NCBI GenBank assembly: GCA_963930775.1
Contig: OZ005700.1
Location: forward strand, 4,605,476 to 4,669,475
Length of the DNA: 64,000 bases
Reading direction: 5' to 3'
From: Cliona cf. orientalis
Lineage: Eukaryota > Porifera > Demospongiae > Clionaida > Clionaidae
The position numbers were made by a program, and so were the translations under genes. The notes under the pieces are model-generated. The model did no database searches, was not told where the DNA came from, and was given only the letters and a program-made list of their open reading frames with translations. This document shows positions 1-64,000 of the stretch, in pieces (position 1 is the first letter of the stretch; every line of letters begins with the position of its first letter).

Positions 1-1226
1 AACGTACAATTGGTAGAATAAAAATTTTTAAGATACTTAGTGATATCCCTAACAATTGTATCTGATAAAAATATTCGTGGTTTTTTTTTAATGTTGAAAT
101 TCCTAAGCACAGGCAAAATGATTCATCACTGTACATGCTATCCAACGTTTTATCTCTCGCCTTGTAAGGACATTTAACTTCTACGATTTGGACAGAGTGG
201 CCGAAGTGGTCATTGACAATACCATAAGGTGATGCTCCCAGGAACCCGCAATCACTTAAATAAATTCCAGCTTCTCGGACAGAGAAATCCGAGCCAAGTG
301 TTGTTTAGTAAGCATCAAGGGCATCTTGCTCATGTTGCTGTCCCCATACTAATGCAGCAACCCCTCCACTGCAAACTTTAGTGTACAGCAGCTGCTTAAC
401 TAGAGCAGTATGGTTTTGACGCCGTTAGATAATCAAACCAAATTTGGATGCCGTCAGCCTCAACTGCCTTTCTTCCTGCCAGCGCTTGCAGTCGTTGGCC
501 TCTTGTTACTCGCTCAATTTCCCTAATTACATCTGCCGAGTATTTTACAGCAGCCAGAAATTTAACTCCAGCTGCAGAAATCGAGTTGCAATCAACTGAT
601 TGTGGTTTGTTTTGGAGCTCCTTCAGTATTAATTCTCGCACCAACGATGGTGGAGGGGGCAATGTGGGATCCAAGTTGGATGGTGCTGGAAGAGTTATCG
701 GCAAGAGGTGGATTAAGCCGATATCCTCACCACTTTCAATGATTTTTTGTCTCAGTGATGCAATTTTGGTGTGTGATGTTGATTGCATTTCAATTGGTCT
801 CGGATCGTATACCATTGATGATGCTGGTCGCTTCTGCTTACCATGCTCATGTTTTACACATGAAATATCTGCAACATTGCAAGGTTCAAGCTTACGCTTG
901 CGAGGTTGATTCCATTGTTGGAGTTGGGATGTGCAAGATACAGGAGATTGAAGCGACTTTACTTTAGAGTAGTCTTCCAAAGTATAACAAAGAGCAGAAA
1001 TGTGCTTGCAGCTCCCGTGAGGCCCTACTCCAGCGGCACAATCATAGCTTGCTTCAGTTACATCCCCAGATGAGTCTAATACTACATTAATTTTGTATAG
1101 TCTATCCTTTTTCATCTCCGGTAAGCAGGCACACTTGATTAGGTATGAATTATCTTGTGTTTTGGTATATATATTAAAAAAATAGCCATTTTCTTTCTTT
1201 TTTTCTTCAATTGAAGGAGACCACAC
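1..1226 (-). pseudogene. SWIM zinc-finger + YqaJ-type nuclease gene, broken, cut by window edge
   Basis: The minus strand encodes a 276-residue open stretch (396-1226) with a SWIM-like zinc-binding region (CAAGVGPHGSCKHISAL) about 65 residues in. A Pro-rich linker follows, and then a region ending in WFDYLTAS, like the start of YqaJ nuclease domains. Below position 395, in other frames, lie GASPYG and VEVKCPYKAR, which match the YqaJ core. YqaJ enzymes are phage lambda-exonuclease-like nucleases. SWIM-YqaJ fusions are common, often multicopy, in cnidarian and sponge genomes, so this may be cargo of a mobile element. The reading is broken about twice and runs off the left edge. The function in animals is not known to me. 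Confidence 0.72.
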
Positions 1227-2990
1227 ACTAAGCAGAAAAAAATTGTCCGAAAACCACCACGTAGTTGAACTGGATGCATAGTGGAGCCATACAATGCAAG
1301 CCAGTCGTTAGGCCAGTAGTCCAATGGATCATATGCAAAAAAAACGGTCTAAACAACGCACACCACTTCTCAGGGGTACCGTGCAAGCAGCAGCTGCAAC
1401 ATGCATTTTTACATTCCATGCACACTTTAGTGATAGAGAAAATAGTGCGTACACAACGAAAGAACCTGCAACTGCCCATAAAAGTGAAAGAACTACTCTA
1501 AAATAAGTGAGCCTGGTCCTGGATAGCACTAACCTTCCTACGATGAAAAATCCCGAATTTTGGAGAGGTACTTCCATGATAGGTCAATTTTTAGCCCAAT
1601 GGGGGCGTTTGGGTCTGTCAGTTTCACAAGAATTCTTGAATTTTCCCGTTTGCACTTGAACGAGGTCTAGCGTGGCCTACTGCACTGAATGCATGTGGTA
1701 AAGGTGGTTAGGTGGGCTATCTAGGCTACCAGGAAGCAGGAAACCACTATGGTCTAATGCATTTTAAAGGACATATACAATCCATCTGGTTCTGGCAAAT
1801 ATTATTGTTGTGATGAATGATCTTGGTCTTATTAGATAGATAATTTGCTGCAGAGTCCAATTTTGACACTTAAGAATTACATAAAGTTACCTGTTTTGAG
1901 ATATTTGGTCATTTGTAATGTATTATATACATAGAGTATCTGAGCCATCCCTACTTATAGAGTCTATCGACTCTATGATAGTCAGTAGACTCTATAAAGT
2001 ATGGATGGCCCGGATATGCCATATGTGTATTACATTACAAAACAGTAAAAACTCAGAGCAAAGAAAATGCTAAGATTTTTAACTTTCATATTCATTATCT
2101 ACACCAGAATATCTATCTATCAAGCACTAAACCATTTATGGAAGCAATCAAGTACGCCTCAACCACCTGTGTAAAGAATAAAAAAAAATGCAAAAAACTC
2201 AATCTTGTCTTCTTTTCCTATAGAGATAACTCAATATCGCCTCAATTTTTCACCTTAGTTTGAGCATAAATCCACTCCACTTCATAGTGTGCACGTCTGT
2301 GGCACGCTAGTTTTGTGGGTTATGGTGAACAATTTCATGAATAATTAATTAAATCAATAAAACATTCTGTGTATCGTAACAGAGTTAGCTATAAACTTTT
2401 AGTCTGTTCCAGCCTTCTCCTTATTTATTTCTGCTACTCCTGGCTTATCTAAAGCTTACTCAAACAATATATCTTGGTCTTGGTCCACGCGAGCAGTTTC
2501 ACCACTGTTTCACAACGTTTCACATTAATTTTTGATTAGATATTGGCAGTCTAGCTACAGACTCCACTTTCAGCAGCAAGTTTTCATCACTCTCGAGGGC
2601 CACAGGTAGAACTCTTGATTCAAAACCGTTCCTCTTTCGATAGGCTCTGGCTCCTTGGACCGAACCGCTGCACACACAGTCAGCCATAACTCTGACCTCG
2701 AATGCAAATTGAAACGTGTGTCTCTGCCTCTATCGCTGCAGAATTAGAACAGACCGTATATATGATGGTATCCTACGTTTCTAACTACGAGAAAACTGAC
2801 TTGAAAATTTTAAGTGCTTGCCATCCACTGCTTTGTATGGAGATAAACATTCACGCTTAGCTCGAAATTAAACAGTGTACAATATAACCTTAATTGTGGG
2901 TTTGTACAGCGCATTTTACAATTGAATATCTATCTATTCATTAAACCAAACAAGTACTAACCTCTCTAGCGAGAATTCGTGCCATGCTGA
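1227..2990. other. Intergenic/intronic, no supported gene
   Basis: AT-rich sequence with only short shadow frames. It contains one partial interspersed repeat (listed separately) and a small hairpin of TAGAGTC/GACTCTA words near 1960-2000. I see no exon with credible splice sites. If GNL2 continues left of the window, this would be intron. Confidence 0.5.
1790..1975 (+). repeat. Partial copy of the GGGACAGAGG interspersed repeat (3' part)
   Basis: The block from CATCTGGTTCTGGCAAATA through GATCTTGGTCTTATTAGATA to GCCATCCCTACTTATAGAG is shared with 5905-6090 and 25890-26075. Only the 3' part of the repeat is present here. Confidence 0.8.
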
Positions 2991-2993
2991 GGC

Positions 2994-3598
2994 TTGTGTG
3001 GCATGAAAGATTGCTCCCCCACTGAGTCTCCATTAAATGCACACCCTTTGTCCAGCACAGCAAGTGTTGACTTGCAAATTGCCAGTGAACTGCTGGAAGC
3101 TGAAGACGAGGTTTTAATCAACCTCTCAACCCATAGTGAGTCTCAGGCCTATGGACCAGAGGAACCTGCCCTTACTTCATCCGATATCATGACGGTTCCG
3201 ACGAGGAGATCGAGTGCCTAAGAAGAAATCAATCTCAAATCTTGTTTGAAAGTCCACTATGAGAAGTGGGAAGCTAGGTGTCCATGGTGTACTTGCCTGT
3301 GATGAGAAAAATGAGCTAAAGTGGACCCCAGTGTATGGGCGAAGAAGAAAGAGGGTACGTCTTAGCAAAGCTCAATTACAGAGATTTCCCGCTCACTGCC
3401 GTCCACCACCACAAAGTGACACATACTGATTCCAGCTCAAGTAGTTCTGAAGTTTCACTGAATATTCCTGAAGATGCAAAAGTGAAATACTCAGTGGTTG
3501 ATGGTGCTCCAGGACTCAGCATTGCTGCCAACAGGATACGTACTTGGGCCCCTATTGCCTCTAGAACTCAAGCCAGAAGCAAGAACTCTAATAACTAG
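2994..3598 (+). pseudogene. ORF1-like protein remnant with PGL...WTPI repeat motif
   Basis: Two open pieces (2994-3221 and 3335-3598) carry an acidic N-terminal stretch and a C terminus reading DGAPGLSIAANRIRTWAPIA followed by RTQARS and a stop. The same C-terminal pattern closes the reading region at 60911-61450 (DGSPGLL...WTPIASRTRSR). Another frame between the pieces (near 3300) has a further WTPV..RRRKR copy. By architecture it resembles ORF1/gag-like proteins of invertebrate retroelements, but I do not recognise a named domain. It is degraded, with a few breaks. Its function is unknown. Confidence 0.5.
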
Positions 3599-3713
3599 CT
3601 AGCGGTACCTCTACCGCGTGCGTACCTCTCGTTACCTCGATAGTATCAAGTGAAATTGAAATCGCATGTGTAGAAACCAAAAGGAGGGAAAGAGCCTGGG
3701 AGAAAGGCTATAC

Positions 3714-4139
3714 ATATGTGACCGGATTTGAGAAAAGGGGGCACTTCGCGCATTTCCCGAATTTTGGTTTTAAAACGCTTATATCTCTGGAAGCATAGCA
3801 GCTATGAACTTCAAACCTGGAATGAATATTGTTTCATCATCCCACTACACTTGCTGCAAATCGCGGGGCCCGCCCGCTTCCGGTATGGGCGGGGCGAGCG
3901 GCCGCGTCGAACACGTTCGAAAATCGCCGTTTTATGCCCTTCTTTGGCGGCTCACCGCTCGGGACAGGAGGCTTGCTCAGGCTTCTAACGTTGGATCTGT
4001 GAAGTAGAAGGCCCAAACTGCTAACAAACCAAGTCTGAAGCCCAAGGCTCTCACTGCCTTGAAATGGTGATAAGTTGAAAAGTGACAAAAAATCGCGTTT
4101 TGCGCGAAGTGCCCCCTTTTCTCAAATCCGGTCACATAT
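3714..4139. mobile_element. Inverted-repeat MITE, TGTGACCGG family, copy A
   Basis: About 37-bp terminal inverted repeats begin ATATGTGACCGGATTTGAG and continue into GGGGGCACTTCGCGC. The left copy starts near 3714 and the right copy ends near 4139. The total is 426 bp with no coding capacity. The flanks are TA-rich, so a TA-type target duplication is possible but cannot be proven. Confidence 0.85.
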
Positions 4140-4145
4140 ATATAG

Positions 4146-5208
4146 AAGTGTAGAAAACAATTGAATAAAATTGAAAGATGAAGTAGGGATGGCAGTGCCA
4201 AAAAAAATACCTAAACAAGATTTGTAGGGATAACGTATCACATCCACTATACATCCCTATGCTTGTTTTTCTTAATTATTATCATACACCTCTGATTCAG
4301 TATGTAAAGTGTTCGATATAGATCCATGGGTATACGGTAACGATTTTCCATTCCTGCATGTGCCCCATATGTGACCGGATTTGGGAAAACCCTCCATATG
4401 GGATCCGCGCGCGATTCGCGCAATGCGCGTTTTTAGTAGCTCAGGCCGAAATTTGTCAAAGTCCAGATTTTGTCATATAAATGTCGAACAACCCTTCTTC
4501 TAACTGTTGCCGTCTTCTACGGAGGCTAGTCGTGCTATACGAAGGCGAAATAAGCCTTCATTTTGATCCACCTAGTCGGCACAGCCGCCGTACACGGAGC
4601 CCGTTGCTATGGGCGCTAATTAGAATTCTCTACCTAGATACAGCTAGATTCATCGAACTACTGTACGTTCGCTCACTTTTTTTTAGCTTCTTGGGCATCT
4701 AAGAACAATCGGCTGTCGTTATCAACAACGAAATTCAACTCTTACTCGATCTTTACGTTCATTTCAAACGGCTCCGCCCAGGTCCATTTAATTGATTTCT
4801 GGGTCACACGTAGTATGCGGAAACGCCATACGTGTGCATAGCAACGCCGTTAGACCGTAATTTCTCGATTATTGGAGGTGAGGCGCGATCGCAAACAAAG
4901 CGCTGCATCTTAACAACGAAGCGAGTGATCGGCCTAAGACTTGAACGCGGGTTAGCTCTATGCTAGAGCTATCAACCATGCATCAAACTCAATTTTCTGA
5001 AAAAATCCCATACGGAGGGTTTTCCCAAATCCGGTCACATATATAATATGTGTGTGCACAGCTACTCAAAAAGCAAGTGTAGGGAGGTATAGTGGATGCG
5101 ATATGTTATTCCTACAAATCTTGTTTATGTATTTTTTGGCACTGCCAGCACTGCCATCCCTACTTCATCCTTCAATTTCATTCAATTGTTTTTTATACTT
5201 GTTACTGT
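4146..5208. mobile_element. Outer inverted-repeat element (long ~125-bp arms)
   Basis: The left arm 4146-4270 is the reverse complement of 5078-5208 at roughly 85-90% by eye; shared words include GAAGTAGGGATGGCAGTGC and AACAAGATTTGTAGG. The arms enclose about 800 bp, most of which is the second TGTGACCGG element. It is best read as a foldback-type element later invaded by a MITE. Confidence 0.75.
4367..5042. mobile_element. Inverted-repeat MITE, TGTGACCGG family, copy B (nested)
   Basis: The termini ATATGTGACCGGATTTGGG (left) and their complement ending at 5042 extend inward through GAAAACCCTCC, an arm of about 32 bp. Only the outer ~22 bp match copy A, so the two internal sequences differ. 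The element sits inside the larger inverted repeat 4146-5208. Confidence 0.85.
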
Positions 5209-5274
5209 TCTTTTTTTAATGCCCTCAGGGTAGTTCATTAATTTTCATCAATGCCACCTAGCTAACTATTCTCA

Positions 5275-6090
5275 CGGGGACAGAGGCTGGGCATGGGACT
5301 ATACCGTCATATACAGTACAATATGACCTGATACTATGGTTTACCTATTTGTTGTTAATGCATGGAACTAGCTACAACTTCAAAAAAATTTTTTTCTGGA
5401 CCTAGCTACATCCAACTGTGCTCCAATAATTATAGGGAAGCAGGTACACCACTGATTCAGCATGTTTGCGTGATCCTATGGTACCCCAAATAAACCGGCC
5501 GTAAGTTCAAACTTGAATAATTCTGTAAGTGCAAATTTGATAAGACGTTTTCTTTTGGGATTCTCGAGACAACTCAGGTAACCAGCTGCGTCTAGACTGA
5601 CCTGCGAATGAAGCCACACCCCTCATTATCTCGATCCTGAAGCTGGCTGACCAGCAAACTTGAAAGAAGGCTGTTTAATGACGAAAACCTTTTGTTTCAG
5701 CATCGTATTTACAGGCCAGTACTTTAAGTTTACTGTTGGTAGTAGCCACCATAATCGACAGTTCGCTGAGATGATCAGCTGAGCACTCGTACTCGAGCAG
5801 CTCAGGTCCCGGATAGGCAGGTGAGTGGTCATGGTAGTCTTGAGTTAGCCCAGGAAAATGGAAAGAAAGAAAAAAAGAAAGATTGACCAATGGCTATTTT
5901 TTTGAACATCTGGTTCTGGCAAATACAAATGAGTTGATAAATGATCTTGGTCTTATTACACAGATAATTTGCTGTAGATTCTGATTTTGACACTTAGAAG
6001 TTTCACAAAATTACCTGTTTTGAGATAATTGGATATTTGTAATGTATTATATATATGGAGTATCCGTGCCATCCCTACTACCGACTCTAT
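5275..6090 (+). repeat. GGGACAGAGG interspersed repeat, near-full copy
   Basis: Collinear with 25030-26075, from GGGGACAGAGGCTGGGCATG to GTGCCATCCCTACT. Shared internal landmarks are GGAAGCAGGTACA, TTCTCGAGACAACTCAGGTA and GTAGTCTTGAGTTAGCCC. The last lies just after an AGGTGAG splice-donor-like word. It has no obvious terminal inverted repeat, so the superfamily is unknown. Confidence 0.85.
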
Positions 6091-6255
6091 GATACTATGA
6101 CCATAATATCCCCAGTAGCTGTATCTTTGGTTACTGTATAATAATTTCCGTAGAGTACGAGCGTGAACGGTGCATTAACTGGTTTGTAGTTTGAATTCAA
6201 AGTGTTAGCTAGCTAGTTTGTATCTCGTTCTCTTGTGACAAACGCCGGTTGGAGT

Positions 6256-7737
6256 ATGGCCGAGAACAACAAAACTGACCTGATCAATGGCTGTATATCC
6301 AGGAAAATATGGGATGAACTTGCCCCAACCTTCACCCGCATCGAAGATTCTACTCTCGAAGAAGTCGAGGCTCTACTCGATCCAAACCTTGTCCCGCCTG
6401 GTTTTCTAGACCCCAAGCCTCCGAAAAAGAAACTGAGATTGTCCCTTTCTAAGAGCGCTAGCAAGACAACGGAGAAGCCCGTGCTGTCCACTAGCCGGTT
6501 TGCAGTTCCCGTTTCAAACGAGCAGTTCACTGAAGCTGCGAAGGGAGCGGTGCCTAGTAATACGAAGAAAAATAACGCTTGGGCCGAGAGAACCTTCAAC
6601 GCTTGGGTAGAGCACCGAAACGAGATGAAGCCGGACTCTGTACCGACCGATCTGTTGACCTGTCATGATCCCGACATCGTTTGTAAGTACATGCACTATT
6701 TTGTACTTGAAGCTAGAACCCAAGATGGAAATAAATATCCTCCAGGGACAATTCGATCCATTCTAAGTGGTTTGAATAGAATTCTGAAAGATTCAAAGGC
6801 ACCTTTTTCGATTCTTGACAAAGCAAATCCATCTTTTCGTGACTTGCAGCTTACACTGGATACTGTCACTAGCGATCTCCATCGTGAAGGGGTTGGCGTC
6901 AATAAGAAGAGTGCCCTAGTCATTACCTTTGAGCATGAGGAGTTGTTCTGGGAAAAAAAGGTCCTGGGGTAAGACACACCTAAGTCTTTACAACGTGCTG
7001 TTTTTTACTCAGTTGGCCTTCATTTTGTGCTGTGAGGGGTTCAGGAACAGCATGACCTTCAACTGGAGCAGCTCAAACGTTTCCCTTCTGACACATCCGT
7101 GTATTCTGATGAGGTCTATTACGAGTACCGAGAATTTATTTCGAAGAATAACCAACACAGGTTCAAGGATATCAATGCTACTAACAAATGTGTAAAAGTT
7201 TATGCTAGACCTGGTTGTGACAGATGTGTGGTTCGCCTTCTCGATTTCTATGTTTCAAAATTGCCTCCAGATCCTCCTGGCTTTTACCTTCGACCGCTGG
7301 AGAGAGTACCTTCGGAGAATAAGCCGTGGTACTGTAATAGCCGTGTTGGAGTCAACAAGCTGAAAACATTCTTATCTGATATTTCAGCTGAATCGGGTGT
7401 AGATGTTCATTACACTAATCACTCGCTTCGTGCTACTGCGGTGACTCGAATGTACAATACTGGAGTTCCTGAGAAGCTTACTGCAGAGAAGTCTGGGCAT
7501 CGAAGCTTGAAGGCCTTGCGTGCATACGAACAAACATCTGAAGATCAGGAGAAGTCAGCTGCTAAGTGTATTCAGCTTCCTGGACAGGCTTTCAACAACT
7601 CAGTCGCTCTGTGTCCTTCTGACAAAGAGAATCGTCCTCCTGCACCTAAAATCAATGAGCAGTCCACTTCTAAAGCAGCTGCCCTTCAGCAGTTTTCTGG
7701 ACTCTCTAATTGTACATTCAACTTTTATCAATCTTAA
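6256..7737 (+). pseudogene. Crypton/KIAA1958-type tyrosine recombinase pseudogene
   Basis: One reading frame of 494 codons from an ATG with a good context (A at -3, G at +4), interrupted by two in-frame stops. The N-terminal ~110 residues are a linker. Next is a core-binding domain (KYPPGTIRSILSGLNRIL), then the catalytic domain with FYLRPLERVP, the HxxR motif in NHSLRAT (near 7420), GHRSL and the presumed nucleophile in RAYEQ. This is the DUF3504 tyrosine recombinase family derived from Crypton DNA transposons (KIAA1958, ZMYM2-4 and QRICH1 in vertebrates). The stops are TAA at 6970-6972 and TGA at 7033-7035. The TGA falls where relatives have the first catalytic Arg (LRGG), as expected from a CGA to TGA change. 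It is therefore not active as written. The rest of the frame is still clean, which suggests recent decay. Confidence 0.85.
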
Positions 7738-7883
7738 CTCACACTGGACATTCCCATTCAGACTGTGCCCTTAATAATTTACCCATATAGTTATGATTCT
7801 TTGAGCTCTTAATTTTGTGATTTACAAGTTTTCTCTGTGAAAATTTTGTTGTATTATACTATTGGTATTGAAAATTGACTTGT

Positions 7884-7985
7884 TGATGGTGCTCTATTGT
7901 CCCCAGCTGTGCTCTATTTTCCACAACTGTGCTTTATTTTCCCCAGCTGTGCTCTATTTTCCACTTGTCTGTGCTCTATTTACCC
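7884..7985. repeat. Short tandem repeat, ~20-bp unit, about 5 copies
   Basis: The units read like GCTGTGCTCTATTTTCCCCA with small changes between copies. It lies just downstream of the recombinase pseudogene. Confidence 0.85.
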
Positions 7986-8088
7986 TAATTAACCACACTA
8001 GTAAGGCCCATATTCTGTGGCTATGCTCACTATGGAGTTTAGAGGAACAGTTTTTCCTTTGATGTGTATGGCTTCAATACTACAAGTA

Positions 8089-8210
8089 ATAGTTATATCA
8101 CGGGCGCGAGGGATGTATGGCATTTATTGCACCGAAGCACGAGGGCGCGAAGCAGCCCGAGGGCTGAGTGCAATAAATGCCATACATCCCGAGTGCACGT
8201 GATATAACTA
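8089..8210. mobile_element. Palindromic MITE (foldback hairpin)
   Basis: The arms AGTTATATCACG...GGATGTATGGCATTTATTGC and their complement pair over about 50 bp. The GC-rich centre is GAGGGCGCGAAGCAGCCCGAGGG-like. It is non-coding. Confidence 0.8.
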
Positions 8211-8567
8211 TTTTATATCCCGTGGGCGTTAGCTACCATGGATACTGAAAAGAAGAAGAAAGAACAACTCATCTTGGTCATATCAGACTACTAAGCCACT
8301 CTCTGAGTCAGCTCTCGAACGTCAAGCGTTCCTTAGAGCGCCTCGTGACTGAGGGGTGTGGTCAAATCGACACTAAACTCGATCGCGTGACAAGCACCAT
8401 CGAGTTCAGAATCTGATATTCGTCGCTCAAGCTGTTGCCTAGCACAGAAGCGAATACCTATTGCCATGCCAAAGCTTCTATGCGGTAAGCTTACCTTGGT
8501 ATGTCTGTAGCTTTCTCAGTCTGTGTAGACTTGCGATCGACCGACCGATCGACGATACCACTCCGCC

Positions 8568-9065
8568 CAGGGTTTCATTTAGGATTTTTGTCAAGGGGGG
8601 GGGGGGGGGGGGGGCAAATATGATAATTCCAGAGTTAAGGGGGGGCAAAGACTATAGTATGTTTTTCCATCCGTGAAGAAGGATGTTGTGCTCACTAACT
8701 TCATTATATTAGGGGGGTCCGGGGGGTATGCTCCCCCAGGAAAATTTTCAACCTCTTAGACTGTTTCTGGTGGCTTCTGAGCACTCGGATGGGGAAAGTC
8801 TGTCAGTAATATCCACTGGTTCCCCTCTATTTCAAGTCAAATGTTGCAAGGATGTGGGATGTGTCTCCTACTGCGCGTAGCGCGAAGCTTTAGCTAATTT
8901 ATTGCTTAAAAATAAGCAAAATTGCCGCTTTGGACACTTTCACTGGTTAAATCTTTTACTTGTACATGTATTACATGTATGGATGGTGGCTACTCTCAAG
9001 GGGGGGCAGCCAGCTTCCAAGGGGGGGCGAGTGACCCCTCCCGCCCCCCCCTAAATGAAACCCTG
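8568..9065 (+). mobile_element. G/C-homopolymer inverted-repeat element, copy 1
   Basis: The termini CAGGGTTTCATTTAGG (8568) and CTAAATGAAACCCTG (to 9065) are flanked by a perfect 5-bp target duplication CCGCC (8563-8567 and 9066-9070). Internally it carries a run of about 17 G, further runs of 6-7 G and a GGGGGTATGCTCCCCC hairpin. There is no transposase gene, so it is a non-autonomous DNA transposon. A sister copy lies at 44773-45213. Confidence 0.9.
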
Positions 9066-9710
9066 CCGCCCATCGCTTCGAACCGCTTTGTGCTTTCTCC
9101 TGCCATTGTTCCCGCTACACGCTCCATTAATAGAGCTTTACAGAGCCCCACAGAATCGCTGAAGAAGCGGCTAGTTCTTTGATCCTTGGCAATACTTTTG
9201 CCTAAAGCGCGTTTGACAGTGCAATATGAGTTTGCGGTTAGTGCAATATCGTTGCGGTTAGTGCAATATGGCATATATTTTACTTAGCAACAACATAGTA
9301 ACGGATATAAATATATATAACCACATACACCATAATATATACACATATAATGGTGTGTGTGATAAAAGGTCGTCAATTTTGTGCGTACACAGTGCTCAGT
9401 CGCAAAGAGAATCAGATGGAGTCTGAGACAGGCTTTCGACCTTGACAGCGATAAGTTTTGATGCTACTACCACAGTACTCAACAAAGCAGAAGAACTATT
9501 TCAGATCGGTCCAGTTGTTCCGTGGCATGCAAGATGCATATGCTATGTTTTGGCTTTATTTATCGATGGCACTACATAAGCCAAGAGAACACATGAAGTT
9601 CGGCCAGCGGTACTTGTGAGAGAAGGTAATATGCTACTTGTAAGATGTTTGCTGGATAAACATAAACATGTAACAGTCGATTGAGAAGTGAAGGAAGAGA
9701 AAAAAACTCA

Positions 9711-9785
9711 GGACTTAGCCGGGATTTGAACCCAGGACCTTCTGAATTCTAGTCAGACACTCTTACCAACTGAGCTACTAAGCCC
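9711..9785 (-). tRNA. tRNA-like gene, left arm
   Basis: 75 nt on the minus strand, with acceptor stem GGGCTTA/TAAGTCC, A-box TAGCTCAGTTGG and B-box GGTTCAAATCC. The anticodon arm TCTGA-CTAGAAT-TCAGA places AGA at positions 34-36. That would be Ser, but the variable loop is short, so the isotype is doubtful. It may be a tRNA-derived repeat rather than a working tRNA. Confidence 0.6.
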
Positions 9786-9916
9786 TGATGGCAGCGGAGT
9801 GCAGGATAGGTGGTATACATCCTAGGAACGAGTTCAAACCTGGCCTCTTCACTTGGTGTGAGGTTTGAACTCGTTCCTAGGATGTATACCACCTATCCTA
9901 CACTCCGCTGCCATCA

Positions 9917-9991
9917 GGGCTTAGTAGCTCAGTTGGTAAGAGTGTCTGACTAGAATTCAGAAGGTCCTGGGTTCAAATCCCGGCTAAGTCC
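9917..9991 (+). tRNA. tRNA-like gene, right arm
   Basis: Mirror copy of the minus-strand tRNA-like sequence, identical by eye, with intact internal A and B boxes and a full cloverleaf. The same caution about isotype (AGA in the anticodon position with a short variable loop) applies. Confidence 0.6.
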
Positions 9992-10247
9992 TGAGATTTT
10001 TCTCTTCCTTCACTTCTCAATCGCCTGTTTCAACACCTGCCTTACCAGGCTTATGGTAATTAGCCTTTAATTATAAACATGTAAGACACTCTAAATTTTT
10101 AAGTGTTGGAAAGGCTCTGATGAGACCCTAAATTTTCTCACAACTACTTCATAGATTACCTAAGAGATTAGTTTCATCATAGATTACACCATAATTACCT
10201 CACAACCACAGAAAAGTAAATTGCTACTGGGGATATAATAAACATAC

Positions 10248-10361
10248 CTTAGCAAACTGTCTCAAAAGATGTATCAGAGATCCCTTGCCAAATGAATTGG
10301 TTAGACTGGCATGAAAAGCCAAAGTTGGATAATCACTTGAGAGTTTTGCTATCCACTGAGT
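10248..10361 (-). CDS. GNL2: GNL2 exon j (GTPase G5 region)
   Basis: 38 codons from [16 protein letters not shown] through [13 protein letters not shown] to LLRQFAK. This closely matches GNL2/Nog2p and includes the G5-like HASLT. The acceptor is ACGTAG and the donor is GTATGT, both in phase 0. It is separated from exon i by a 53-bp intron. It is the last GNL2 exon in the window. The next expected exon (QISVGFIGYPNVGKSS in relatives) was not found in 1-10247. Confidence 0.93.
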
Positions 10362-10414
10362 CTACGTCATAAAAAGCATAATAACGATCATACACAGTGA
10401 AAGAAGCTACCTAC

Positions 10415-10543
10415 TGTAACCCACGATGGAACTAGGTCACACTTATTGAGTAGAAGCACTAAGTGCTTGTATGGTTTTTCTTTCTTCAGGTAGCCTTCAA
10501 TACGTTTAGAGCGTGTACCTAGAGGATCACGTGCATCCAGGAC
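10415..10543 (-). CDS. GNL2: GNL2 exon i (DARDP and G4 NKCD motifs)
   Basis: 43 codons including [19 protein letters not shown] and [18 protein letters not shown] is the G4 guanine-specificity motif. DARDP is typical of circularly permuted YlqF/YawG-type GTPases, in which G4 and G5 precede G1. The acceptor is GGTATAG and the donor is GTAGGT, both in phase 0. The intron upstream (10544-23753) is 13.2 kb and full of retroelement fossils. Confidence 0.94.
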
Positions 10544-10779
10544 CTATACCATAAATAAAACAGATTAGAACTCTTCCACATAGGGTTTGCTCTACAGTAG
10601 TTAGGGTAGGATTATATTTAGGATTATAGTGCGTTTTAGATACTGATAATCTTTGTAGGGGTACTACTAATCCTTGATATTTTCGTAGTTGACAGGGTAT
10701 TTTATAATTTTATGCTGACTTAAATTTAATTATTAGTGGTTAGTTCAATTTCTTAATTTTGCCACCGCAACTCTCCAAT

Positions 10780-12380
10780 TCATTAAGCAGTTTCATTGCA
10801 CTGCTCTGTGGCAAGCTCTCCAACTCCTACTGGATCATGTTCGCCATCACCCACTGAGTCTACGATGAGTCATAGCCATAATATTCCTATGACCAGAGTG
10901 AAACTTCCAAAGCTTATATTGAAAAAGTTTAATGGGATTCAATTGAATCCTTTGCCGATAACAACTCCAGTCTATCTGATGTTGATAAATTTCATTATCT
11001 TAATGCACAGTTAGGAGGACGTACTTCTGAAGCTAGAGCTGGGTTGAAGCTTACGTCTGCAAACTATGGCGAAGCCATTGCGATCCTGAAAAAGAGATTA
11101 GGAAATAAATAACTTATAATCACCCGCCATTATGGATATTCTTCTCACGGTTGCCTTGCCACACGACACAACCTCAAGGGTCTGCGCCATTTGTATGATT
11201 AGGTTGAGACTCAAGTACGTGGCTTGAGAGCTCTTGGAGTACCGTCTGAATCTTATGGGAGCTTATTGTCATCAGTACTCATGAAAAAGTTACCTCAAGA
11301 ACTTTATCTCAACCTTGATGCACTAATGAGAGATACAGAGAGAGAGCATGTATGTCCAGCTTTTCAAGCCAATTGTCAAGAAACCAGATTGAGGATACCC
11401 CAACCACTGCTGCCATGGTGTCCAGTGCTAGAACCCCCCAATGTTGCTTTTGTAGCCAGTCATCTGTCCAGTGTTTTGTTTGTGAAGTAGTCGTGGATCC
11501 AGGTGAACGGAAATGGATACTAATAAAGGCTAGCAGATATTTTATTTGCTTGACAAATTTAAAAGTACCACCAAAGCTGCGAGTGTCGGTGTACAATGAA
11601 GTGCTCAAAATGCAATGGCCGACATCACATCAGCCTTGAGAAATCTGACAGACCCTGTCTCTACACCCAATTAAACACAACAGCCGAGCCTGCCCCACCA
11701 CACAGCTCACCACTAACCTCATCAGTTACCTATATTAATGCTCGAGTCCCAGTAGCTAAGACCCACGTCGATAAGATTGAAAATCCATGTACAACAGTGA
11801 AGGTCTAAGTATTGTTCGATAGCGGAAGCTAACGATCATATGTTACAGGGTGAAAACCCACTGATCACTCAATACTGAGCAAATTGAAACGATACTGATC
11901 AAAACCTTCGGCTCAGACAAAGGGAACAAGCAAGAATGGAGCTGTACGACTTGGAATGGACCTGAAAAATGGAATAACATTTGAAATATCTCTATTCACT
12001 ATACAATTCATTTGTGAACCATTGTCCACTCAATCGATAACCTGTGCTATAGAGAAGTACAGTTATGTATCAAACCTGGAGCTTGAAGATTCTCCCAGTG
12101 GGGATAAAGAACTGAACATTGATATCTTCATTGGCTCACAATATTATTGGAAGCCGGTGACTGGTGAAGTTATTTGTGAAGATGGTGAACCAATAGCCGT
12201 ACACACCAAGCTTGGATGGGTCTTGTCAGGTCCACTGACACAGCAAAACGCGAGCATTAACCTGGGCACACAGCCCACATCTAGAGACCCTGATATGAGG
12301 GTTAATGACATGCATACCATGCACATGGAGACAAAAGTAGTGCATGACTATGAACAATTGCCTCTTCTAGTGTGAGTTAG
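10780..12380 (+). mobile_element. BEL/Pao LTR retrotransposon fossil 1 (gag and protease region)
   Basis: Pieces of a BEL/Pao gag domain (RALGVPSESYGSLLSSVLM), a zinc knuckle (CSKCNGRHH) and the region after the protease typical of this family (IGSQYYWKPVTGEV and LGWVLSGP) lie in order. It is broken in several places and truncated: no reverse transcriptase, integrase or recognisable LTR follows. It is an old copy inside a GNL2 intron, on the opposite strand. Confidence 0.85.
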
Positions 12381-14980
12381 TTATCGTTCTATCTAAAGTA
12401 CCATTGAAAAGAAGAGCTGAGGTTCACATTGAAACCCTAAGCGTGCCGAGATGACCGACATAGAGATGATCAATATTTCGGCTGTGTACGGCTGAGGCAT
12501 CTTTGAATTGGGGGCAAGTAAATAACTATCAAACAAGCACTAGGGCACTTGGTCCACAAGCAGGAAAGTACCAGAGCAGTTATTCTGATGAATCCCGAAT
12601 CTTCCAGGACCATTCAGCCTCCACAAGTGATTTTTGAAGATCTACAATAATTATCACTTTAGTCTGTTCTATTTTCTTAGTAGTATAGCTAACTAGACTG
12701 TCAACCAAACTTTAGCTACCAAACTAGCTGGTTATAGCTGCCAACTCTTCATCTTGAGTACTTCCTTCAACTCGCTTGTCCATTTCTTAATCTTTTCGGG
12801 CTGAATGGAACTTTGAATACAAAAACTGTGGTGCACAATATGTAGGATATTCAATGAGACAACTCCGAATACAGTCCATAAGCCAGCAATCCAAAACACG
12901 TACAAGCGTTGCAGATCCAGGAAGTGCATCTGGTGGCACATTCCAGTGGATGCAATTTTTACCGTTTTTTATCTATTTTTCTTACCTGTTCTATCTGGGC
13001 CATCTTTCACTTCTAGGATTCCAAACTAAGACCAGAAGACGGAGGAACTCTTCTACTTTCTGCCCGTTCACGTCATATAACCTGGAGACATTCGTGAGCT
13101 CTGCGGCAACCGCTTTTGTGCATGCTACTCTCAAGCACTCACAAAAAGTGCCTCGCGCAAAAAGTGGCACATTTTGGTTCCCTAGGATGGATTCCCAAGA
13201 TTCAAGTACCATTCCATAGCTCTTTTGTTGCTCTACAATATAAGACTAAAACAAAGTTTTTCCATCAAGTGGTTCCAGAGTTACACGGAATAAAAAATCG
13301 GAAAATTTCAGTACAACCACATGGTATTCTCCACGTCTTCTCGAAGTTTTGTCAAGTGACTGATGATTCACCCAGTAAATGCCAAGGAGAGGAGTGCTCT
13401 CCAAGTTTCTAGGGAGTAGACATCATCATTCAAATGGTTAGTTTCTTTCTATACTCAAACTTTCAAGAAAGAATCTGGACGGAATTGTTTGGAATAATCT
13501 AGCGTGTGTGAGGCTAGCCTCGAACCCAGGCTCACTTGGGATTCAAGGCTGGTGTGAGGCAAGAACATAACTTCTGTATCAGGTAAATAATGAAGTCCAG
13601 GGATGAGGGTGAGCCTTACCAGCTGAAATGGCAAAAAAAATAGATAATTTATACCTGCGCCATAATTTGTGTAAATCAGCTGACGTCGAAGCTGAAAAGC
13701 ACAAGTTCACATCCATGGAGGTTAAATATGCTAGCACTTGTCCCACCTGTCTCTCTCTCTCCCTCTTTCTCTTTCACTCTCTCTCTCACACACACCCCTA
13801 CCCCCTGTATGTGCACATACACAATCTCTTAGGTGATGATCAGCTATCAATGAGCATGAGATGGTGAGAGGGGGGAGCACTGGAGTTCCACCGCCAAAGA
13901 GAAGGTGCTGCCTAGGCCTCCTCAGACATGGCTTTTTGTTTGAAGCTATCTTCTGAGGTGCCGAGAGAACTAGCTACTCGATCTAGGTCCTTGCACCATC
14001 TCTGTGGCTGCTTGAGCACTTTCTCTATCAACGGTAGTTGTCAATGTGTGATGATAGCATAGGAGACTGGTTGTGAAAGCTTAAACAACCTTCTGCAAAC
14101 CTTCAAGAAGGCCTTTGATGGTTGCATAATATCTTTGTACCACCTAAAGTATACACTAAGCCCTCACTTTTGCCTGATTGTGGAATGTGATTCAGTAGTA
14201 ACCACTAATTACGTTGTCTTGCATTTGCGGTGCTTCGGCGCGCGCCGCGCCATATATTGTAGCGTATCGGCAATGCCCACACTTACACTTCGTGACGTCA
14301 CAAGGTCCTGAGGCCGGCCAAATGCAAGAGAAAAATGGTCCTGGTCGACGTTTTGCAAGTTCATATTTAACACGAGCATGGGATTTAGCCAAGGATATTG
14401 CACTGGACAGCTCTCAATGTCAAACTGTCCATGTGATCTTTATATGATTTGGCTCTGACCTTTCGCATCAGGTTGTCCAGTAAGCTGAAATCAAGCTAGC
14501 CACGAGTGTGGTGATTGGTTGGTGAGCGATCGGCTCCATATCTCAACAACAAAGACAGTTGAAGAAACAAAAGTTCTATCTTTTAGTAGAGAGTAGAGTT
14601 GTAAAACTAATCTCTGTGAGTACAGAGCTGTTTACACTATGATAGTACGTTATTGAATATATAAATTATTTTCATTTCTCATGATCTTATAATTCAACAA
14701 ATACAGTAAAATTACTTAGTCAAGCAAATATACTATACTGCTAGTGGTACTCTCCTTCCAGCTGAAGTATGAAAGCCTCAGCAGTCTTCGCATCAGGTTG
14801 TCCAGAATGTTGAAAATGAGTTGGCCAAACATTCACTGCCGATATTCAGCCGTGTATGGCAAGGTAGCTACGCTTTGGACACGAATTGGATGTGCCCATG
14901 TGTTGTTTAGCTAGTTTCTTACAGTCTGCTGTGTATCAAAACCCAGGAATATCCCAGTAGCCAAAAACTAAACTTTTTGT
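12381..14980. other. No supported gene; low-complexity tracts
   Basis: Contains a CT-rich then CACA-rich tract (13750-13800), a TGACGTCA palindrome near 14293, and a 19-bp word TTCGCATCAGGTTGTCCAG repeated near 14463 and 14787. A short frame near 12810-12900 (CGAQYVGYSMRQLRI) is reminiscent of GIY-YIG nucleases but is too short to call. Confidence 0.45.
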
Positions 14981-14989
14981 GATGCATGT

Positions 14990-17317
14990 TGACTGTGATC
15001 GCGGCCTCCATATGTTCAATGCAGCAACCGCAAACTCATACGTGTAGAAGTACGAATCTATGGAGAAACAGAGTCAATGGAGGTGGATACAGGTGCCGCT
15101 GTTTCGTTGATATCGTACCAGCGGCTCAAACGAGTGTTGCCAGGGATCAAAATAAGGAAGACAACAGTCATTCTGAGGATGTACACCTCAGAGATCATCC
15201 CAGTGAGGGGAGAAGTACAAGTGGATGTCACCTATGGTGACCAAAGGAAGAAACTTACCTTGTATGTCACTAGAGATGAAGGTCCATGTCTGCTGGGGAG
15301 AGAGTGGCTAACCAGCATCCGCCTTGATTGGAAAATGATTGGATTAGCAGCTATGAACACAAGTCAGGCACAATTGCACGAGATGTTGAAACACTACAAG
15401 GAAGTGTTCCAGGGTGAACTTGGAACCATAAAGAAGATCATGGCTGAGATCTAGCTGAAGGTAAATGCCACCCCTAAGTTTCACAGCCCTCGCACAGTGC
15501 TCTTTGCACTCGAAGGAGCCATCGAGCAGGAGCTAAACAGGTTAGAAAAGAAAGAAATTTTGAGGAAAGTCAGTCAGTCACAGTGATTGGGCCGCGCCCA
15601 TAGTCCCCGCTCCTAAGAAAGATGGAAAAGTCAGAGATTACAAAGTTACAATGAATTCTAGTCTGGATGTAGATCAGTACCCCTGCCAAAGTCTCTAAAC
15701 TCGATTTATCATAGGCATAACAACAGATGTTTCTTGAGGAAGAGTCGGCTAAATGTCTCACGATCAGTGAGTGGTCTCAGCCCCAGCTATATATCAGCAA
15801 GCCATGGACATACTTTTGCAAGGTATTGATGGTGTTATTTACTACATTGATGATATCCTTGTAATTGGCTCAAGTGACAAGGAACACCTGGAGAGACTAG
15901 AGCAAGTACTCAAAAGATTGAAGGAGTACGGGCTGAGAGTCAAGAACAGCTAGCGTGATTTCTTTCAAAGCCTAGTCGAGTACTTGGGTCACACTAAGTA
16001 GATGCAGAGGGACTGCACACATTGCCAGGCAAGGTGGCTGCTACTGTTCAAGCACCTGAACCCGAGAATGAGCAATAATTGGAATCATTTCTGGGATTAT
16101 TGAACTATTATTCATAATTTATCCCCAACTTGGGTACGATTGTGCACCCTCTCAACCAACTCCTCAGACAAGATGTTCGTTGGAAGTGGACGCAAGAATG
16201 TGCAGAAGCGTTCCAACAAGCTAACGAGAGCCTCGTTTCATCCCAGGTTCTAGCGCACGACGCAAATCTTCCGATCAAGTTGGCAGCTGATGCCTCTGCT
16301 TATGGGATAGGTGCAGTCATCTCTCATGTTTACCCAGATGGTAGTGAGCGATCAATAGCATTCGCATCAAGGATTTTGACCTCTACAGAACGCAATCATG
16401 CACAGCTTGAAAAGGAAGCATTATCGCTCGTCTATGGGGTAAAGCATTTCCACCAATATCTGTAAGGGAGGATGTTTACATTGGTAACAGACCACAAGCC
16501 ACTAACCATGATCCTCAATCCTTGGAAGGGCATACCCTCCCTCACGGCAGCTTTTTTGCAATGCTGGGCCATCACTCTGTAGGTTCACCGATATGAGATC
16601 GAGTTCAAGTGCACCCAAGAACACTGCAATGCCGATGGACTGTCCCGACTGCCTGTTCCGAATGTGAAATCTCACAAATCATCTGCTGTTGATATCTTCA
16701 CAGTAGCACAGCTGGACTCACTTCCAGTCACAGCAGCAGTTAGGGAAAGTAACTTGAGCAGAGATCCTGCAAAGTTTGCCAATTTACGAAGTCAGGTTGG
16801 CCACAACAAGTCTAAGAGTGTCTCAAACCCTACTGGCATCGACGGAACGAGATCACGGTAGAAGGAGATTGCCTTATGTGGGGCATCAGAGTAACTGTTC
16901 CCAAGAAGCTGCAGGAAGATGTGCTCAAGGAACTACATCGAGACCACCAAGGCATCGCCAAGATGAAGGCAGACGCCGGGAGCTACATTTGGTGGCCAGG
17001 ACTGGACAAGTCACTGGAACAGATAGCAAGAGATTGTGAAGCTTGCAAGTTAACTAAAAGCATGCCTGCAGTTGCCCCCTTCACCCATGGGTGTGGCCCT
17101 TCCGCCCATGACAACATTTACACATCAATTTCGCTTATCTGTTCAAAGGTCAAATATTTTTTGTGTTTGTTGATGCCCATTGGAAATGGCCAGAAGTAGT
17201 GGAGATGAAGTCAACCACTGCTAAAGGACTACCGAAGTTATACAAACACTGTTTGGATCATATAGAATCCCAGAGCAAGTAGTGTCCGATAATGGCCCCC
17301 AATCTCGATCGCGCAAT
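14990..17317 (+). mobile_element. Ty3/gypsy LTR retrotransposon fossil 1
   Basis: In order: aspartic protease (VDTGAAVSLIS), part of reverse transcriptase (YYIDDILVIGS), RNase H (LAADASAYGIGAVIS), the H2C2 zinc-binding part of integrase (WWPGLDKSLEQIARDCEAC) and the start of the integrase core. It is broken in at least five places and lacks gag, the 3' end and recognisable LTRs. It abuts BEL/Pao fossil 2 near 17317. It is old. Confidence 0.87.
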
Positions 17318-20300
17318 GATATGGTAGCAACCACGTCTGGTCTCAATCCCAATGTCGCCACCTTCACTACCCACCTTGTGTGTCAATGCCAGTAAGACAG
17401 TGTTGCTTCAAACAGCCTTGGCTGACGTTTACGATCTCACCAGTCCCCAGCTGACAATACTGGTACAAATGAACACCATTGGTGCTAAACCCTCAGCGCT
17501 GTGAGATTTATTGCAGTAGTGACTAGTCTACATGTTTAGCTAAGCCTGCAGCACTGTTGCTGATGGCAGTGTTGTAGAGAGTAACTATAACCACAAGAAT
17601 GCATTACTGATTGCACGGTATTACGTAATAGTACCACGTGCATGCCAGATCAGCAGATCTTGCACAAAGTAAAGCCAAGAAGCGAATTAAGTGGATAGCC
17701 TACTGTAACTAGTGATGAGTCAGTCGAGTTATAAGAACTATCGCTTGAACTACTCACTAATCTTCTTGAAATGAAGAGGCTACTATCTCTTTCATCGAGC
17801 CAGAGCTCGACAAGAAGCGAAGAAGGCTGTGGTGGTCAGAAAATGTCTCCAGAACTTTTGAACAAAGCATTTTCAACGAAATCCACACAATGCATATATT
17901 GTATCTACGACGAAAAGCCTAATGGCACCTTGTTTTCAACGTATAAAACAGGTATGTAGCAGCTAGCGAGTTAACAGACACACACACTCACTCACTTACT
18001 CACTCACTCACACACAGAACGATTACCGTAACCCTCGCGCATGCGCCGAGGGTTAATGATATTCAATAGCGGCAGTCAACAATCATATATTACCAGATGG
18101 GCTAAGGACCCACTTGCATTTCCACCAGAGAATAAGCAGTGCCTCTCCATTGCCGCTTTCGGCTCTGAGAGGAGCAGTTCAAGGCTCCGGGTCGGAGTAA
18201 GAATGAAACACAGCCCAAACATGGAGCTAATGCTTTTCACAGTGCCTCACATTTGCAACCACCTGACAGCTCAACCTGTCTCACTCTGTGCCGAGATGCA
18301 TGACCACCTGTCCTCCCTTGACTTGGCTGACCCTTTCCTGAGATAAGAACCCATTGGAAATTGATGCATTAATTGGCTCCGATTACTATTGGGACCTCGC
18401 TACAGGTAAGACCCTACGTGGGAACGACGGGCCTATTGCCATTCATGCGAAGCTAGGTTGGGTCCTTTCCGGCCCAGCACATTTGCCTTTGGTCCCACTA
18501 CAACCTTCAATAAGCTTGATTGCAACTCACACATTGAGGATCAATGCGAACTCTTGTGCCATGCAGTATCCTAAGATCTTTCTGGGATTGAGAGTCTCTA
18601 GGCATCCGTGACCCCAACCTGCCGTCTACGATGAATTTGAAAACAACATTCTGTTCAGGGAAGGGAGGTATGAAGCGTCATTGCCATGGAAGGACTTCCA
18701 CGATCCATTACCAGACAATTTGACCTGAAGCGTCTACATGGTCTCTTGCGTCGCCTATGACAGGATCAAATGATTCTGCAAGAATATGACCTCATCATCA
18801 GAGATCAGATTGACGAGGACATTGTATAGGTGGTTACAGACAAAGACACTGTTCATGGTGGAAGGGTGCACGACCTACCTCATCATGCAGTGATCCGCAG
18901 TGATAAGGAGACCACTAAGATGCGAGTTGTATACGATGCATCTGCCAAAGTCGAGTGGACCATCCCTGAACAACTGTCTCCATACAGGTCCCAAATTCGA
19001 TCAAAAAATTCTTGACATCCTACTAAGATTTTATTCTCGAAAAGTAGCTCTTACAGCCAATATCGAGAAAGCATTCTTGATGATATCAGTTGCTGAAGCG
19101 GACCATGATGTACTACGCTTTCTGTGGGTCAGTGAAGACCCAAGGTGATTGTCCTGAGATTCACAAGAGTGGTGTTTAGAGTGTCGTCCAGTCCATTCTT
19201 ACTAAATGCCACTATTAAACACCATATCGAGAAATATGCTTTCCAGTGTCCAGGGCTAGTGAGAGATCTTCTGTGGTCAATCTACATCGATGACATCGTC
19301 CTTGGAGCAAACGATGAGGAGAGTGCCTTCAACCTCTACATAAGATCCAAAAACATACTCAGGAGTGGTTCATTCAATTTGAGAAACTTTGTCACAACTC
19401 CCACACACTGCAACACCGAATTAACGAAGCTGAGGGGATTGCTGCACCAGAGCTGACCTACGGCCCCCTTGAAGAGACATGCAAAATCTGTCTTTGGAAA
19501 TGCTCAGTCAGTGAAATCAGGTGAACACAAGATTCTGGGAATTAGTTGGAACATACATCACTTCCGAACGTTTTATTTTCAATTTTGACAACATAGCAGA
19601 GCAAGCGAGTGAAATGGAGCCCCACAAAGAGAAATGTCATCAGTCTTGCTGGGCAATTCTACGATCCCCTAAGATTTCTTGCAACAGTCACTATTCAACT
19701 GAAAGTGTTATTTCAGAAGTTGTGTGAGTCTAAGATCAAATGGGATAAGCCACTCAGAGGAGAACTTCTTAACCAGTGGAAATCTCTAGTGGGTGAGTTA
19801 CAAGCAGGTCAGCCACTCTCCATTCCGAGGAGTTATTTTGATGGGATACTTGGAGATATAAAGTCGTATAGCCTCTATGGATTCTGTGATGCATCTCTCA
19901 GCACCTATGCAGCTGTAGTATACTTGGTGGCGCAGACTGATGTGGGAAGATTAGTCAAGTTAGTTATCTCTAAGACGAGAGTCACACCACTTCAAAGCCA
20001 GACTATCCAGAGGCTGGAGCTGCTGTCTGCACTTCTCCTGGCCAGATTGATCTCCAGTGTCAGCGACTATTTAAGCCACCTGCTCCCGCTAGCTCCAACA
20101 GAACTCTTCACCGATTCAAGGGTTGCTCTATTCTGGATACGGAGTGACAAGGAGTGGAAACAATTTGTCCAGAATCGGGTTAATGAGATCTGAAAACTCA
20201 CAACACCCACGTCCTGGAGTCACTGTTCTGGAAAAAAACCCTGCCGATGTGCCATCTAGGGGGTTAACCCCACTCAAGCTATTTGTAAACACACTTAGGA

Positions 20301-22140
20301 GAAATGGGCCTGACTGGCTAAGGAATGGTGAAGGGGAATGTAATCAAGACGATCCAGCGATGCCTGATAAATGCACAACTGAGATGCGTTCTGCTGATCG
20401 AAAACTTGTTCACAGCTTGTTGAACACAGACTCCACCACTGGTCTGAAGCAGATAATCAAAATCGAAAAGTACAGCTCGTTTTCCTGACTATTTCAAGTT
20501 ACAGCTCACATTCTGAAGTTCGTGCGGTTGCTGAAGGCGAAGAGTCTTGCTACAACCACAGCTGAACGACATTACAGAAGTGGAAAGACTGTGGATTATT
20601 GAGTCACAAGTGGAGCTGACACAAGAACAGCACTTTGACTCCTGGAAGAAGCAACTCAGTCTCTTTCTTGATGCAGCTAACGTATGGAGATGTGGAGGTC
20701 AGCTCACAAATGCAAACCTCCCTTATTCTACAAATATCCAGTGCTCCTATGTAGGAAACACCCACTGACGTCACTAATTGTGAGGAGTGCACACGAACGA
20801 GTACAGCACAACGGGGTGAAAGAGACGCTCACCGAGATCAGAGCCAAGTATTGGATCATCAAGGGGAGCAGCCTAGTCAAGTCAGTCATTTACCACCGCG
20901 TGCTCTGCAGGCGGTTCGAAGGAAAACTGTTTCACCCACCTCCACCACAACCCTTAGCAATCTATCGTGTCAAGGAAGAGCCACCATCCTCTCGTACTGC
21001 GTTGATTTTGCTAGACCATATACGTTCAGACATCCGGAGTGATGGAGAGTAAAAAGACCCGAATTTGCCTGTACACGTGTTGTGTCACATGTGCATTGCA
21101 CCTTGACGTTGTGCCTGATATGTCTGCAGCAACCTTTGTTCGAAGCCTGAAGAGAATCTGCGCAAGGAGGGGCCTTCCACACAAGTTTCTTTCTGACAAT
21201 GGAAGGACTTTCAAGGCGACAACAAAGACAATTGAAGTCATTGTAACTCACCAATACATAAAACGATACCTTTCTAAGGTCAGTGTTGAATGGTACTTAA
21301 TCTGGAGAAGGCTTCTGGTGTTGAAACGACTGATCAAGTCTATTAAGAGATGCTTGAGGAAGATGGTTGGCCAGGCAAAGTTTTCATATGATGAGCTCCT
21401 GACTGCTGTTATTGAAGTGGAAGCCATTCTCAACTCCAGCCCTCTCTCCTATGTTTCAGTAGATGATTTAGATGAGCCACTAACCCCCTTGCACTTGTCA
21501 GTCGGTCGAAGGTTACTCAGCTTACGTGATCATCTTTCTTATCAAGAAAACATCAATGATGACAATTTTGAAATCAAGCCAGCTAAGCTGAACAGATGAG
21601 TGCAGCACCTGAACAATGTGATCAATCACTTCTGGAAAAGGTGGCGACGTAAATATCTCCTTGAACTGAGGGAGGCCCACCGTTATAACCAAGGAAGTGA
21701 AACCATTACTCCAATTTCTGTCGGGAATATTGTGTTACTGCACCATGATGGACCCAGAGGATTCTGGAAGCTGGTGAAAATCAAAAAGCTTATGGATGGA
21801 CGAGTCAGAGGAGCTGTTATCAGAGTACCTTCCAAAGATGGCCAAACCACCTTGTTGCAACGTCCATAACAACTGCTCTATCCTCTGGAGATAATTCAAC
21901 GAGAGGACAGTGTCACCGATGTTCCTACAGAATCTGACAGTGTTGCTGCACCATGTGATGCTGAGCCTCCTGATAAGAGTACACCTCCTGATAAACCAGC
22001 TGTAAGATGATCACATGCTACTGAAGCAAGCGACCAGATAGCTTGCTCCCTTCAACTTGAATCTAATAACAGTTGGAACACACAATTTCATGCTCAACGG
22101 GGGAAGGATATTGGGAACCGAACTGAACTCTTATTTCCTG
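17318..22140 (+). mobile_element. BEL/Pao LTR retrotransposon fossil 2, with a small transposon inside it
   Basis: Parts in order: the pre-protease region, protease (FNSGSQQSYIT), the IGSDYYWDLATG block, reverse transcriptase (SIYIDDIVLGA), RNase H (YGFCDASLSTYAAVVY), integrase (RRGLPHKFLSDNGRTF) and the C-terminal DUF5641-type domain (WKRWRRKYLLELRE). It is interrupted by a non-autonomous DNA transposon (17487-18055). It is broken in many places (roughly ten or more). A purine-rich tract followed by TATTGGGAACC near 22090 may mark the start of a 3' LTR, but no matching 5' LTR was seen. Confidence 0.88.
17487..18055 (+). mobile_element. AACCCTCGGCGC-family element, copy i (inside BEL/Pao fossil 2)
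   Basis: The left end is AAACCCTCAGCGCT and the right end CGCGCATGCGCCGAGGGTTAA. Just inside the right end is a CACA/CTCA microsatellite. A short frame (17771-17959) contains SPELLNKAFS and ends at AAAACAGGTATGT, a splice-donor-like word. Relatives lie at 26549, 28833, 51236 and 62478, with a partial copy at 24766. Confidence 0.82.
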
Positions 22141-22389
22141 TATTAATTAATATTTCCTGTACTAGGAATATTACATAATATGTAGGTTTTTCACATGAAT
22201 GAACATGTTTTTTATGAGTTCTGTATAGCCAGTTCTGAGTACGAGTTCAGTTGAGTACAAGTTTCATGGACTATTTGTGATTATACTATATACAACGAAA
22301 AATATTTTCAGGCGATCAATTTTCTTATATAGTCCATGTTCTAACCTGGAGGGCATAAAAGATGCACTCTCCTACAGGTTCAGAAGACT

Positions 22390-22800
22390 CACGATTGGTC
22401 AAAATTGTTGTGTCGTGTGCACAAACAAGGTTGCCAGGACCTAGAGGCCATAGAGATGCACTCTCGAGCTCAAGTGAGTGGCGCAAGCGCCACGTGTTTC
22501 AACAGGCCTGCTCAGCAGGCCACTGAGCCTCGAGCGGAGAGAAGTGATGTCTGCTCTTTGTCATGGTCTGGTGGTAGATTCAACATTCGAGCAGAGTGAG
22601 AACATCGCCATTACACGGTGAGTTTGAGCAGCTGCTCTTGGCCTGCAGTGAGGGGTGTGGTCTACACCATAATAGGAAAGTTCGGTGCTGCTTTCATCTG
22701 CGCATGCGCACTGTACTAACTGGCAGTCCATTGTACATGTACATAGCATGGATGCTGTTAGTAGTGTTCAGTCACATTATCCCATGATTGTGACATCAAA
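22390..22800 (-). repeat. Interspersed repeat, inverted relative of 30120-30590
   Basis: Shared words include GGCCTGCTCAGCAGGCC (here) versus GCCTGCTTAGCAGGCCTC, the ends GACTCACGATTGGTC and GACCAATCCTGAG, and a GGGATAATG/CATTATCCC end. No coding capacity is supported. Confidence 0.65.
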
Positions 22801-23579
22801 CATACTTGTATACTGTAAATCAAAGCCATAGGCGGCGGAGCCGGGGGGGCTGGGAGGTCATGCCCCCCCCCCCCCCCCCCACTTTTTCAAAGCTGACACA
22901 CCCACTTTTGCCTTATGCTAAGCAAAAAACAATGAACTTGTCAATTTTACATGTCTGCAATAGCCTTCTATCAAAAATATGCTAGTTTCATTACTGCTCT
23001 CCTTGAAATCGACTGTTTTTTGCCTGTTGTCCATCATTGTTTGTCGATTTTCATGGACGCGTTACCGCTAATTAGCGGGCGTGGCTTAAATTTTTGCACA
23101 CAGATTGTCTTACATCTTGGCCCCTTCACATTCAATATGCTTCTGCCTGTATACTGGATATTGCCCTGTGGCTAGGGCAATATCATGGTAGGGAACAGCC
23201 CTGAAAATCTTAAGCATAACATTTGTCTAGTTGACCATCTAAAATACATCTGCACATGCCAGTCAAATTGAGCTTTAAAAGTCGCACTACTTGTTAACAG
23301 CAGAACCCTACGAATGCAACAGCACCATTGCTTGCAAATACGAATTGCCCACACAGAGTATCACTTGATTTAGGCATACCCAGAGCTGGCCAAATAAGGT
23401 TAGTTTTCATTGTGTAGAGAAGGTAGGTCTGGAAACAGAATTCATAAGGCATACACACCCAAAATAAAGAACTGACAAACCAAATCTTCTCATAACATGG
23501 GACCTGGGAACAGACTATTCAAAAAATCGTTACCCTACTAAAGTAGGCATTCAGCAATTAAAAAAGTATGTTTCATAGA
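22801..23579. other. No gene; poly-C tract and hAT-like end fragment
   Basis: GGCGGCGGAGCCGGGGGGGC is followed by an ~18-C run near 22863. The layout resembles the ends of G/C-rich inverted-repeat elements, but a partner end was not found. The rest is AT-rich and featureless. Confidence 0.45.
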
Positions 23580-23733
23580 CCTTAGATAAGCACCCACGTA
23601 CCCTATTTCAAGGGGTCACTAAAGCACCTTCTATACAAACATATTATGATCCAGGGTAAGCGCCCATGTGGGCCAAAATCGCGAGTTATGTTTAAGCACC
23701 CACGGACTCTTACCCGGGATACTACAGCACATG
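23580..23733. repeat. MITE-like repeat (GCGCCCACGTAC family), copy 1
   Basis: Shares CCCACGTACC...TCAAGGGGTCACT, CTTCTATACAAAC and GTGAGTTATGTT with 28968-29118. It lies only ~20 bp from the splice donor side of GNL2 exon h. Confidence 0.75.
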
Positions 23734-23753
23734 TAAAACATGTATGTACTAAC

Positions 23754-23783
23754 CTGCACCACCACATCTGAAGAATCCAAGAC
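23754..23783 (-). CDS. GNL2: GNL2 exon h (30-nt microexon)
   Basis: Ten codons, VLDSSDVVVQ, bounded by AACTCTAG acceptor and GTTAGT donor, phase 0 on both sides. In yeast and human GNL2 the sequence between ELYK and VLDARDP is VIDSSDVV(I/V)(Q/H), so the microexon fills the gap between exons g and i exactly. Confidence 0.93.
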
Positions 23784-24055
23784 CTAGAGTTATAAAAAAG
23801 GGAGAAGACATGATCATAGTGTGCTAGTATAAAATTGCCATGTATAGCTACTACATGGTAGCCCAATACAACATAGCCTCTTATAATAATTGCTACAGCT
23901 ACATGTACAGGTTTATTTGGTCAGTGGCTCCATCAACCATCTAGCTGCAATTAGAATCCAAGGATAAGTATCAGTTCAGCCAATAATATGATAACAGAGT
24001 GGTTTGCATCCTTTCTAACTCTAGGGTTGGTTCTGAATGGCTATCAAGAGAAGTG

Positions 24056-24562
24056 CAGGGTTTTATACAGGATTTTTTCCCAGGGGGGGAATACAGACTA
24101 GGGGGGTCTGGGGGTCTGGGGGCATGCCCCCCCCCCCCCCCCCCCCCCCCCCGGAAAATTTTTAATTTTATAACCTGAGACTGCTTCTGATGGCTTCTGA
24201 GACCACATCTCAGTTTGGTTTGTTACTGCACCATTTTCACCTTTTTCATGACATATCTTGTGGGCATAACCACCCATTGATCAAAATTACACTTGGTTTG
24301 TGGGATGTATCTGTAGTATAATCAGCACATGCTCTGTCATCAACATACCCATGTAAGCTTACAAAAGTCCAATTTATCAGTAAGGCAATAGTTGATTTTG
24401 GTCAGTTGGTAGAGAATTCTCAATGTGTTGTGTATTAAGTTATCAATGGCTTGTTATTAACAAACATTATTACTATAATATATGGCAGTTTTCAGTGGGG
24501 GGGGGGGGGGGGGGGGGGGGGGAAATCCCATGGTCCCCCCCCCCCCTCTAAATAAAACACTG
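24056..24562. mobile_element. G/C-homopolymer inverted-repeat element, diverged copy 3
   Basis: The ends CAGGGTTTTATACAGG and AAATAAAACACTG are related to copies 1 and 2. Inside are runs of about 25 C and about 25 G. The internal word CTGCTTCTGATGGCTTCTGAG is shared in part with copy 1. The flanks show no clean 5-bp duplication, so this copy is older. Confidence 0.75.
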
Positions 24563-24765
24563 GAAATGCCATACACTATACGGCAGGCATAGCAGGTAAC
24601 TTTGGCCAGCATAAAATTCGGCAAAATGGCTCTCCATTGCCATTGGCAAAGTTTAAATTTTGTAATCTGAATGCTTACCACCACAGGTGCGTATGTTCTA
24701 TTGGCGAATTTCAATTTGGCAATATATGCCAAACTTGCCAAAACCACCAAATTAATAAAGCACAC

Positions 24766-25021
24766 TATAGTGCAAACCTAAAGAACTGGGCAGTTGCATG
24801 TCCAGAGGACCACTACACTGCAAGTTCCTCATGTAAGCACAATGTCATCAGTACAACAAACGAGTAACTACAAAAATGCATACTGCGTGCAATTGCGCAA
24901 TTAGTGTGCAGCAGTATCACGTGTGCCCTACCACTTAATTGAATCATGCTGTGTCAGGGATTCACAGAGAGCAAAGAAACTAATCTGCTAGTGTGCTACG
25001 ATCAGTTATGAGCTAGTCAGC
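24766..25021 (+). mobile_element. AACCCTCGGCGC-family element, truncated copy vi
   Basis: Shares CAGCAGTATCACGTGTG and CAGTGATGA-like words with 26640-26780. It stops where the GGGACAGAGG repeat begins at about 25022, so that repeat probably landed in it. Confidence 0.6.
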
Positions 25022-26075
25022 TTACAAATCTCGTGGGGACAGAGGCTGGGCATGAGACTCACCATGGTGACCAGATATTATGGTTTGCCTATTCATCATT
25101 ATAAATGCATGGAACCGGCTACAACTACAAAATTTTTTTCTGGTCCTAGCTACATCCAACCGTGCTCTAACAATAATACATATTACAATATTATAGGGAA
25201 GCAGGTACATCACTGATTCAGCATAATTGTGCAATCCTAGCCTTTGAGTCAGGCAGCTATGGTACACAAACACACCGTGGGTTCAAACTTGAATACTCCT
25301 GTAAGTGCAATTGAATCCCAGGCACTCTTTTGATAGCTAGCTAGGATGTCTTCTTTTGCATCACACACTATTGAACATGCATCAGTGGGATTCTCGAGAC
25401 AACTCAGGTAACCAGTGACCAGCGATTGAAGCCACGCCCCTCGTTATCTCGATCCTGAAGTTGGCTAGATCGGCAGATCGGCAAACTTGAAAGATTAGAA
25501 GGCTGTTTAGAACCAAGTAGCGACGAAAACCTTCCGTTTCGGGAGTGTACTTTATAGTCCAGTAAGTTTACTGTTGGTATACGTAGTAGCCACCATGATC
25601 GACAGTTCATAGCTGAGCGGTCACATGACTTCACCATGGCAACACCGTATGAGCATGCGCATTATAGGACAAAATGGCTAATCAAACACACCCACTCGCA
25701 ACACGCCCTGTACACACCCACAATTAAATCATGTCCTGATAACACAAAACGAGCGTGCCACAGACGTGCACACTCCAAAATGGAGTCGATTAATACTCGA
25801 ACTAAGGTGAGCGGTCGTGGTAGTCTTGAGTTAGCCCAGGAAAACAGAAAGAAAGAAAAAAGATTAATTGTCAAATGGCAATTTTTTTTAACATCTGGTT
25901 CTGGCATATACAATTAAGTTGATGAATGATCTTGGTCTTGTTAGATAGATAATTTGCTGTAGATTCTGAATTTGATACTCAGAAATTTCACTAAGTTACC
26001 TGTTTTGAAATATTTGGATGTTTGTAATGAATTATATATAATATGGAGTATCAATGCCATCCCTACTTATAGAGT
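25022..26075 (+). repeat. GGGACAGAGG interspersed repeat, longest copy
   Basis: Collinear with 5275-6090 but with an extra middle part (25620-25810). That part contains ATGGCAACACCG and an open stretch ending ...NTRTK at ACTAAGGTGAGCGG, a strong splice-donor-like site. The same open stretch and donor recur at 48459-48590. This looks like a first exon carried inside the repeat. The function is unknown. Confidence 0.82.
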
Positions 26076-26147
26076 CCCATGAGAGCAATGATATAGTACT
26101 CTCATGCTAGGGTAGATACATGTATAACTAGAGCTCTATAGAGCACA

Positions 26148-26531
26148 TACCCCGCGCGCGCTGCAGCGTCGACGTATATGTCTAGTCTGAGCATCTATGT
26201 TCTACCAATCAGAGATGCGAGCAGCCTGTTGACGACCTTTACCTACATATTGTGCCAGGTTGTGCGCATGAGCAGAGAGCACATAGTGGGTAGTGTCCAT
26301 AGGCGTGGCCAACAAAACGCAGTATTTGCAACGCTCGTGGGCCTTACCAAACGATTCGAAGCATACTGAAGCCAGTTTTTCGGCGATATTGACGGATACG
26401 TTGTATTTACGAGTCGCTCAGATGCCTAGATCTCCAGATCTGGCGATTTTTGTGCTAACGACAGACAGACGACAGACGACAGACGACAGACAAAACCGAT
26501 CACATTACCCCTTGCGCATGCGCGCGGGGTA
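26148..26531. mobile_element. TACCCCGCGCG inverted-repeat element
   Basis: The ends are TACCCCGCGCGCG (26148) and CGCGCGGGGTA (26531), with a CGCATGCGCGC palindrome and an (ACAGACG)n microsatellite next to the right end. The internal words AGATCTCCAGATCTGG and ACGGATA recur, inverted, at 59215-59370. Confidence 0.75.
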
Positions 26532-26548
26532 ATGAAGCACTATAGTGC

Positions 26549-27100
26549 AAAACCCTCGGCGCGCAAGCACTGAGCAGTACTGCATTAGTGCAGATGCTTA
26601 CATCCATCCTATAGGCATATGGGCTTCCTAGCACAATGTCGAGTAACCACAAGAATGCACATTGCATGCGACTGTGTAATGTCCAGCAGTATCACGTGTG
26701 TAATGCTGTATCAGCATTTTGTAGCATGCAGAGAGAACCTAGAAGCTTCTCTGCCAGTGTAGTACGATCAGTGATGAACCAGTCGTGTTGTTGGATCTAT
26801 AACTAACCATATATACTTTTCGAGCTGAAAAGAAGCCATCGCTGTCTCGTTTGGCCGTCGAAAGTTCGCCAGGGAGCGAGGAAGGAAGCGGTGACCAGCA
26901 AATGATGCCATAACTCTTGAACAAAGCGTTTTTAGGAAAAGCCAAACGATAAAAACGTTGAAAACACCATAAAGAATCCTATAAAACTTTGTTTGCGAAG
27001 TAAAAACAGGTAGGCAGCTGATTTCGTGGTAACAGACAGACAGACACACACACACACAGAACGACTACCGTAACCCTGCAGCGCATGCGCCGAGGGTTAA
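26549..27100 (+). mobile_element. AACCCTCGGCGC-family element, copy ii
   Basis: Left AAACCCTCGGCGCGC, right GCGCATGCGCCGAGGGTTAA. A (GACA)n(CA)n microsatellite lies next to the right end. The internal words GAAAAGAAGCCATCGCTGTC, CTTGAACAAAGCGTTTT and AAAACAGGTAGG are shared with the other copies. Confidence 0.82.
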
Positions 27101-27380
27101 CAACTCGTACATGTACATTGCTCATGTAAATGTACGTAATATACCTGGGCAAAAAGATTTTCAAAATAAAATACTGGTGCATCGGCTACAAGCTGTAAAG
27201 CAAAATGTGTGTGTAAATATAGTAGTCAGCCTTTCCCATTTCGCGCGCGGGGGGTGGGGTTGGGGGATGAAGCCAACGATATCACCTCATTAGTGTTGTT
27301 GCCTGCCACAGTTTATAGATACTTCAAGGGTACTTGTGCTACTAATTTAGTTTTAATTTTGAATTATACATCAACCATAC

Positions 27381-27447
27381 CTTATACAGTTCATTCCAAA
27401 TTCTCTTTGATTGACCCTTGTTGAATATGCATTGCCTCATTTGAGTT
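27381..27447 (-). CDS. GNL2: GNL2 exon g (KGQSKRIW block)
   Basis: Encodes (R)TQMRQCIFNKGQSKRIWNEL then YK. FxKGQSKRIWxELYK is nearly invariant in GNL2. The acceptor is ACCATCAG and the donor GTATGG. Exon f leaves two bases (AG) and the first base here completes Arg, so the phases agree. The exon f-g intron is 107 bp. Confidence 0.95.
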
Positions 27448-27554
27448 CTGATGGTAAGGTGCAATAATGAATAAACACAGTATTAAGCCATGCCATGTAT
27501 ATGAAATTCACAAATTAAATCAGTGGTTAATTTCCTCATACAGATAACAATCAC

Positions 27555-27631
27555 CTGTAGTCAGGGTCATCTCTCATTATATCTCTATCTTGCTCCTCTT
27601 CGTACGTTTCTGAATGTAGCAAAGACATATT
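27555..27631 (-). CDS. GNL2: GNL2 exon f
   Basis: Encodes NMSLLHSETYEEEQDRDIM then RDDPDY(R), the acidic spacer between the QRKRP block and the KGQSKRIW block. This part varies among eukaryotes, so the identity rests on position, phase and the SLL...S..Y.....DRD pattern. The acceptor is GTACAG and the donor GTGATT. Confidence 0.88.
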
Positions 27632-27732
27632 CTGTACTTCTACAAGTACCGTACAATGAAAAACTTCACCATGCAATCACCAGAACAAAGTGGACAATTA
27701 AAAGAACTGCATACCGTATTCCCGCTATTAAG

Positions 27733-28050
27733 TACCGTATTTCCTCGAAATCTCGCCGCGGCGAGATTTTATTTCAAGGCTCCATTTGGTGCGGCGACAA
27801 TTCGAGGGCGGCTAGATTTCAAGGGCGGCGTCTACAGAGATCGATACGCACGCACGTACACAGCTTCAATAATAAGCCTAGTTGTATGCACGTAAAATGT
27901 CCCTGCGCATACAGAAATTTCTATCGATCCCTTACCATGCGGCGAGATTTCGAGGGCAGCGTTTATTGGGACGAGATGGCAGATAGATGCGGCGACATTT
28001 CGAGGGCGGCGGGATTTCGAGGTGCGGCGAGATTTCGAGGAAATACGGTA
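27733..28050. mobile_element. MITE with TACCGTATTTCCTCG ends
   Basis: The left end TACCGTATTTCCTCGAAATC and the right complement ending at 28050 enclose repeated GGCGAGATTTCGAGG words in both arms. It is non-coding and lies about 100 bp from GNL2 exon f. Confidence 0.85.
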
Positions 28051-28832
28051 CATGTGCTTAATTGTACCTCCACAGACAGAAAACATGCACCTATTAGTGA
28101 AGTACGCCGAACAGCGAGATGCGCCTAATTACAAACAGCTTCTTCCAGTTACGCATACACATTCATGGACCTACACATTCATGGACCTGTCCAGATGGCA
28201 TCATGCTTAGCTGTACAATTTCCATTCCATATGCACAATTAGTTATTGGGCATGGTCTTTCAACGTGCAAATAAAAAAAGCCCCACTCGTTCACTCTCCA
28301 ACTAGAGTTGATCATTTTATACCGCCATGGCCTTCTAAACAGTTCTGGGGCAGTTCATTCTGCTGCTCTTTGATATTTGAGCAAGTTTGTAGTCGAGGCT
28401 CACAGAGTTTGAAGTCCGCTATCGGCCATTGATCGATCCGTATTGCTAATCGATTCTGATCGCTGCCAAATGCGATTGCTTGGATAGAGCGATGTTTCTC
28501 TTGGCTTTCTTAGGCTCTTGAGACATCAGCTTCGTGCCAGCTACGATTGGAATACTCGACAGCATTAATTCATTGCATCGGCCTGCGCCCATTCCGTTTC
28601 CATTGTTGCATATGGGAAACGGCCTTTTTACTTCCGTCTCAACAGGCGGAATGGAACGAAAACATCACCATTCTTTTTTACTCCTACTATATGTCACAAG
28701 CATGACTGCAACATGTAAAATAATAGGAAGCAACTTGATCCATACATACCTTCTGATAATTGCACTGCTGCCATAAGATCCTAAATTTATTTACAAAGCA
28801 TTGCTTAATCAACATGAAGTACAATCGTGCAA

Positions 28833-29525
28833 AACCCTCAGCGCATTGCAATAGCTAATAGCTAGTCAATATGCTGCAATTTGCAGGCTAATACAGTAAC
28901 CCACAATATTGATTGCATGCAATTATATAATAGTGTTACAATATGCATAACATCAGCAGATCTATAATACCGTAGTGTCCCCAGCAAGCGCCCACGTACC
29001 TCATCTCAAGGGGTCACTGTCGCAGCTTCTATACAAACGTATGGAATTTGATCCCGGGTAGCGCCCTAGACGCGAACCAAAATCGTGAGTTATGTTATAG
29101 CACCCATGGGAACACTACAGCCCATGCAAAGAAAGCAAGCATAGTTGAGAGTTTCCTGTGGCCAGTGATGAATCAGTCGAATTATGAGAACTACTGCTAG
29201 ACACACATACTAGTCTTCCTGAAAAGAAGCTATCACTGTCACTTTTATCCATCAAGAGCTCGTACGAGAAATACACTTTTATCCATCAAGAGCTCGTACG
29301 AGAAACAAAGAATCCAGTGGTGGTCAGCAAGTGTTGCTAGAACTTTTAATTAAAGCATTTTCAATGAAATTCACACATTGCATATCTTGAACATGCCGTA
29401 AAGAGCCTCAATGGTAACTTAATTAGTTTTTAATGCATAAAGCAGGTATATAACATATCTAACGTGGTATGAGACATTTACAGAGGAAAATAACTACCAT
29501 ACCTTTGCGCATGCGCTGAGGGTAA
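28833..29525 (+). mobile_element. AACCCTCGGCGC-family element, copy iii
   Basis: Left AAAACCCTCAGCGC, right GCGCATGCGCTGAGGGTAA. It contains a local tandem duplication of a 45-bp block (ATCCATCAAGAGCTCGTACG twice, 29248-29305) and an inserted or ancestral copy of the GCGCCCACGTAC repeat (28968-29118). Its right end is about 40 bp from GNL2 exon e. Confidence 0.78.
28968..29118. repeat. MITE-like repeat (GCGCCCACGTAC family), copy 2
   Basis: Starts ATACCGTAGTGTCCCC and shares the same words as 23580-23733. It lies inside the AACCCTCGGCGC-family copy iii. Confidence 0.75.
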
Positions 29526-29567
29526 ATAATAATTATGACGAATACGTGTAAATTCACATCTATGTAC

Positions 29568-29666
29568 CTGCAAGTCAGATGCTTTGATATTAGGTCTCTT
29601 CCGCTGGAATTTGGCACCAAATGTGCTGTTATAGCTCTCTGTATCCAGCAAATGACTCTTGACATG
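29568..29666 (-). CDS. GNL2: GNL2 exon e (LDTESY / QRKRP block)
   Basis: 33 codons containing [19 protein letters not shown] and [14 protein letters not shown]. This matches the GNL2 N-terminal (NGP1NT) domain, in which LDTESF...TFG.K.QRKRP is diagnostic. The acceptor is ATATTTAG and the donor GTACAT, phase 0/0. Confidence 0.96.
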
Positions 29667-29749
29667 CTAAATATAATACAGAAATTCTAAATTAATTTTA
29701 ATGTTACATTCACATATTACATATGTGTATATATATACACAGAAATACA

Positions 29750-31375
29750 CACCCAATTGTGCGGCAATTTTCGATTTTGGGCCCAGTTCATAAAGTCAAA
29801 GGTCATAAAAATGCACTTTAACCCTATTCACGCTAAATTTTGTACTTAAACTCTGCCAATGCCAAGTAAATACTAGTTGTATATCATAGGCCCCACATAT
29901 GATATTAGACATCTGTTCGAGGCCTTTTGTTCTTGTGTAGATGGCTAGAATACAATCACCATTTCCTGACAATTGAGCTAGGAAAACTGCAGACTCAGTG
30001 CCGTGTAAAATTTATATACAGTGCTTCAGGATTGGGATGTCGCTAGCGCTCTTCCTACTGCTGCAAGCAATGCAATCATTATCTATGATGCAGCGCAAGT
30101 ATCTTTCTGTGTTGTACAAGTATGTTTAATGTCACAGTCGTGGGATAATGTGGCTAGCATGCATTATCATCTATTAACGGTACATGCTGAACATAGAGAC
30201 GTAGTTCGTGCACAAACAGTATCATTAGAACCGTGTGCATGCGCAGATCGAAACGGTTGCAGAGGCCACACCCCTCATAGCAACAAACTGCTCTGGCTCC
30301 AATTAAGTGTGCAATGGCAACGTTCTCGCTCTGCTTGAACGTTGCTATCGGACTACTGACTGGTATGATAAAGAGCAGATCTCGTCTCTCGCTTCGCTCG
30401 AGGCTCGGTGGCTAGCGCCAGCGCCTGCTTAGCAGGCCTCTCAAAACGTGCGGTGCTTTCATGCCAATCGTTCGATTGACAATGCGTCTCTAGCTGTAGC
30501 TATGGCCCGAGGCATTAAGGCCACTCTTCTTTGTGCACAAGGTCCTACAGTTCTGACCAATCCTGAGCCTTGTAGTGCAGACTTTCTCTCCACCCGCACC
30601 GCGCATTCATAGCAACCGGGCGCATCCAAGACGCGTATCCATGCCGGGCCTCATGTAATGACACGGAGTATATAAGAAAATTGTCGCTCTGAAAAATGTT
30701 TCTCATTTCATATAGTATAACCATACTTCAGAATCCATATCACATAAAATAATTATATGCACACTCTGAACATGTATCTGCTATTGTACCATACACTACT
30801 ACCTATGATTGTACCATTCCCTATACAAGCATATAGGTATAAACTGCTACTGTACTATACAAAATATTTATAGTAAACTATGTCTATCAGAACAAAATTA
30901 TAACGTAGAACTTCCTAGCTACGATTGTTGAGAAATTTTGAATGCATAAACTTGTTCCTAGTTAATACGTAATAGTTTACAGATAATTTACTGTGCGTTT
31001 TGTAATATATCCAGATTCTGGGTACGAGGCACATATGCATTCAGTGTGTACGAGGCCCTTCTTCACACGTTGGGAAGGGCCTGGAGATGAGGCTACCATC
31101 ACTACTACTTTGATGAGTGGTGTATGTGGGTGTGTGCACTCAACTGCAATTTTCAATTTTGGGCCAAGTTCGTGGGGTCAAAGGTCACTCCATTCAATTA
31201 ACCCGCTCAAAGCACTTAAGCAGTGCATAAGTACGTGCGCACACGTTTGATAAGGCCAGGATAAAATTTGGACCCTTTGTCATAGAGATAAATGCCACTA
31301 TATAACCTGTCATGGGAAGACCTTCAATACTTTGGACTACTAAGCACGTTATAATTTTGGCCTGTTATATAATAT
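29750..31375 (-). repeat. Composite interspersed repeat, interrupted; relative at 52615-53130
   Basis: Segments near 29935-30090, 30690-30930 and 31255-31370 match 52615-53130, the first two in inverted orientation (examples: GTCATGGGAAGACCTTCAATACTTTGG and GGGAATGGTAC/GTACCATTCCC). The middle (30120-30590) is the relative of 22390-22800, apparently inserted. Two DR1-like sites lie at 29793-29805 and 31175-31187. Confidence 0.6.
30120..30590 (+). repeat. Interspersed repeat, inverted relative of 22390-22800
   Basis: Contains TCTCGCTTCGCTCGAGGCTC, GCCTGCTTAGCAGGCC and a terminal GACCAATCCTGAG that match the other copy on the opposite strand. Confidence 0.65.
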
Positions 31376-31379
31376 ATCT

Positions 31380-32620
31380 GCTGCTCGCAAAAAGGAAGCA
31401 ACTGGAAGCCATGAAAAGTATATACAAAGACAGGGACATATTTAGTTTGGCTCCCTGCTGGATATGGTAAGTCCATTTGCTATCACTCACTGCCTTTTCT
31501 CGTGGATCACAAGTTGGGCAGGGTCAGCTATAATCCTCTTAATAAACATAGTGTGTGTCCGGTCATATCCCCACTCCTTTCTCTGATGGTCAACCAGGTT
31601 TTCAGTCTTAGAGAAGTTGGTATTGGAGCAGCTATTCTGAGTAGCAATAAGGGTGCAGATTGTTCTCTGTGTCGACATCCAAAGGTATCCAGTCAGGAGC
31701 ATACAGAATAGTATCTGTTTAGTACACCAGAGGCCATTGTGGACCGTCAGTTTTGGTGTGAAATATTGCTGGAGGAGCCATTGCGCCACCACATAGTGGT
31801 TGCAGTCGTCATTGAGGCCCATTCTGTGTACAAGTGGAGTAAAGATTTTAGACATGCATACTCACAGCTTTATGAGCTTTGGGCAGTAGTACCAAATGGT
31901 GTTCCCATGATGGCCCTCACTGAGACCATCACTAAGCTTATGCTGGCAATTGTAAAAATTTAGCTCAACATGCCTGAATGTCAATTATTAGTACATCTAT
32001 CACTTGACAGATCTAACATCAATAAAGTGAAAGAATATGCTTCGATCAAGGCTGATTTTGATGGCATTATTAAAGATCTTTCACAGAATTCTGTTAAGAC
32101 AAAGAGAATCTTAGTTTACTGCCAATCTCTTAATACATGTTCGTCCTTGTATGCATACTTCGTACATGCTAGATGATAAGAGCTATTACCCAACGCTGAA
32201 AAGATTGCTTCAAATCATCTGTTTGATACGTACCACTCTGGTACAAATGACCACATAAAAGATGAAGGGCCTGGATGATCCTAGTGGAAAGCTTTGCATT
32301 ATTTTTGCCATAGTTGCACTGGGAATGGGTGCTGATGTCAACAGAGTTGTGCACTATGGAGCAACCCGTAGTTTAGAGGATTAATTTCAGGAAAGTGGTC
32401 GAGGGAAAAGAACCAGTGAGCAAGCGTACTCACTATTTACTGGTGCTGCAAAGATGCCTCAAAATATTAAGATTTAGCAGAATATCGTAAAAATGAGATG
32501 GTTCTTGTAAGATCCTTCCTAAAAAATGCAGTGTGTGTAGAAGGAAACAATTACTGGACTACTTTGTTGAAGATCTTACTTACAGAGGTGACATGACATA
32601 ACTTCATGTTGTGATGCATG
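31380..32620 (+). pseudogene. RecQ-like DNA helicase pseudogene
   Basis: Superfamily 2 motifs appear in order across shifting frames: KQLEAMKSIYKDRDIF (the Q-motif side), motif I GYGKS (near 31470), motif Ia SPLLSLM, motif II region VVAVVIEAHSVYKW, motif IV RILVYCQS, and then FATVALGMGADVNRVVHYG with a QESGRGKR motif VI near 32400. A Cys-rich CSVCRRKQLLDYF zinc-binding segment follows near 32530. This is the RecQ order. The frame is broken by several stops and shifts, so it is not functional. Such helicase copies are often multicopy in sponge and cnidarian genomes. Whether this is a retrocopy of a host gene or transposon cargo cannot be decided here. Confidence 0.83.
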
Positions 32621-33824
32621 CAACAAGAGCAAAGCTGATTAAGAATACAATTGTTATGCATTTATTACATATAATGGTGTTAATAAGTGTCTGTTGAAGA
32701 GCAATAGTCTTCAATATCTGATATATCTCCTTGTAGTTGTCTCTACACCTTGTTACTGTTCAAACACTTAAGTGGGTTACTGCTTATTGTTTTGAACTTG
32801 TAGAATTTATGGCCCCTTCTTGACATCCCAAAGCTCTTCTCTCTACAGACACAACCTTTTCACACTGTTGACATCACTCCTGGTTGAATGTGCTGACAAC
32901 TGCATGAATTCCACACTGCTGATCAAATGTACTAGTTATTACTTCCATAAACGAAATTGAGTGTGCAATACATGTGAATGCTTTTTGAAAAACACTTGAA
33001 ACCACAGGTTTAATGCGCTCTTTCATCAATTAGTACATTTTCATTGTGGAAATCACATGGCAAGATTATGCTCCAGACAACCGTGCGTATTGAGAAATAG
33101 ACCCCATGTAATTTGGTGGACTAACCAGGGTGGCAAGGATGCTAGTTGCATCTGTAGTTGTATAGCTTCAAGGGCATATTTTATGTGACCTGCCATCCAT
33201 CACATAGTTCCAGTGCTAATGAACTATAGTGACACAAGGATTAGGTATAAGTGTGACTCATGTTTGATCGATGACTCTTCTCATTGCTTCAAATCGCTTA
33301 TTGGTTTGATCTTAGGATTATGAACGTCAGGAAATTTACATAGTTATAGATATGCCTTCTGCCAGGATTTTAAGGGCCAAAAGGTGTACTATGTACAGAA
33401 AGCTGACAAAATCAGGAGCAAATGGAAGGAATATTACAGACAGATGGGGTTAATCTTGACTATAAAAAAACTAAAGCGAAGAAAAGCAGTCTCACGTGCC
33501 TACTCAAAGGCACGTTATAACATCAAACCAGAGAAAAAACTCTTCTATACTGTGATATTGTTAGAGTTAATGTAATAGTTAACACTTGTGTAATGTGTAA
33601 TTTGTTTGTGCTAAGTCATGCTGTGCATGTGGTTCTAGAATATTCTTATCACTGTTCATTTGCTATTTATATGTTATGTGAATGTTCTCATGTCATTTCA
33701 TACATTGAGAGTTAGCATCAGAATTCTTTACATTCAATGCGCTAGCTACTCATATAGCTGTGGTATGATACGACACACCTGGCGACAAGGATGGGATCAG
33801 AGTATAATTCACTACCTGCACAAT
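32621..33824. other. No supported gene
   Basis: AT-rich sequence. A 63-codon frame (33384-33575) contains SRAYSKARYNIKPEKK, which resembles R.Y..NPEKKR repeats seen in some invertebrate mobile-element proteins, but one unit is not enough for a call. Confidence 0.4.
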
Positions 33825-35546
33825 TCCTATGATGGCACTTGGAGCTGTTGTTGGAAAGACAGAATTCAGCAGCAACAATGAGGACTGGCCAAACTACGTC
33901 AAACAATAGAATCATTCCTTCAAAGCTAATTCGATTACTACAAATGAGCGGAAGCAATCGATGTTCCTTTCTGTTATTGGGTCTTCAACATACAAGCTAC
34001 TGAGGAGTCTCATATCCCAGAGAAGACAGGAGACATGTCTTTCAAGGTTTTGGTGAAGAAATTGACCGATCATTTCAATCCGACTCCATCAGATATCATG
34101 CAACACTTCAAGTTCCATGGCAGATTCAGACAGACAGGAGAATCAATTGCTGCTTATGTTGCTGAGCAGTGAGCATGGCCGCATTTTGCAATTTTGGAGC
34201 TACGTTGGAAGATACGCTGCATGACCAAATTGTTTGGGGCATAAAAAATGATTCGATGCAACAGCGTTTACTCCAAGAGTTGAAATTAACGTACAAGAAA
34301 ACGCTCAAACTTGCGCAAGGATTGGAGACTGTGGCTCAGAATGTGCACACACTGAAGAATCCCAAGCAGGAAGTGGAACCTCCTACTCCTAGCTCCCAGA
34401 GTCAAGATGTGCATAAGATTAATCCAACAGGCAAAGCTGTCATCAGTGTGGAAAAGCTGGGCATATTGCACAAAAGTGTCGCTTCAAGGATACGATTTGC
34501 CATCAGTGTGGTAAGAAGGGGTATGTGAAAGCCGTTCGCAGAAGTAAGCCAAAGGGGAATGCAGCACAAAGGAAATGTGCATGGACTACATTGCAATGTC
34601 CGACAAATACAAGAGGAGGAAGGTGATTTTACAGATAAAGAGCTCCCCCAGCTTCGCATTGGATCACGTAAACAAACACAACCATTGACATTGCGCATGA
34701 CTGTCGACAAGAAATCCATAGAGATGGAGCTGGATACAGGTGCGGCTGTGTCCTGATGTTAGAAACCACATTCCAAAAGCTGTGGCCCAGTAAGAAGACC
34801 TCACCCACCAAATGTTGATTGTGTTCATACTCAAAGGAGCCCATTCCTGTAGCTGGAAGTGTACACGTGAATGCTATGTACAAGGATCAAAGTGCAAAGC
34901 TGCCACTGGTGATAGTTAAAGGAGACAGTCCCACTCCATTCAGGAGGAATTGGCTGACAGAGATTGTTTTGGATTGGAAAGGGATACACTGGATGAAAAA
35001 TAGTTCGTTACAGAAGCTTCTGGTAAAGTACGAGGCAAGGTTTCAAGAGGGACTCGGTACTCTCAAAGATTTTGAAGCGAAGCTGGTAGTGGATCATGAT
35101 GCCACATCCAAATCTTGCAAGGCAAGAACAGTGCCATACTCAATGAGAGAGAAGTCGAAGAAGAGTTGCAACGTCTAACCAAAGAAGGTATTGCGGAGCC
35201 AGTTGAGTTTTCGTCACGGGCTGCTCCTATTGTTCCACTTCTGAAGTCTGACAAATCTAGTGTTCAAATTTGCAGAGATTTCAAAGTCACTGTCAACCCT
35301 GTTGTTAAGGTAGACAAGTACCCTATTCCCAAAATCAAGGATCTTTTTGTGCATTTGGAAGGTGGCAAGACGTTTACCAAGCTAGACCTCAGTCAAGCAT
35401 ACCAGCAATTACCATTGGACGAGGAATCGAAGTCGCACGTGGTGATTAATACTCACAGAGGTCTCTTTCGATACACTAGGCTCCTCTATGGAATCTTATC
35501 TGCTCCTGGGATTTTTCAGCGGGTAATGGAGAGCTTATTACAGTAG
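33825..35546 (+). mobile_element. Ty3/gypsy LTR retrotransposon fossil 2 (5' part)
   Basis: A gag region, zinc-knuckle remnants (CHQCGK), protease (MELDTGAAVS) and the first part of reverse transcriptase (TFTKLDLSQAYQQLPLDE and GLFRYTRLLYG) follow in order. It ends abruptly inside reverse transcriptase near 35546. RNase H, integrase and LTRs are absent. It is broken in several places, but the reverse-transcriptase piece is well conserved, so it is perhaps younger than gypsy fossil 1. Confidence 0.85.
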
Positions 35547-36339
35547 TAGTCAAAAAAACGGTGACATTTCTGTTCCGTTCTGCCCCGTTTAGACGCCGTT
35601 GCACCATTCATGCCAGCAATACCGTTTCTGTTCTGTATGCACACGTACATAATTAGTAATCGGGCGTGGTCTTTCGACATCCAAAAAGGAAGGCCAGCTC
35701 GTCGACTAGAATCGATAGTTTCATACTGCTAGAATTTGCAAAATGCTAATTTCTTAAGGTAAATTGAATCATACGTTGTATTCAATTAACTACAGTAGGT
35801 ATATTCAGAAGAGATAAATATGCACTGTCTGAACCCAAGTCTGTTACAAAGGAGGTCTATATTAAGGACTTGATAAGCAGCCTGTTCAGTAATAATAAAG
35901 TAAAGTCAACTTTGATTAAGGCCTTTAAGAAATAACAGACTGCAGTGAAGAGAGTGACTGGTAGAGCTGCCTGTAGTGTAGCAGCTAAGAGGCTGGTAAC
36001 TAATGCTTTTTGAGTACATATGGAGCATGCAGGGTCACTACTCAAAATTATCAAAGCAGTTCAAAGCATGCAAATCAAAAGAGCTGAAGACTTCGGGGAG
36101 GTTGTCATACAGCTTCAACAGAATCCTACAGTAGCGGTCAATAAATAAAAAGTTAATGTATCATTTTCCGTTCTACGATAGCGCAATGGAACGAGCGACC
36201 TAAAAAACGGAAAGAGAACGCGTGCGCATGCAGATAATAAACCCTCGATCCACAACTACCAAGATTGCAGCCAGCTCCTCACCAACACTCGAAGTCGGTG
36301 GACTCCAATAAGTATACAGGCTTCTCAATCGCCGCGGTC
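35547..36339 (+). other. Repeat fragments, a decayed unknown frame and the BEN-type gene's upstream region
   Basis: 35560-35720 resembles 28200-28310 (CGGGCGTGGTCTTTCGAC-like word). From about 35800 to 36120 one frame reads RDKYALSEPKSVTKEVY and VKRVTGRAACSVAAKRLV with a few stops. It looks like old coding sequence of a family I cannot name. 36140-36339 is the likely promoter/5'UTR side of the plus-strand gene. No TATA box is evident. Confidence 0.4.
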
Positions 36340-36379
36340 ATGGCTATTCAAAGGGAACTCAGATCTACGGGACAAAAAA
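36340..36379 (+). CDS. BEN-type gene, candidate first exon
   Basis: ATG GCT ATT... encodes MAIQRELRSTGQK and ends at AAAAAA|GTAAGT, a consensus donor. The join to exon 2 is unresolved: the phase-1 acceptor at 36516 would read a stop at once, while the best protein match in exon 2 starts at 36525 in phase 0. The true first exon may differ. Confidence 0.4.
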
Positions 36380-36524
36380 GTAAGTGCTATATATCATGAA
36401 GTACATTAGTTTTATTCAGTAGACTTGGCTTAAAAACGATCGGCTGTATTATAGTTCAGGCCATAATATTATTATTATAGTAGGCGTGGCATGAATTCAT
36501 TTCTACCCCACCCCAGAGCGCTAG

Positions 36525-36756
36525 TGTCTGCTGTATTGGGCTGACGAGAAATGCTACAGCAAGGTGCTAGAATCCAAACTTGTCGAGCCCAAGGAAGCCA
36601 CTGTGGGAGCAATTGCTAAGGTGAAGCAAGGTGGGAAGTTCTATTCAGGAACTATAACTGCAGTTGGAACAAAAGCGGATATAGAGCGACGATGGAAAGA
36701 ATTAGAAAGTGCTGATGAAGCTGAAGAGTCCCATTCACCAACAACTCAAGACCAAG
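36525..36756 (+). CDS. BEN-type gene exon 2 (Tudor-like domain)
   Basis: Encodes YWADEKCYSKVLESKLV, VGAIAKVKQGGKFYSGTITA and then an acidic tail ESADEAEESHSPTTQDQ. The pattern W.D...S.V......VG..V.....FY.G.I...GTK resembles Tudor/agenet-like folds that precede BEN domains in some animal proteins. The donor is CCAAG|GTACGT, phase 1. The start boundary (TAG|TGT) is the least certain part. Confidence 0.75.
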
Positions 36757-36853
36757 GTACGTATCATATATATACTACGTTTATGCATGCACACGTACAT
36801 GTACTATCCACATGAATATGTACATACATGTAACTGCTCTTACCTATTGGCAG

Positions 36854-36919
36854 CTGAAGACTCAGACGCACCAAGAGCCAGTGCGAAAGCGGTCAAAACA
36901 ACAACAAACAAGAAAAAAG
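36854..36919 (+). CDS. BEN-type gene exon 3
   Basis: Acceptor TTGGCAG, donor AAAAAAG|GTCTCT, phase 1 on both sides. Encodes (A)EDSDAPRASAKAVKTTTNKK K, an Ala/Lys-rich linker. The donor is followed by a CT-rich microsatellite. Confidence 0.75.
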
Positions 36920-36984
36920 GTCTCTCTCTCTCCCTCCCTCCCTCCCTCTTTAGTTGTATCAACTCCATTCTTGCCATCATGCAG

Positions 36985-37056
36985 CTCAAAAGAGACCAAG
37001 AGGAGAAACAGTGGAAGAAGGAAAGCCTCCCAGGAAAAGAAGAAGGATGAAGGACA
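36985..37056 (+). CDS. BEN-type gene exon 4 (basic, NLS-like)
   Basis: Acceptor CATGCAG, donor GGACA|GTAACC, phase 1 on both sides. Encodes (A)QKRPRGETVEEGKPPRKRRR then MKD. PPRKRRR is a plausible nuclear-localisation signal. Confidence 0.78.
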
Positions 37057-37174
37057 GTAACCATTGCAATAACCTGCAGTTACATGCATACATGTACAAA
37101 ATACATGCTTGTACATGTACACCACTTGTGCATAACATCACAGTGTCTGATAAAATTGTGTTAATGTCATACAG

Positions 37175-37246
37175 CTCAAGTGAAATCTAAAGAGAGTAAG
37201 ACCAGCTCTACTGTAAAGGGGCAGAAAAAGAAGCAGAAGTCTGAAG
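37175..37246 (+). CDS. BEN-type gene exon 5
   Basis: Acceptor ATACAG, donor CTGAAG|GTCAGT, phase 1 on both sides. Encodes (T)QVKSKESKTSSTVKGQKKK then QKSE, a Lys/Ser-rich linker. It is exactly 72 nt like exon 4, perhaps an old exon duplication. Confidence 0.8.
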
Positions 37247-37333
37247 GTCAGTGCACACCCTACATGTACATGTACATGCACATTAAATTTAGTGCAAGTG
37301 GTGCATAGTTGGACATAAACTTCCTTTATGCAG

Positions 37334-38646
37334 GCAAGATTCTCCAGATTGTGGCTAATAATGCAGACAACAGTCAACCACAGGCACCCAATAGCAGTTC
37401 ACCATCAAAGCCAGATACTGACAACAGTCAACCACAAGCATATTCACCACCAAAGCCAACTGGGCCACAGTCTTCAGCTGGTGTTTCACCTCAGCCTGAC
37501 TCAGCTATAGCGAGCCACAACAGCTGTACCGAGCCACAACAGCTGTACCCTCTTCTGGAATTGTCATCCAGCTTTTCTAGTGTTTCCAGTGTTTGCTCAC
37601 TTCCACCACCAGTTAAGTACCGCATCTCTGTGTCACCAACTAAGCCTACTCCACCACATGAAGCGGTTGACTCTCTGACTCTAGAGATGGAGGTGCAAGA
37701 ATTATTAGACCGGGTAACTGTGTTGGAGGAAGGACATGTACACATGCTGGAAATACAAAGATCAATTCTACAAAAGCAAGATGAAATTTTGACTAGGCTA
37801 GTCAAGCTAGAAAACAATCAATCCTGCTACAGTTTCAATGATGAACAGGATTATTCCTTTGATCAGTCACCAGTATTCATACCCCTTCCACCAGCTCATC
37901 CACCTCCAGTGCCTGGAAGTACACCCATGCGGCATCCTCTGCTTCCACCAGCAGCACAACCACACCGAGCATATCCCTCTCCTCAACCAGGGCATCGACC
38001 ACAAGCACATCCCGATTGTGGACCGGCACACCCCTCTCGTCAAGAACATCCACTACCAATGCTTCCAGCTGAAAATTTACCACCATCACGCCCACTATCA
38101 GGACATGTATCGCAAGTGAACCCGTCACCAGGACATTTACCACTAGTTCAGTCACATTCTTCATCGCAGCCATTGCCTCCATCTATCCAAGATCAAAATC
38201 AACCCAGCCGCCCTCCATTCCGCCAGCTTCAACCTTCAAGCATGGGTGACGTTGTGGCTTATCGGAGGAAGAAGAGCAAGAAAACCCCCACCCAGCCACC
38301 CTTATCATTGTCTGCTATTGACACAGCAACACTATTGCCAGCAGACGTTATCATCAGAAAGAATCCCAAACTTCTTTGCAAGAGCAAGTTGCCAACGTTG
38401 GCACAGAGGCTTGCCAAAGAAGCATACTTTGGGGAGGCCGTCATGGTCCAATGTACTGTGGCTGGAGAACGAGACCTTCCTGGGCTTCCCGAGCGTGAGA
38501 TGAACGAATTAAAGATTAAGATCCTGTCACTCTTCCCCCAGTACTGGAAGTCCCCGTACGAATTTGAAGAGCAGTGGAAGTGTGCCGAAGAGTCAATTGG
38601 ACAAGCGTGCAAGAGGCTAAGGTCAAGCTCAAGAAAGTACTTGTAG
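37334..38646 (+). CDS. BEN-type gene exon 6 (coiled coil, Pro-rich, BEN-like C terminus)
   Basis: 437 codons, open throughout. It enters in phase 1 from a TTATGCAG acceptor (G+GC gives GKILQIV) and ends at TAG 38644-38646; an ATTAAA poly(A) signal lies near 38711. In order: a Ser/Pro/Gln-rich stretch; a coiled coil (residues ~125-170, LEMEVQELLDRVTVLEE and IQRSILQKQDEILTRLVKLE); a long Pro/His-rich region; and a basic patch YRRKKSKK. The last ~110 residues contain NPKLLCKSKLPTLAQRLAKE, AVMVQCTVAG, LKIKILSLFPQYW and GQACKRLRSS. That end fits a BEN-type domain (DNA or chromatin binding) by pattern. With the Tudor-like exon it suggests a nuclear chromatin protein. The gene is nested antisense in a GNL2 intron. 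The family name is inferred, not proven. Confidence 0.85.
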
Positions 38647-38847
38647 CAAGAATCTGTTATGTGTACATGCAGTGTATAGTATCACATGCACTAACTAAAC
38701 TACTATGCACATTAAATCAGATGTAGTACCACCATGCACATTAAGATTGTTTTATCATCACCTGTTAAAAATAATGAGGCTAAAGTGTTATGGGATAGTA
38801 CATGTAGTTTGATTGATTAACACACAGATAATAATACTAGTACCCAG

Positions 38848-39390
38848 TGGCTGCTCCTTGTAACTCTATTACTTTGGGAATGACTTCAGTGAGGTGGCCT
38901 ATATACTTTAAGTACTTGGCAGTGTCCACTGTTCCCCAAAATTATCCATACTTGACTTTCACGTATCTGTCAATAGCAGCTATCACTACTTTCAACTATT
39001 TGGGTACACATTCGTTGCCGTTTTTGTTCATCAGTTCAGCATAAAACCGTTGTAGTACTGCATCCAAGCGTTCTCAGGGAACTTTCGCAAGACTCGCTTG
39101 CTTGCCTTTGTGCTCCACCCACTTCTCGTATCGCTGGATGTTGAACACTTTGTGTACAACATAGTGTTGTTTTCCACGCAACGTTTGAGCTCCTAATTTT
39201 AAATTCACTGGTGCTAGAATTCTTTTCTTCAAGTTTTCGTTCGAGTGTGGCAATCAGGTAAAATTAATTATCAAGAAAATCGTCCACATTCATAGTAAAT
39301 GCAATCGTGGAAGTTTCCTCATCTAGTAGTCACTCTAGTATCGATGTAGCCAGTAAACGCTTCAGGGGCTCGATTTCTACCTTGTCCATT
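38848..39390 (-). pseudogene. ZMYM/KIAA1958-like recombinase N-terminal fragment
   Basis: One minus-strand frame reads GKQHYVVHKVFNIQRYEKWV, then ERLDAVLQRFYAELMNKNG, then LKVVIAAIDRYVKVKYG, separated by three in-frame stops. The L..LLQRFYAE.R...G..Y.P..L......DRYLK pattern is typical of the N-terminal part of DUF3504-type proteins derived from Cryptons. No catalytic domain follows. An upstream ATG (39389) opens MDKVEIEPLKRLLATS in a different frame. Confidence 0.5.
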
Positions 39391-39578
39391 ACTTTCTCGA
39401 TGCAGACTCAATGGCGTTGCTAGGCTAGCTTAGGTGGAGCTTGTTGTCTAGAAGCGGCACGGTTAGCGCCCTAGTGAACCACGTAGGAGTACAATTAGGG
39501 ATTAATCAGTACTCCAATGTATAGGGGTAAGTATAGTAAACGTATGAATGCAGGTAATATTACTAGTGTCATGCAGGG

Positions 39579-40170
39579 CCTGTTTGGGGCGAGCCTGAGC
39601 TGAGCCTCTGTAAGTCTCTGTCAGTAGCTGAGACTTGAAATTGAACTACTTTAACAGTTATAGCACAATAGATCATGAAGACCACTGACACATATCCAAG
39701 CAGACAATAACAGTCTCGTAGTGCCATGTATGCAGCTCAGCATGATAGTTCCCTCCACATACTAAGTGTCTGCCAACAGTCAAGAGAAAATTTAATTTCT
39801 AATAGCTGCCTCTATTGTCAGAGTCAGTTAGCAACACGTCTATCTTTATCGCGTTCTTAGCTGGTCCTTGCACTGTTGAGCTGACGGCGAGCTCTGTCTC
39901 GCTCTCTCCTCCTTTGGAGCCCGGCGCGATACGGTAGCTGGCTAGCTACATGCATGCACGAGTGTAAATTTGCAATTCGCTAAATTAGAACGGCGTATAT
40001 ACGGCCCGTAGCCCAGGCATAAGAATGCGCTATAGAATATTTCGCGCTTATGTCCATAGAGCCATTACTGGGCATATATTTCGCGTGACCAACGTACCAT
40101 AATAATATATAATGTAAAATCCGCCCATAGCTGTACCGTTTATGTGGGGCTTGCTCAGGCTCGCCCAATT
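39579..40170. mobile_element. Inverted-repeat element with GGGCGAGCCTGAGC ends
   Basis: GGGGCGAGCCTGAGC at 39586-39600 and GCTCAGGCTCGCCC at 40154-40167 face each other, about 590 bp apart. It is non-coding and lies 120 bp from GNL2 exon d. Confidence 0.6.
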
Positions 40171-40289
40171 ACAATTAATGCATGTAAATAAGCCAATCCA
40201 TCACATGTGCACTTCCATAATATATTATAGGAAGAATAGAGAATACAAAGAACATACAGCACAAGCATGCATAAACATGTGTATTGTAC

Positions 40290-40343
40290 CTTCTTTTTGT
40301 CCTGTAGTAGTGAAACAGGTAGTCTACTGTGCTTCATCACAAT
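40290..40343 (-). CDS. GNL2: GNL2 exon d
   Basis: 18 codons, IVMKHSRLPVSLLQDKKK, matching V(V/L)..(S/N)KLPMSLL in human and yeast GNL2. The acceptor is CCTCTTAG and the donor GTACAA, phase 0/0. The repeat at 40345-40693 begins immediately upstream. Confidence 0.95.
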
Positions 40344-40344
40344 C

Positions 40345-40693
40345 TAAGAGGGAATTAGATCCTACTTGTAACAAATACAGTGTTCTGATTGGTTAAACTG
40401 CAGTATCTATCCTTCATAAAAAACCTTGTAATCCCCATAAAAAACCTTGTAAGCTCCATAAAAAACCTGGTAAATTTTGTTTGCCTATGGCTAGTTTGTT
40501 GCTAGGCAGTTGTTTATAATACAACGCTGTTGGGCATTGTTGCTAAGATCTAAAGTAGTTAGACACTGTTTAGGAGGTTTTTATGTGATTTAGAAGACCT
40601 CAGGGCTCAGTAGAACCCTCGCTTCGCTCGGGATTCTACACAGAGCCCTTCGGTCTTCTAAATCACGTAGAAACCTCCTAAACAGTGTCTAAC
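40345..40693. mobile_element. GTTAGACACTGTTTAGG hairpin element, copy 1
   Basis: The right part (40557-40693) is a near-perfect hairpin with arms starting GTTAGACACTGTTTAGGAGG and a CTTCGCTCGG loop. The left part shares TCTGATTGGT and GTTGCTAGGCAG words with 50335-50630 and 52085-52368. Confidence 0.82.
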
Positions 40694-41663
40694 TATTATA
40701 TAGTACACGTAAGTTATATAAATTTCATACCATAAAGTCTGGTTAATAAGCGCATGTGCTTATCACTCTCGGTAGAAAGGAAACATGCACCTATTAGACG
40801 ATGTGCACTTAACAGAGAGTGAAGTATTGGCCCCGCCCACTACCAGCACGTTCAGCGCTCTATCACCACAAAGCTAGCAAGTGACGAGCACAGCAATTCT
40901 TGAAATAAGCTATGTAGTTTATGGGAATATGATCAGAAGCCATCGCTGGAAGAAAGCCGTGGAAAAATAGCCAACTTCTTTGGTGAGACTCGCTTCGAAG
41001 TCCAGGTCAAGAGTCCGAACCCGTCTCAGTGGAACATCGCAGTGTTGAGTATAGCCGATCTCGTGCAGCTAGCTATCCGAAAATAGGTTGGTAAATTAGT
41101 TCTAGCCATACAGAGCATGGAATACTCCTAATCGAATGGTGAATAATACTGTCGTCTTTATTGTGAGCATGTGCTTATTAGACAACACTTAACAACAGGA
41201 AGGAAGTGTGCACTTACTAAAAAATATGCACTTAATACAGTCAATCCGCCAGTAGCGCTGACTGTAAATATTTATTTGCAACGCCCATGTCATGTGACCA
41301 CACAAAACTATGCCATGTGCACTCTCAAGAGGGCAGCTGTTGTGACTCACTTTGGAAGCATAAAAAGGCTGTATTTGCACCGAAAAAAGGCCCTAGAAGA
41401 TGAGCTGAGGGATCAGTATAGCTGAAGAAACTAGTTTGGAGAGCTAAAATTTGGTTTCATGTTGAACACACCGAGGAACGTTGACCACTGACTTACCTAT
41501 CGGTTCTGTTCGTCTGTCAGCGCTTACAAAGGTAGCACACAGAAGATCACTATGCCAGGTGAAAATGTAATAATTGTAGTAGTAATAGAATGATTGCTAA
41601 GTTTTGCAAACCATAAGAATTGCATTTCGGACAGCACTTTGTGTATTCAGCTAGTATTTAGTA

Positions 41664-41972
41664 TTAATGGCACATGACCTCTGCTGTGTCACTGTCAGTA
41701 TCAGAGTCAGTATCTGAGGTACTATCACTGCTGTCAGAATAGTTTCCAGTTTCTACAATGTACCTCTTCTCCGATAAAAAATGACTGCTCCATTTCACTT
41801 GTAAAATATAGGGCCTGCTGTATTTCCACATGAGATGTTTGGTCGGGTGAGGTGGACGGGAGGACATGTTTACAATTGATCCTCTGGCATCCCTGACCAC
41901 AGGTGAGTCCCTTTTAATTGTTTGCACCAACACCGTTAGATGTGCTTTGCACATATATCCTCGGTTTATTTC
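41664..41972 (-). CDS. Unrecognised gene, last exon (acidic Ser/Asp tail)
   Basis: 103 codons from a TGTGTAG acceptor to TAA (41664-41666). It contains EINRGYMCKAHLTVLVQTIK, SSRPPHPTKHLMWKYSRPY and a tail of SDSTSDTDSDTDSDT. The frame continues the preceding exon in phase 0 without a stop. I do not recognise the family. The SD repeat resembles acidic tails or CK2-target tails. Confidence 0.6.
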   Translation of the reverse strand, partial: EINRGYMCKAHLTVLVQTIKRDSPVVRDARGSIVNMSSRPPHPTKHLMWKYSRPYILQVKWSSHFLSEKRYIVETGNYSDSSDSTSDTDSDTDSDTAEVMCH

Positions 41973-42120
41973 CTACACAGTTTCATATTACCCCACGTTC
42001 GCATGCACAGCAACGGGTGAAGTGATTGGTTGCGTCTGTCATCTGAACAAAATCGCCAGGTCTGAAAATTTAGGCATCTGCATGAGTGACTCATAAGCAC
42101 GACGAATCAATCAAACTTAC

Positions 42121-42221
42121 TGGCTTTGAATCGATGACGAATGTCACAATAGTACCTTTTTGCTGGCCACTGTAGCCACGTCCATCAACAGTAGCCATAT
42201 GTTTCTGCTCATGCATACAAC
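42121..42221 (-). CDS. Unrecognised gene, upstream exon
   Basis: Acceptor TTCCGCTAG, donor CCA|GTAAGT (consensus). The open frame is CMHEQKHMATVDGRGYSGQQ then KGTIVTFVIDSKP. An internal ATG (second codon) could start translation. Otherwise an upstream exon is missing. The joined two-exon reading is about 136 residues from that ATG. A MITE (42242-42354) lies 20 bp upstream of the acceptor. Confidence 0.55.
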
Positions 42222-42241
42222 CTAGCGGAATATGTAATGGT

Positions 42242-42354
42242 TATAGTACGGGGCCAGGGATTTATGGTAGTAAACAGACCCAAGTCCAAGGACGTATTCT
42301 GACGACATGGGGGGTTTTAATACGTTGCCATAAATCCCTGGCAGCCGTGCTATA
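42242..42354. mobile_element. Small MITE with CCAGGGATTTATGG arms
   Basis: The ends TATAGTACGGGGCCAGGGAT and complement form a ~26-bp imperfect inverted repeat. Confidence 0.75.
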
Positions 42355-42551
42355 AGTAATAGTTACATAATCCACCTGATTCGCTAAAAGTCATGTACAC
42401 CATAGTCTACATGCATAGCAGGCAGTTCTGCCCTAGCAGCAATAGTTCTAAACAGAAAGAGAGTCTCATAGTGAACAAACTAGCAAAGAAACAATGATGG
42501 ATGCACACAGAGTAGTTTTTTTAAATCTTTTATTGACTAGCTACGAATAGT

Positions 42552-42742
42552 TACCGTAAATCGTGAATATTTCATTGCTAAAATATTTTCGGACAGCCTG
42601 GCTTGTGTGAAAATTAAATGCACAAAAATACATGCGCAATATTAACGATAATGTGGTACAGGATCGTTTGTCTGAAAATTGTTTAACGCGAAAATTTATC
42701 GCATGAAATATTGTAGACATGAAATATTCGCGATATACAGTA
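42552..42742. mobile_element. TACCGTAAATCG MITE, copy 1
   Basis: Left TACCGTAAATCGTGAATATT and right GAAATATTCGCGATATACAG with TA. Collinear with 51348-51532 and, inverted, with 63250-63441. Shared words are TTTTCGGACAGCCTGGCTTG and GTGGTACAGGATCGTTTG. Confidence 0.88.
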
Positions 42743-42906
42743 GTTCTATTCTTGGATATAACTTTTGTCTACATTACATAAGACGAAGTTTTATGCTGTA
42801 GTCTCATTCCGTTTCGGTTATTGCTCGTTGTACCTTCGGTACACTCCCTGCACGAACAAAATTAATGGTAGGCATGATGATGTGACTGCTAGATTCATGA
42901 TACTAC

Positions 42907-43170
42907 AATGGAACCCGCTTAACGGACACCTGCGATATACGTGTAACGGACAATTCTGAATGTCCGGATTGTATTTCCACAGAATTCAATATATTGAAAC
43001 CCCCTCAACAGTGGACACCCTACTATTCCACATAACGGACACTTATTTTGGTCCCGTTCGAGCCTGCGCAGTAGTGAACAACCTCGCATAATGGACAGTT
43101 AGGCCATACCCAACATTAAAATCAGTCGGTTTCCACGACCAGCAACTACAGTAAAGCCTCAAATTCTTGC
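42907..43170. mobile_element. Pogo/mariner-like MITE remnant
   Basis: ACCCGCTTAACGGACACC, CATAACGGACACTTATTTTGG and CATAATGGACAG repeats are typical of pogo/Tigger-type non-autonomous elements (GCTTAACGGACA). The right end is unclear. Confidence 0.5.
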
Positions 43171-44772
43171 ATAGGAGCTGTCAGTTGACAGATCTCTCAA
43201 TACGGTCTTTTTCATCGTCCACAGTAGTGAGGGCTGGGATCTAGACTCCTGCAACAGTGGATGAACATCTGATTACATAGCGAGCATGGGCTCTTGGCCA
43301 CATTTATGTCAATTATTTGACAAAACTGAGTACATGTAAATATTTATTTATCTCTCTCTCCCCCCACCCTCTGTCTCTCCCTCTACCTTTCTCCATCCCT
43401 CATGCATACATCACAGCGTTCAGTACAAGACATCAAGTCAACTTCAGCTCCTTCCCCTAAGGCATAAATTAGGCAATTTTGATGCACTGTACTCCAGATT
43501 AGGAATCAAGCATACACTTGCTATTATTTTTGTACATTAATTTAATGTGTTAATAACATTCAAAGAAAGTATAATCGCAATTGTGAGATAACAATTGCAT
43601 TTCGGACACCGTTTCATTGATACACCTCTCTGATGATGGGTTCTTCTTGGTGAGCTCGTAAGTCCAAATAACGGAAGGTGAGGGATTGAATATCAGCAGG
43701 ATAGCTTAATCTTGCGCTGAAGTTGGTGAATTCGACCGTTATGAATATTATAACGTTCTAAAACTGCCGTTTTGGCAGCTGTTTCTTTCTGCAGATAACT
43801 GCCATTGATTTCGCGCTGAAATGTACGTCAATTTGGATAATTAGAGAGTGCAAATAAATTGTAATAGAAGTATACGGCAATGCGTACATTGGTGGATCGA
43901 CTGAATGGGCATGTGCGCTTATTAACCAGACTATATGGTATCCCTTTTATAGGATAAATATTCTTAATATCGCACTGCTAAGTATGCGACATTAATCCCC
44001 TTAGGGTGTACAGTGCGATGTTAATTCCTTTAGGGTGTACTGGTACTGTATACTTGATACCGAGGGAATAGTTGACCAAGGTCCAGTCAAGAATGCAGCC
44101 AGCTGGCTGTGTGCATACACACCAATAGACCATACTACAGACTTGGTTTACACAGATACAGGAAGCATACGGGCGCTAATTGACACCACATAGGATACAA
44201 TTTAGCAATCATTACTTGCCACATGCTAGCTAGTTCATCCAGTGTACCACCTTCTCTTGATCCAGAAACTAAAAGGATGCCACTATTGTTGACCAAACTG
44301 ATGCTGGACTATTATTAGCTAGCTATAGTAGTACAGATATCAAAACACTCATGGCTAGCTAGCTAAGCTACTTGTAGTCAACAGCTAACCTCACTCAGTC
44401 AGCGAGTTCGACTTGGATGATTCTTTGTCTTGTCACTGTCAAAGTTGAATTTGCTTCTATGGAGCGGATTATTTCCATGGAGAGGAGCCATTGATCAATC
44501 AGCGTTGAGATAAACACTGTGGGGGGCACTATTCACTTCCTTGGGATATAAATTACATCACGTGCGCTCAGGATCTATGCTAAATGCAAATGCATGCTCA
44601 CACTGTTGGGAGGCCTTCATCGATAGACATACATGTATGGCTAGTCTCTTGAGCTCCTTCAAAACTTGCTCTAAAGTTAAATTATACAAACCTGCCATAG
44701 TACCATTTCTAGGTACGTTGAATGTGAAGAATTAGGTCAAATAGGATAAGTATACTAAGAAGTATCCATATG

Positions 44773-45213
44773 CAGGGTTTCATTTAGGGGGGGGGCGGGA
44801 GGGGTCATTCGCCCCCCCTTGGAAGCTGGCTACCCCCCCTTGAGAGTAGCCACCATCCATACAAGCAATACATCCACAAGTAAAAGATTTAAACGGTGAA
44901 AGTGTCCAAAGCGGCAATTTTGCTCATTTTTTAACCATAAATTAGCTAAAGCTTCGCGCTACGCGCGGTAGGAGACATATCCCACATCCTTGCAATATTT
45001 GACTTGAAATAGAGGGGAACCAGTGGATATTACTGACAGACTTTCCCCATCCGAGTGCTCAGAGGTTGAAACATTAAAAAATTTTCCTGGGGGAGCATAC
45101 CCCCAGACCCCCCTAATACAATGAAGTTAATGAGCAGAACATCATTCTTCACGGATGGAAAAACACACTATAGTCTTCGCCCCCCCTTGACGAAAATCCT
45201 AAATGAAACCCTG
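44773..45213 (-). mobile_element. G/C-homopolymer inverted-repeat element, copy 2
   Basis: The termini CAGGGTTTCATTTAGG and CTAAATGAAACCCTG are flanked by a perfect 5-bp duplication ATATG (44768-44772 and 45214-45218). It is the inverted sister of 8568-9065, sharing GGGAGCATACCCCC, TAGAGGGGAACCAGTGGATA and AGCTTCGCGCTACGCGC. Confidence 0.92.
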
Positions 45214-45755
45214 ATATGTAACCTGTGTGATATCCTTGTAACATTGGACAGAACTGAATACTAGTAGCAAGAGTAAATAATAAAGAGGGGAAGAGAGTAT
45301 CGAATGCACAATATACTCCACATGAGATGCATGCGGAAGTCATGCGCCAGGAATTCAAAAAATTGACCAATGAGAGCGCTCAATTCAAATGGTACGTTAT
45401 GGGTATGGCCTCGAGTGCAAGCTAATGCAAGCACGATCTCGACCAAAAGCGCGAGCAGATCACAATATAAAACGAGGGTTATAAAGAATCTAGCATAAAA
45501 CTCTTGAAAAACGCCTCAGAGTCCATTCTTCTCCGTTCTAAGAAAAATCAAGTGTTTACGTTACTCGCCAAAAACATATATATTTCACAGAGTATATAGC
45601 ACGCTCGACACTCTCTTCCCTTCCTTATTATTTACTCTTGCTATTAGGTAATTGTTATGTAATATGTTTTGGTTGTGCATGTTATGTATTATCTTAGCCT
45701 GCTCAGTTGTTGTATGAAACGTGCGCCTCTTATTCTATTGTTCTACACATATATA

Positions 45756-46000
45756 GGAATGTACGTCTATGTATTGTTAGTTGTCAATTCAGTATTATAT
45801 CGTATTGGGAAAGAGAAGCATGCATGAGAGAACACAAAAATTGGATTATTCAAAATCGGAATAACAACAGCACATACAATGTAGTGAATACTAAGTTCCC
45901 CTCCATTAGAAGGCCTGGGGACGGGGTTACTGAAGGGGATGAGTATAGGATGCACCCCTCTTGCATGGAAGGCATAGCCAAATTCATGACCGTGAGCTTC
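45756..46000 (+). repeat. 245-bp duplicated segment, copy 1
   Basis: Differs from 49444-49688 at one position by eye. An open frame crosses it (RNVRLCIVSCQFSIISYWER...RRPGDGVTEGDEYRMHPSC) with no recognisable domain. The two copies flank GNL2 exon c. Confidence 0.93.
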
Positions 46001-46142
46001 CTATGCAAATACATTAATCATTGTTATATATGTACATGCATATGGGACGTGTACGTGTACACCACTGATGACCTTTACCAACATCATCAAAAAGCAAAAC
46101 ATCGTCTGGCTACATAACATATAATGGTCATGGATTACACAC

Positions 46143-46222
46143 CTTGTAGGGGTCACTGATTGCCTTTCCCACTTCTTCCTGAAACCGTTGCAATGTAGAT
46201 TGAGTAATAACCTTAGTATTTC
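46143..46222 (-). CDS. GNL2: GNL2 exon c
   Basis: Encodes (G)NTKVITQSTLQRFQEEVGK then AISDPYK, matching the GNL2 block WFGNTRVI.Q..L..F.E. ...DPY. The acceptor is CTATAG and the donor GTGTGT. It takes one base from exon b (phase 1) and ends in phase 0. Confidence 0.96.
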
Positions 46223-46541
46223 CTATAGTACAGAAATATTCAAGAAAATTAGCATCTACGTAACAAATGCTGACAGATTAGAATTAAACTAATTTTCCAG
46301 TTACTTTTGTTATATCCACAGGTATCTTTAAGGTTACGCGATAGTATTCGACGCGCAATTTATAAATGATTGCACATGGACACAATTCATGTATGTTTTA
46401 ATGCGGTTTAGTCGGGAACGCGAACAAACGTCGACCATTTTCCAGATGCAAACAAAGTCCAAGTTCCTGCGTCAAATTTGAAGACCAGAGACTCGAACGA
46501 ACTGACTTCGCTGTTGTTCACGCTAGTCCATCGATCGGAGC

Positions 46542-46710
46542 AGGGCCAGGTATAGCGCTTTTTCGAAAACTCTAGGATGGTGAGTCGTCAGACAAGGTTT
46601 TGTCCTGGAGGGCCGCCATTAAGCCAGTCACATGGCAGCTGAGCAGTAAGTTTTTATGTTCGCTTTCTGTTCGTGTAACTCGATAGAGTTCAAACGCTAT
46701 ACCTGGCCCT
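46542..46710. mobile_element. MITE with AGGGCCAGGTATAGCG ends
   Basis: AGGGCCAGGTATAGCG at the left and CGCTATACCTGGCCCT at the right form a perfect 16-bp inverted repeat, extending imperfectly. Confidence 0.85.
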
Positions 46711-47018
46711 GTAGAGGCTCGTAAGCTATCGTTTCGTTTGTATATCATTACGTAGAGGCTGTTTACCTTGGCGAAAACTGACGAAGGAAATTGCAAAACT
46801 TACCGCGCTTGCAGACATACAGTGGCAGGTTTGCTTTTCGTTTTTGTGGACCATGGGGCAGGCATCAGGAGAGCTACTTACCTGTGCCTTGACTGTGCAA
46901 AGAACGTGGACAAAAACTGGAATATAACTGTCTCATTTATTATTCATGTGAACTTTGACCATGCGTGGGCAGAACACTATCCCGCAACCGCTCGTACGCA
47001 GTCAAATGAAATTGGTAT

Positions 47019-47412
47019 TACCGTATTTGTTCGAATACTAGCCATGGCTACTATTAATTTCAGCCTAGCTGGAGTGTGGCTACTAATCAAGGGCGGCTCT
47101 TATTAATTTTGGAGTGACGTCTCTTGGTAACATTGACATGATAGACTCATTTTTCACAGCCGATTTTCGAATATTCGATATACATGATCGATAAAGTAGC
47201 AGCAGAACCAAGCCAAAGACGTTGTCTGCCATATTTTGTCTTGAACCAACGATCATTCATAATTGTTCATGGCTAGTGATCGTGGCCTTGTGCACTTAAT
47301 TGTATTCGTGCATGAGTGCAGCTACTATTTCCTTCACACTCGGAGCTCCATGTGTGGCTACTATTCGAGGGCAGCTACTAATCGGGGTGCAGTTTCTGTA
47401 TAAACGAATACG
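47019..47412. mobile_element. TACCGTATTTGTTCG element
   Basis: Left TACCGTATTTGTTCGAATAC; the right end AAACGAATACGATATC is its decayed complement. Arms contain GGCTACTATT and GGGCGGCT/GGGCAGCTACTAATC words. Confidence 0.65.
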
Positions 47413-48350
47413 ATATCTCCACTAATTCATTAAATCAGTTCTGCTGTGAGCCCAGTTTTAGCACTCAAATAGTGGTAGACTACTTTAAATACTGTATTTT
47501 TTTTAAATTCGACCCTCCACTTTACCAAAATTAATTAGACAGAATGTGCACGCGGATGGAATGTTGAATATTAGTAAACTTGTCAAACTGTATGTGCATG
47601 CCCATGTATTTTAACTTGGTGCAAAATTCTTAACTCTAACATGTATCTCTCCCTCTCCCTCTCTTCCTCTCTCTCTCTCTCTTTCTCTTAATAACCTCAA
47701 ATATTGATTTGGAAAGAATCAGCACAGTGTGTGCGTAAGCACACCCATCTAGCGGGGTCTGGGGGCATGCTACCCCAGCAAAATCTTTGATTTTACAACC
47801 CCTGAGATTGCTTCTGGTAGCTTCTGAGAGGATATATTATGAGGATGACAACAACATTTTGGCCTACCATTTCGTTGTATCATGCAGCTACATCTCTCTC
47901 CCCCTCTATCTCTCTAGTAATATTTTTAAGGACCAACAAACAAATTTCTAGGGGGGGCAAAAGCCCCCCCCCCCCCCCCCCCCATGAAATAAACCCTGAA
48001 TGAGAAAACCACATACAAAATACAGTGAATCATGTATGATATGAAAGGGAGACATACAGGACATGTTCACAGAGTACATCGACAGTTGTGGCAAATCCAG
48101 ACTGGAAAGGACTCTTTGGTTTCTAATTTTGACAAGTATACATGTACAAAGCAATTTTTCGATTGTCAGAGCACCTGTTGACTTTCCTATCAACTCTCAA
48201 ATTCACTGTGATGGTGCAGTGGCAAACAGATGATGAGCCAGTTTGGAGAATTCAAAGCTACTACTAAGAATAAATAAACTTACCACCTTTAAGATTCGTT
48301 CCCTAAGCAGAAGTATTTTCATGGCCTATATAGCGCCTTCTTGTTAGCCA
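47413..48350. other. No gene; CT microsatellite and G/C-homopolymer element remnant
   Basis: A (CT)n tract lies at 47650-47690. 47745-47998 carries GGGGTCTGGGGGCATGC, GATTGCTTCTGGTAGCTTCTG, a run of ~18 C near 47965 and an AATAAACCCTG end. It is therefore a 5'-truncated relative of the G/C-homopolymer family. Confidence 0.6.
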
Positions 48351-48359
48351 TGAGCCAGT

Positions 48360-48640
48360 AGAGTCCCATGGTGGTGGCGCGCTTCACCTGTGCCACTGAC
48401 ATTGGTAACATGACTTCACCATAGTAACACATTCTCAGCACACACGTTTCATAATAAAATGGCATATCAGACACCCAATTGTAAAATGCGCAGTGTACGA
48501 CAATTTATTGACCTTCATGATACATGCGAAGGACCTACACTCAATAAAACAGAGTGGATTTATACAAGAACTAAGGTGAGAGGTCCAGGCAGTTTTGAGT
48601 TAGCTCTGACAAAGATGAAAGAAAGATTGACAAAATGCAC
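48360..48640 (+). repeat. GGGACAGAGG repeat, exon-like middle part only
   Basis: An open stretch from ATGGCATATCAGACACCC ends IYTRTK at ACTAAGGTGAGAGG, followed by GTTTTGAGTTAGC. The same TRTK-donor junction is in 25636-25815, showing that the exon-like block moves with the repeat. Confidence 0.65.
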
Positions 48641-48849
48641 TTTTTCCACGGTTTTAAAAACAACTGCTTCAGACATAACTAATTGTTTTCGTGGATGTGT
48701 AGGTTCAATAGATAGGTGTTCTGGCATAGATCATGAATAAAATTTAAGCTGCTCTGAGTTGTTAACATTTTGGAACGTATTATACAGATACGGCAAACAG
48801 AGTCAAATAACTCTACGATACTGACAGCAACAGACCGTTTAAATCTTTT

Positions 48850-49165
48850 GGAGTCACATCTTAAGGCGATGAAATCCATCGAAACTTACGAAACCTCGTA
48901 AACCAACCTCAAGCGTGATGAGGTCCACAACAAAGTCATTTATCTCCACTTCTTCAACAAGTTCAGTGAACTTGGCTTCTTTTCTCTCTTGCACATCCTT
49001 GAACTTGGTTTCAAAACAGAGTTAGCTTGACATTGATGGCTGTTTTGCCCAATAACTGTAAGCCACCAGGTCTGGTCACAAATCTGTGAAGGCCAAGCTG
49101 GTTGGGAAATGGTGCTGCTCTGCCAAATCAGCAAAACAAGGTTCTCTGGAACTTGTTGCTTCATG
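48850..49165 (-). pseudogene. LINE-like retroelement C-terminal fragment
   Basis: Across shifted frames: DLVAYSYWAK, then FETKFKDVQERKEAKFTELV, then ITLEVGLRGFVSFDGF. The order RPD.V..S....I..EL....E....AHERK..KY..L......G.......VEVG.RGF is typical of the region after reverse transcriptase in many invertebrate non-LTR elements. No reverse transcriptase is present here. Two frame breaks separate the pieces. Confidence 0.55.
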
Positions 49166-49443
49166 AATTCTTTAAAGGTCTGCAGAATTTGATGATGCTA
49201 CATGTACCTTGCAATTATTAAGGGTGTTTGTTGTTCGCCACAACTTGCATGCTGCTGATAGATGTTTGTTCTTTCAGGGCAAATTTGATTTGGGTGGGAT
49301 GCCCTTGCCCAAAGAGTAGATGCATTGTCATCCAGCAGCTTGAAGAGAGCTTACCTTGTATGAGTAGCAAAAGGCTATGCTCCAGTCGTTTGCTATTTAC
49401 ACACAATTTGCCTCTACAGTGAAACCTCACACATATATAGATA

Positions 49444-49688
49444 GGAATGTACGTCTATGTATTGTTAGTTGTCAATTCAGTATTATATCGTATTGGGAAA
49501 GAGAAGCATGCATGAGAGAACACAAAAATCGGATTATTCAAAATCGGAATAACAACAGCACATACAATGTAGTGAATACTAAGTTCCCCTCCATTAGAAG
49601 GCCTGGGGACGGGGTTACTGAAGGGGATGAGTATAGGATGCACCCCTCTTGCATGGAAGGCATAGCCAAATTCATGACCGTGAGCTTC
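49444..49688 (+). repeat. 245-bp duplicated segment, copy 2
   Basis: Direct repeat of 45756-46000, about 3.7 kb away, with one mismatch. The open frame runs through this copy too and stops just after it. Confidence 0.93.
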
Positions 49689-49689
49689 A

Positions 49690-50330
49690 CTGCATGACTA
49701 ACTCATACATCCTGTGACGTAATCAGAAGGATCGTTTTCCAACCTGAAGCTTCTGATGGAGTATGGATAAATTGAGGCCATGCACTAAGATATTACAACA
49801 AAAATAGTTTGGCTGGGTCAGCTGATCTTCAAGAAATGAGTGCATACTGCATCAGGTCCCATGGGAGCCTAGGGCATATTCCCAGACGGCACAAAAGATT
49901 CTCCACGTATGCGCGCATCCCAGCTAAGAATCTTGCAGCCCTCTCTCAGTGTCTAGCAGCATAAAGTTTGACTAGTACGTTACCTAGCTAGCTATGTTTG
50001 AAGTATGCTATGATTCTGTTGCTCAGCAATACTCAATGCACTGTGTATGCATACTCGCAATTTACACTTCTACTCTTGGGAGGTATAGGACTTCGTCCCA
50101 TTGGCCAGTCCCTGGAAACTCTGCCCCCAGTGGTATACCCCACAAAAGCCTTCGATATGACGGGGGTTGCTCTACGTGTATATACTGCAATAAATACTCA
50201 TTATCATCATGCTCCTATCCTTGCGAAAATCAGGGCAATGCAAGCTGCTGCTGTTGGGGCCGGGCCAGCTCACCCCCTAAAGGGGAGGCGGGCGGTATAC
50301 ACTTGAGATGGGTATTGTTATACGGCTACA
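49690..50330. other. No supported gene
   Basis: An open frame (49998-50306) contains GIGLRPIGQSLETLPPVV but matches no family I know and lacks good splice or start context. No repeat partner was recognised. Confidence 0.35.
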
Positions 50331-50334
50331 ACCT

Positions 50335-50630
50335 ATTGCATGAGGAGATTAAATACTGCATTCTGATTGGTCATTAGCAGGGTAATTTATATGCGATAGA
50401 ACCCCTATGAGTCTAACAATCCCAACAGAAATTTCACAGAACCGCTACAATTATGTATCCTCGGGCTATTAGTGTTTACTATTATGATCTAAACTTGTTA
50501 GACACTGTTTAGGAGGTTTTCACATGATGTAGAACACCTCAGGGCTCCACAGAACTCTCACTTTACTCGGGATTCTACATAGAGCCCTATAGCTTCAATC
50601 ACACAGAAACCTTCTAAACAGTGTCTAACT
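50335..50630. mobile_element. GTTAGACACTGTTTAGG hairpin element, copy 2
   Basis: Hairpin 50497-50630 with TTAGACACTGTTTAGGAGG arms, and TTCTGATTGGTCATTAGCAG in the left part. Confidence 0.8.
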
Positions 50631-50810
50631 AATATTATAACATTGTATATACATTTGTATCCTGGCAAGTATACGCCACCCCCCCTCCCAAACAGAAACA
50701 CTAGAGCAACACTATTGATACAATGTAATGTGCTCAGCTAGATCTGCGAAAGACTACAATAATGAACAGAACTGGTCACTTTTACCCTTTGTACATGAGC
50801 ACATCTAGGA

Positions 50811-51030
50811 TACCGTATAGCAAGAAAATTTAATTTCGAGGGAGAAACTTTCGTGGATCGGTAGGAATGGGGCAGCTAGTTCGCGGAGAAAACTTTTGCG
50901 AATGTTAAACTGATTGCACAGATGAGTGTGGCATGTCTAAATCATGTGGAGAAACTATCGCGGGTTAACTGCTGTAAAATCATGAAATTTGTGAAACTTT
51001 TCTCCCTCGAAAGTTTCCCGCTACACAGTA
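50811..51030. mobile_element. TACCGTATAGC MITE, long copy
   Basis: Left TACCGTATAGCAAGAAAATT, right CTCGAAAGTTTCCCGCTACA and CAGTA. It ends 37 bp from the splice donor of GNL2 exon b. Confidence 0.8.
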
Positions 51031-51067
51031 ATTACCAGTACGTTGAATACAAGATCCATAGACTTAC

Positions 51068-51162
51068 CAAACCATTTCTTATTTGGTTCAATCCTTGCCA
51101 CTTCTCCTGCTACAGCACTATCTTGAAAGGGTGCAGGTTTCACTACATGACCCCTCTTGTTT
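51068..51162 (-). CDS. GNL2: GNL2 exon b
   Basis: Encodes (R)NKRGHVVKPAPFQD, then SAVAGEVARIEPNKKWFG, matching RNKKG..(I/V)..A.FQ...P...ARV.P(N/D)R(K/R)WFGN in yeast and human. The acceptor is CGTACAG and the donor GTAAGT. Exon a leaves AG and the first A here completes Arg. Confidence 0.96.
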
Positions 51163-51235
51163 CTGTACGGTGTAAGCCACAGCATTACTACAATCATCAC
51201 ATAACAGTTGGATCCCATATTCAAATCACAGAATA

Positions 51236-51890
51236 GGTCCGCAGGCAATTACGTAATAAGTAGTATGCAGCAGTACCATACCAGGGCATGCATGCTGTGT
51301 CAGTAGTTTGGTATACACTGAGAGCCAAGAAGTTAGTTACTGTAAATCATGAATAATATTTCATTGTTAAATGTTTTCAGACAGCTTGGCTTGTTCAAAA
51401 ATTAAACACACGAAAATACATATGCAACATTAATAATAATGCGGTACAGGGTCATTTGTTTGAAATTTTATTTACGCGAAAAACTATTGCACGAAATACT
51501 TTTAGACACGAAATATTTGCTATTTACAGTAATCTGCTAGTGTGCTACAATCAGTGATAAGCTAGTTGTCTTGTTGGATCTATGGCTTATTACACACACT
51601 TTTCAAGTTGAAAAGAAGCCATTGCTGTCTCGTTTGTTCATCGAAAACCTGCCAGGGAGCGAGGAAGGCAGCGGTGACCAGCAATTGACGCCATAATTCT
51701 TGAATGAAGCATTTCCAGCAAAAGCCACACGACAAAATCCTAGAAAACACCACTAAGAACCCTGTGATACCTTTTTTTGATGTTAAAAACGAGGTACATA
51801 CTATAGCCATAGGCAGCAGATTTCGCAGTAACAGACAGACATATCAAAGGAGTACCATAACCCTTCCGGCGCATGCGCACCAAGGGTTAA
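51236..51890 (+). mobile_element. AACCCTCGGCGC-family element, copy iv (with a MITE inside)
   Basis: The internal words GTTGAAAAGAAGCCATTGCTG, CGAGGAAGGCAGCGGTGACC and the right end GCGCATGCGCACCAAGGGTTAA identify the family. It is split by the TACCGTAAATCG MITE at 51348-51532. Confidence 0.75.
51348..51532. mobile_element. TACCGTAAATCG MITE, copy 2 (nested)
   Basis: TACTGTAAATCATGAATAAT to ATTTGCTATTTACAGTA. Inserted in the AACCCTCGGCGC-family copy iv, so it is the younger of the two here. Confidence 0.85.
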
Positions 51891-52084
51891 TTACAAAATA
51901 CTTCAGTATCCTGTTGCAACTCCCCCTGATTTTACAATTTAAAGATACCTTTTTTAGACACCTTATCATAAGCACGGGTTTATAAGTGCATCAAGGAACT
52001 AAGTAATTGCATATTTAGAAGTAAGTGCATACTTTCTTCCTATTAGGAAATAGGCGCACTACCATCTAGAGCTATTTAGATCCT

Positions 52085-52368
52085 AGTTGTAATGAATACT
52101 GTGATCTGATTGGTATCTATTTCCCGTATAAAGCTCATAAACCTGTAAAAAATGTTGCCTATGGTTAGGATTGTCGCTAGGCAGCAGTTTATATGTCAAG
52201 CATATGGGCATTATCGCTAGGATCTAAAATTGTTCGACACTGTTTAGTCAGTTTCTACGTGATTTAGAAGACCTCAGGGCTCAATAGAACCCTCACTTTG
52301 CTCGGGACTCTACACAGAGCCCTTCGGTCTTCTAAATCATGTAGAAACCTCCTAAACAGTGTCTAACT
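52085..52368. mobile_element. GTTAGACACTGTTTAGG hairpin element, copy 3
   Basis: Hairpin 52231-52368 (CGACACTGTTTAGTCAG ... CTCCTAAACAGTGTCTAAC) preceded by GTCGCTAGGCAGCAG, as in copy 1. Confidence 0.82.
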
Positions 52369-52614
52369 ATTATGTGTGGGTTATAATCCGAGGTGTAGGT
52401 GGCTATGGGGGGCCGTCTGTATCGATAAAGAGCGCTAGAGCTGCTCGAATGCAGCCATAATCGAGTGACCGCGGTAGTCATCGACAACTGAAACGGTTTC
52501 CTTCCTTCAAGGCTCCCAGATCTGACCTACAATACAGTGAGCACAGCCTTTGTCATTTACTGCAGCGATATCTCGCTGGACAAGTACACACCTGCACTCA
52601 ATAAGGGGAACATT

Positions 52615-53130
52615 TGGACACTTTCTTATAGAAATGCCATTATAGTTACAGCTTTACTCTCTGTCATGGGAAAACCTTCAATACTTTGGACTACTATAAG
52701 CATGATATAATTTTGGCCTGCTATAATGTATTTACTAATTCATTCATAATTTCTTCAACTGTTTACAAGGGACACAAATTCCTCATTAGTTATTGTAGCT
52801 AGGGAGTTCTGTGTTATACATGTAATTTTGTTCTGATCAACAATAACAGTAGCAGTTTATATGTACTTGTATAGGGAATGGTACCATGGCAGTCATAGAT
52901 ATTAAATAGTATGGTATGATAACGAACACTATATATAATTCCAAGTGTGCATATACATGCAAGTATTTTGTGTGATGGATTCTAAAGCATGGTTACAGAT
53001 ACAACAATTTGCATTGCATAATAGATAATGGTTGCATTGCTTGCAGTAGTAGAAAGAGCGACATCGCAGTCCTGAAGCACTGAAAACACGGCAGGTTTCC
53101 TAGCGTATTGGAAAAGTGATTGTATTCAGG
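52615..53130. repeat. Interspersed repeat, relative of 29935-31370
   Basis: Shares GAAAACCTTCAATACTTTGGAC, TATAGGGAATGGTACC, CTGAAGCACTG and CCATTATCTATTATGC-like words with the composite at 29750-31375. Confidence 0.65.
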
Positions 53131-53226
53131 ATCATTAATTTGTAAAATGAGTTGCCATCTTTACAAAAATAAAAAGGCCTCAAATTAAACATGCCTTAAC
53201 GTAGGTCGGGTTTCGAATACATCTAT

Positions 53227-54804
53227 CACTAGTAGACGTAAATCCTATTAAATTGCTTGGATATTCCCATGATATTGTTGTGAAGTCTCAAATTTATGCC
53301 ATGAAATTCGCGTCATGGCATAGTAAAGGGATAGTAAAAGGATTTTCATAGGCCGTGATGTTGCTATGATTTATATCTGTGAGTGTAGTATGCATTTCAT
53401 AGGGTTTGAAAATCATGTGATTTTGTAAGCAGGTATGAAAATGCCATGATTTGATTGAGTTGGTATTTCACATGCTGTGAAAATCCTATGATTTATCCTA
53501 ATAGCAAGTGAACATCCATGAAATACCCATGAAATTAAAATCATAGGCTCCCTTGCAATTGCCTATGATTTAAGTACAATCGATACTGACATAATGTAAG
53601 ATATGCATTTAATGGGAATATCATGGGTTCTCCAGCACATACATTTCACATGCATTCAAGAAAGAAGCCAATCAGATGCATTCAGTATGATAAAAAGCAG
53701 CTGCTACCAGTTTTAAACCAGGCTAATTTTTTGAAGATGGCTGTTCAGTTGTTCATAAGTGAACAGCAATCTAAGGAGATAAGCCAATTTTGGGAATATT
53801 TAAGCTTGGAGTATCAAAGAAGATGGAAGAAGATCAACCTGCAGCTGGATTAGGTGTGAGTGCTGTGTCTGGTGTTCAAGCTCAATCCAAGCCTGTGCAG
53901 CTGCTCACAAGAGAAAAACAACAAATCTACTGAAGCCCAGGCAGTATTTCAGGTAAGGACCTGTGGGCTATGCCAGCTAGCTTGGCTTAATCACTTAAGC
54001 ACTTTGGTATGTGGTAGTCTGGCCAGTTAGCCCCCCTCCCTTTCCAGGTTTTTGAGTTTTATACCTCAGTGTAGTGAATAGGAGAGGGGAGTGGGTCTGA
54101 CTGGTATGTAGCTACAGCAGTTTTGATATACTGGTTAGGCTCTTAATTAAATGGTGTACATATATGCTGTGTATTGCAGTGAAGTGGATGGTGGGGCCTA
54201 ACACTAAGCCAGAGGAATGGTGGTTGATGATGTATTCTTTCTATAGTATACGGATGATGGCAGTGTGGAAGCAAGGCGAGGATCAACATCTAGCAGCAAA
54301 CTGATTATCCACTGGTACTGTTCAGGAGCTAAAGGACTTGTATGCCAGTTAGTGACTGTCCTGTAACTCTCAGTCTTCATAATAATATGCAGAATTTCTT
54401 AATTATTGTTACCATGGTTATAGCACAGTGTCATAATAATATTATCATACTAATATCATGGAAATATCACAATAATTTCAGAGGATTATATTCTATAGGA
54501 ATTAGCAGATATCATGGTAATTTCACAGCATAATCATGCTGTGTTATGCTATGAAAATGCCATTAAACAACCAACAATTTCATGGGTACATATTTCATAG
54601 GAATTTCATGGCATTCAATAGATCACAAATATCACAGGATTTTCATTGGTCTGTTTTTCATGGCATAACAATGGTAATATCATGGTATTTTCAAAGAAAT
54701 ATGACCTCTTAAATGTTAACGAATCATGGGGTACCAGGGTGTGAAAAATACGTAATGCCTATGAAAACAATTCATAGGCATTTCATGGGTTTTGCCTACT
54801 AGTG
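53227..54804. mobile_element. Non-autonomous CACTA (EnSpm)-like element
   Basis: The termini CACTAGTAGAC and GCCTACTAGTG are flanked by a 3-bp duplication TAT (53224-53226 and 54805-54807), which fits the CACTA superfamily. Both arms are packed with CATGAAAT/ATTTCATG-type words, like the subterminal transposase-binding repeats of CACTA elements. The middle has a short frame (53623-53853, RRWKKINLQLD) without a recognisable domain. There is no transposase. Confidence 0.75.
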
Positions 54805-54899
54805 TATATTAGTTAAACGATTGTAAATGGTGCTAAATAAGCCAGATTGCATTTATAATGATTGCGAACTGCCAGCCCTAGAGGTGTGGCTTGTGAGGC

Positions 54900-57480
54900 T
54901 GCATGTGGGGTGGGCTATTAATAGAATACCATACTGCTGGAGCCAGTGTGCTTGGCTGGGTGGTTGGCAGGTTGACAGTTGGCTTGAAGAATCGAAGAAG
55001 ATTCATTCTCGGCAATCGACAGCTGTATATGTATATGCATGCAAGTATATCAAACACGTGTGAGATCGAGAACGCATGCATGTTTTTCAATCGCGAGCGC
55101 TCAAGCACAAGCAAAAGGGGTGTGATCACATGTAATATTATTCATTGCGTATTCTTTTTCTTGCGATTCTTTTGATTGCGTCTTGTATAAAAACTCGCCA
55201 TTCGCAATCAAAAGAATCTCCCATTCAAAACCTGATCTATGGCACTAACTGAGACTTGGCATTTTTTGTGTTTATATCACCCAACATAATAAGTGGGGCT
55301 AGCTTATATATATGATATTATAACTACGTAGCATCTTACCTTCTAAGCTCTTTAGCTTCAAAGATACAGTGTATACATAAGGGAACGAGACTATGCATTC
55401 CATGCTTGGGCATGGGCAGAGATAAGTATGAAATTTAGTGTAAACAGTGTAAAAGCACATCTTACATGACCTTCGACCTCACGAACTGGGCCCCATGCAG
55501 CTGTTAGAAAAATCGCTGACCTTGCATCCAATTATTTCACACGCTTAATTGTCTTGCAAGCGCACGCCCCACTTGCAGATTGATAAATAACTTGTTAGGT
55601 TGATAAAATCTCTTGTAGGTTTGATAAGTGATTTATCAACCTCCATTTGAGCATTCTGATTGGGCAGAATGTTACAACCATGGTAGAAAAACATGTAATG
55701 CAATGAGCAGCATAAGCATCTATTGTCTTTTTCCTGGTTGCTGTTTCTAGATGGACTTCAAATTGATTTTGAGCCATGTGCGTATGAACTCTGCACGTCA
55801 CTGACGACCCTTACCCACCTGTATACATAGGGTTTGAATTGGCCAATTCAGTACCATCTTTTAAGCACATCTAGGATTTAAACGTAGAGCTTCTTGCAAT
55901 GGGCGCATGTGCTTAAAAATCCTCATCTATGGTCTATATTTCACACACTGCTACATGCAAAACTGAGTGATTCCTTGAATTAGTTGATCCATGGTCTTCA
56001 GTATAGACTCCTTTTGAACCAATTATACGTATTTATTAAGCTCATGCCAGGGATTTTAGGTTTAATCAGACGCTCCCATGAAGAAAAGAGATAGTGGTAT
56101 TGCCATGGTCGAAGCCCAAGTTGCAAAAGAATGTGTTTAGTGTAAGAATCATACCGCAAATTCATTCCATTATTATATTGCATGGCCCTGTGTTTGGGAT
56201 GCAATGGCACCACTACAGCTTGTGAGAGGTTACTCAACTACAGTAATGGCAGGTACTGTTGATGGCACCGAATCAATAGGGTTGAACAGTAGTGGTAAAA
56301 TCTGATAATAGGATTTGTTTGAATCTAGTTGGCAGAGAAACAGAAATATCATTGTCATTAGCAAACAGCACTACTATATATCGCTTCTTTCTAGTGGCAG
56401 ACCCAGGAATTTGATGGGGATTATTAAATTATGCACACGCTTGAAAATTTGGGGGAATCACACCTCCCATGCAAGCTAGTAATAAAGATCATGTCAGTTA
56501 ATGTCAGAACAAGGAAGTGGGGAATTCCCTTTCATTAGAAACGAAAATACATGCAGTAAACAGAAGCTATGGTATAGCTACCTACATGTATGAGATAAAT
56601 AGGATAAGACTATGTTGTTTACAAAACCAATTTCTATCTAATAAAGACATGGAATGTACATTCACAAGTACAGTACATATATTCGAGTCGTATAGTTGAC
56701 TATAATATTAACCCTCGCTGCAAAGCGTAAGCGGAGGGTTACTGCAATCATTTGGCGATTTTTGTCAGTCCATCCGTCTGTCCGTCTCAACCCTCTTATG
56801 CTAAATAGTAAGGGTCACATGAGAGAAAGTATGCATTCGAGGCATAAAGGAATAGTGGTGGTGTAGTAGTGTGCAGCTGTTGCCATGGAGTCTGTGTTTA
56901 CATGGCACCTACCTCCAGCTGATTGACTATAATCGCCATTCTGTGCTTTACTGGTCAGTTGTCAATGCAGTGAGTGTAAACAGGCAGTGGCTCTCAAACA
57001 CACAATTCAGTTTGGTTGGTTTAGGTATGTGTACAAAAGCTTTCAGTTTGTATAGTGACATAGCCAGGTGCCTTTCCCCTATTCCTACATCATGCACTGA
57101 CTCTAAGAGAGACTTAAACAGTACCATGACCATGTTCAGGTGCAATGGTAGTGAATGACTCAATCGATGGTATAATAATTGCAGGTGGTGGTGTCCATTC
57201 CAATTTAAATAGGTGCCGCCTAAAAATAGTTGACATCTGCAAAGGTATATACCTCACACTAAAACTGAAATTGTGCAAGGTGCCTAAATTAAAACATTCA
57301 TGTATATGGTAACTCAGAGTGATAGATGTTGAGACTGATGTGAGTGTTGTTATTGGTAAATATGGGTACAGCAGTGGCGGATTTAGGAGTTTAGCTCTCC
57401 TTTAGGCTAAATCAGAAATTTATTACACTGGCTATACAAAAGTACTAAGCGAAAATGAATGCACTTGAGTGCAGAACCCT
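54900..57480. other. No supported gene; repeat fragments
   Basis: Contains a DR1-like repeat fragment (55430-55530), short TTGATAAATAACTTG-type repeats (55575-55640), a TTAAGCACAT/ATGTGCTTAA inverted pair (55853-55920), and an AACCCTCGCTGC...GCGGAGGGTTA hairpin followed by a TCCGTC microsatellite (56709-56800). No exon was supported. Confidence 0.45.
55430..55530 (-). repeat. DR1-carrying repeat fragment
   Basis: On the minus strand it reads GGGGCCCAGTTCGTGAGGTC then GAAGGTCA, the same block as at 29780-29805 and 31160-31187. Confidence 0.6.
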
Positions 57481-57483
57481 CAC

Positions 57484-57820
57484 CAGTGGCATAGCCAGGG
57501 GGTGCTCAGGGTGCTCGAGCACCCCGTTCTGCTCTTGGACTAGTTGACATAATCTATAGAACAGCCTCATCCAGCACCCCCTTAGCTAATACAAACTGTC
57601 TACTACAAAATAGCAGCTTAAAAGACAGTTAGAAGCTTATCTTATCCCAAGATTTGGCCGAAAACCTTGAGCTAGCTTGCTAGCTATGTTCAGAACGCGT
57701 TCTGTGACTATTTGAGCTTTTACCTTACCTGTTAATAAGTGGTCGTGGCTTAAAATTTTGCTCGCGTTCTTTGCATGCGTAGTCCAGCATCCCTTACCTA
57801 AAATCCTGGCTATAGTATAT
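57484..57820. mobile_element. hAT-like inverted-repeat remnant
   Basis: CAGTGGCATAGCCAGGGGG at the left and AAATCCTGGCTATAGTATA at the right. CAGTGGCRTAGCCAGG-type ends are widespread in hAT-related MITEs. The match is imperfect. Confidence 0.45.
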
Positions 57821-57863
57821 GCCCCTGCTCACCGCTACATGTATGCATGCATAAATCTAGTCC

Positions 57864-57914
57864 GGCGAGCTAGCCCCTCCTCTTTTCTTGCAAGAGAGGA
57901 GAGGCTAGCTCGCC
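57864..57914. repeat. Perfect short hairpin
   Basis: GGCGAGCTAGCC...CTCCTCT with a CTTGC-type loop and a near-exact complement. It may be a mini-foldback element or a transcriptional hairpin. Confidence 0.8.
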
Positions 57915-58429
57915 AGTCTAGCATGACTCATGCTCGTGTATAGCATGGCTCACTTGCATATGCATATTCAATATCAGGAGCTACATACATTGTACCCTGC
58001 ATACCTAGGTGCTATGCTACATGTAACCATGTACATGTCGAATAAATTAGCTACTGCTTCGATACCTTTGTGGAGTTAAAAACAACCAAAATAATGGCTA
58101 CTGTACCTGCAACTCTAAGCGATCAATATCCAAAGAACCATGAAGAGTGGACCTATAGAATCATATTTTTGTCATTTTTGCCATGCACCAACACATTTAT
58201 TGTAGTACTGTCAATGATAACACTTGTGCTCTGGGGAAACTCATTATAGTAGCACCTCTTAGTCACCTCCTTAATTAATTTTAGGCATACTCTGATCTCC
58301 TCACTACTTTTTCAGTTCTAATTAGAGGCACCATTACAAGCTGTAATTATTTTAGTGGTGCCTAAAATTAAATAGTAAACATATTATGGTACCTTGAACG
58401 CTTGCTTTTAATGCTGATAAATTTAGCAC

Positions 58430-59076
58430 TACCGTATAGCGGGAAATTTTCGAGGGTAGCAATTTTCACGGATGTGGGGTTTTGAACTTTTTCGCGTTTT
58501 GTTTTTCGAGGATCAGCCCTGAGACAAAGCCACACCCCCAAATTGGATACAATAAAAACCACGCCCCTCTTCTTTCACACGTGCGTGGAAATCATAGCAG
58601 ATAGTGTTAAACGCGAGCTGTGGAGGTGATGATCCGTGGCTACCACGGCACGAGTATCAAAGCATTTGGGAGGCTGAAGTTGGAGAAAATCTGACGTGTA
58701 TCTGAGAGCCTGGCAACGTCCGTGACCCCTACGCTGTAGCTGTCACAAAACCCGAGTCTTCAACAATAGTGGTACACGTCCCAAGAAAAATGTCAGCTAT
58801 ATGTTCGCTCTTTCTTCGAAAATGGCTTGCTAGCGCTACAAATGGTGCATTTTCTATTCAGCATGCCTTGTGGTTAATATTAATCACACCCATTCTACTG
58901 ATATCATGTGCTGGTGCACATGGGACTGCGCATGCTCGAGCTAAGTCAGTGTAGGAACAGGCCGTCAAGTCATACCGTATAGCGGGAAATTTTCAAGGTA
59001 CAAAATTTCGCGGATTCACCCTGATCCGCGAAAACAGCGAAAATTAATACCCTCGAAAATTTCCCGCTATACGGTA
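58430..59076. mobile_element. TACCGTATAGC MITEs (degenerate left copy and a 104-bp perfect copy)
   Basis: 58973-59076 is a compact MITE with TACCGTATAGCGGGAAATTT ends. 58430 onwards starts with the same end, but its partner end is unclear. The 58600-58960 interval could be host sequence trapped between them. Confidence 0.75.
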
Positions 59077-59214
59077 TGTTCTAAAAGTGGTGATTATATA
59101 GTTTTGCAGTCACAGGTCACCACACTTGAAACTGATTGGCGCATGCTATACAGTGCACTGGAACCAGGCTTTATACTTATGCGTTTCATCACACCAGACC
59201 CTTTCTTGATTTGT

Positions 59215-59370
59215 TACCCCGCGCGCATGCACAAGGGGTAGGGCAATCAGCTTCGTCTGCCGTCGTTGTCAGCATAAAAATCACCAGATCTGGAGATCTA
59301 GGCGTCGAGTACAACATATCCGTCAATATTGTCAAAAAACTGGCTTCACCATCTTTCTAATCATTTGACA
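59215..59370 (-). mobile_element. TACCCCGCGCG element, truncated inverted copy
   Basis: TACCCCGCGCGCATGC end, with AGATCTGGAGATCTAGG and AACATATCCGTCAATATTG matching 26380-26470 on the opposite strand. Confidence 0.65.
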
Positions 59371-59619
59371 AGGCGCATAAGCATTGCAAAAAATTCACTT
59401 TGTTGGCCATGCCTATGGCCAGACGTGTGCTTAAGATCATTGTGCTCATCAGTGTCTGAGAATGCTGATAAATAGATACATGTAGCTCCATCTTCATTGT
59501 GCCAAAAATATCCCTGATCTACCATTCCCAGACATCCTGGCACCTGAAGTACACCATAGTCAGTTGTTTGGGTCTACAAACATAAGATAAATATCATAGA
59601 CCGTAGAATTCCGCGATTA

Positions 59620-59646
59620 TCTCCCCCCCCCCCCCCCCCCCCCCCG
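59620..59646 (+). repeat. Poly-C run (~24 nt)
   Basis: Long C homopolymer followed by GGCACATAAGCCCCTCC. The surrounding ACCGTAGAATTCCGCG suggests another decayed MITE end. Confidence 0.85.
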
Positions 59647-59839
59647 GCACATAAGCCCCTCCCTGCATGCATTTTTAGCTCAAGTTCCAGTATAGGTAGC
59701 TTTGTCTCACGTATAAGCACCCCCTCTCTGACTGGACATTACAGATTGTAAAAATAGTAATAAGCTAGCTATTTGTGTCATATGCCTTATTTTATCATTT
59801 TCCTCAAGTTTTGCCCACCAAACAGCCAGCACAACACAC

Positions 59840-59930
59840 CTTTTTCCTCCTCCTTTGTACATTTTCAATCTCTTAATCGTGGCCTTATCTCGAGTCATGT
59901 GGACACTTCTTGAGAGATCTTGAGTATGAG
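59840..59930 (-). CDS. GNL2: GNL2 exon a (first recognised exon; nucleolar GTPase 2, N-terminal part)
   Basis: GNL2 (yeast Nog2p/Nug2) is a nucleolar GTPase that binds pre-60S ribosomal particles and controls a late assembly step. It is essential in yeast. This exon encodes HTQDLSRSVHMTRDKATIK then RLKMYKGGGK(R), matching the RD.ATI+RL.MY block near residue 35 of GNL2. The acceptor is AACCTTAG and the donor is AAAAAG|GTGTGT (phase 2). In order, the ten exons a-j (91, 95, 80, 54, 99, 77, 67, 30, 129 and 114 nt) join in compatible phases without a stop to give about 278 residues. They cover the NGP1NT domain and the first half of the circularly permuted GTPase domain (DARDP, NKCD, HASLT). Intron sizes are about 8.7, 4.8, 5.8, 10.6, 1.9, 0.1, 3.6, 13.2 and 0.05 kb. 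The initiator exon (about 20 residues) was not identified up to 64000. Confidence 0.94.
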
Positions 59931-59939
59931 CTAAGGTTA

Positions 59940-60675
59940 CAGATAAGAATTTAAAGAAAAATTAATACACACATTAAAACAAAATTGTGCATGTCAATGC
60001 CATCACTATAGTACATAGAGAAACAAGAAGACACTCATCAGCCTTTGACCTCCACACACTGGTCTACTTGAAAGGACTGTGCGCCAATTTTTGTCAAGCT
60101 GATAGCCAGGTATGAATCAAAACTAACAGTCATACATAATAGTTTTCATGACAGTGCAGAGGGCCACATGGAGTGTTTTTCATTCAATGGAGATGCTGAA
60201 AGGCAACAAAGCACTTGGCAGCCACTGAGCAGCTCAAAGAGTGATAACTAATGCGTCGATGAAGCAGCACTATAGCCTTATAGAAAATATAGGGTCCAGC
60301 TCTAGTAATAATACTATCATAAAACTCACAGCAAAAGTTTTCAGGGGCAACTGGCTCTAAAATATAATGAATGATTCAAACGGCTACTTTGGATTGTCTC
60401 CAACCCTACACATGGGCAATATGAACATAGGAGGATAGCTACAGCCTTGTTCCAAGAACACTACCTTGGCTTGTGGACTCGGTGAGATATCGATATTTCT
60501 GCGCTGATGTGTGCCCCTAGTTACGGCTACTCCAATAAAATTTCTGGTTTGGTGCCAGTTCAAAAAGCCATGCGGGCACACAGGTCACTATTATTACCAC
60601 GTTTATGCTAACAGATGCAAGCTAAAAAAATAACGCGTGGGTGGGCGCACTTAAATAGTAGCAGAGTGCGGTCTG
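59940..60675. other. No supported gene
   Basis: A degenerate DR1-like repeat fragment is near 60040. A minus-strand frame (60384-60581) has a donor-like AAG|GTAGTG after SPSPQAK. I considered it as the missing GNL2 first exon but could not support it. Confidence 0.4.
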
Positions 60676-61450
60676 ATGGAACAGCTCCCTGAGGTAGTGA
60701 AGGCCGCCATCACTGCTGCCTGTAATTCAGGCAGAACTTTATCTTGGAAAGTCCAGGAAGATGGCAGGGGGACTCTGATCCAGTTAGTCTGGAAACCCGT
60801 GTGTGCGGATACTAAGGTGTGCTCTAACTGGAATGCCAGAAAGAGATGCCCTGATTTGACCACTTCAGGAAAGCTGGTATCCAGTAAACCTAAAAAGTTG
60901 ACTCCATCTCGTGCTCGCAGGAATGCTAGGCGCTTACAAGCCTTTCTGGAAAGAAAGCAGAGTGCACATGCAGCCTGTTAGTGAGCGGATGGACCCGAAT
61001 GAGCTGCAACCAGCTCCTTTGGATCACCAGACGGAGCAAGCTCATCAGGAACTTCTTGATGGCAACATTCGAGTTGATCAGGGCTCTATCCTAGCCTGCG
61101 AGCGATCCGATGTAGTTCTAAAATCATTTATTGATAACAAAGTTCAGTGTGTTGATTTTCACCTTGACGATGGAGGGCCTGGGCTTGACTTGGAATTAAA
61201 CTGTGGTGAAATAGTTAGGAAACCGATTGATGTTGCGAGACCAAATTCTGATGCCCAACCTTCAAGCGGTGCGGTTAGTCATAACCTGTCAGTGGAAGAG
61301 CTCATGAAATTTGATGATATCGAGTTTGAAATGCGTGATGGTGATGGCTCTCCTGGGTTGTTACTGAAGAAAGACAGTCATGTTACCTGGACTCCAATTG
61401 CCAGCAGGACTAGGTCTAGGTCTAGAGTCTCTTCTAAAGATTTATTATAA
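60676..61450 (+). CDS. ORF1-like reading region with PGL...WTPI motif (status uncertain)
   Basis: Two overlapping open frames. The first (60676-60981) reads MEQLPEVVKAAITAAC, LSWKVQEDGRGTLIQLVWKP and SRARRNARRLQAFLERKQ, a basic segment. The second (60911-61450) is acidic and has two copies of a motif, VDFHLDDGGPGLDLEL and FEMRDGDGSPGLLLKK, the second followed by WTPIASRTRSRSRV near the stop. The basic block plus C-terminal WTPI/RTRSR tail resembles ORF1-like proteins found next to reverse transcriptases in invertebrates. No such partner is adjacent here. It is probably part of a retroelement of unknown class. A related remnant is at 2994-3598. Confidence 0.5.
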
Positions 61451-61689
61451 TATAATTTAATTACTATACTGCTGCACCTTTTGTGGTGTGTTTTTCATAT
61501 CAATAATAATAATAATAATTAGTGGGCGTGGTTTAAAATTTTGCGTGAATGCGTGGATCACATTACATCTTCGCCTCCTCACATCTTCCGCCGCCTATGG
61601 TGACCAGCAACATATCATTTCATTGGAGGGACCTAAAATGCGTTTTCATCAGTACTCAGAATAGCAATCTATATAATAATAATATTATA

Positions 61690-62303
61690 CTTTTCTGTGA
61701 ATTATGATGCTAATAGTATACTTGTACTTTGATATGTACAAATCTTGTATACTAATTACAAGTATTAGTATAGGTAATAGTGAGGTTGTATGTTGAATTT
61801 GGGTAAAATAGCACTCTGAAATAGGTATTTGGTTCAAAAATTGTACGAGCGATAGCGAGTACAATTTAATGAACCAAATGCCTATTTCAGAGTGCTATTT
61901 ATCCAAATTCAACATACAACCTCACTATCACAGGCTAATAGTATACATACACAAAGTCAGATGGGTATTTCAACTCAGGTGCCTATTTCACTTATAATAG
62001 TATACTTGTACTTTGATGTGTACAAATCTTGTATACCAATTACATGTATTACAAGTGAAATAGGCATCTGAATTTGAAATACCCTTCTGAGTTGAAATAC
62101 CTTGCTGACTTTGTGTATGTATACTATTAGCCTGTGATAGTGAGGTTGTATGTTGAATTTGGATAAATAGCACTCCGAAATAGCACTCCGAAATACGTAT
62201 TTGGTTCATCAAATTGTACTCGCTATCGCTCGTACAATTTTTGAACCAAATACCTATTTCAGAGTGCTATTTTACCCAAATTCAACATACAACCTCACTA
62301 TTA
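61690..62303. repeat. Nested palindrome of two hairpin MITEs
   Basis: Hairpin A (61775-61930) and hairpin A' (62136-62303) are inverted copies of one another. Each has arms TAGTGAGGTTGTATGTTGAA...GAAATAGG and a loop GAGCGATAGCGAG. Between them is another inverted pair (ACACAAAGTCAG...CTGACTTTGTGT). A 60-bp block (AGTATACTTGTACTTTGAT) is repeated directly at 61695 and 61994. Confidence 0.88.
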
Positions 62304-62477
62304 CCTATACAAATTAATCTATGACCGTATAGCAGGAATCCTTCAAGGAAAACTTCCCGTTCCTCTCTACGATTAAAAGGATCATCAAGAGTTGGTCTCA
62401 GACTCCATCTCCACAATTGGAGCAATGACTGTGTGCACTTTTTACCACATGCACACTATAATCAAGCAATATCGTGC

Positions 62478-63057
62478 AAAACCTTCGGCGTGCTCAGCCT
62501 TAGGTGCAATCAGCAGTATGTACATGTATAGTACCTCTCAGTACAATGTAGACTAGCTACTGCAGCCTATGTAGCAGTGTAGTGGTGTTCAACAAACCTT
62601 GTAAGAGCATAGAGAAACCGCAAGAAGGCACATACATTGTACATGTGTAATTAATTTTTCGCTTATGATTGCACCATTATAATAATATTATTATAACATT
62701 ATTAAGCACAACCATGCATGCAGTTTTTGCTGAACAGAGCCAAGCAGTGTTGTCACTTGATAGTCTACTGTGATCAGCAATCATCTAGAAAAGAATCAAT
62801 CGCTGTCTCGTTTGTTCATTGTGAGCTGGTCAAGAAGTGAGGAAGGCAGAGGTGGTCAGCAAATGTCGCCGGAACTTTTAAACAAAGCGTTTTCAATGAA
62901 ATCCACGCAATTCATACTTTGAAATTAACACAGAAAGCCTAATCACACATCACATTCAATGTTTAAACGAGGTATGTAGCTGCTAGCATGGTAACAGGCT
63001 GACAGACAGACACACAGAATGACTACAGTATCCCTCACACTAGCAAGGAAGGTTAAT
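62478..63057 (+). mobile_element. AACCCTCGGCGC-family element, copy v
   Basis: Left AAACCTTCGGCGTGC, right AGGTTAATC after a decayed palindrome. Inside are GTCGCCGGAACTTTTAAACA, AAAGCGTTTTCAATGAAATC and ACGAGGTATGTAGC, aligned with copy i. Confidence 0.75.
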
Positions 63058-63164
63058 CATGCAGCTACTGGGGATATGGAATCTTGGTTTATTTTATCCA
63101 CAGCTTCGCACTCCGTGCATTATTTGATTGGAATCAGTAGATGCCACTGACAGGACCGGTCTCA

Positions 63165-63235
63165 GAAGCCACCAGAAAGTCTCATAGATTAAAAAATTAA
63201 AACTTTTCTTGAGGAAGCATCCCCCCAGACCCTGT
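63165..63235. repeat. Fragment of the G/C-homopolymer element
   Basis: TCTCAGAAGCCACCAGAAA...GAGGAAGCATCCCCCCAGAC matches the interior of copies 1-3 in inverse orientation. Confidence 0.65.
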
Positions 63236-63249
63236 AGTATAAACAAGCT

Positions 63250-63441
63250 TTCCGTAAATCACGAATATTTCGTGTCTACAATATTTTGTGCAATAATTTT
63301 TCGCGTTAAATAATTTTCAGACAAACGACCCTGTACCGCATTATCGTCAATACTGCGTATGTATTTTTTTGCACGTTTAATTTTCGCACAAGCCAAGCTG
63401 TCCGAAAATATTTAACAATGAAATATTCTCAAATTACGGTA
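63250..63441. mobile_element. TACCGTAAATCG MITE, copy 3
   Basis: TTCCGTAAATCACGAATATT to TTCTCAAATTACGGTAA. Inverse orientation to copies 1 and 2. Shared words: CAAACGACCCTGTACCGCAT and AAGCCAAGCTGTCCGAAAAT. Confidence 0.88.
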
Positions 63442-63497
63442 ATATTCTTTACTGATGAAAAACACTTGACCCCTCACCGCTACATCCATGCAAGCAT

Positions 63498-63830
63498 GCA
63501 TGCATACATACATACATACATACATACATACATACATACATACATACATGATTCGTGCGCGCGTATAGCATGGCTCACTGTGCATGGACCACCCTATACA
63601 AAATCTTATGCATGTTACAAGTACTTGCATGTTGCTCCAAACATACCTGTAACATGAATGATATACTCATGTGTAGCGCACGTCCAGACAACATGCATGT
63701 TACAGTAGGGGCAGGATACATGTTTTGTATGCATGTCAAAATAAGGGTAGCCTGCACAGCGCATGTAGCAGGAGTAACAGCCAAGTGATATGCATGTTAC
63801 ATATAACATGACATGTTCGATGCATGTTTA
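63498..63830. repeat. (CATA)n microsatellite and ATGCATGTTACA repeats
   Basis: About 12 CATA units lie at 63500-63548. From 63600 to 63830 the word GCATGTTACA or its complement recurs at least five times in both orientations. No gene is supported to the window end. Confidence 0.75.
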
Positions 63831-64000
63831 AAAAAATGGCTAAGTATGTCATATTATAATTTATAGGTATTCGTTCTGAATCTCTCGACGTTTAAACGTA
63901 TGCTGATTTCACTCCACCTAGTAGATCTATATCCACACATATGCATGTAGGTGTACACACGGATAAGCAACTTTCGAAGCAATTTTATTCCTACATGCAA

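Follow-up and report, generated by a model that had tools for sequence, protein, structure and literature searches.

A sponge locus identified by its sequence as GNL2 carries long introns with transposon remains

Introns lengthened by transposable elements (TEs) are well known generally. In Drosophila, the essential genes light and rolled lie in TE-rich heterochromatin and have introns full of transposon fossils. The human GNL2 gene occupies ~29 kb of a 3-Gb genome. TE-lengthened introns are known in sponges as well: in a study of Amphimedon queenslandica (PMC3412847), ribosomal-protein introns have a median of 68 bp and, among 312 of them, a maximum of 2263 bp, the genome-wide median intron is 81 bp, and ten introns of the ribosomal-protein genes hold 24 copies of one mobile element.

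Here, we describe a locus of the marine sponge Cliona cf. orientalis that is, judged by its sequence, the ribosome-assembly GTPase gene GNL2 (Nog2/NGP-1) with its conserved core intact. We examined its exon model, the length and content of its introns, and its position on the chromosome.

Identity and exon model of the locus

The window (the whole 64,000-nucleotide stretch of DNA that was analyzed) is C12:4605476-4669475, where C12 is chromosome 12 (OZ005700.1). Using a spliced aligner written for this analysis, we aligned human GNL2 to the surrounding 164 kb (C12:4535476-4699475), which contain zero N. At an intron penalty of 28, this protein-to-DNA alignment yielded 16 colinear minus-strand exons covering human GNL2 residues 33-462.

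Exon a, 59840..59930, minus strand: first recognized exon, 91 bp, acceptor phase 1, RDKATIKRL
Exon 2, 51068..51162, minus strand: 95 bp, human aa 50-81
Exon 3, 46143..46222, minus strand: 80 bp, human aa 82-108
Exon 4, 40290..40343, minus strand: 54 bp, human aa 109-127
Exon 5, 29568..29666, minus strand: 99 bp, QRKRP
Exon 6, 28750..28780, minus strand: 31 bp, about ten residues in gapless alignment to human GNL2
Exon 7, 27555..27609, minus strand: 55 bp
Exon 8, 27381..27447, minus strand: 67 bp, KGQSKRIW
Exon 9, 23754..23783, minus strand: 30 bp
Exon 10, 10415..10543, minus strand: 129 bp, DARDP and NKCD
Exon 11, 10248..10361, minus strand: 114 bp, last exon inside the window
Exon 12, C12 4599452-4599427, minus strand: left of the window
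Exon 13, C12 4599351-4599249, minus strand: left of the window
Exon 14, C12 4599192-4599088, minus strand: left of the window
Exon 15, C12 4589904-4589746, minus strand: left of the window
Exon 16, C12 4588241-4588155, minus strand: left of the window

The acceptor of exon a at 59931 was set by inspection (the alignment proper begins at 59892). For exon 16, a penalty-22 model supplied the 3′ end at C12 4588155; at penalty 28, the alignment stops at 4588158. Every one of the 15 introns is GT-AG. Joined, the exons give 441 codons with 0 stops and 0 frameshifts. Human and Cliona GNL2 are identical at 282 of 428 aligned residues (66%). The alignment score of 1240, compared to 54 for the plus strand, 47 for the reversed sequence, and 51-54 for three shuffled proteins, excludes chance as the source of the exon model. 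Models with 46 exons (penalty 14) and 25 exons (penalty 22) were rejected; they add very short exons near the ends and across the C-terminal tail, which we regard as noise because they are gone at penalty 28, whereas the 16 core exons persist. The mapped span (4588155-4665405 on C12) measures 77,251 bp, or 77.3 kb, of which 1,325 bases are coding; it is a minimum, because the start exon and the C-terminal tail were not found.

The best PDB match of the predicted product is human GNL2 (E 1.3e-197, 659.9 bits), and yeast 3jct matches at E 1.1e-162. Related GTPases score far lower: GNL3 138.3 bits (E 2.8e-39), LSG1 99.1 bits (E 2.3e-27), and MTG1 32.8 bits. Pfam matches NGP1NT over its full profile, 1-131 (E 2.8e-45), with MMR_HSR1 adjoining (E 6.5e-17). 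The translated exons preserve the circularly permuted motif order, G4 (NKCD) preceding G1 (GYPNTGKSS) and G3 (DCPG). We infer that the gene is transcribed, spliced in cis, and encodes a working protein.

An earlier, sequence-only reading of the window had assigned the locus to GNL2 from family motifs, and the database matches bear this out. It had proposed ten minus-strand exons with consistent phases and no stop, stretched over ~50 kb; strand, phases, and open frame stand, but there are eleven exons in the window, the 31-bp exon 6 having been missed, and the stretch was understated. Spliced alignment confirmed its two compact introns of 53 and 107 bp. Of its seven long introns (1.9-13.2 kb), the 1.9-kb one is split by exon 6 into 787 + 1140 bp. 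The G1 and G3 exons that it expected to the left are present as two of the five exons left of the window. To the right, where it expected a start exon, 34 kb searched by homology yielded none (tblastn, three N-terminal probes; taking the best match per probe, exon a was matched and nothing else at E <0.5).

At the other end, no C-terminal tail exon was found by homology in the 52 kb left of exon 16 (tblastn with five probes, best E 0.20). Spliced alignment of the tail alone gave 116 at penalty 18 and 54 at penalty 24, which we took as noise. Exon 16, if unspliced, reads PD-V and then a stop. Its candidate donor is weak at 2.4 bits, with lower scores in 2 of the 15 other GNL2 donors. The last exon either splices at this weak donor or terminates at the PD-V-stop, and the second case would leave a protein with nearly no tail beyond the conserved core.

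Searching the genome with human GNL2 gave 19 matches at E<=10, of which 10 are colinear on C12 and correspond to exons; all six matches with >=64% identity are among those on C12. The remaining nine look like paralogues by their sequence: a GNL3-like group of five lies within 1.2 kb on C5 (31-46% identity), and C8 and C9 have two each. A second compact GNL2 locus had been named in advance as an observation that would speak against the sequence-only reading, and no second GNL2 was found in the 216.8-Mb assembly (149 contigs). For this assembly, odCliOrie1.1, the genome note gives 217.17 Mb in 307 scaffolds and 80.8% complete BUSCOs, and names RNA-seq data (ERR13669944) and HiFi reads (ERR12015694, ERR12408767) for the sponge (PMC12639293); the alternate haplotype is GCA_963930685.1.

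Length and content of the introns

Introns 1-10, in the window, measure 8677, 4845, 5799, 10623, 787, 1140, 107, 3597, 13210, and 53 bp; introns 11-15, left of the window, measure 16270, 75, 56, 9183, and 1504 bp. As controls, we used 61 introns (median 191 bp, maximum 1316 bp) from 11 hand-picked conserved loci (EEF2, EF2-like, VCP, GNL3-like, GTPBP4, DKC1, RPL3, and four DEAD-box loci), defined as gaps between neighboring matches with adjoining query ranges, so that match ends serve as a proxy for exon ends. Introns longer than 1.4 kb, a cut-off chosen after the controls were seen, make up 9/15 in GNL2 and 0/61 in the controls (Fisher p 3.5e-8; Mann-Whitney p 3e-4). With a smaller control set of 43 introns (maximum 979), 10/15 GNL2 introns and 0/43 controls lie above that maximum. 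The rough match-gap method applied to GNL2 returns 7 gaps of 47 to 16825. Against the 61 hand-picked control introns, then, the GNL2 introns are unusually long for this genome, as the sequence-only reading had supposed.

The within-genome contrast is clear: GNL2 takes up >=77 kb, compared to matched parts of 1.4 kb for GTPBP4 (also on chromosome 12), 1.8 kb for DKC1, and 2.2 kb for RPL3. Gene predictors and short-read studies may split or miss Cliona GNL2. The genome note (PMC12639293) gives 5.78 exons per transcript and a mean transcript length of 5,724, a figure that may or may not include introns; the Ensembl annotation comprises 25,502 genes. At C15:217476-264368, we observed a compact VCP gene accompanied over 47 kb by additional exon matches of VCP type, in either orientation and at 68-95% identity; these are apparent local duplications of VCP.

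We searched genome-wide for repeat copies of introns 1-3 and 9, and examined TE protein domains in introns 4, 9, and 11. Elements in these introns are listed below; the plus strand is antisense to GNL2.

53226..54805, no strand assigned: 1.58-kb MITE-like repeat, intron 1, with CACTAGTAG ends
46328..46989, no strand assigned: 0.66-kb MITE-like repeat, intron 2, imperfect terminal inverted repeat (15/18 bp)
37309..38643, plus strand: 445-codon open ORF of a dispersed multi-copy family, intron 4
35100..35543, plus strand: reverse-transcriptase fragment (Pfam), intron 4
19136..21596, plus strand: Pao-type retroelement fragments (Pfam), intron 9
14999..17196, plus strand: retroelement fragments (aspartyl protease, RNase H, integrase zinc-binding), presumably Gypsy-like, intron 9
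14147..15035, no strand assigned: 0.9-kb dispersed repeat, intron 9, at least 10 copies at 91-92%
12870..14146, no strand assigned: 1.28-kb dispersed repeat, intron 9, at least 26 near-full-length copies at 84-91%
9669..10032, no strand assigned: two copies of a dispersed tRNA-like (SINE-like) unit arranged as a palindrome, intron 11
7036..7734, plus strand: tyrosine-recombinase fragment (DUF3504, Phage_integrase), intron 11

Introns 1-3 and 9 contain repeats with 84-99% identical copies elsewhere in the genome. The first look returned 14,511 candidates for introns 1-3 and 6,335 for intron 9, and the best 39 were scored in each. Among these scored matches, the 1.58-kb repeat has at least 7 further copies (two of them partial) at 93-99%, and the 0.66-kb repeat at least 33 at 93-98%, leaving out one tandem neighbor at 92%. 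Both repeats are recent by copy identity, so the growth of the GNL2 introns is probably unfinished. A terminus resembling that of the 1.58-kb element lies ~60 bp beyond exon 16.

Pfam domains in introns 4, 9, and 11 comprise Pao peptidase, aspartyl protease, RNase H, reverse transcriptase, integrase, tyrosine recombinase, THAP, and DDE_Tnp_4 transposase. Together with the dispersed copies of intron pieces, they agree with the description of these introns as transposon-filled. Within the Pao-type stretch, 20093-20485 has no Pfam match and 19136-19453 matches RVT_1 only (E 0.0055); ORFs 34166-34525 and 34819-35175, which adjoin the reverse-transcriptase fragment, have no Pfam match; and ORF 6217-6969, preceding the tyrosine-recombinase fragment, has a weak QRICH1 match only. 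This last ORF aside, of 30 ORFs tested in the window, 20 matched no family at E<=1e-3. All 11 TE-domain ORFs within the gene run antisense to GNL2. They represent some six elements, and just 5 of 34 ORFs tested (window and L027) lie on the minus strand, so the bias is suggestive at most.

The 445-codon ORF has no Pfam match at E<=1e-3. It has 95 matches including itself (26-96% identity), many of them partial or stop-containing, and on this multi-copy pattern it is probably a member of a mobile or expanded gene family. The 364-bp element at 9669-10032 is a near-perfect palindrome (arms 93% identical, DNA fold z-score -35) of two opposed tRNA-Ser(AGA)-like units. A long variable arm is expected of tRNA-Ser. 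We rejected a nested pair of tRNA-Ser genes, since the body has no long variable arm and the unit belongs to a dispersed family (at least 129 matches, with the best 40 of 169 candidates scored); the palindrome is probably a tRNA-derived SINE in palindromic form.

Other elements were noted in the vicinity. ORFs with THAP and DDE_Tnp_4 lie on the plus strand at L029:2952-7311, opposite a YqaJ-nuclease ORF on the minus strand, and from L027:8790 to window position 1307, THAP/DDE_Tnp_4 plus-strand ORFs face a minus-strand ORF (399-1307) with no Pfam match; we take both arrangements to resemble ISL2EU-type transposons. LINE-type reverse transcriptase and endonuclease ORFs occur at L023:8790-9524 and L024:295-909 (minus strand), ~22 kb past the last recognized GNL2 exon.

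A 110-kb sample drawn from other chromosomes matches 3.0% of the gene span, compared to 3.6% and 1.9% of the flanks, and 24.8% of the span matches other places inside the 164 kb. As the gene span is about as repetitive as its flanks, the introns resemble neighboring DNA.

Chromosome position and the growth of the introns

GNL2 lies at 0.494 (49%) of C12. Among 38 conserved-protein loci, 21 fall in the outer 20% of chromosomes (p 1.7e-6) and 5 in the central third (p 0.004); these are all match clusters at E<=1e-10 on C1-C19, with the unplaced C80 dropped, and a cluster is not always an identified gene. They supersede a first count of 25 hand-picked loci (1/25 central). Counting scored matches only, 23 of 33 copies of the 0.66-kb repeat (p 2e-5) and 5 of 7 copies of the 1.58-kb repeat (p 0.045) are in the central third, and no central enrichment was found for the 1.28-kb repeat (12/26, p 0.12) or the 0.9-kb repeat (2/10, p 0.9). 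All of these p-values are optimistic, since neither loci of one family nor copies of one repeat are wholly independent of each other. Conserved-protein loci thus prefer chromosome ends, some repeats prefer centers, and GNL2 itself is both conserved and central. This suggests that Cliona chromosomes have gene-dense ends and TE-rich centers. One counter-example is an EF2-like gene, also conserved, at 55% of C14: its introns measure 190-762 bp, which indicates that a central position alone is insufficient to inflate a gene.

We hypothesize that GNL2, sitting mid-chromosome in repeat-rich DNA, accumulated intron insertions that were tolerated because its splice sites remained intact. Weak selection or low recombination at the chromosome center may have left the introns free to grow, and neutral accumulation of transposons is the likely reason why the 16 recognized exons of the conserved core extend over 77.3 kb. 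We consider it highly probable that this is the GNL2 gene, the only one that the search revealed, with an intact core, located mid-chromosome, and with introns grown by tolerated insertions in repeat-rich DNA. If the positional explanation is true, sponge chromosomes would be compact at their ends and inflated at their centers, and gene length would be predictable from position.

A stronger version appears unlikely to us: that Cliona chromosomes pair compact, gene-rich ends with TE-rich centers, and that GNL2 may have come to depend on the center for its expression, by analogy with light and rolled in fly heterochromatin. Were it true, GNL2 would be an early-animal case of an essential gene adapted to heterochromatin.

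We give little credence to the idea that selection maintains the long introns, for example by delaying transcription or by hosting regulatory or RNA genes. Two elements do appear intact, the 445-codon ORF of intron 4 and the palindromic tRNA-like pair of intron 11, but both come from dispersed families, several of the intron repeats are recent, and Rfam found no family at gathering score in the window and L025-L030 besides the two tRNA-like units.

It is equally hard to see the locus as a decayed, non-functional copy retained by chance, with the working gene elsewhere. Very long introns and missing start and tail exons are what such a copy might show, and the BUSCO completeness in the genome note (80.8%; PMC12639293) makes it conceivable that a gene is missing from the assembly. 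However, the locus keeps 441 codons free of stops and frameshifts, 15/15 canonical introns, 66% identity to human GNL2 over 428 aligned residues, and the GTPase motifs, and the genome search gave no second GNL2. Least probable of all is an assembly artefact, in which the exons were separated by wrongly inserted, unrelated sequence rich in repeats: the region is repeat-rich, and the genome note lists 216 gaps for odCliOrie1.1 and 201 misjoins or missing joins that were corrected (PMC12639293), but the 16 exons are in correct order and strand, the 164 kb contain 0 N, and seven introns longer than 4 kb would require many separate misjoins.

Comparison with known systems

Tolerated insertion into the introns of a conserved gene, the reading we prefer, can be set beside three described cases. 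Cliona GNL2 shares its domains, motif order, and conserved core with human GNL2 and yeast Nog2 (PDB 6lss, 3jct). It differs from human GNL2 in that the recognized core alone extends over 77.3 kb in a 217-Mb genome, with the tail not found. Like light and rolled of Drosophila, it is an essential gene with transposon-fossil introns in a TE-rich region.

A limited literature search (GNL2 introns and transposons, sponge introns, long housekeeping introns) turned up no report of GNL2 intron expansion, which is not proof of absence. Like the ribosomal-protein genes of Amphimedon (PMC3412847), Cliona GNL2 has demosponge introns lengthened by mobile elements; unlike those introns, which reach at most 2263 bp, the introns of Cliona GNL2 alone reach 16.3 kb. 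The expansion of Cliona GNL2 is real and of an already known kind.
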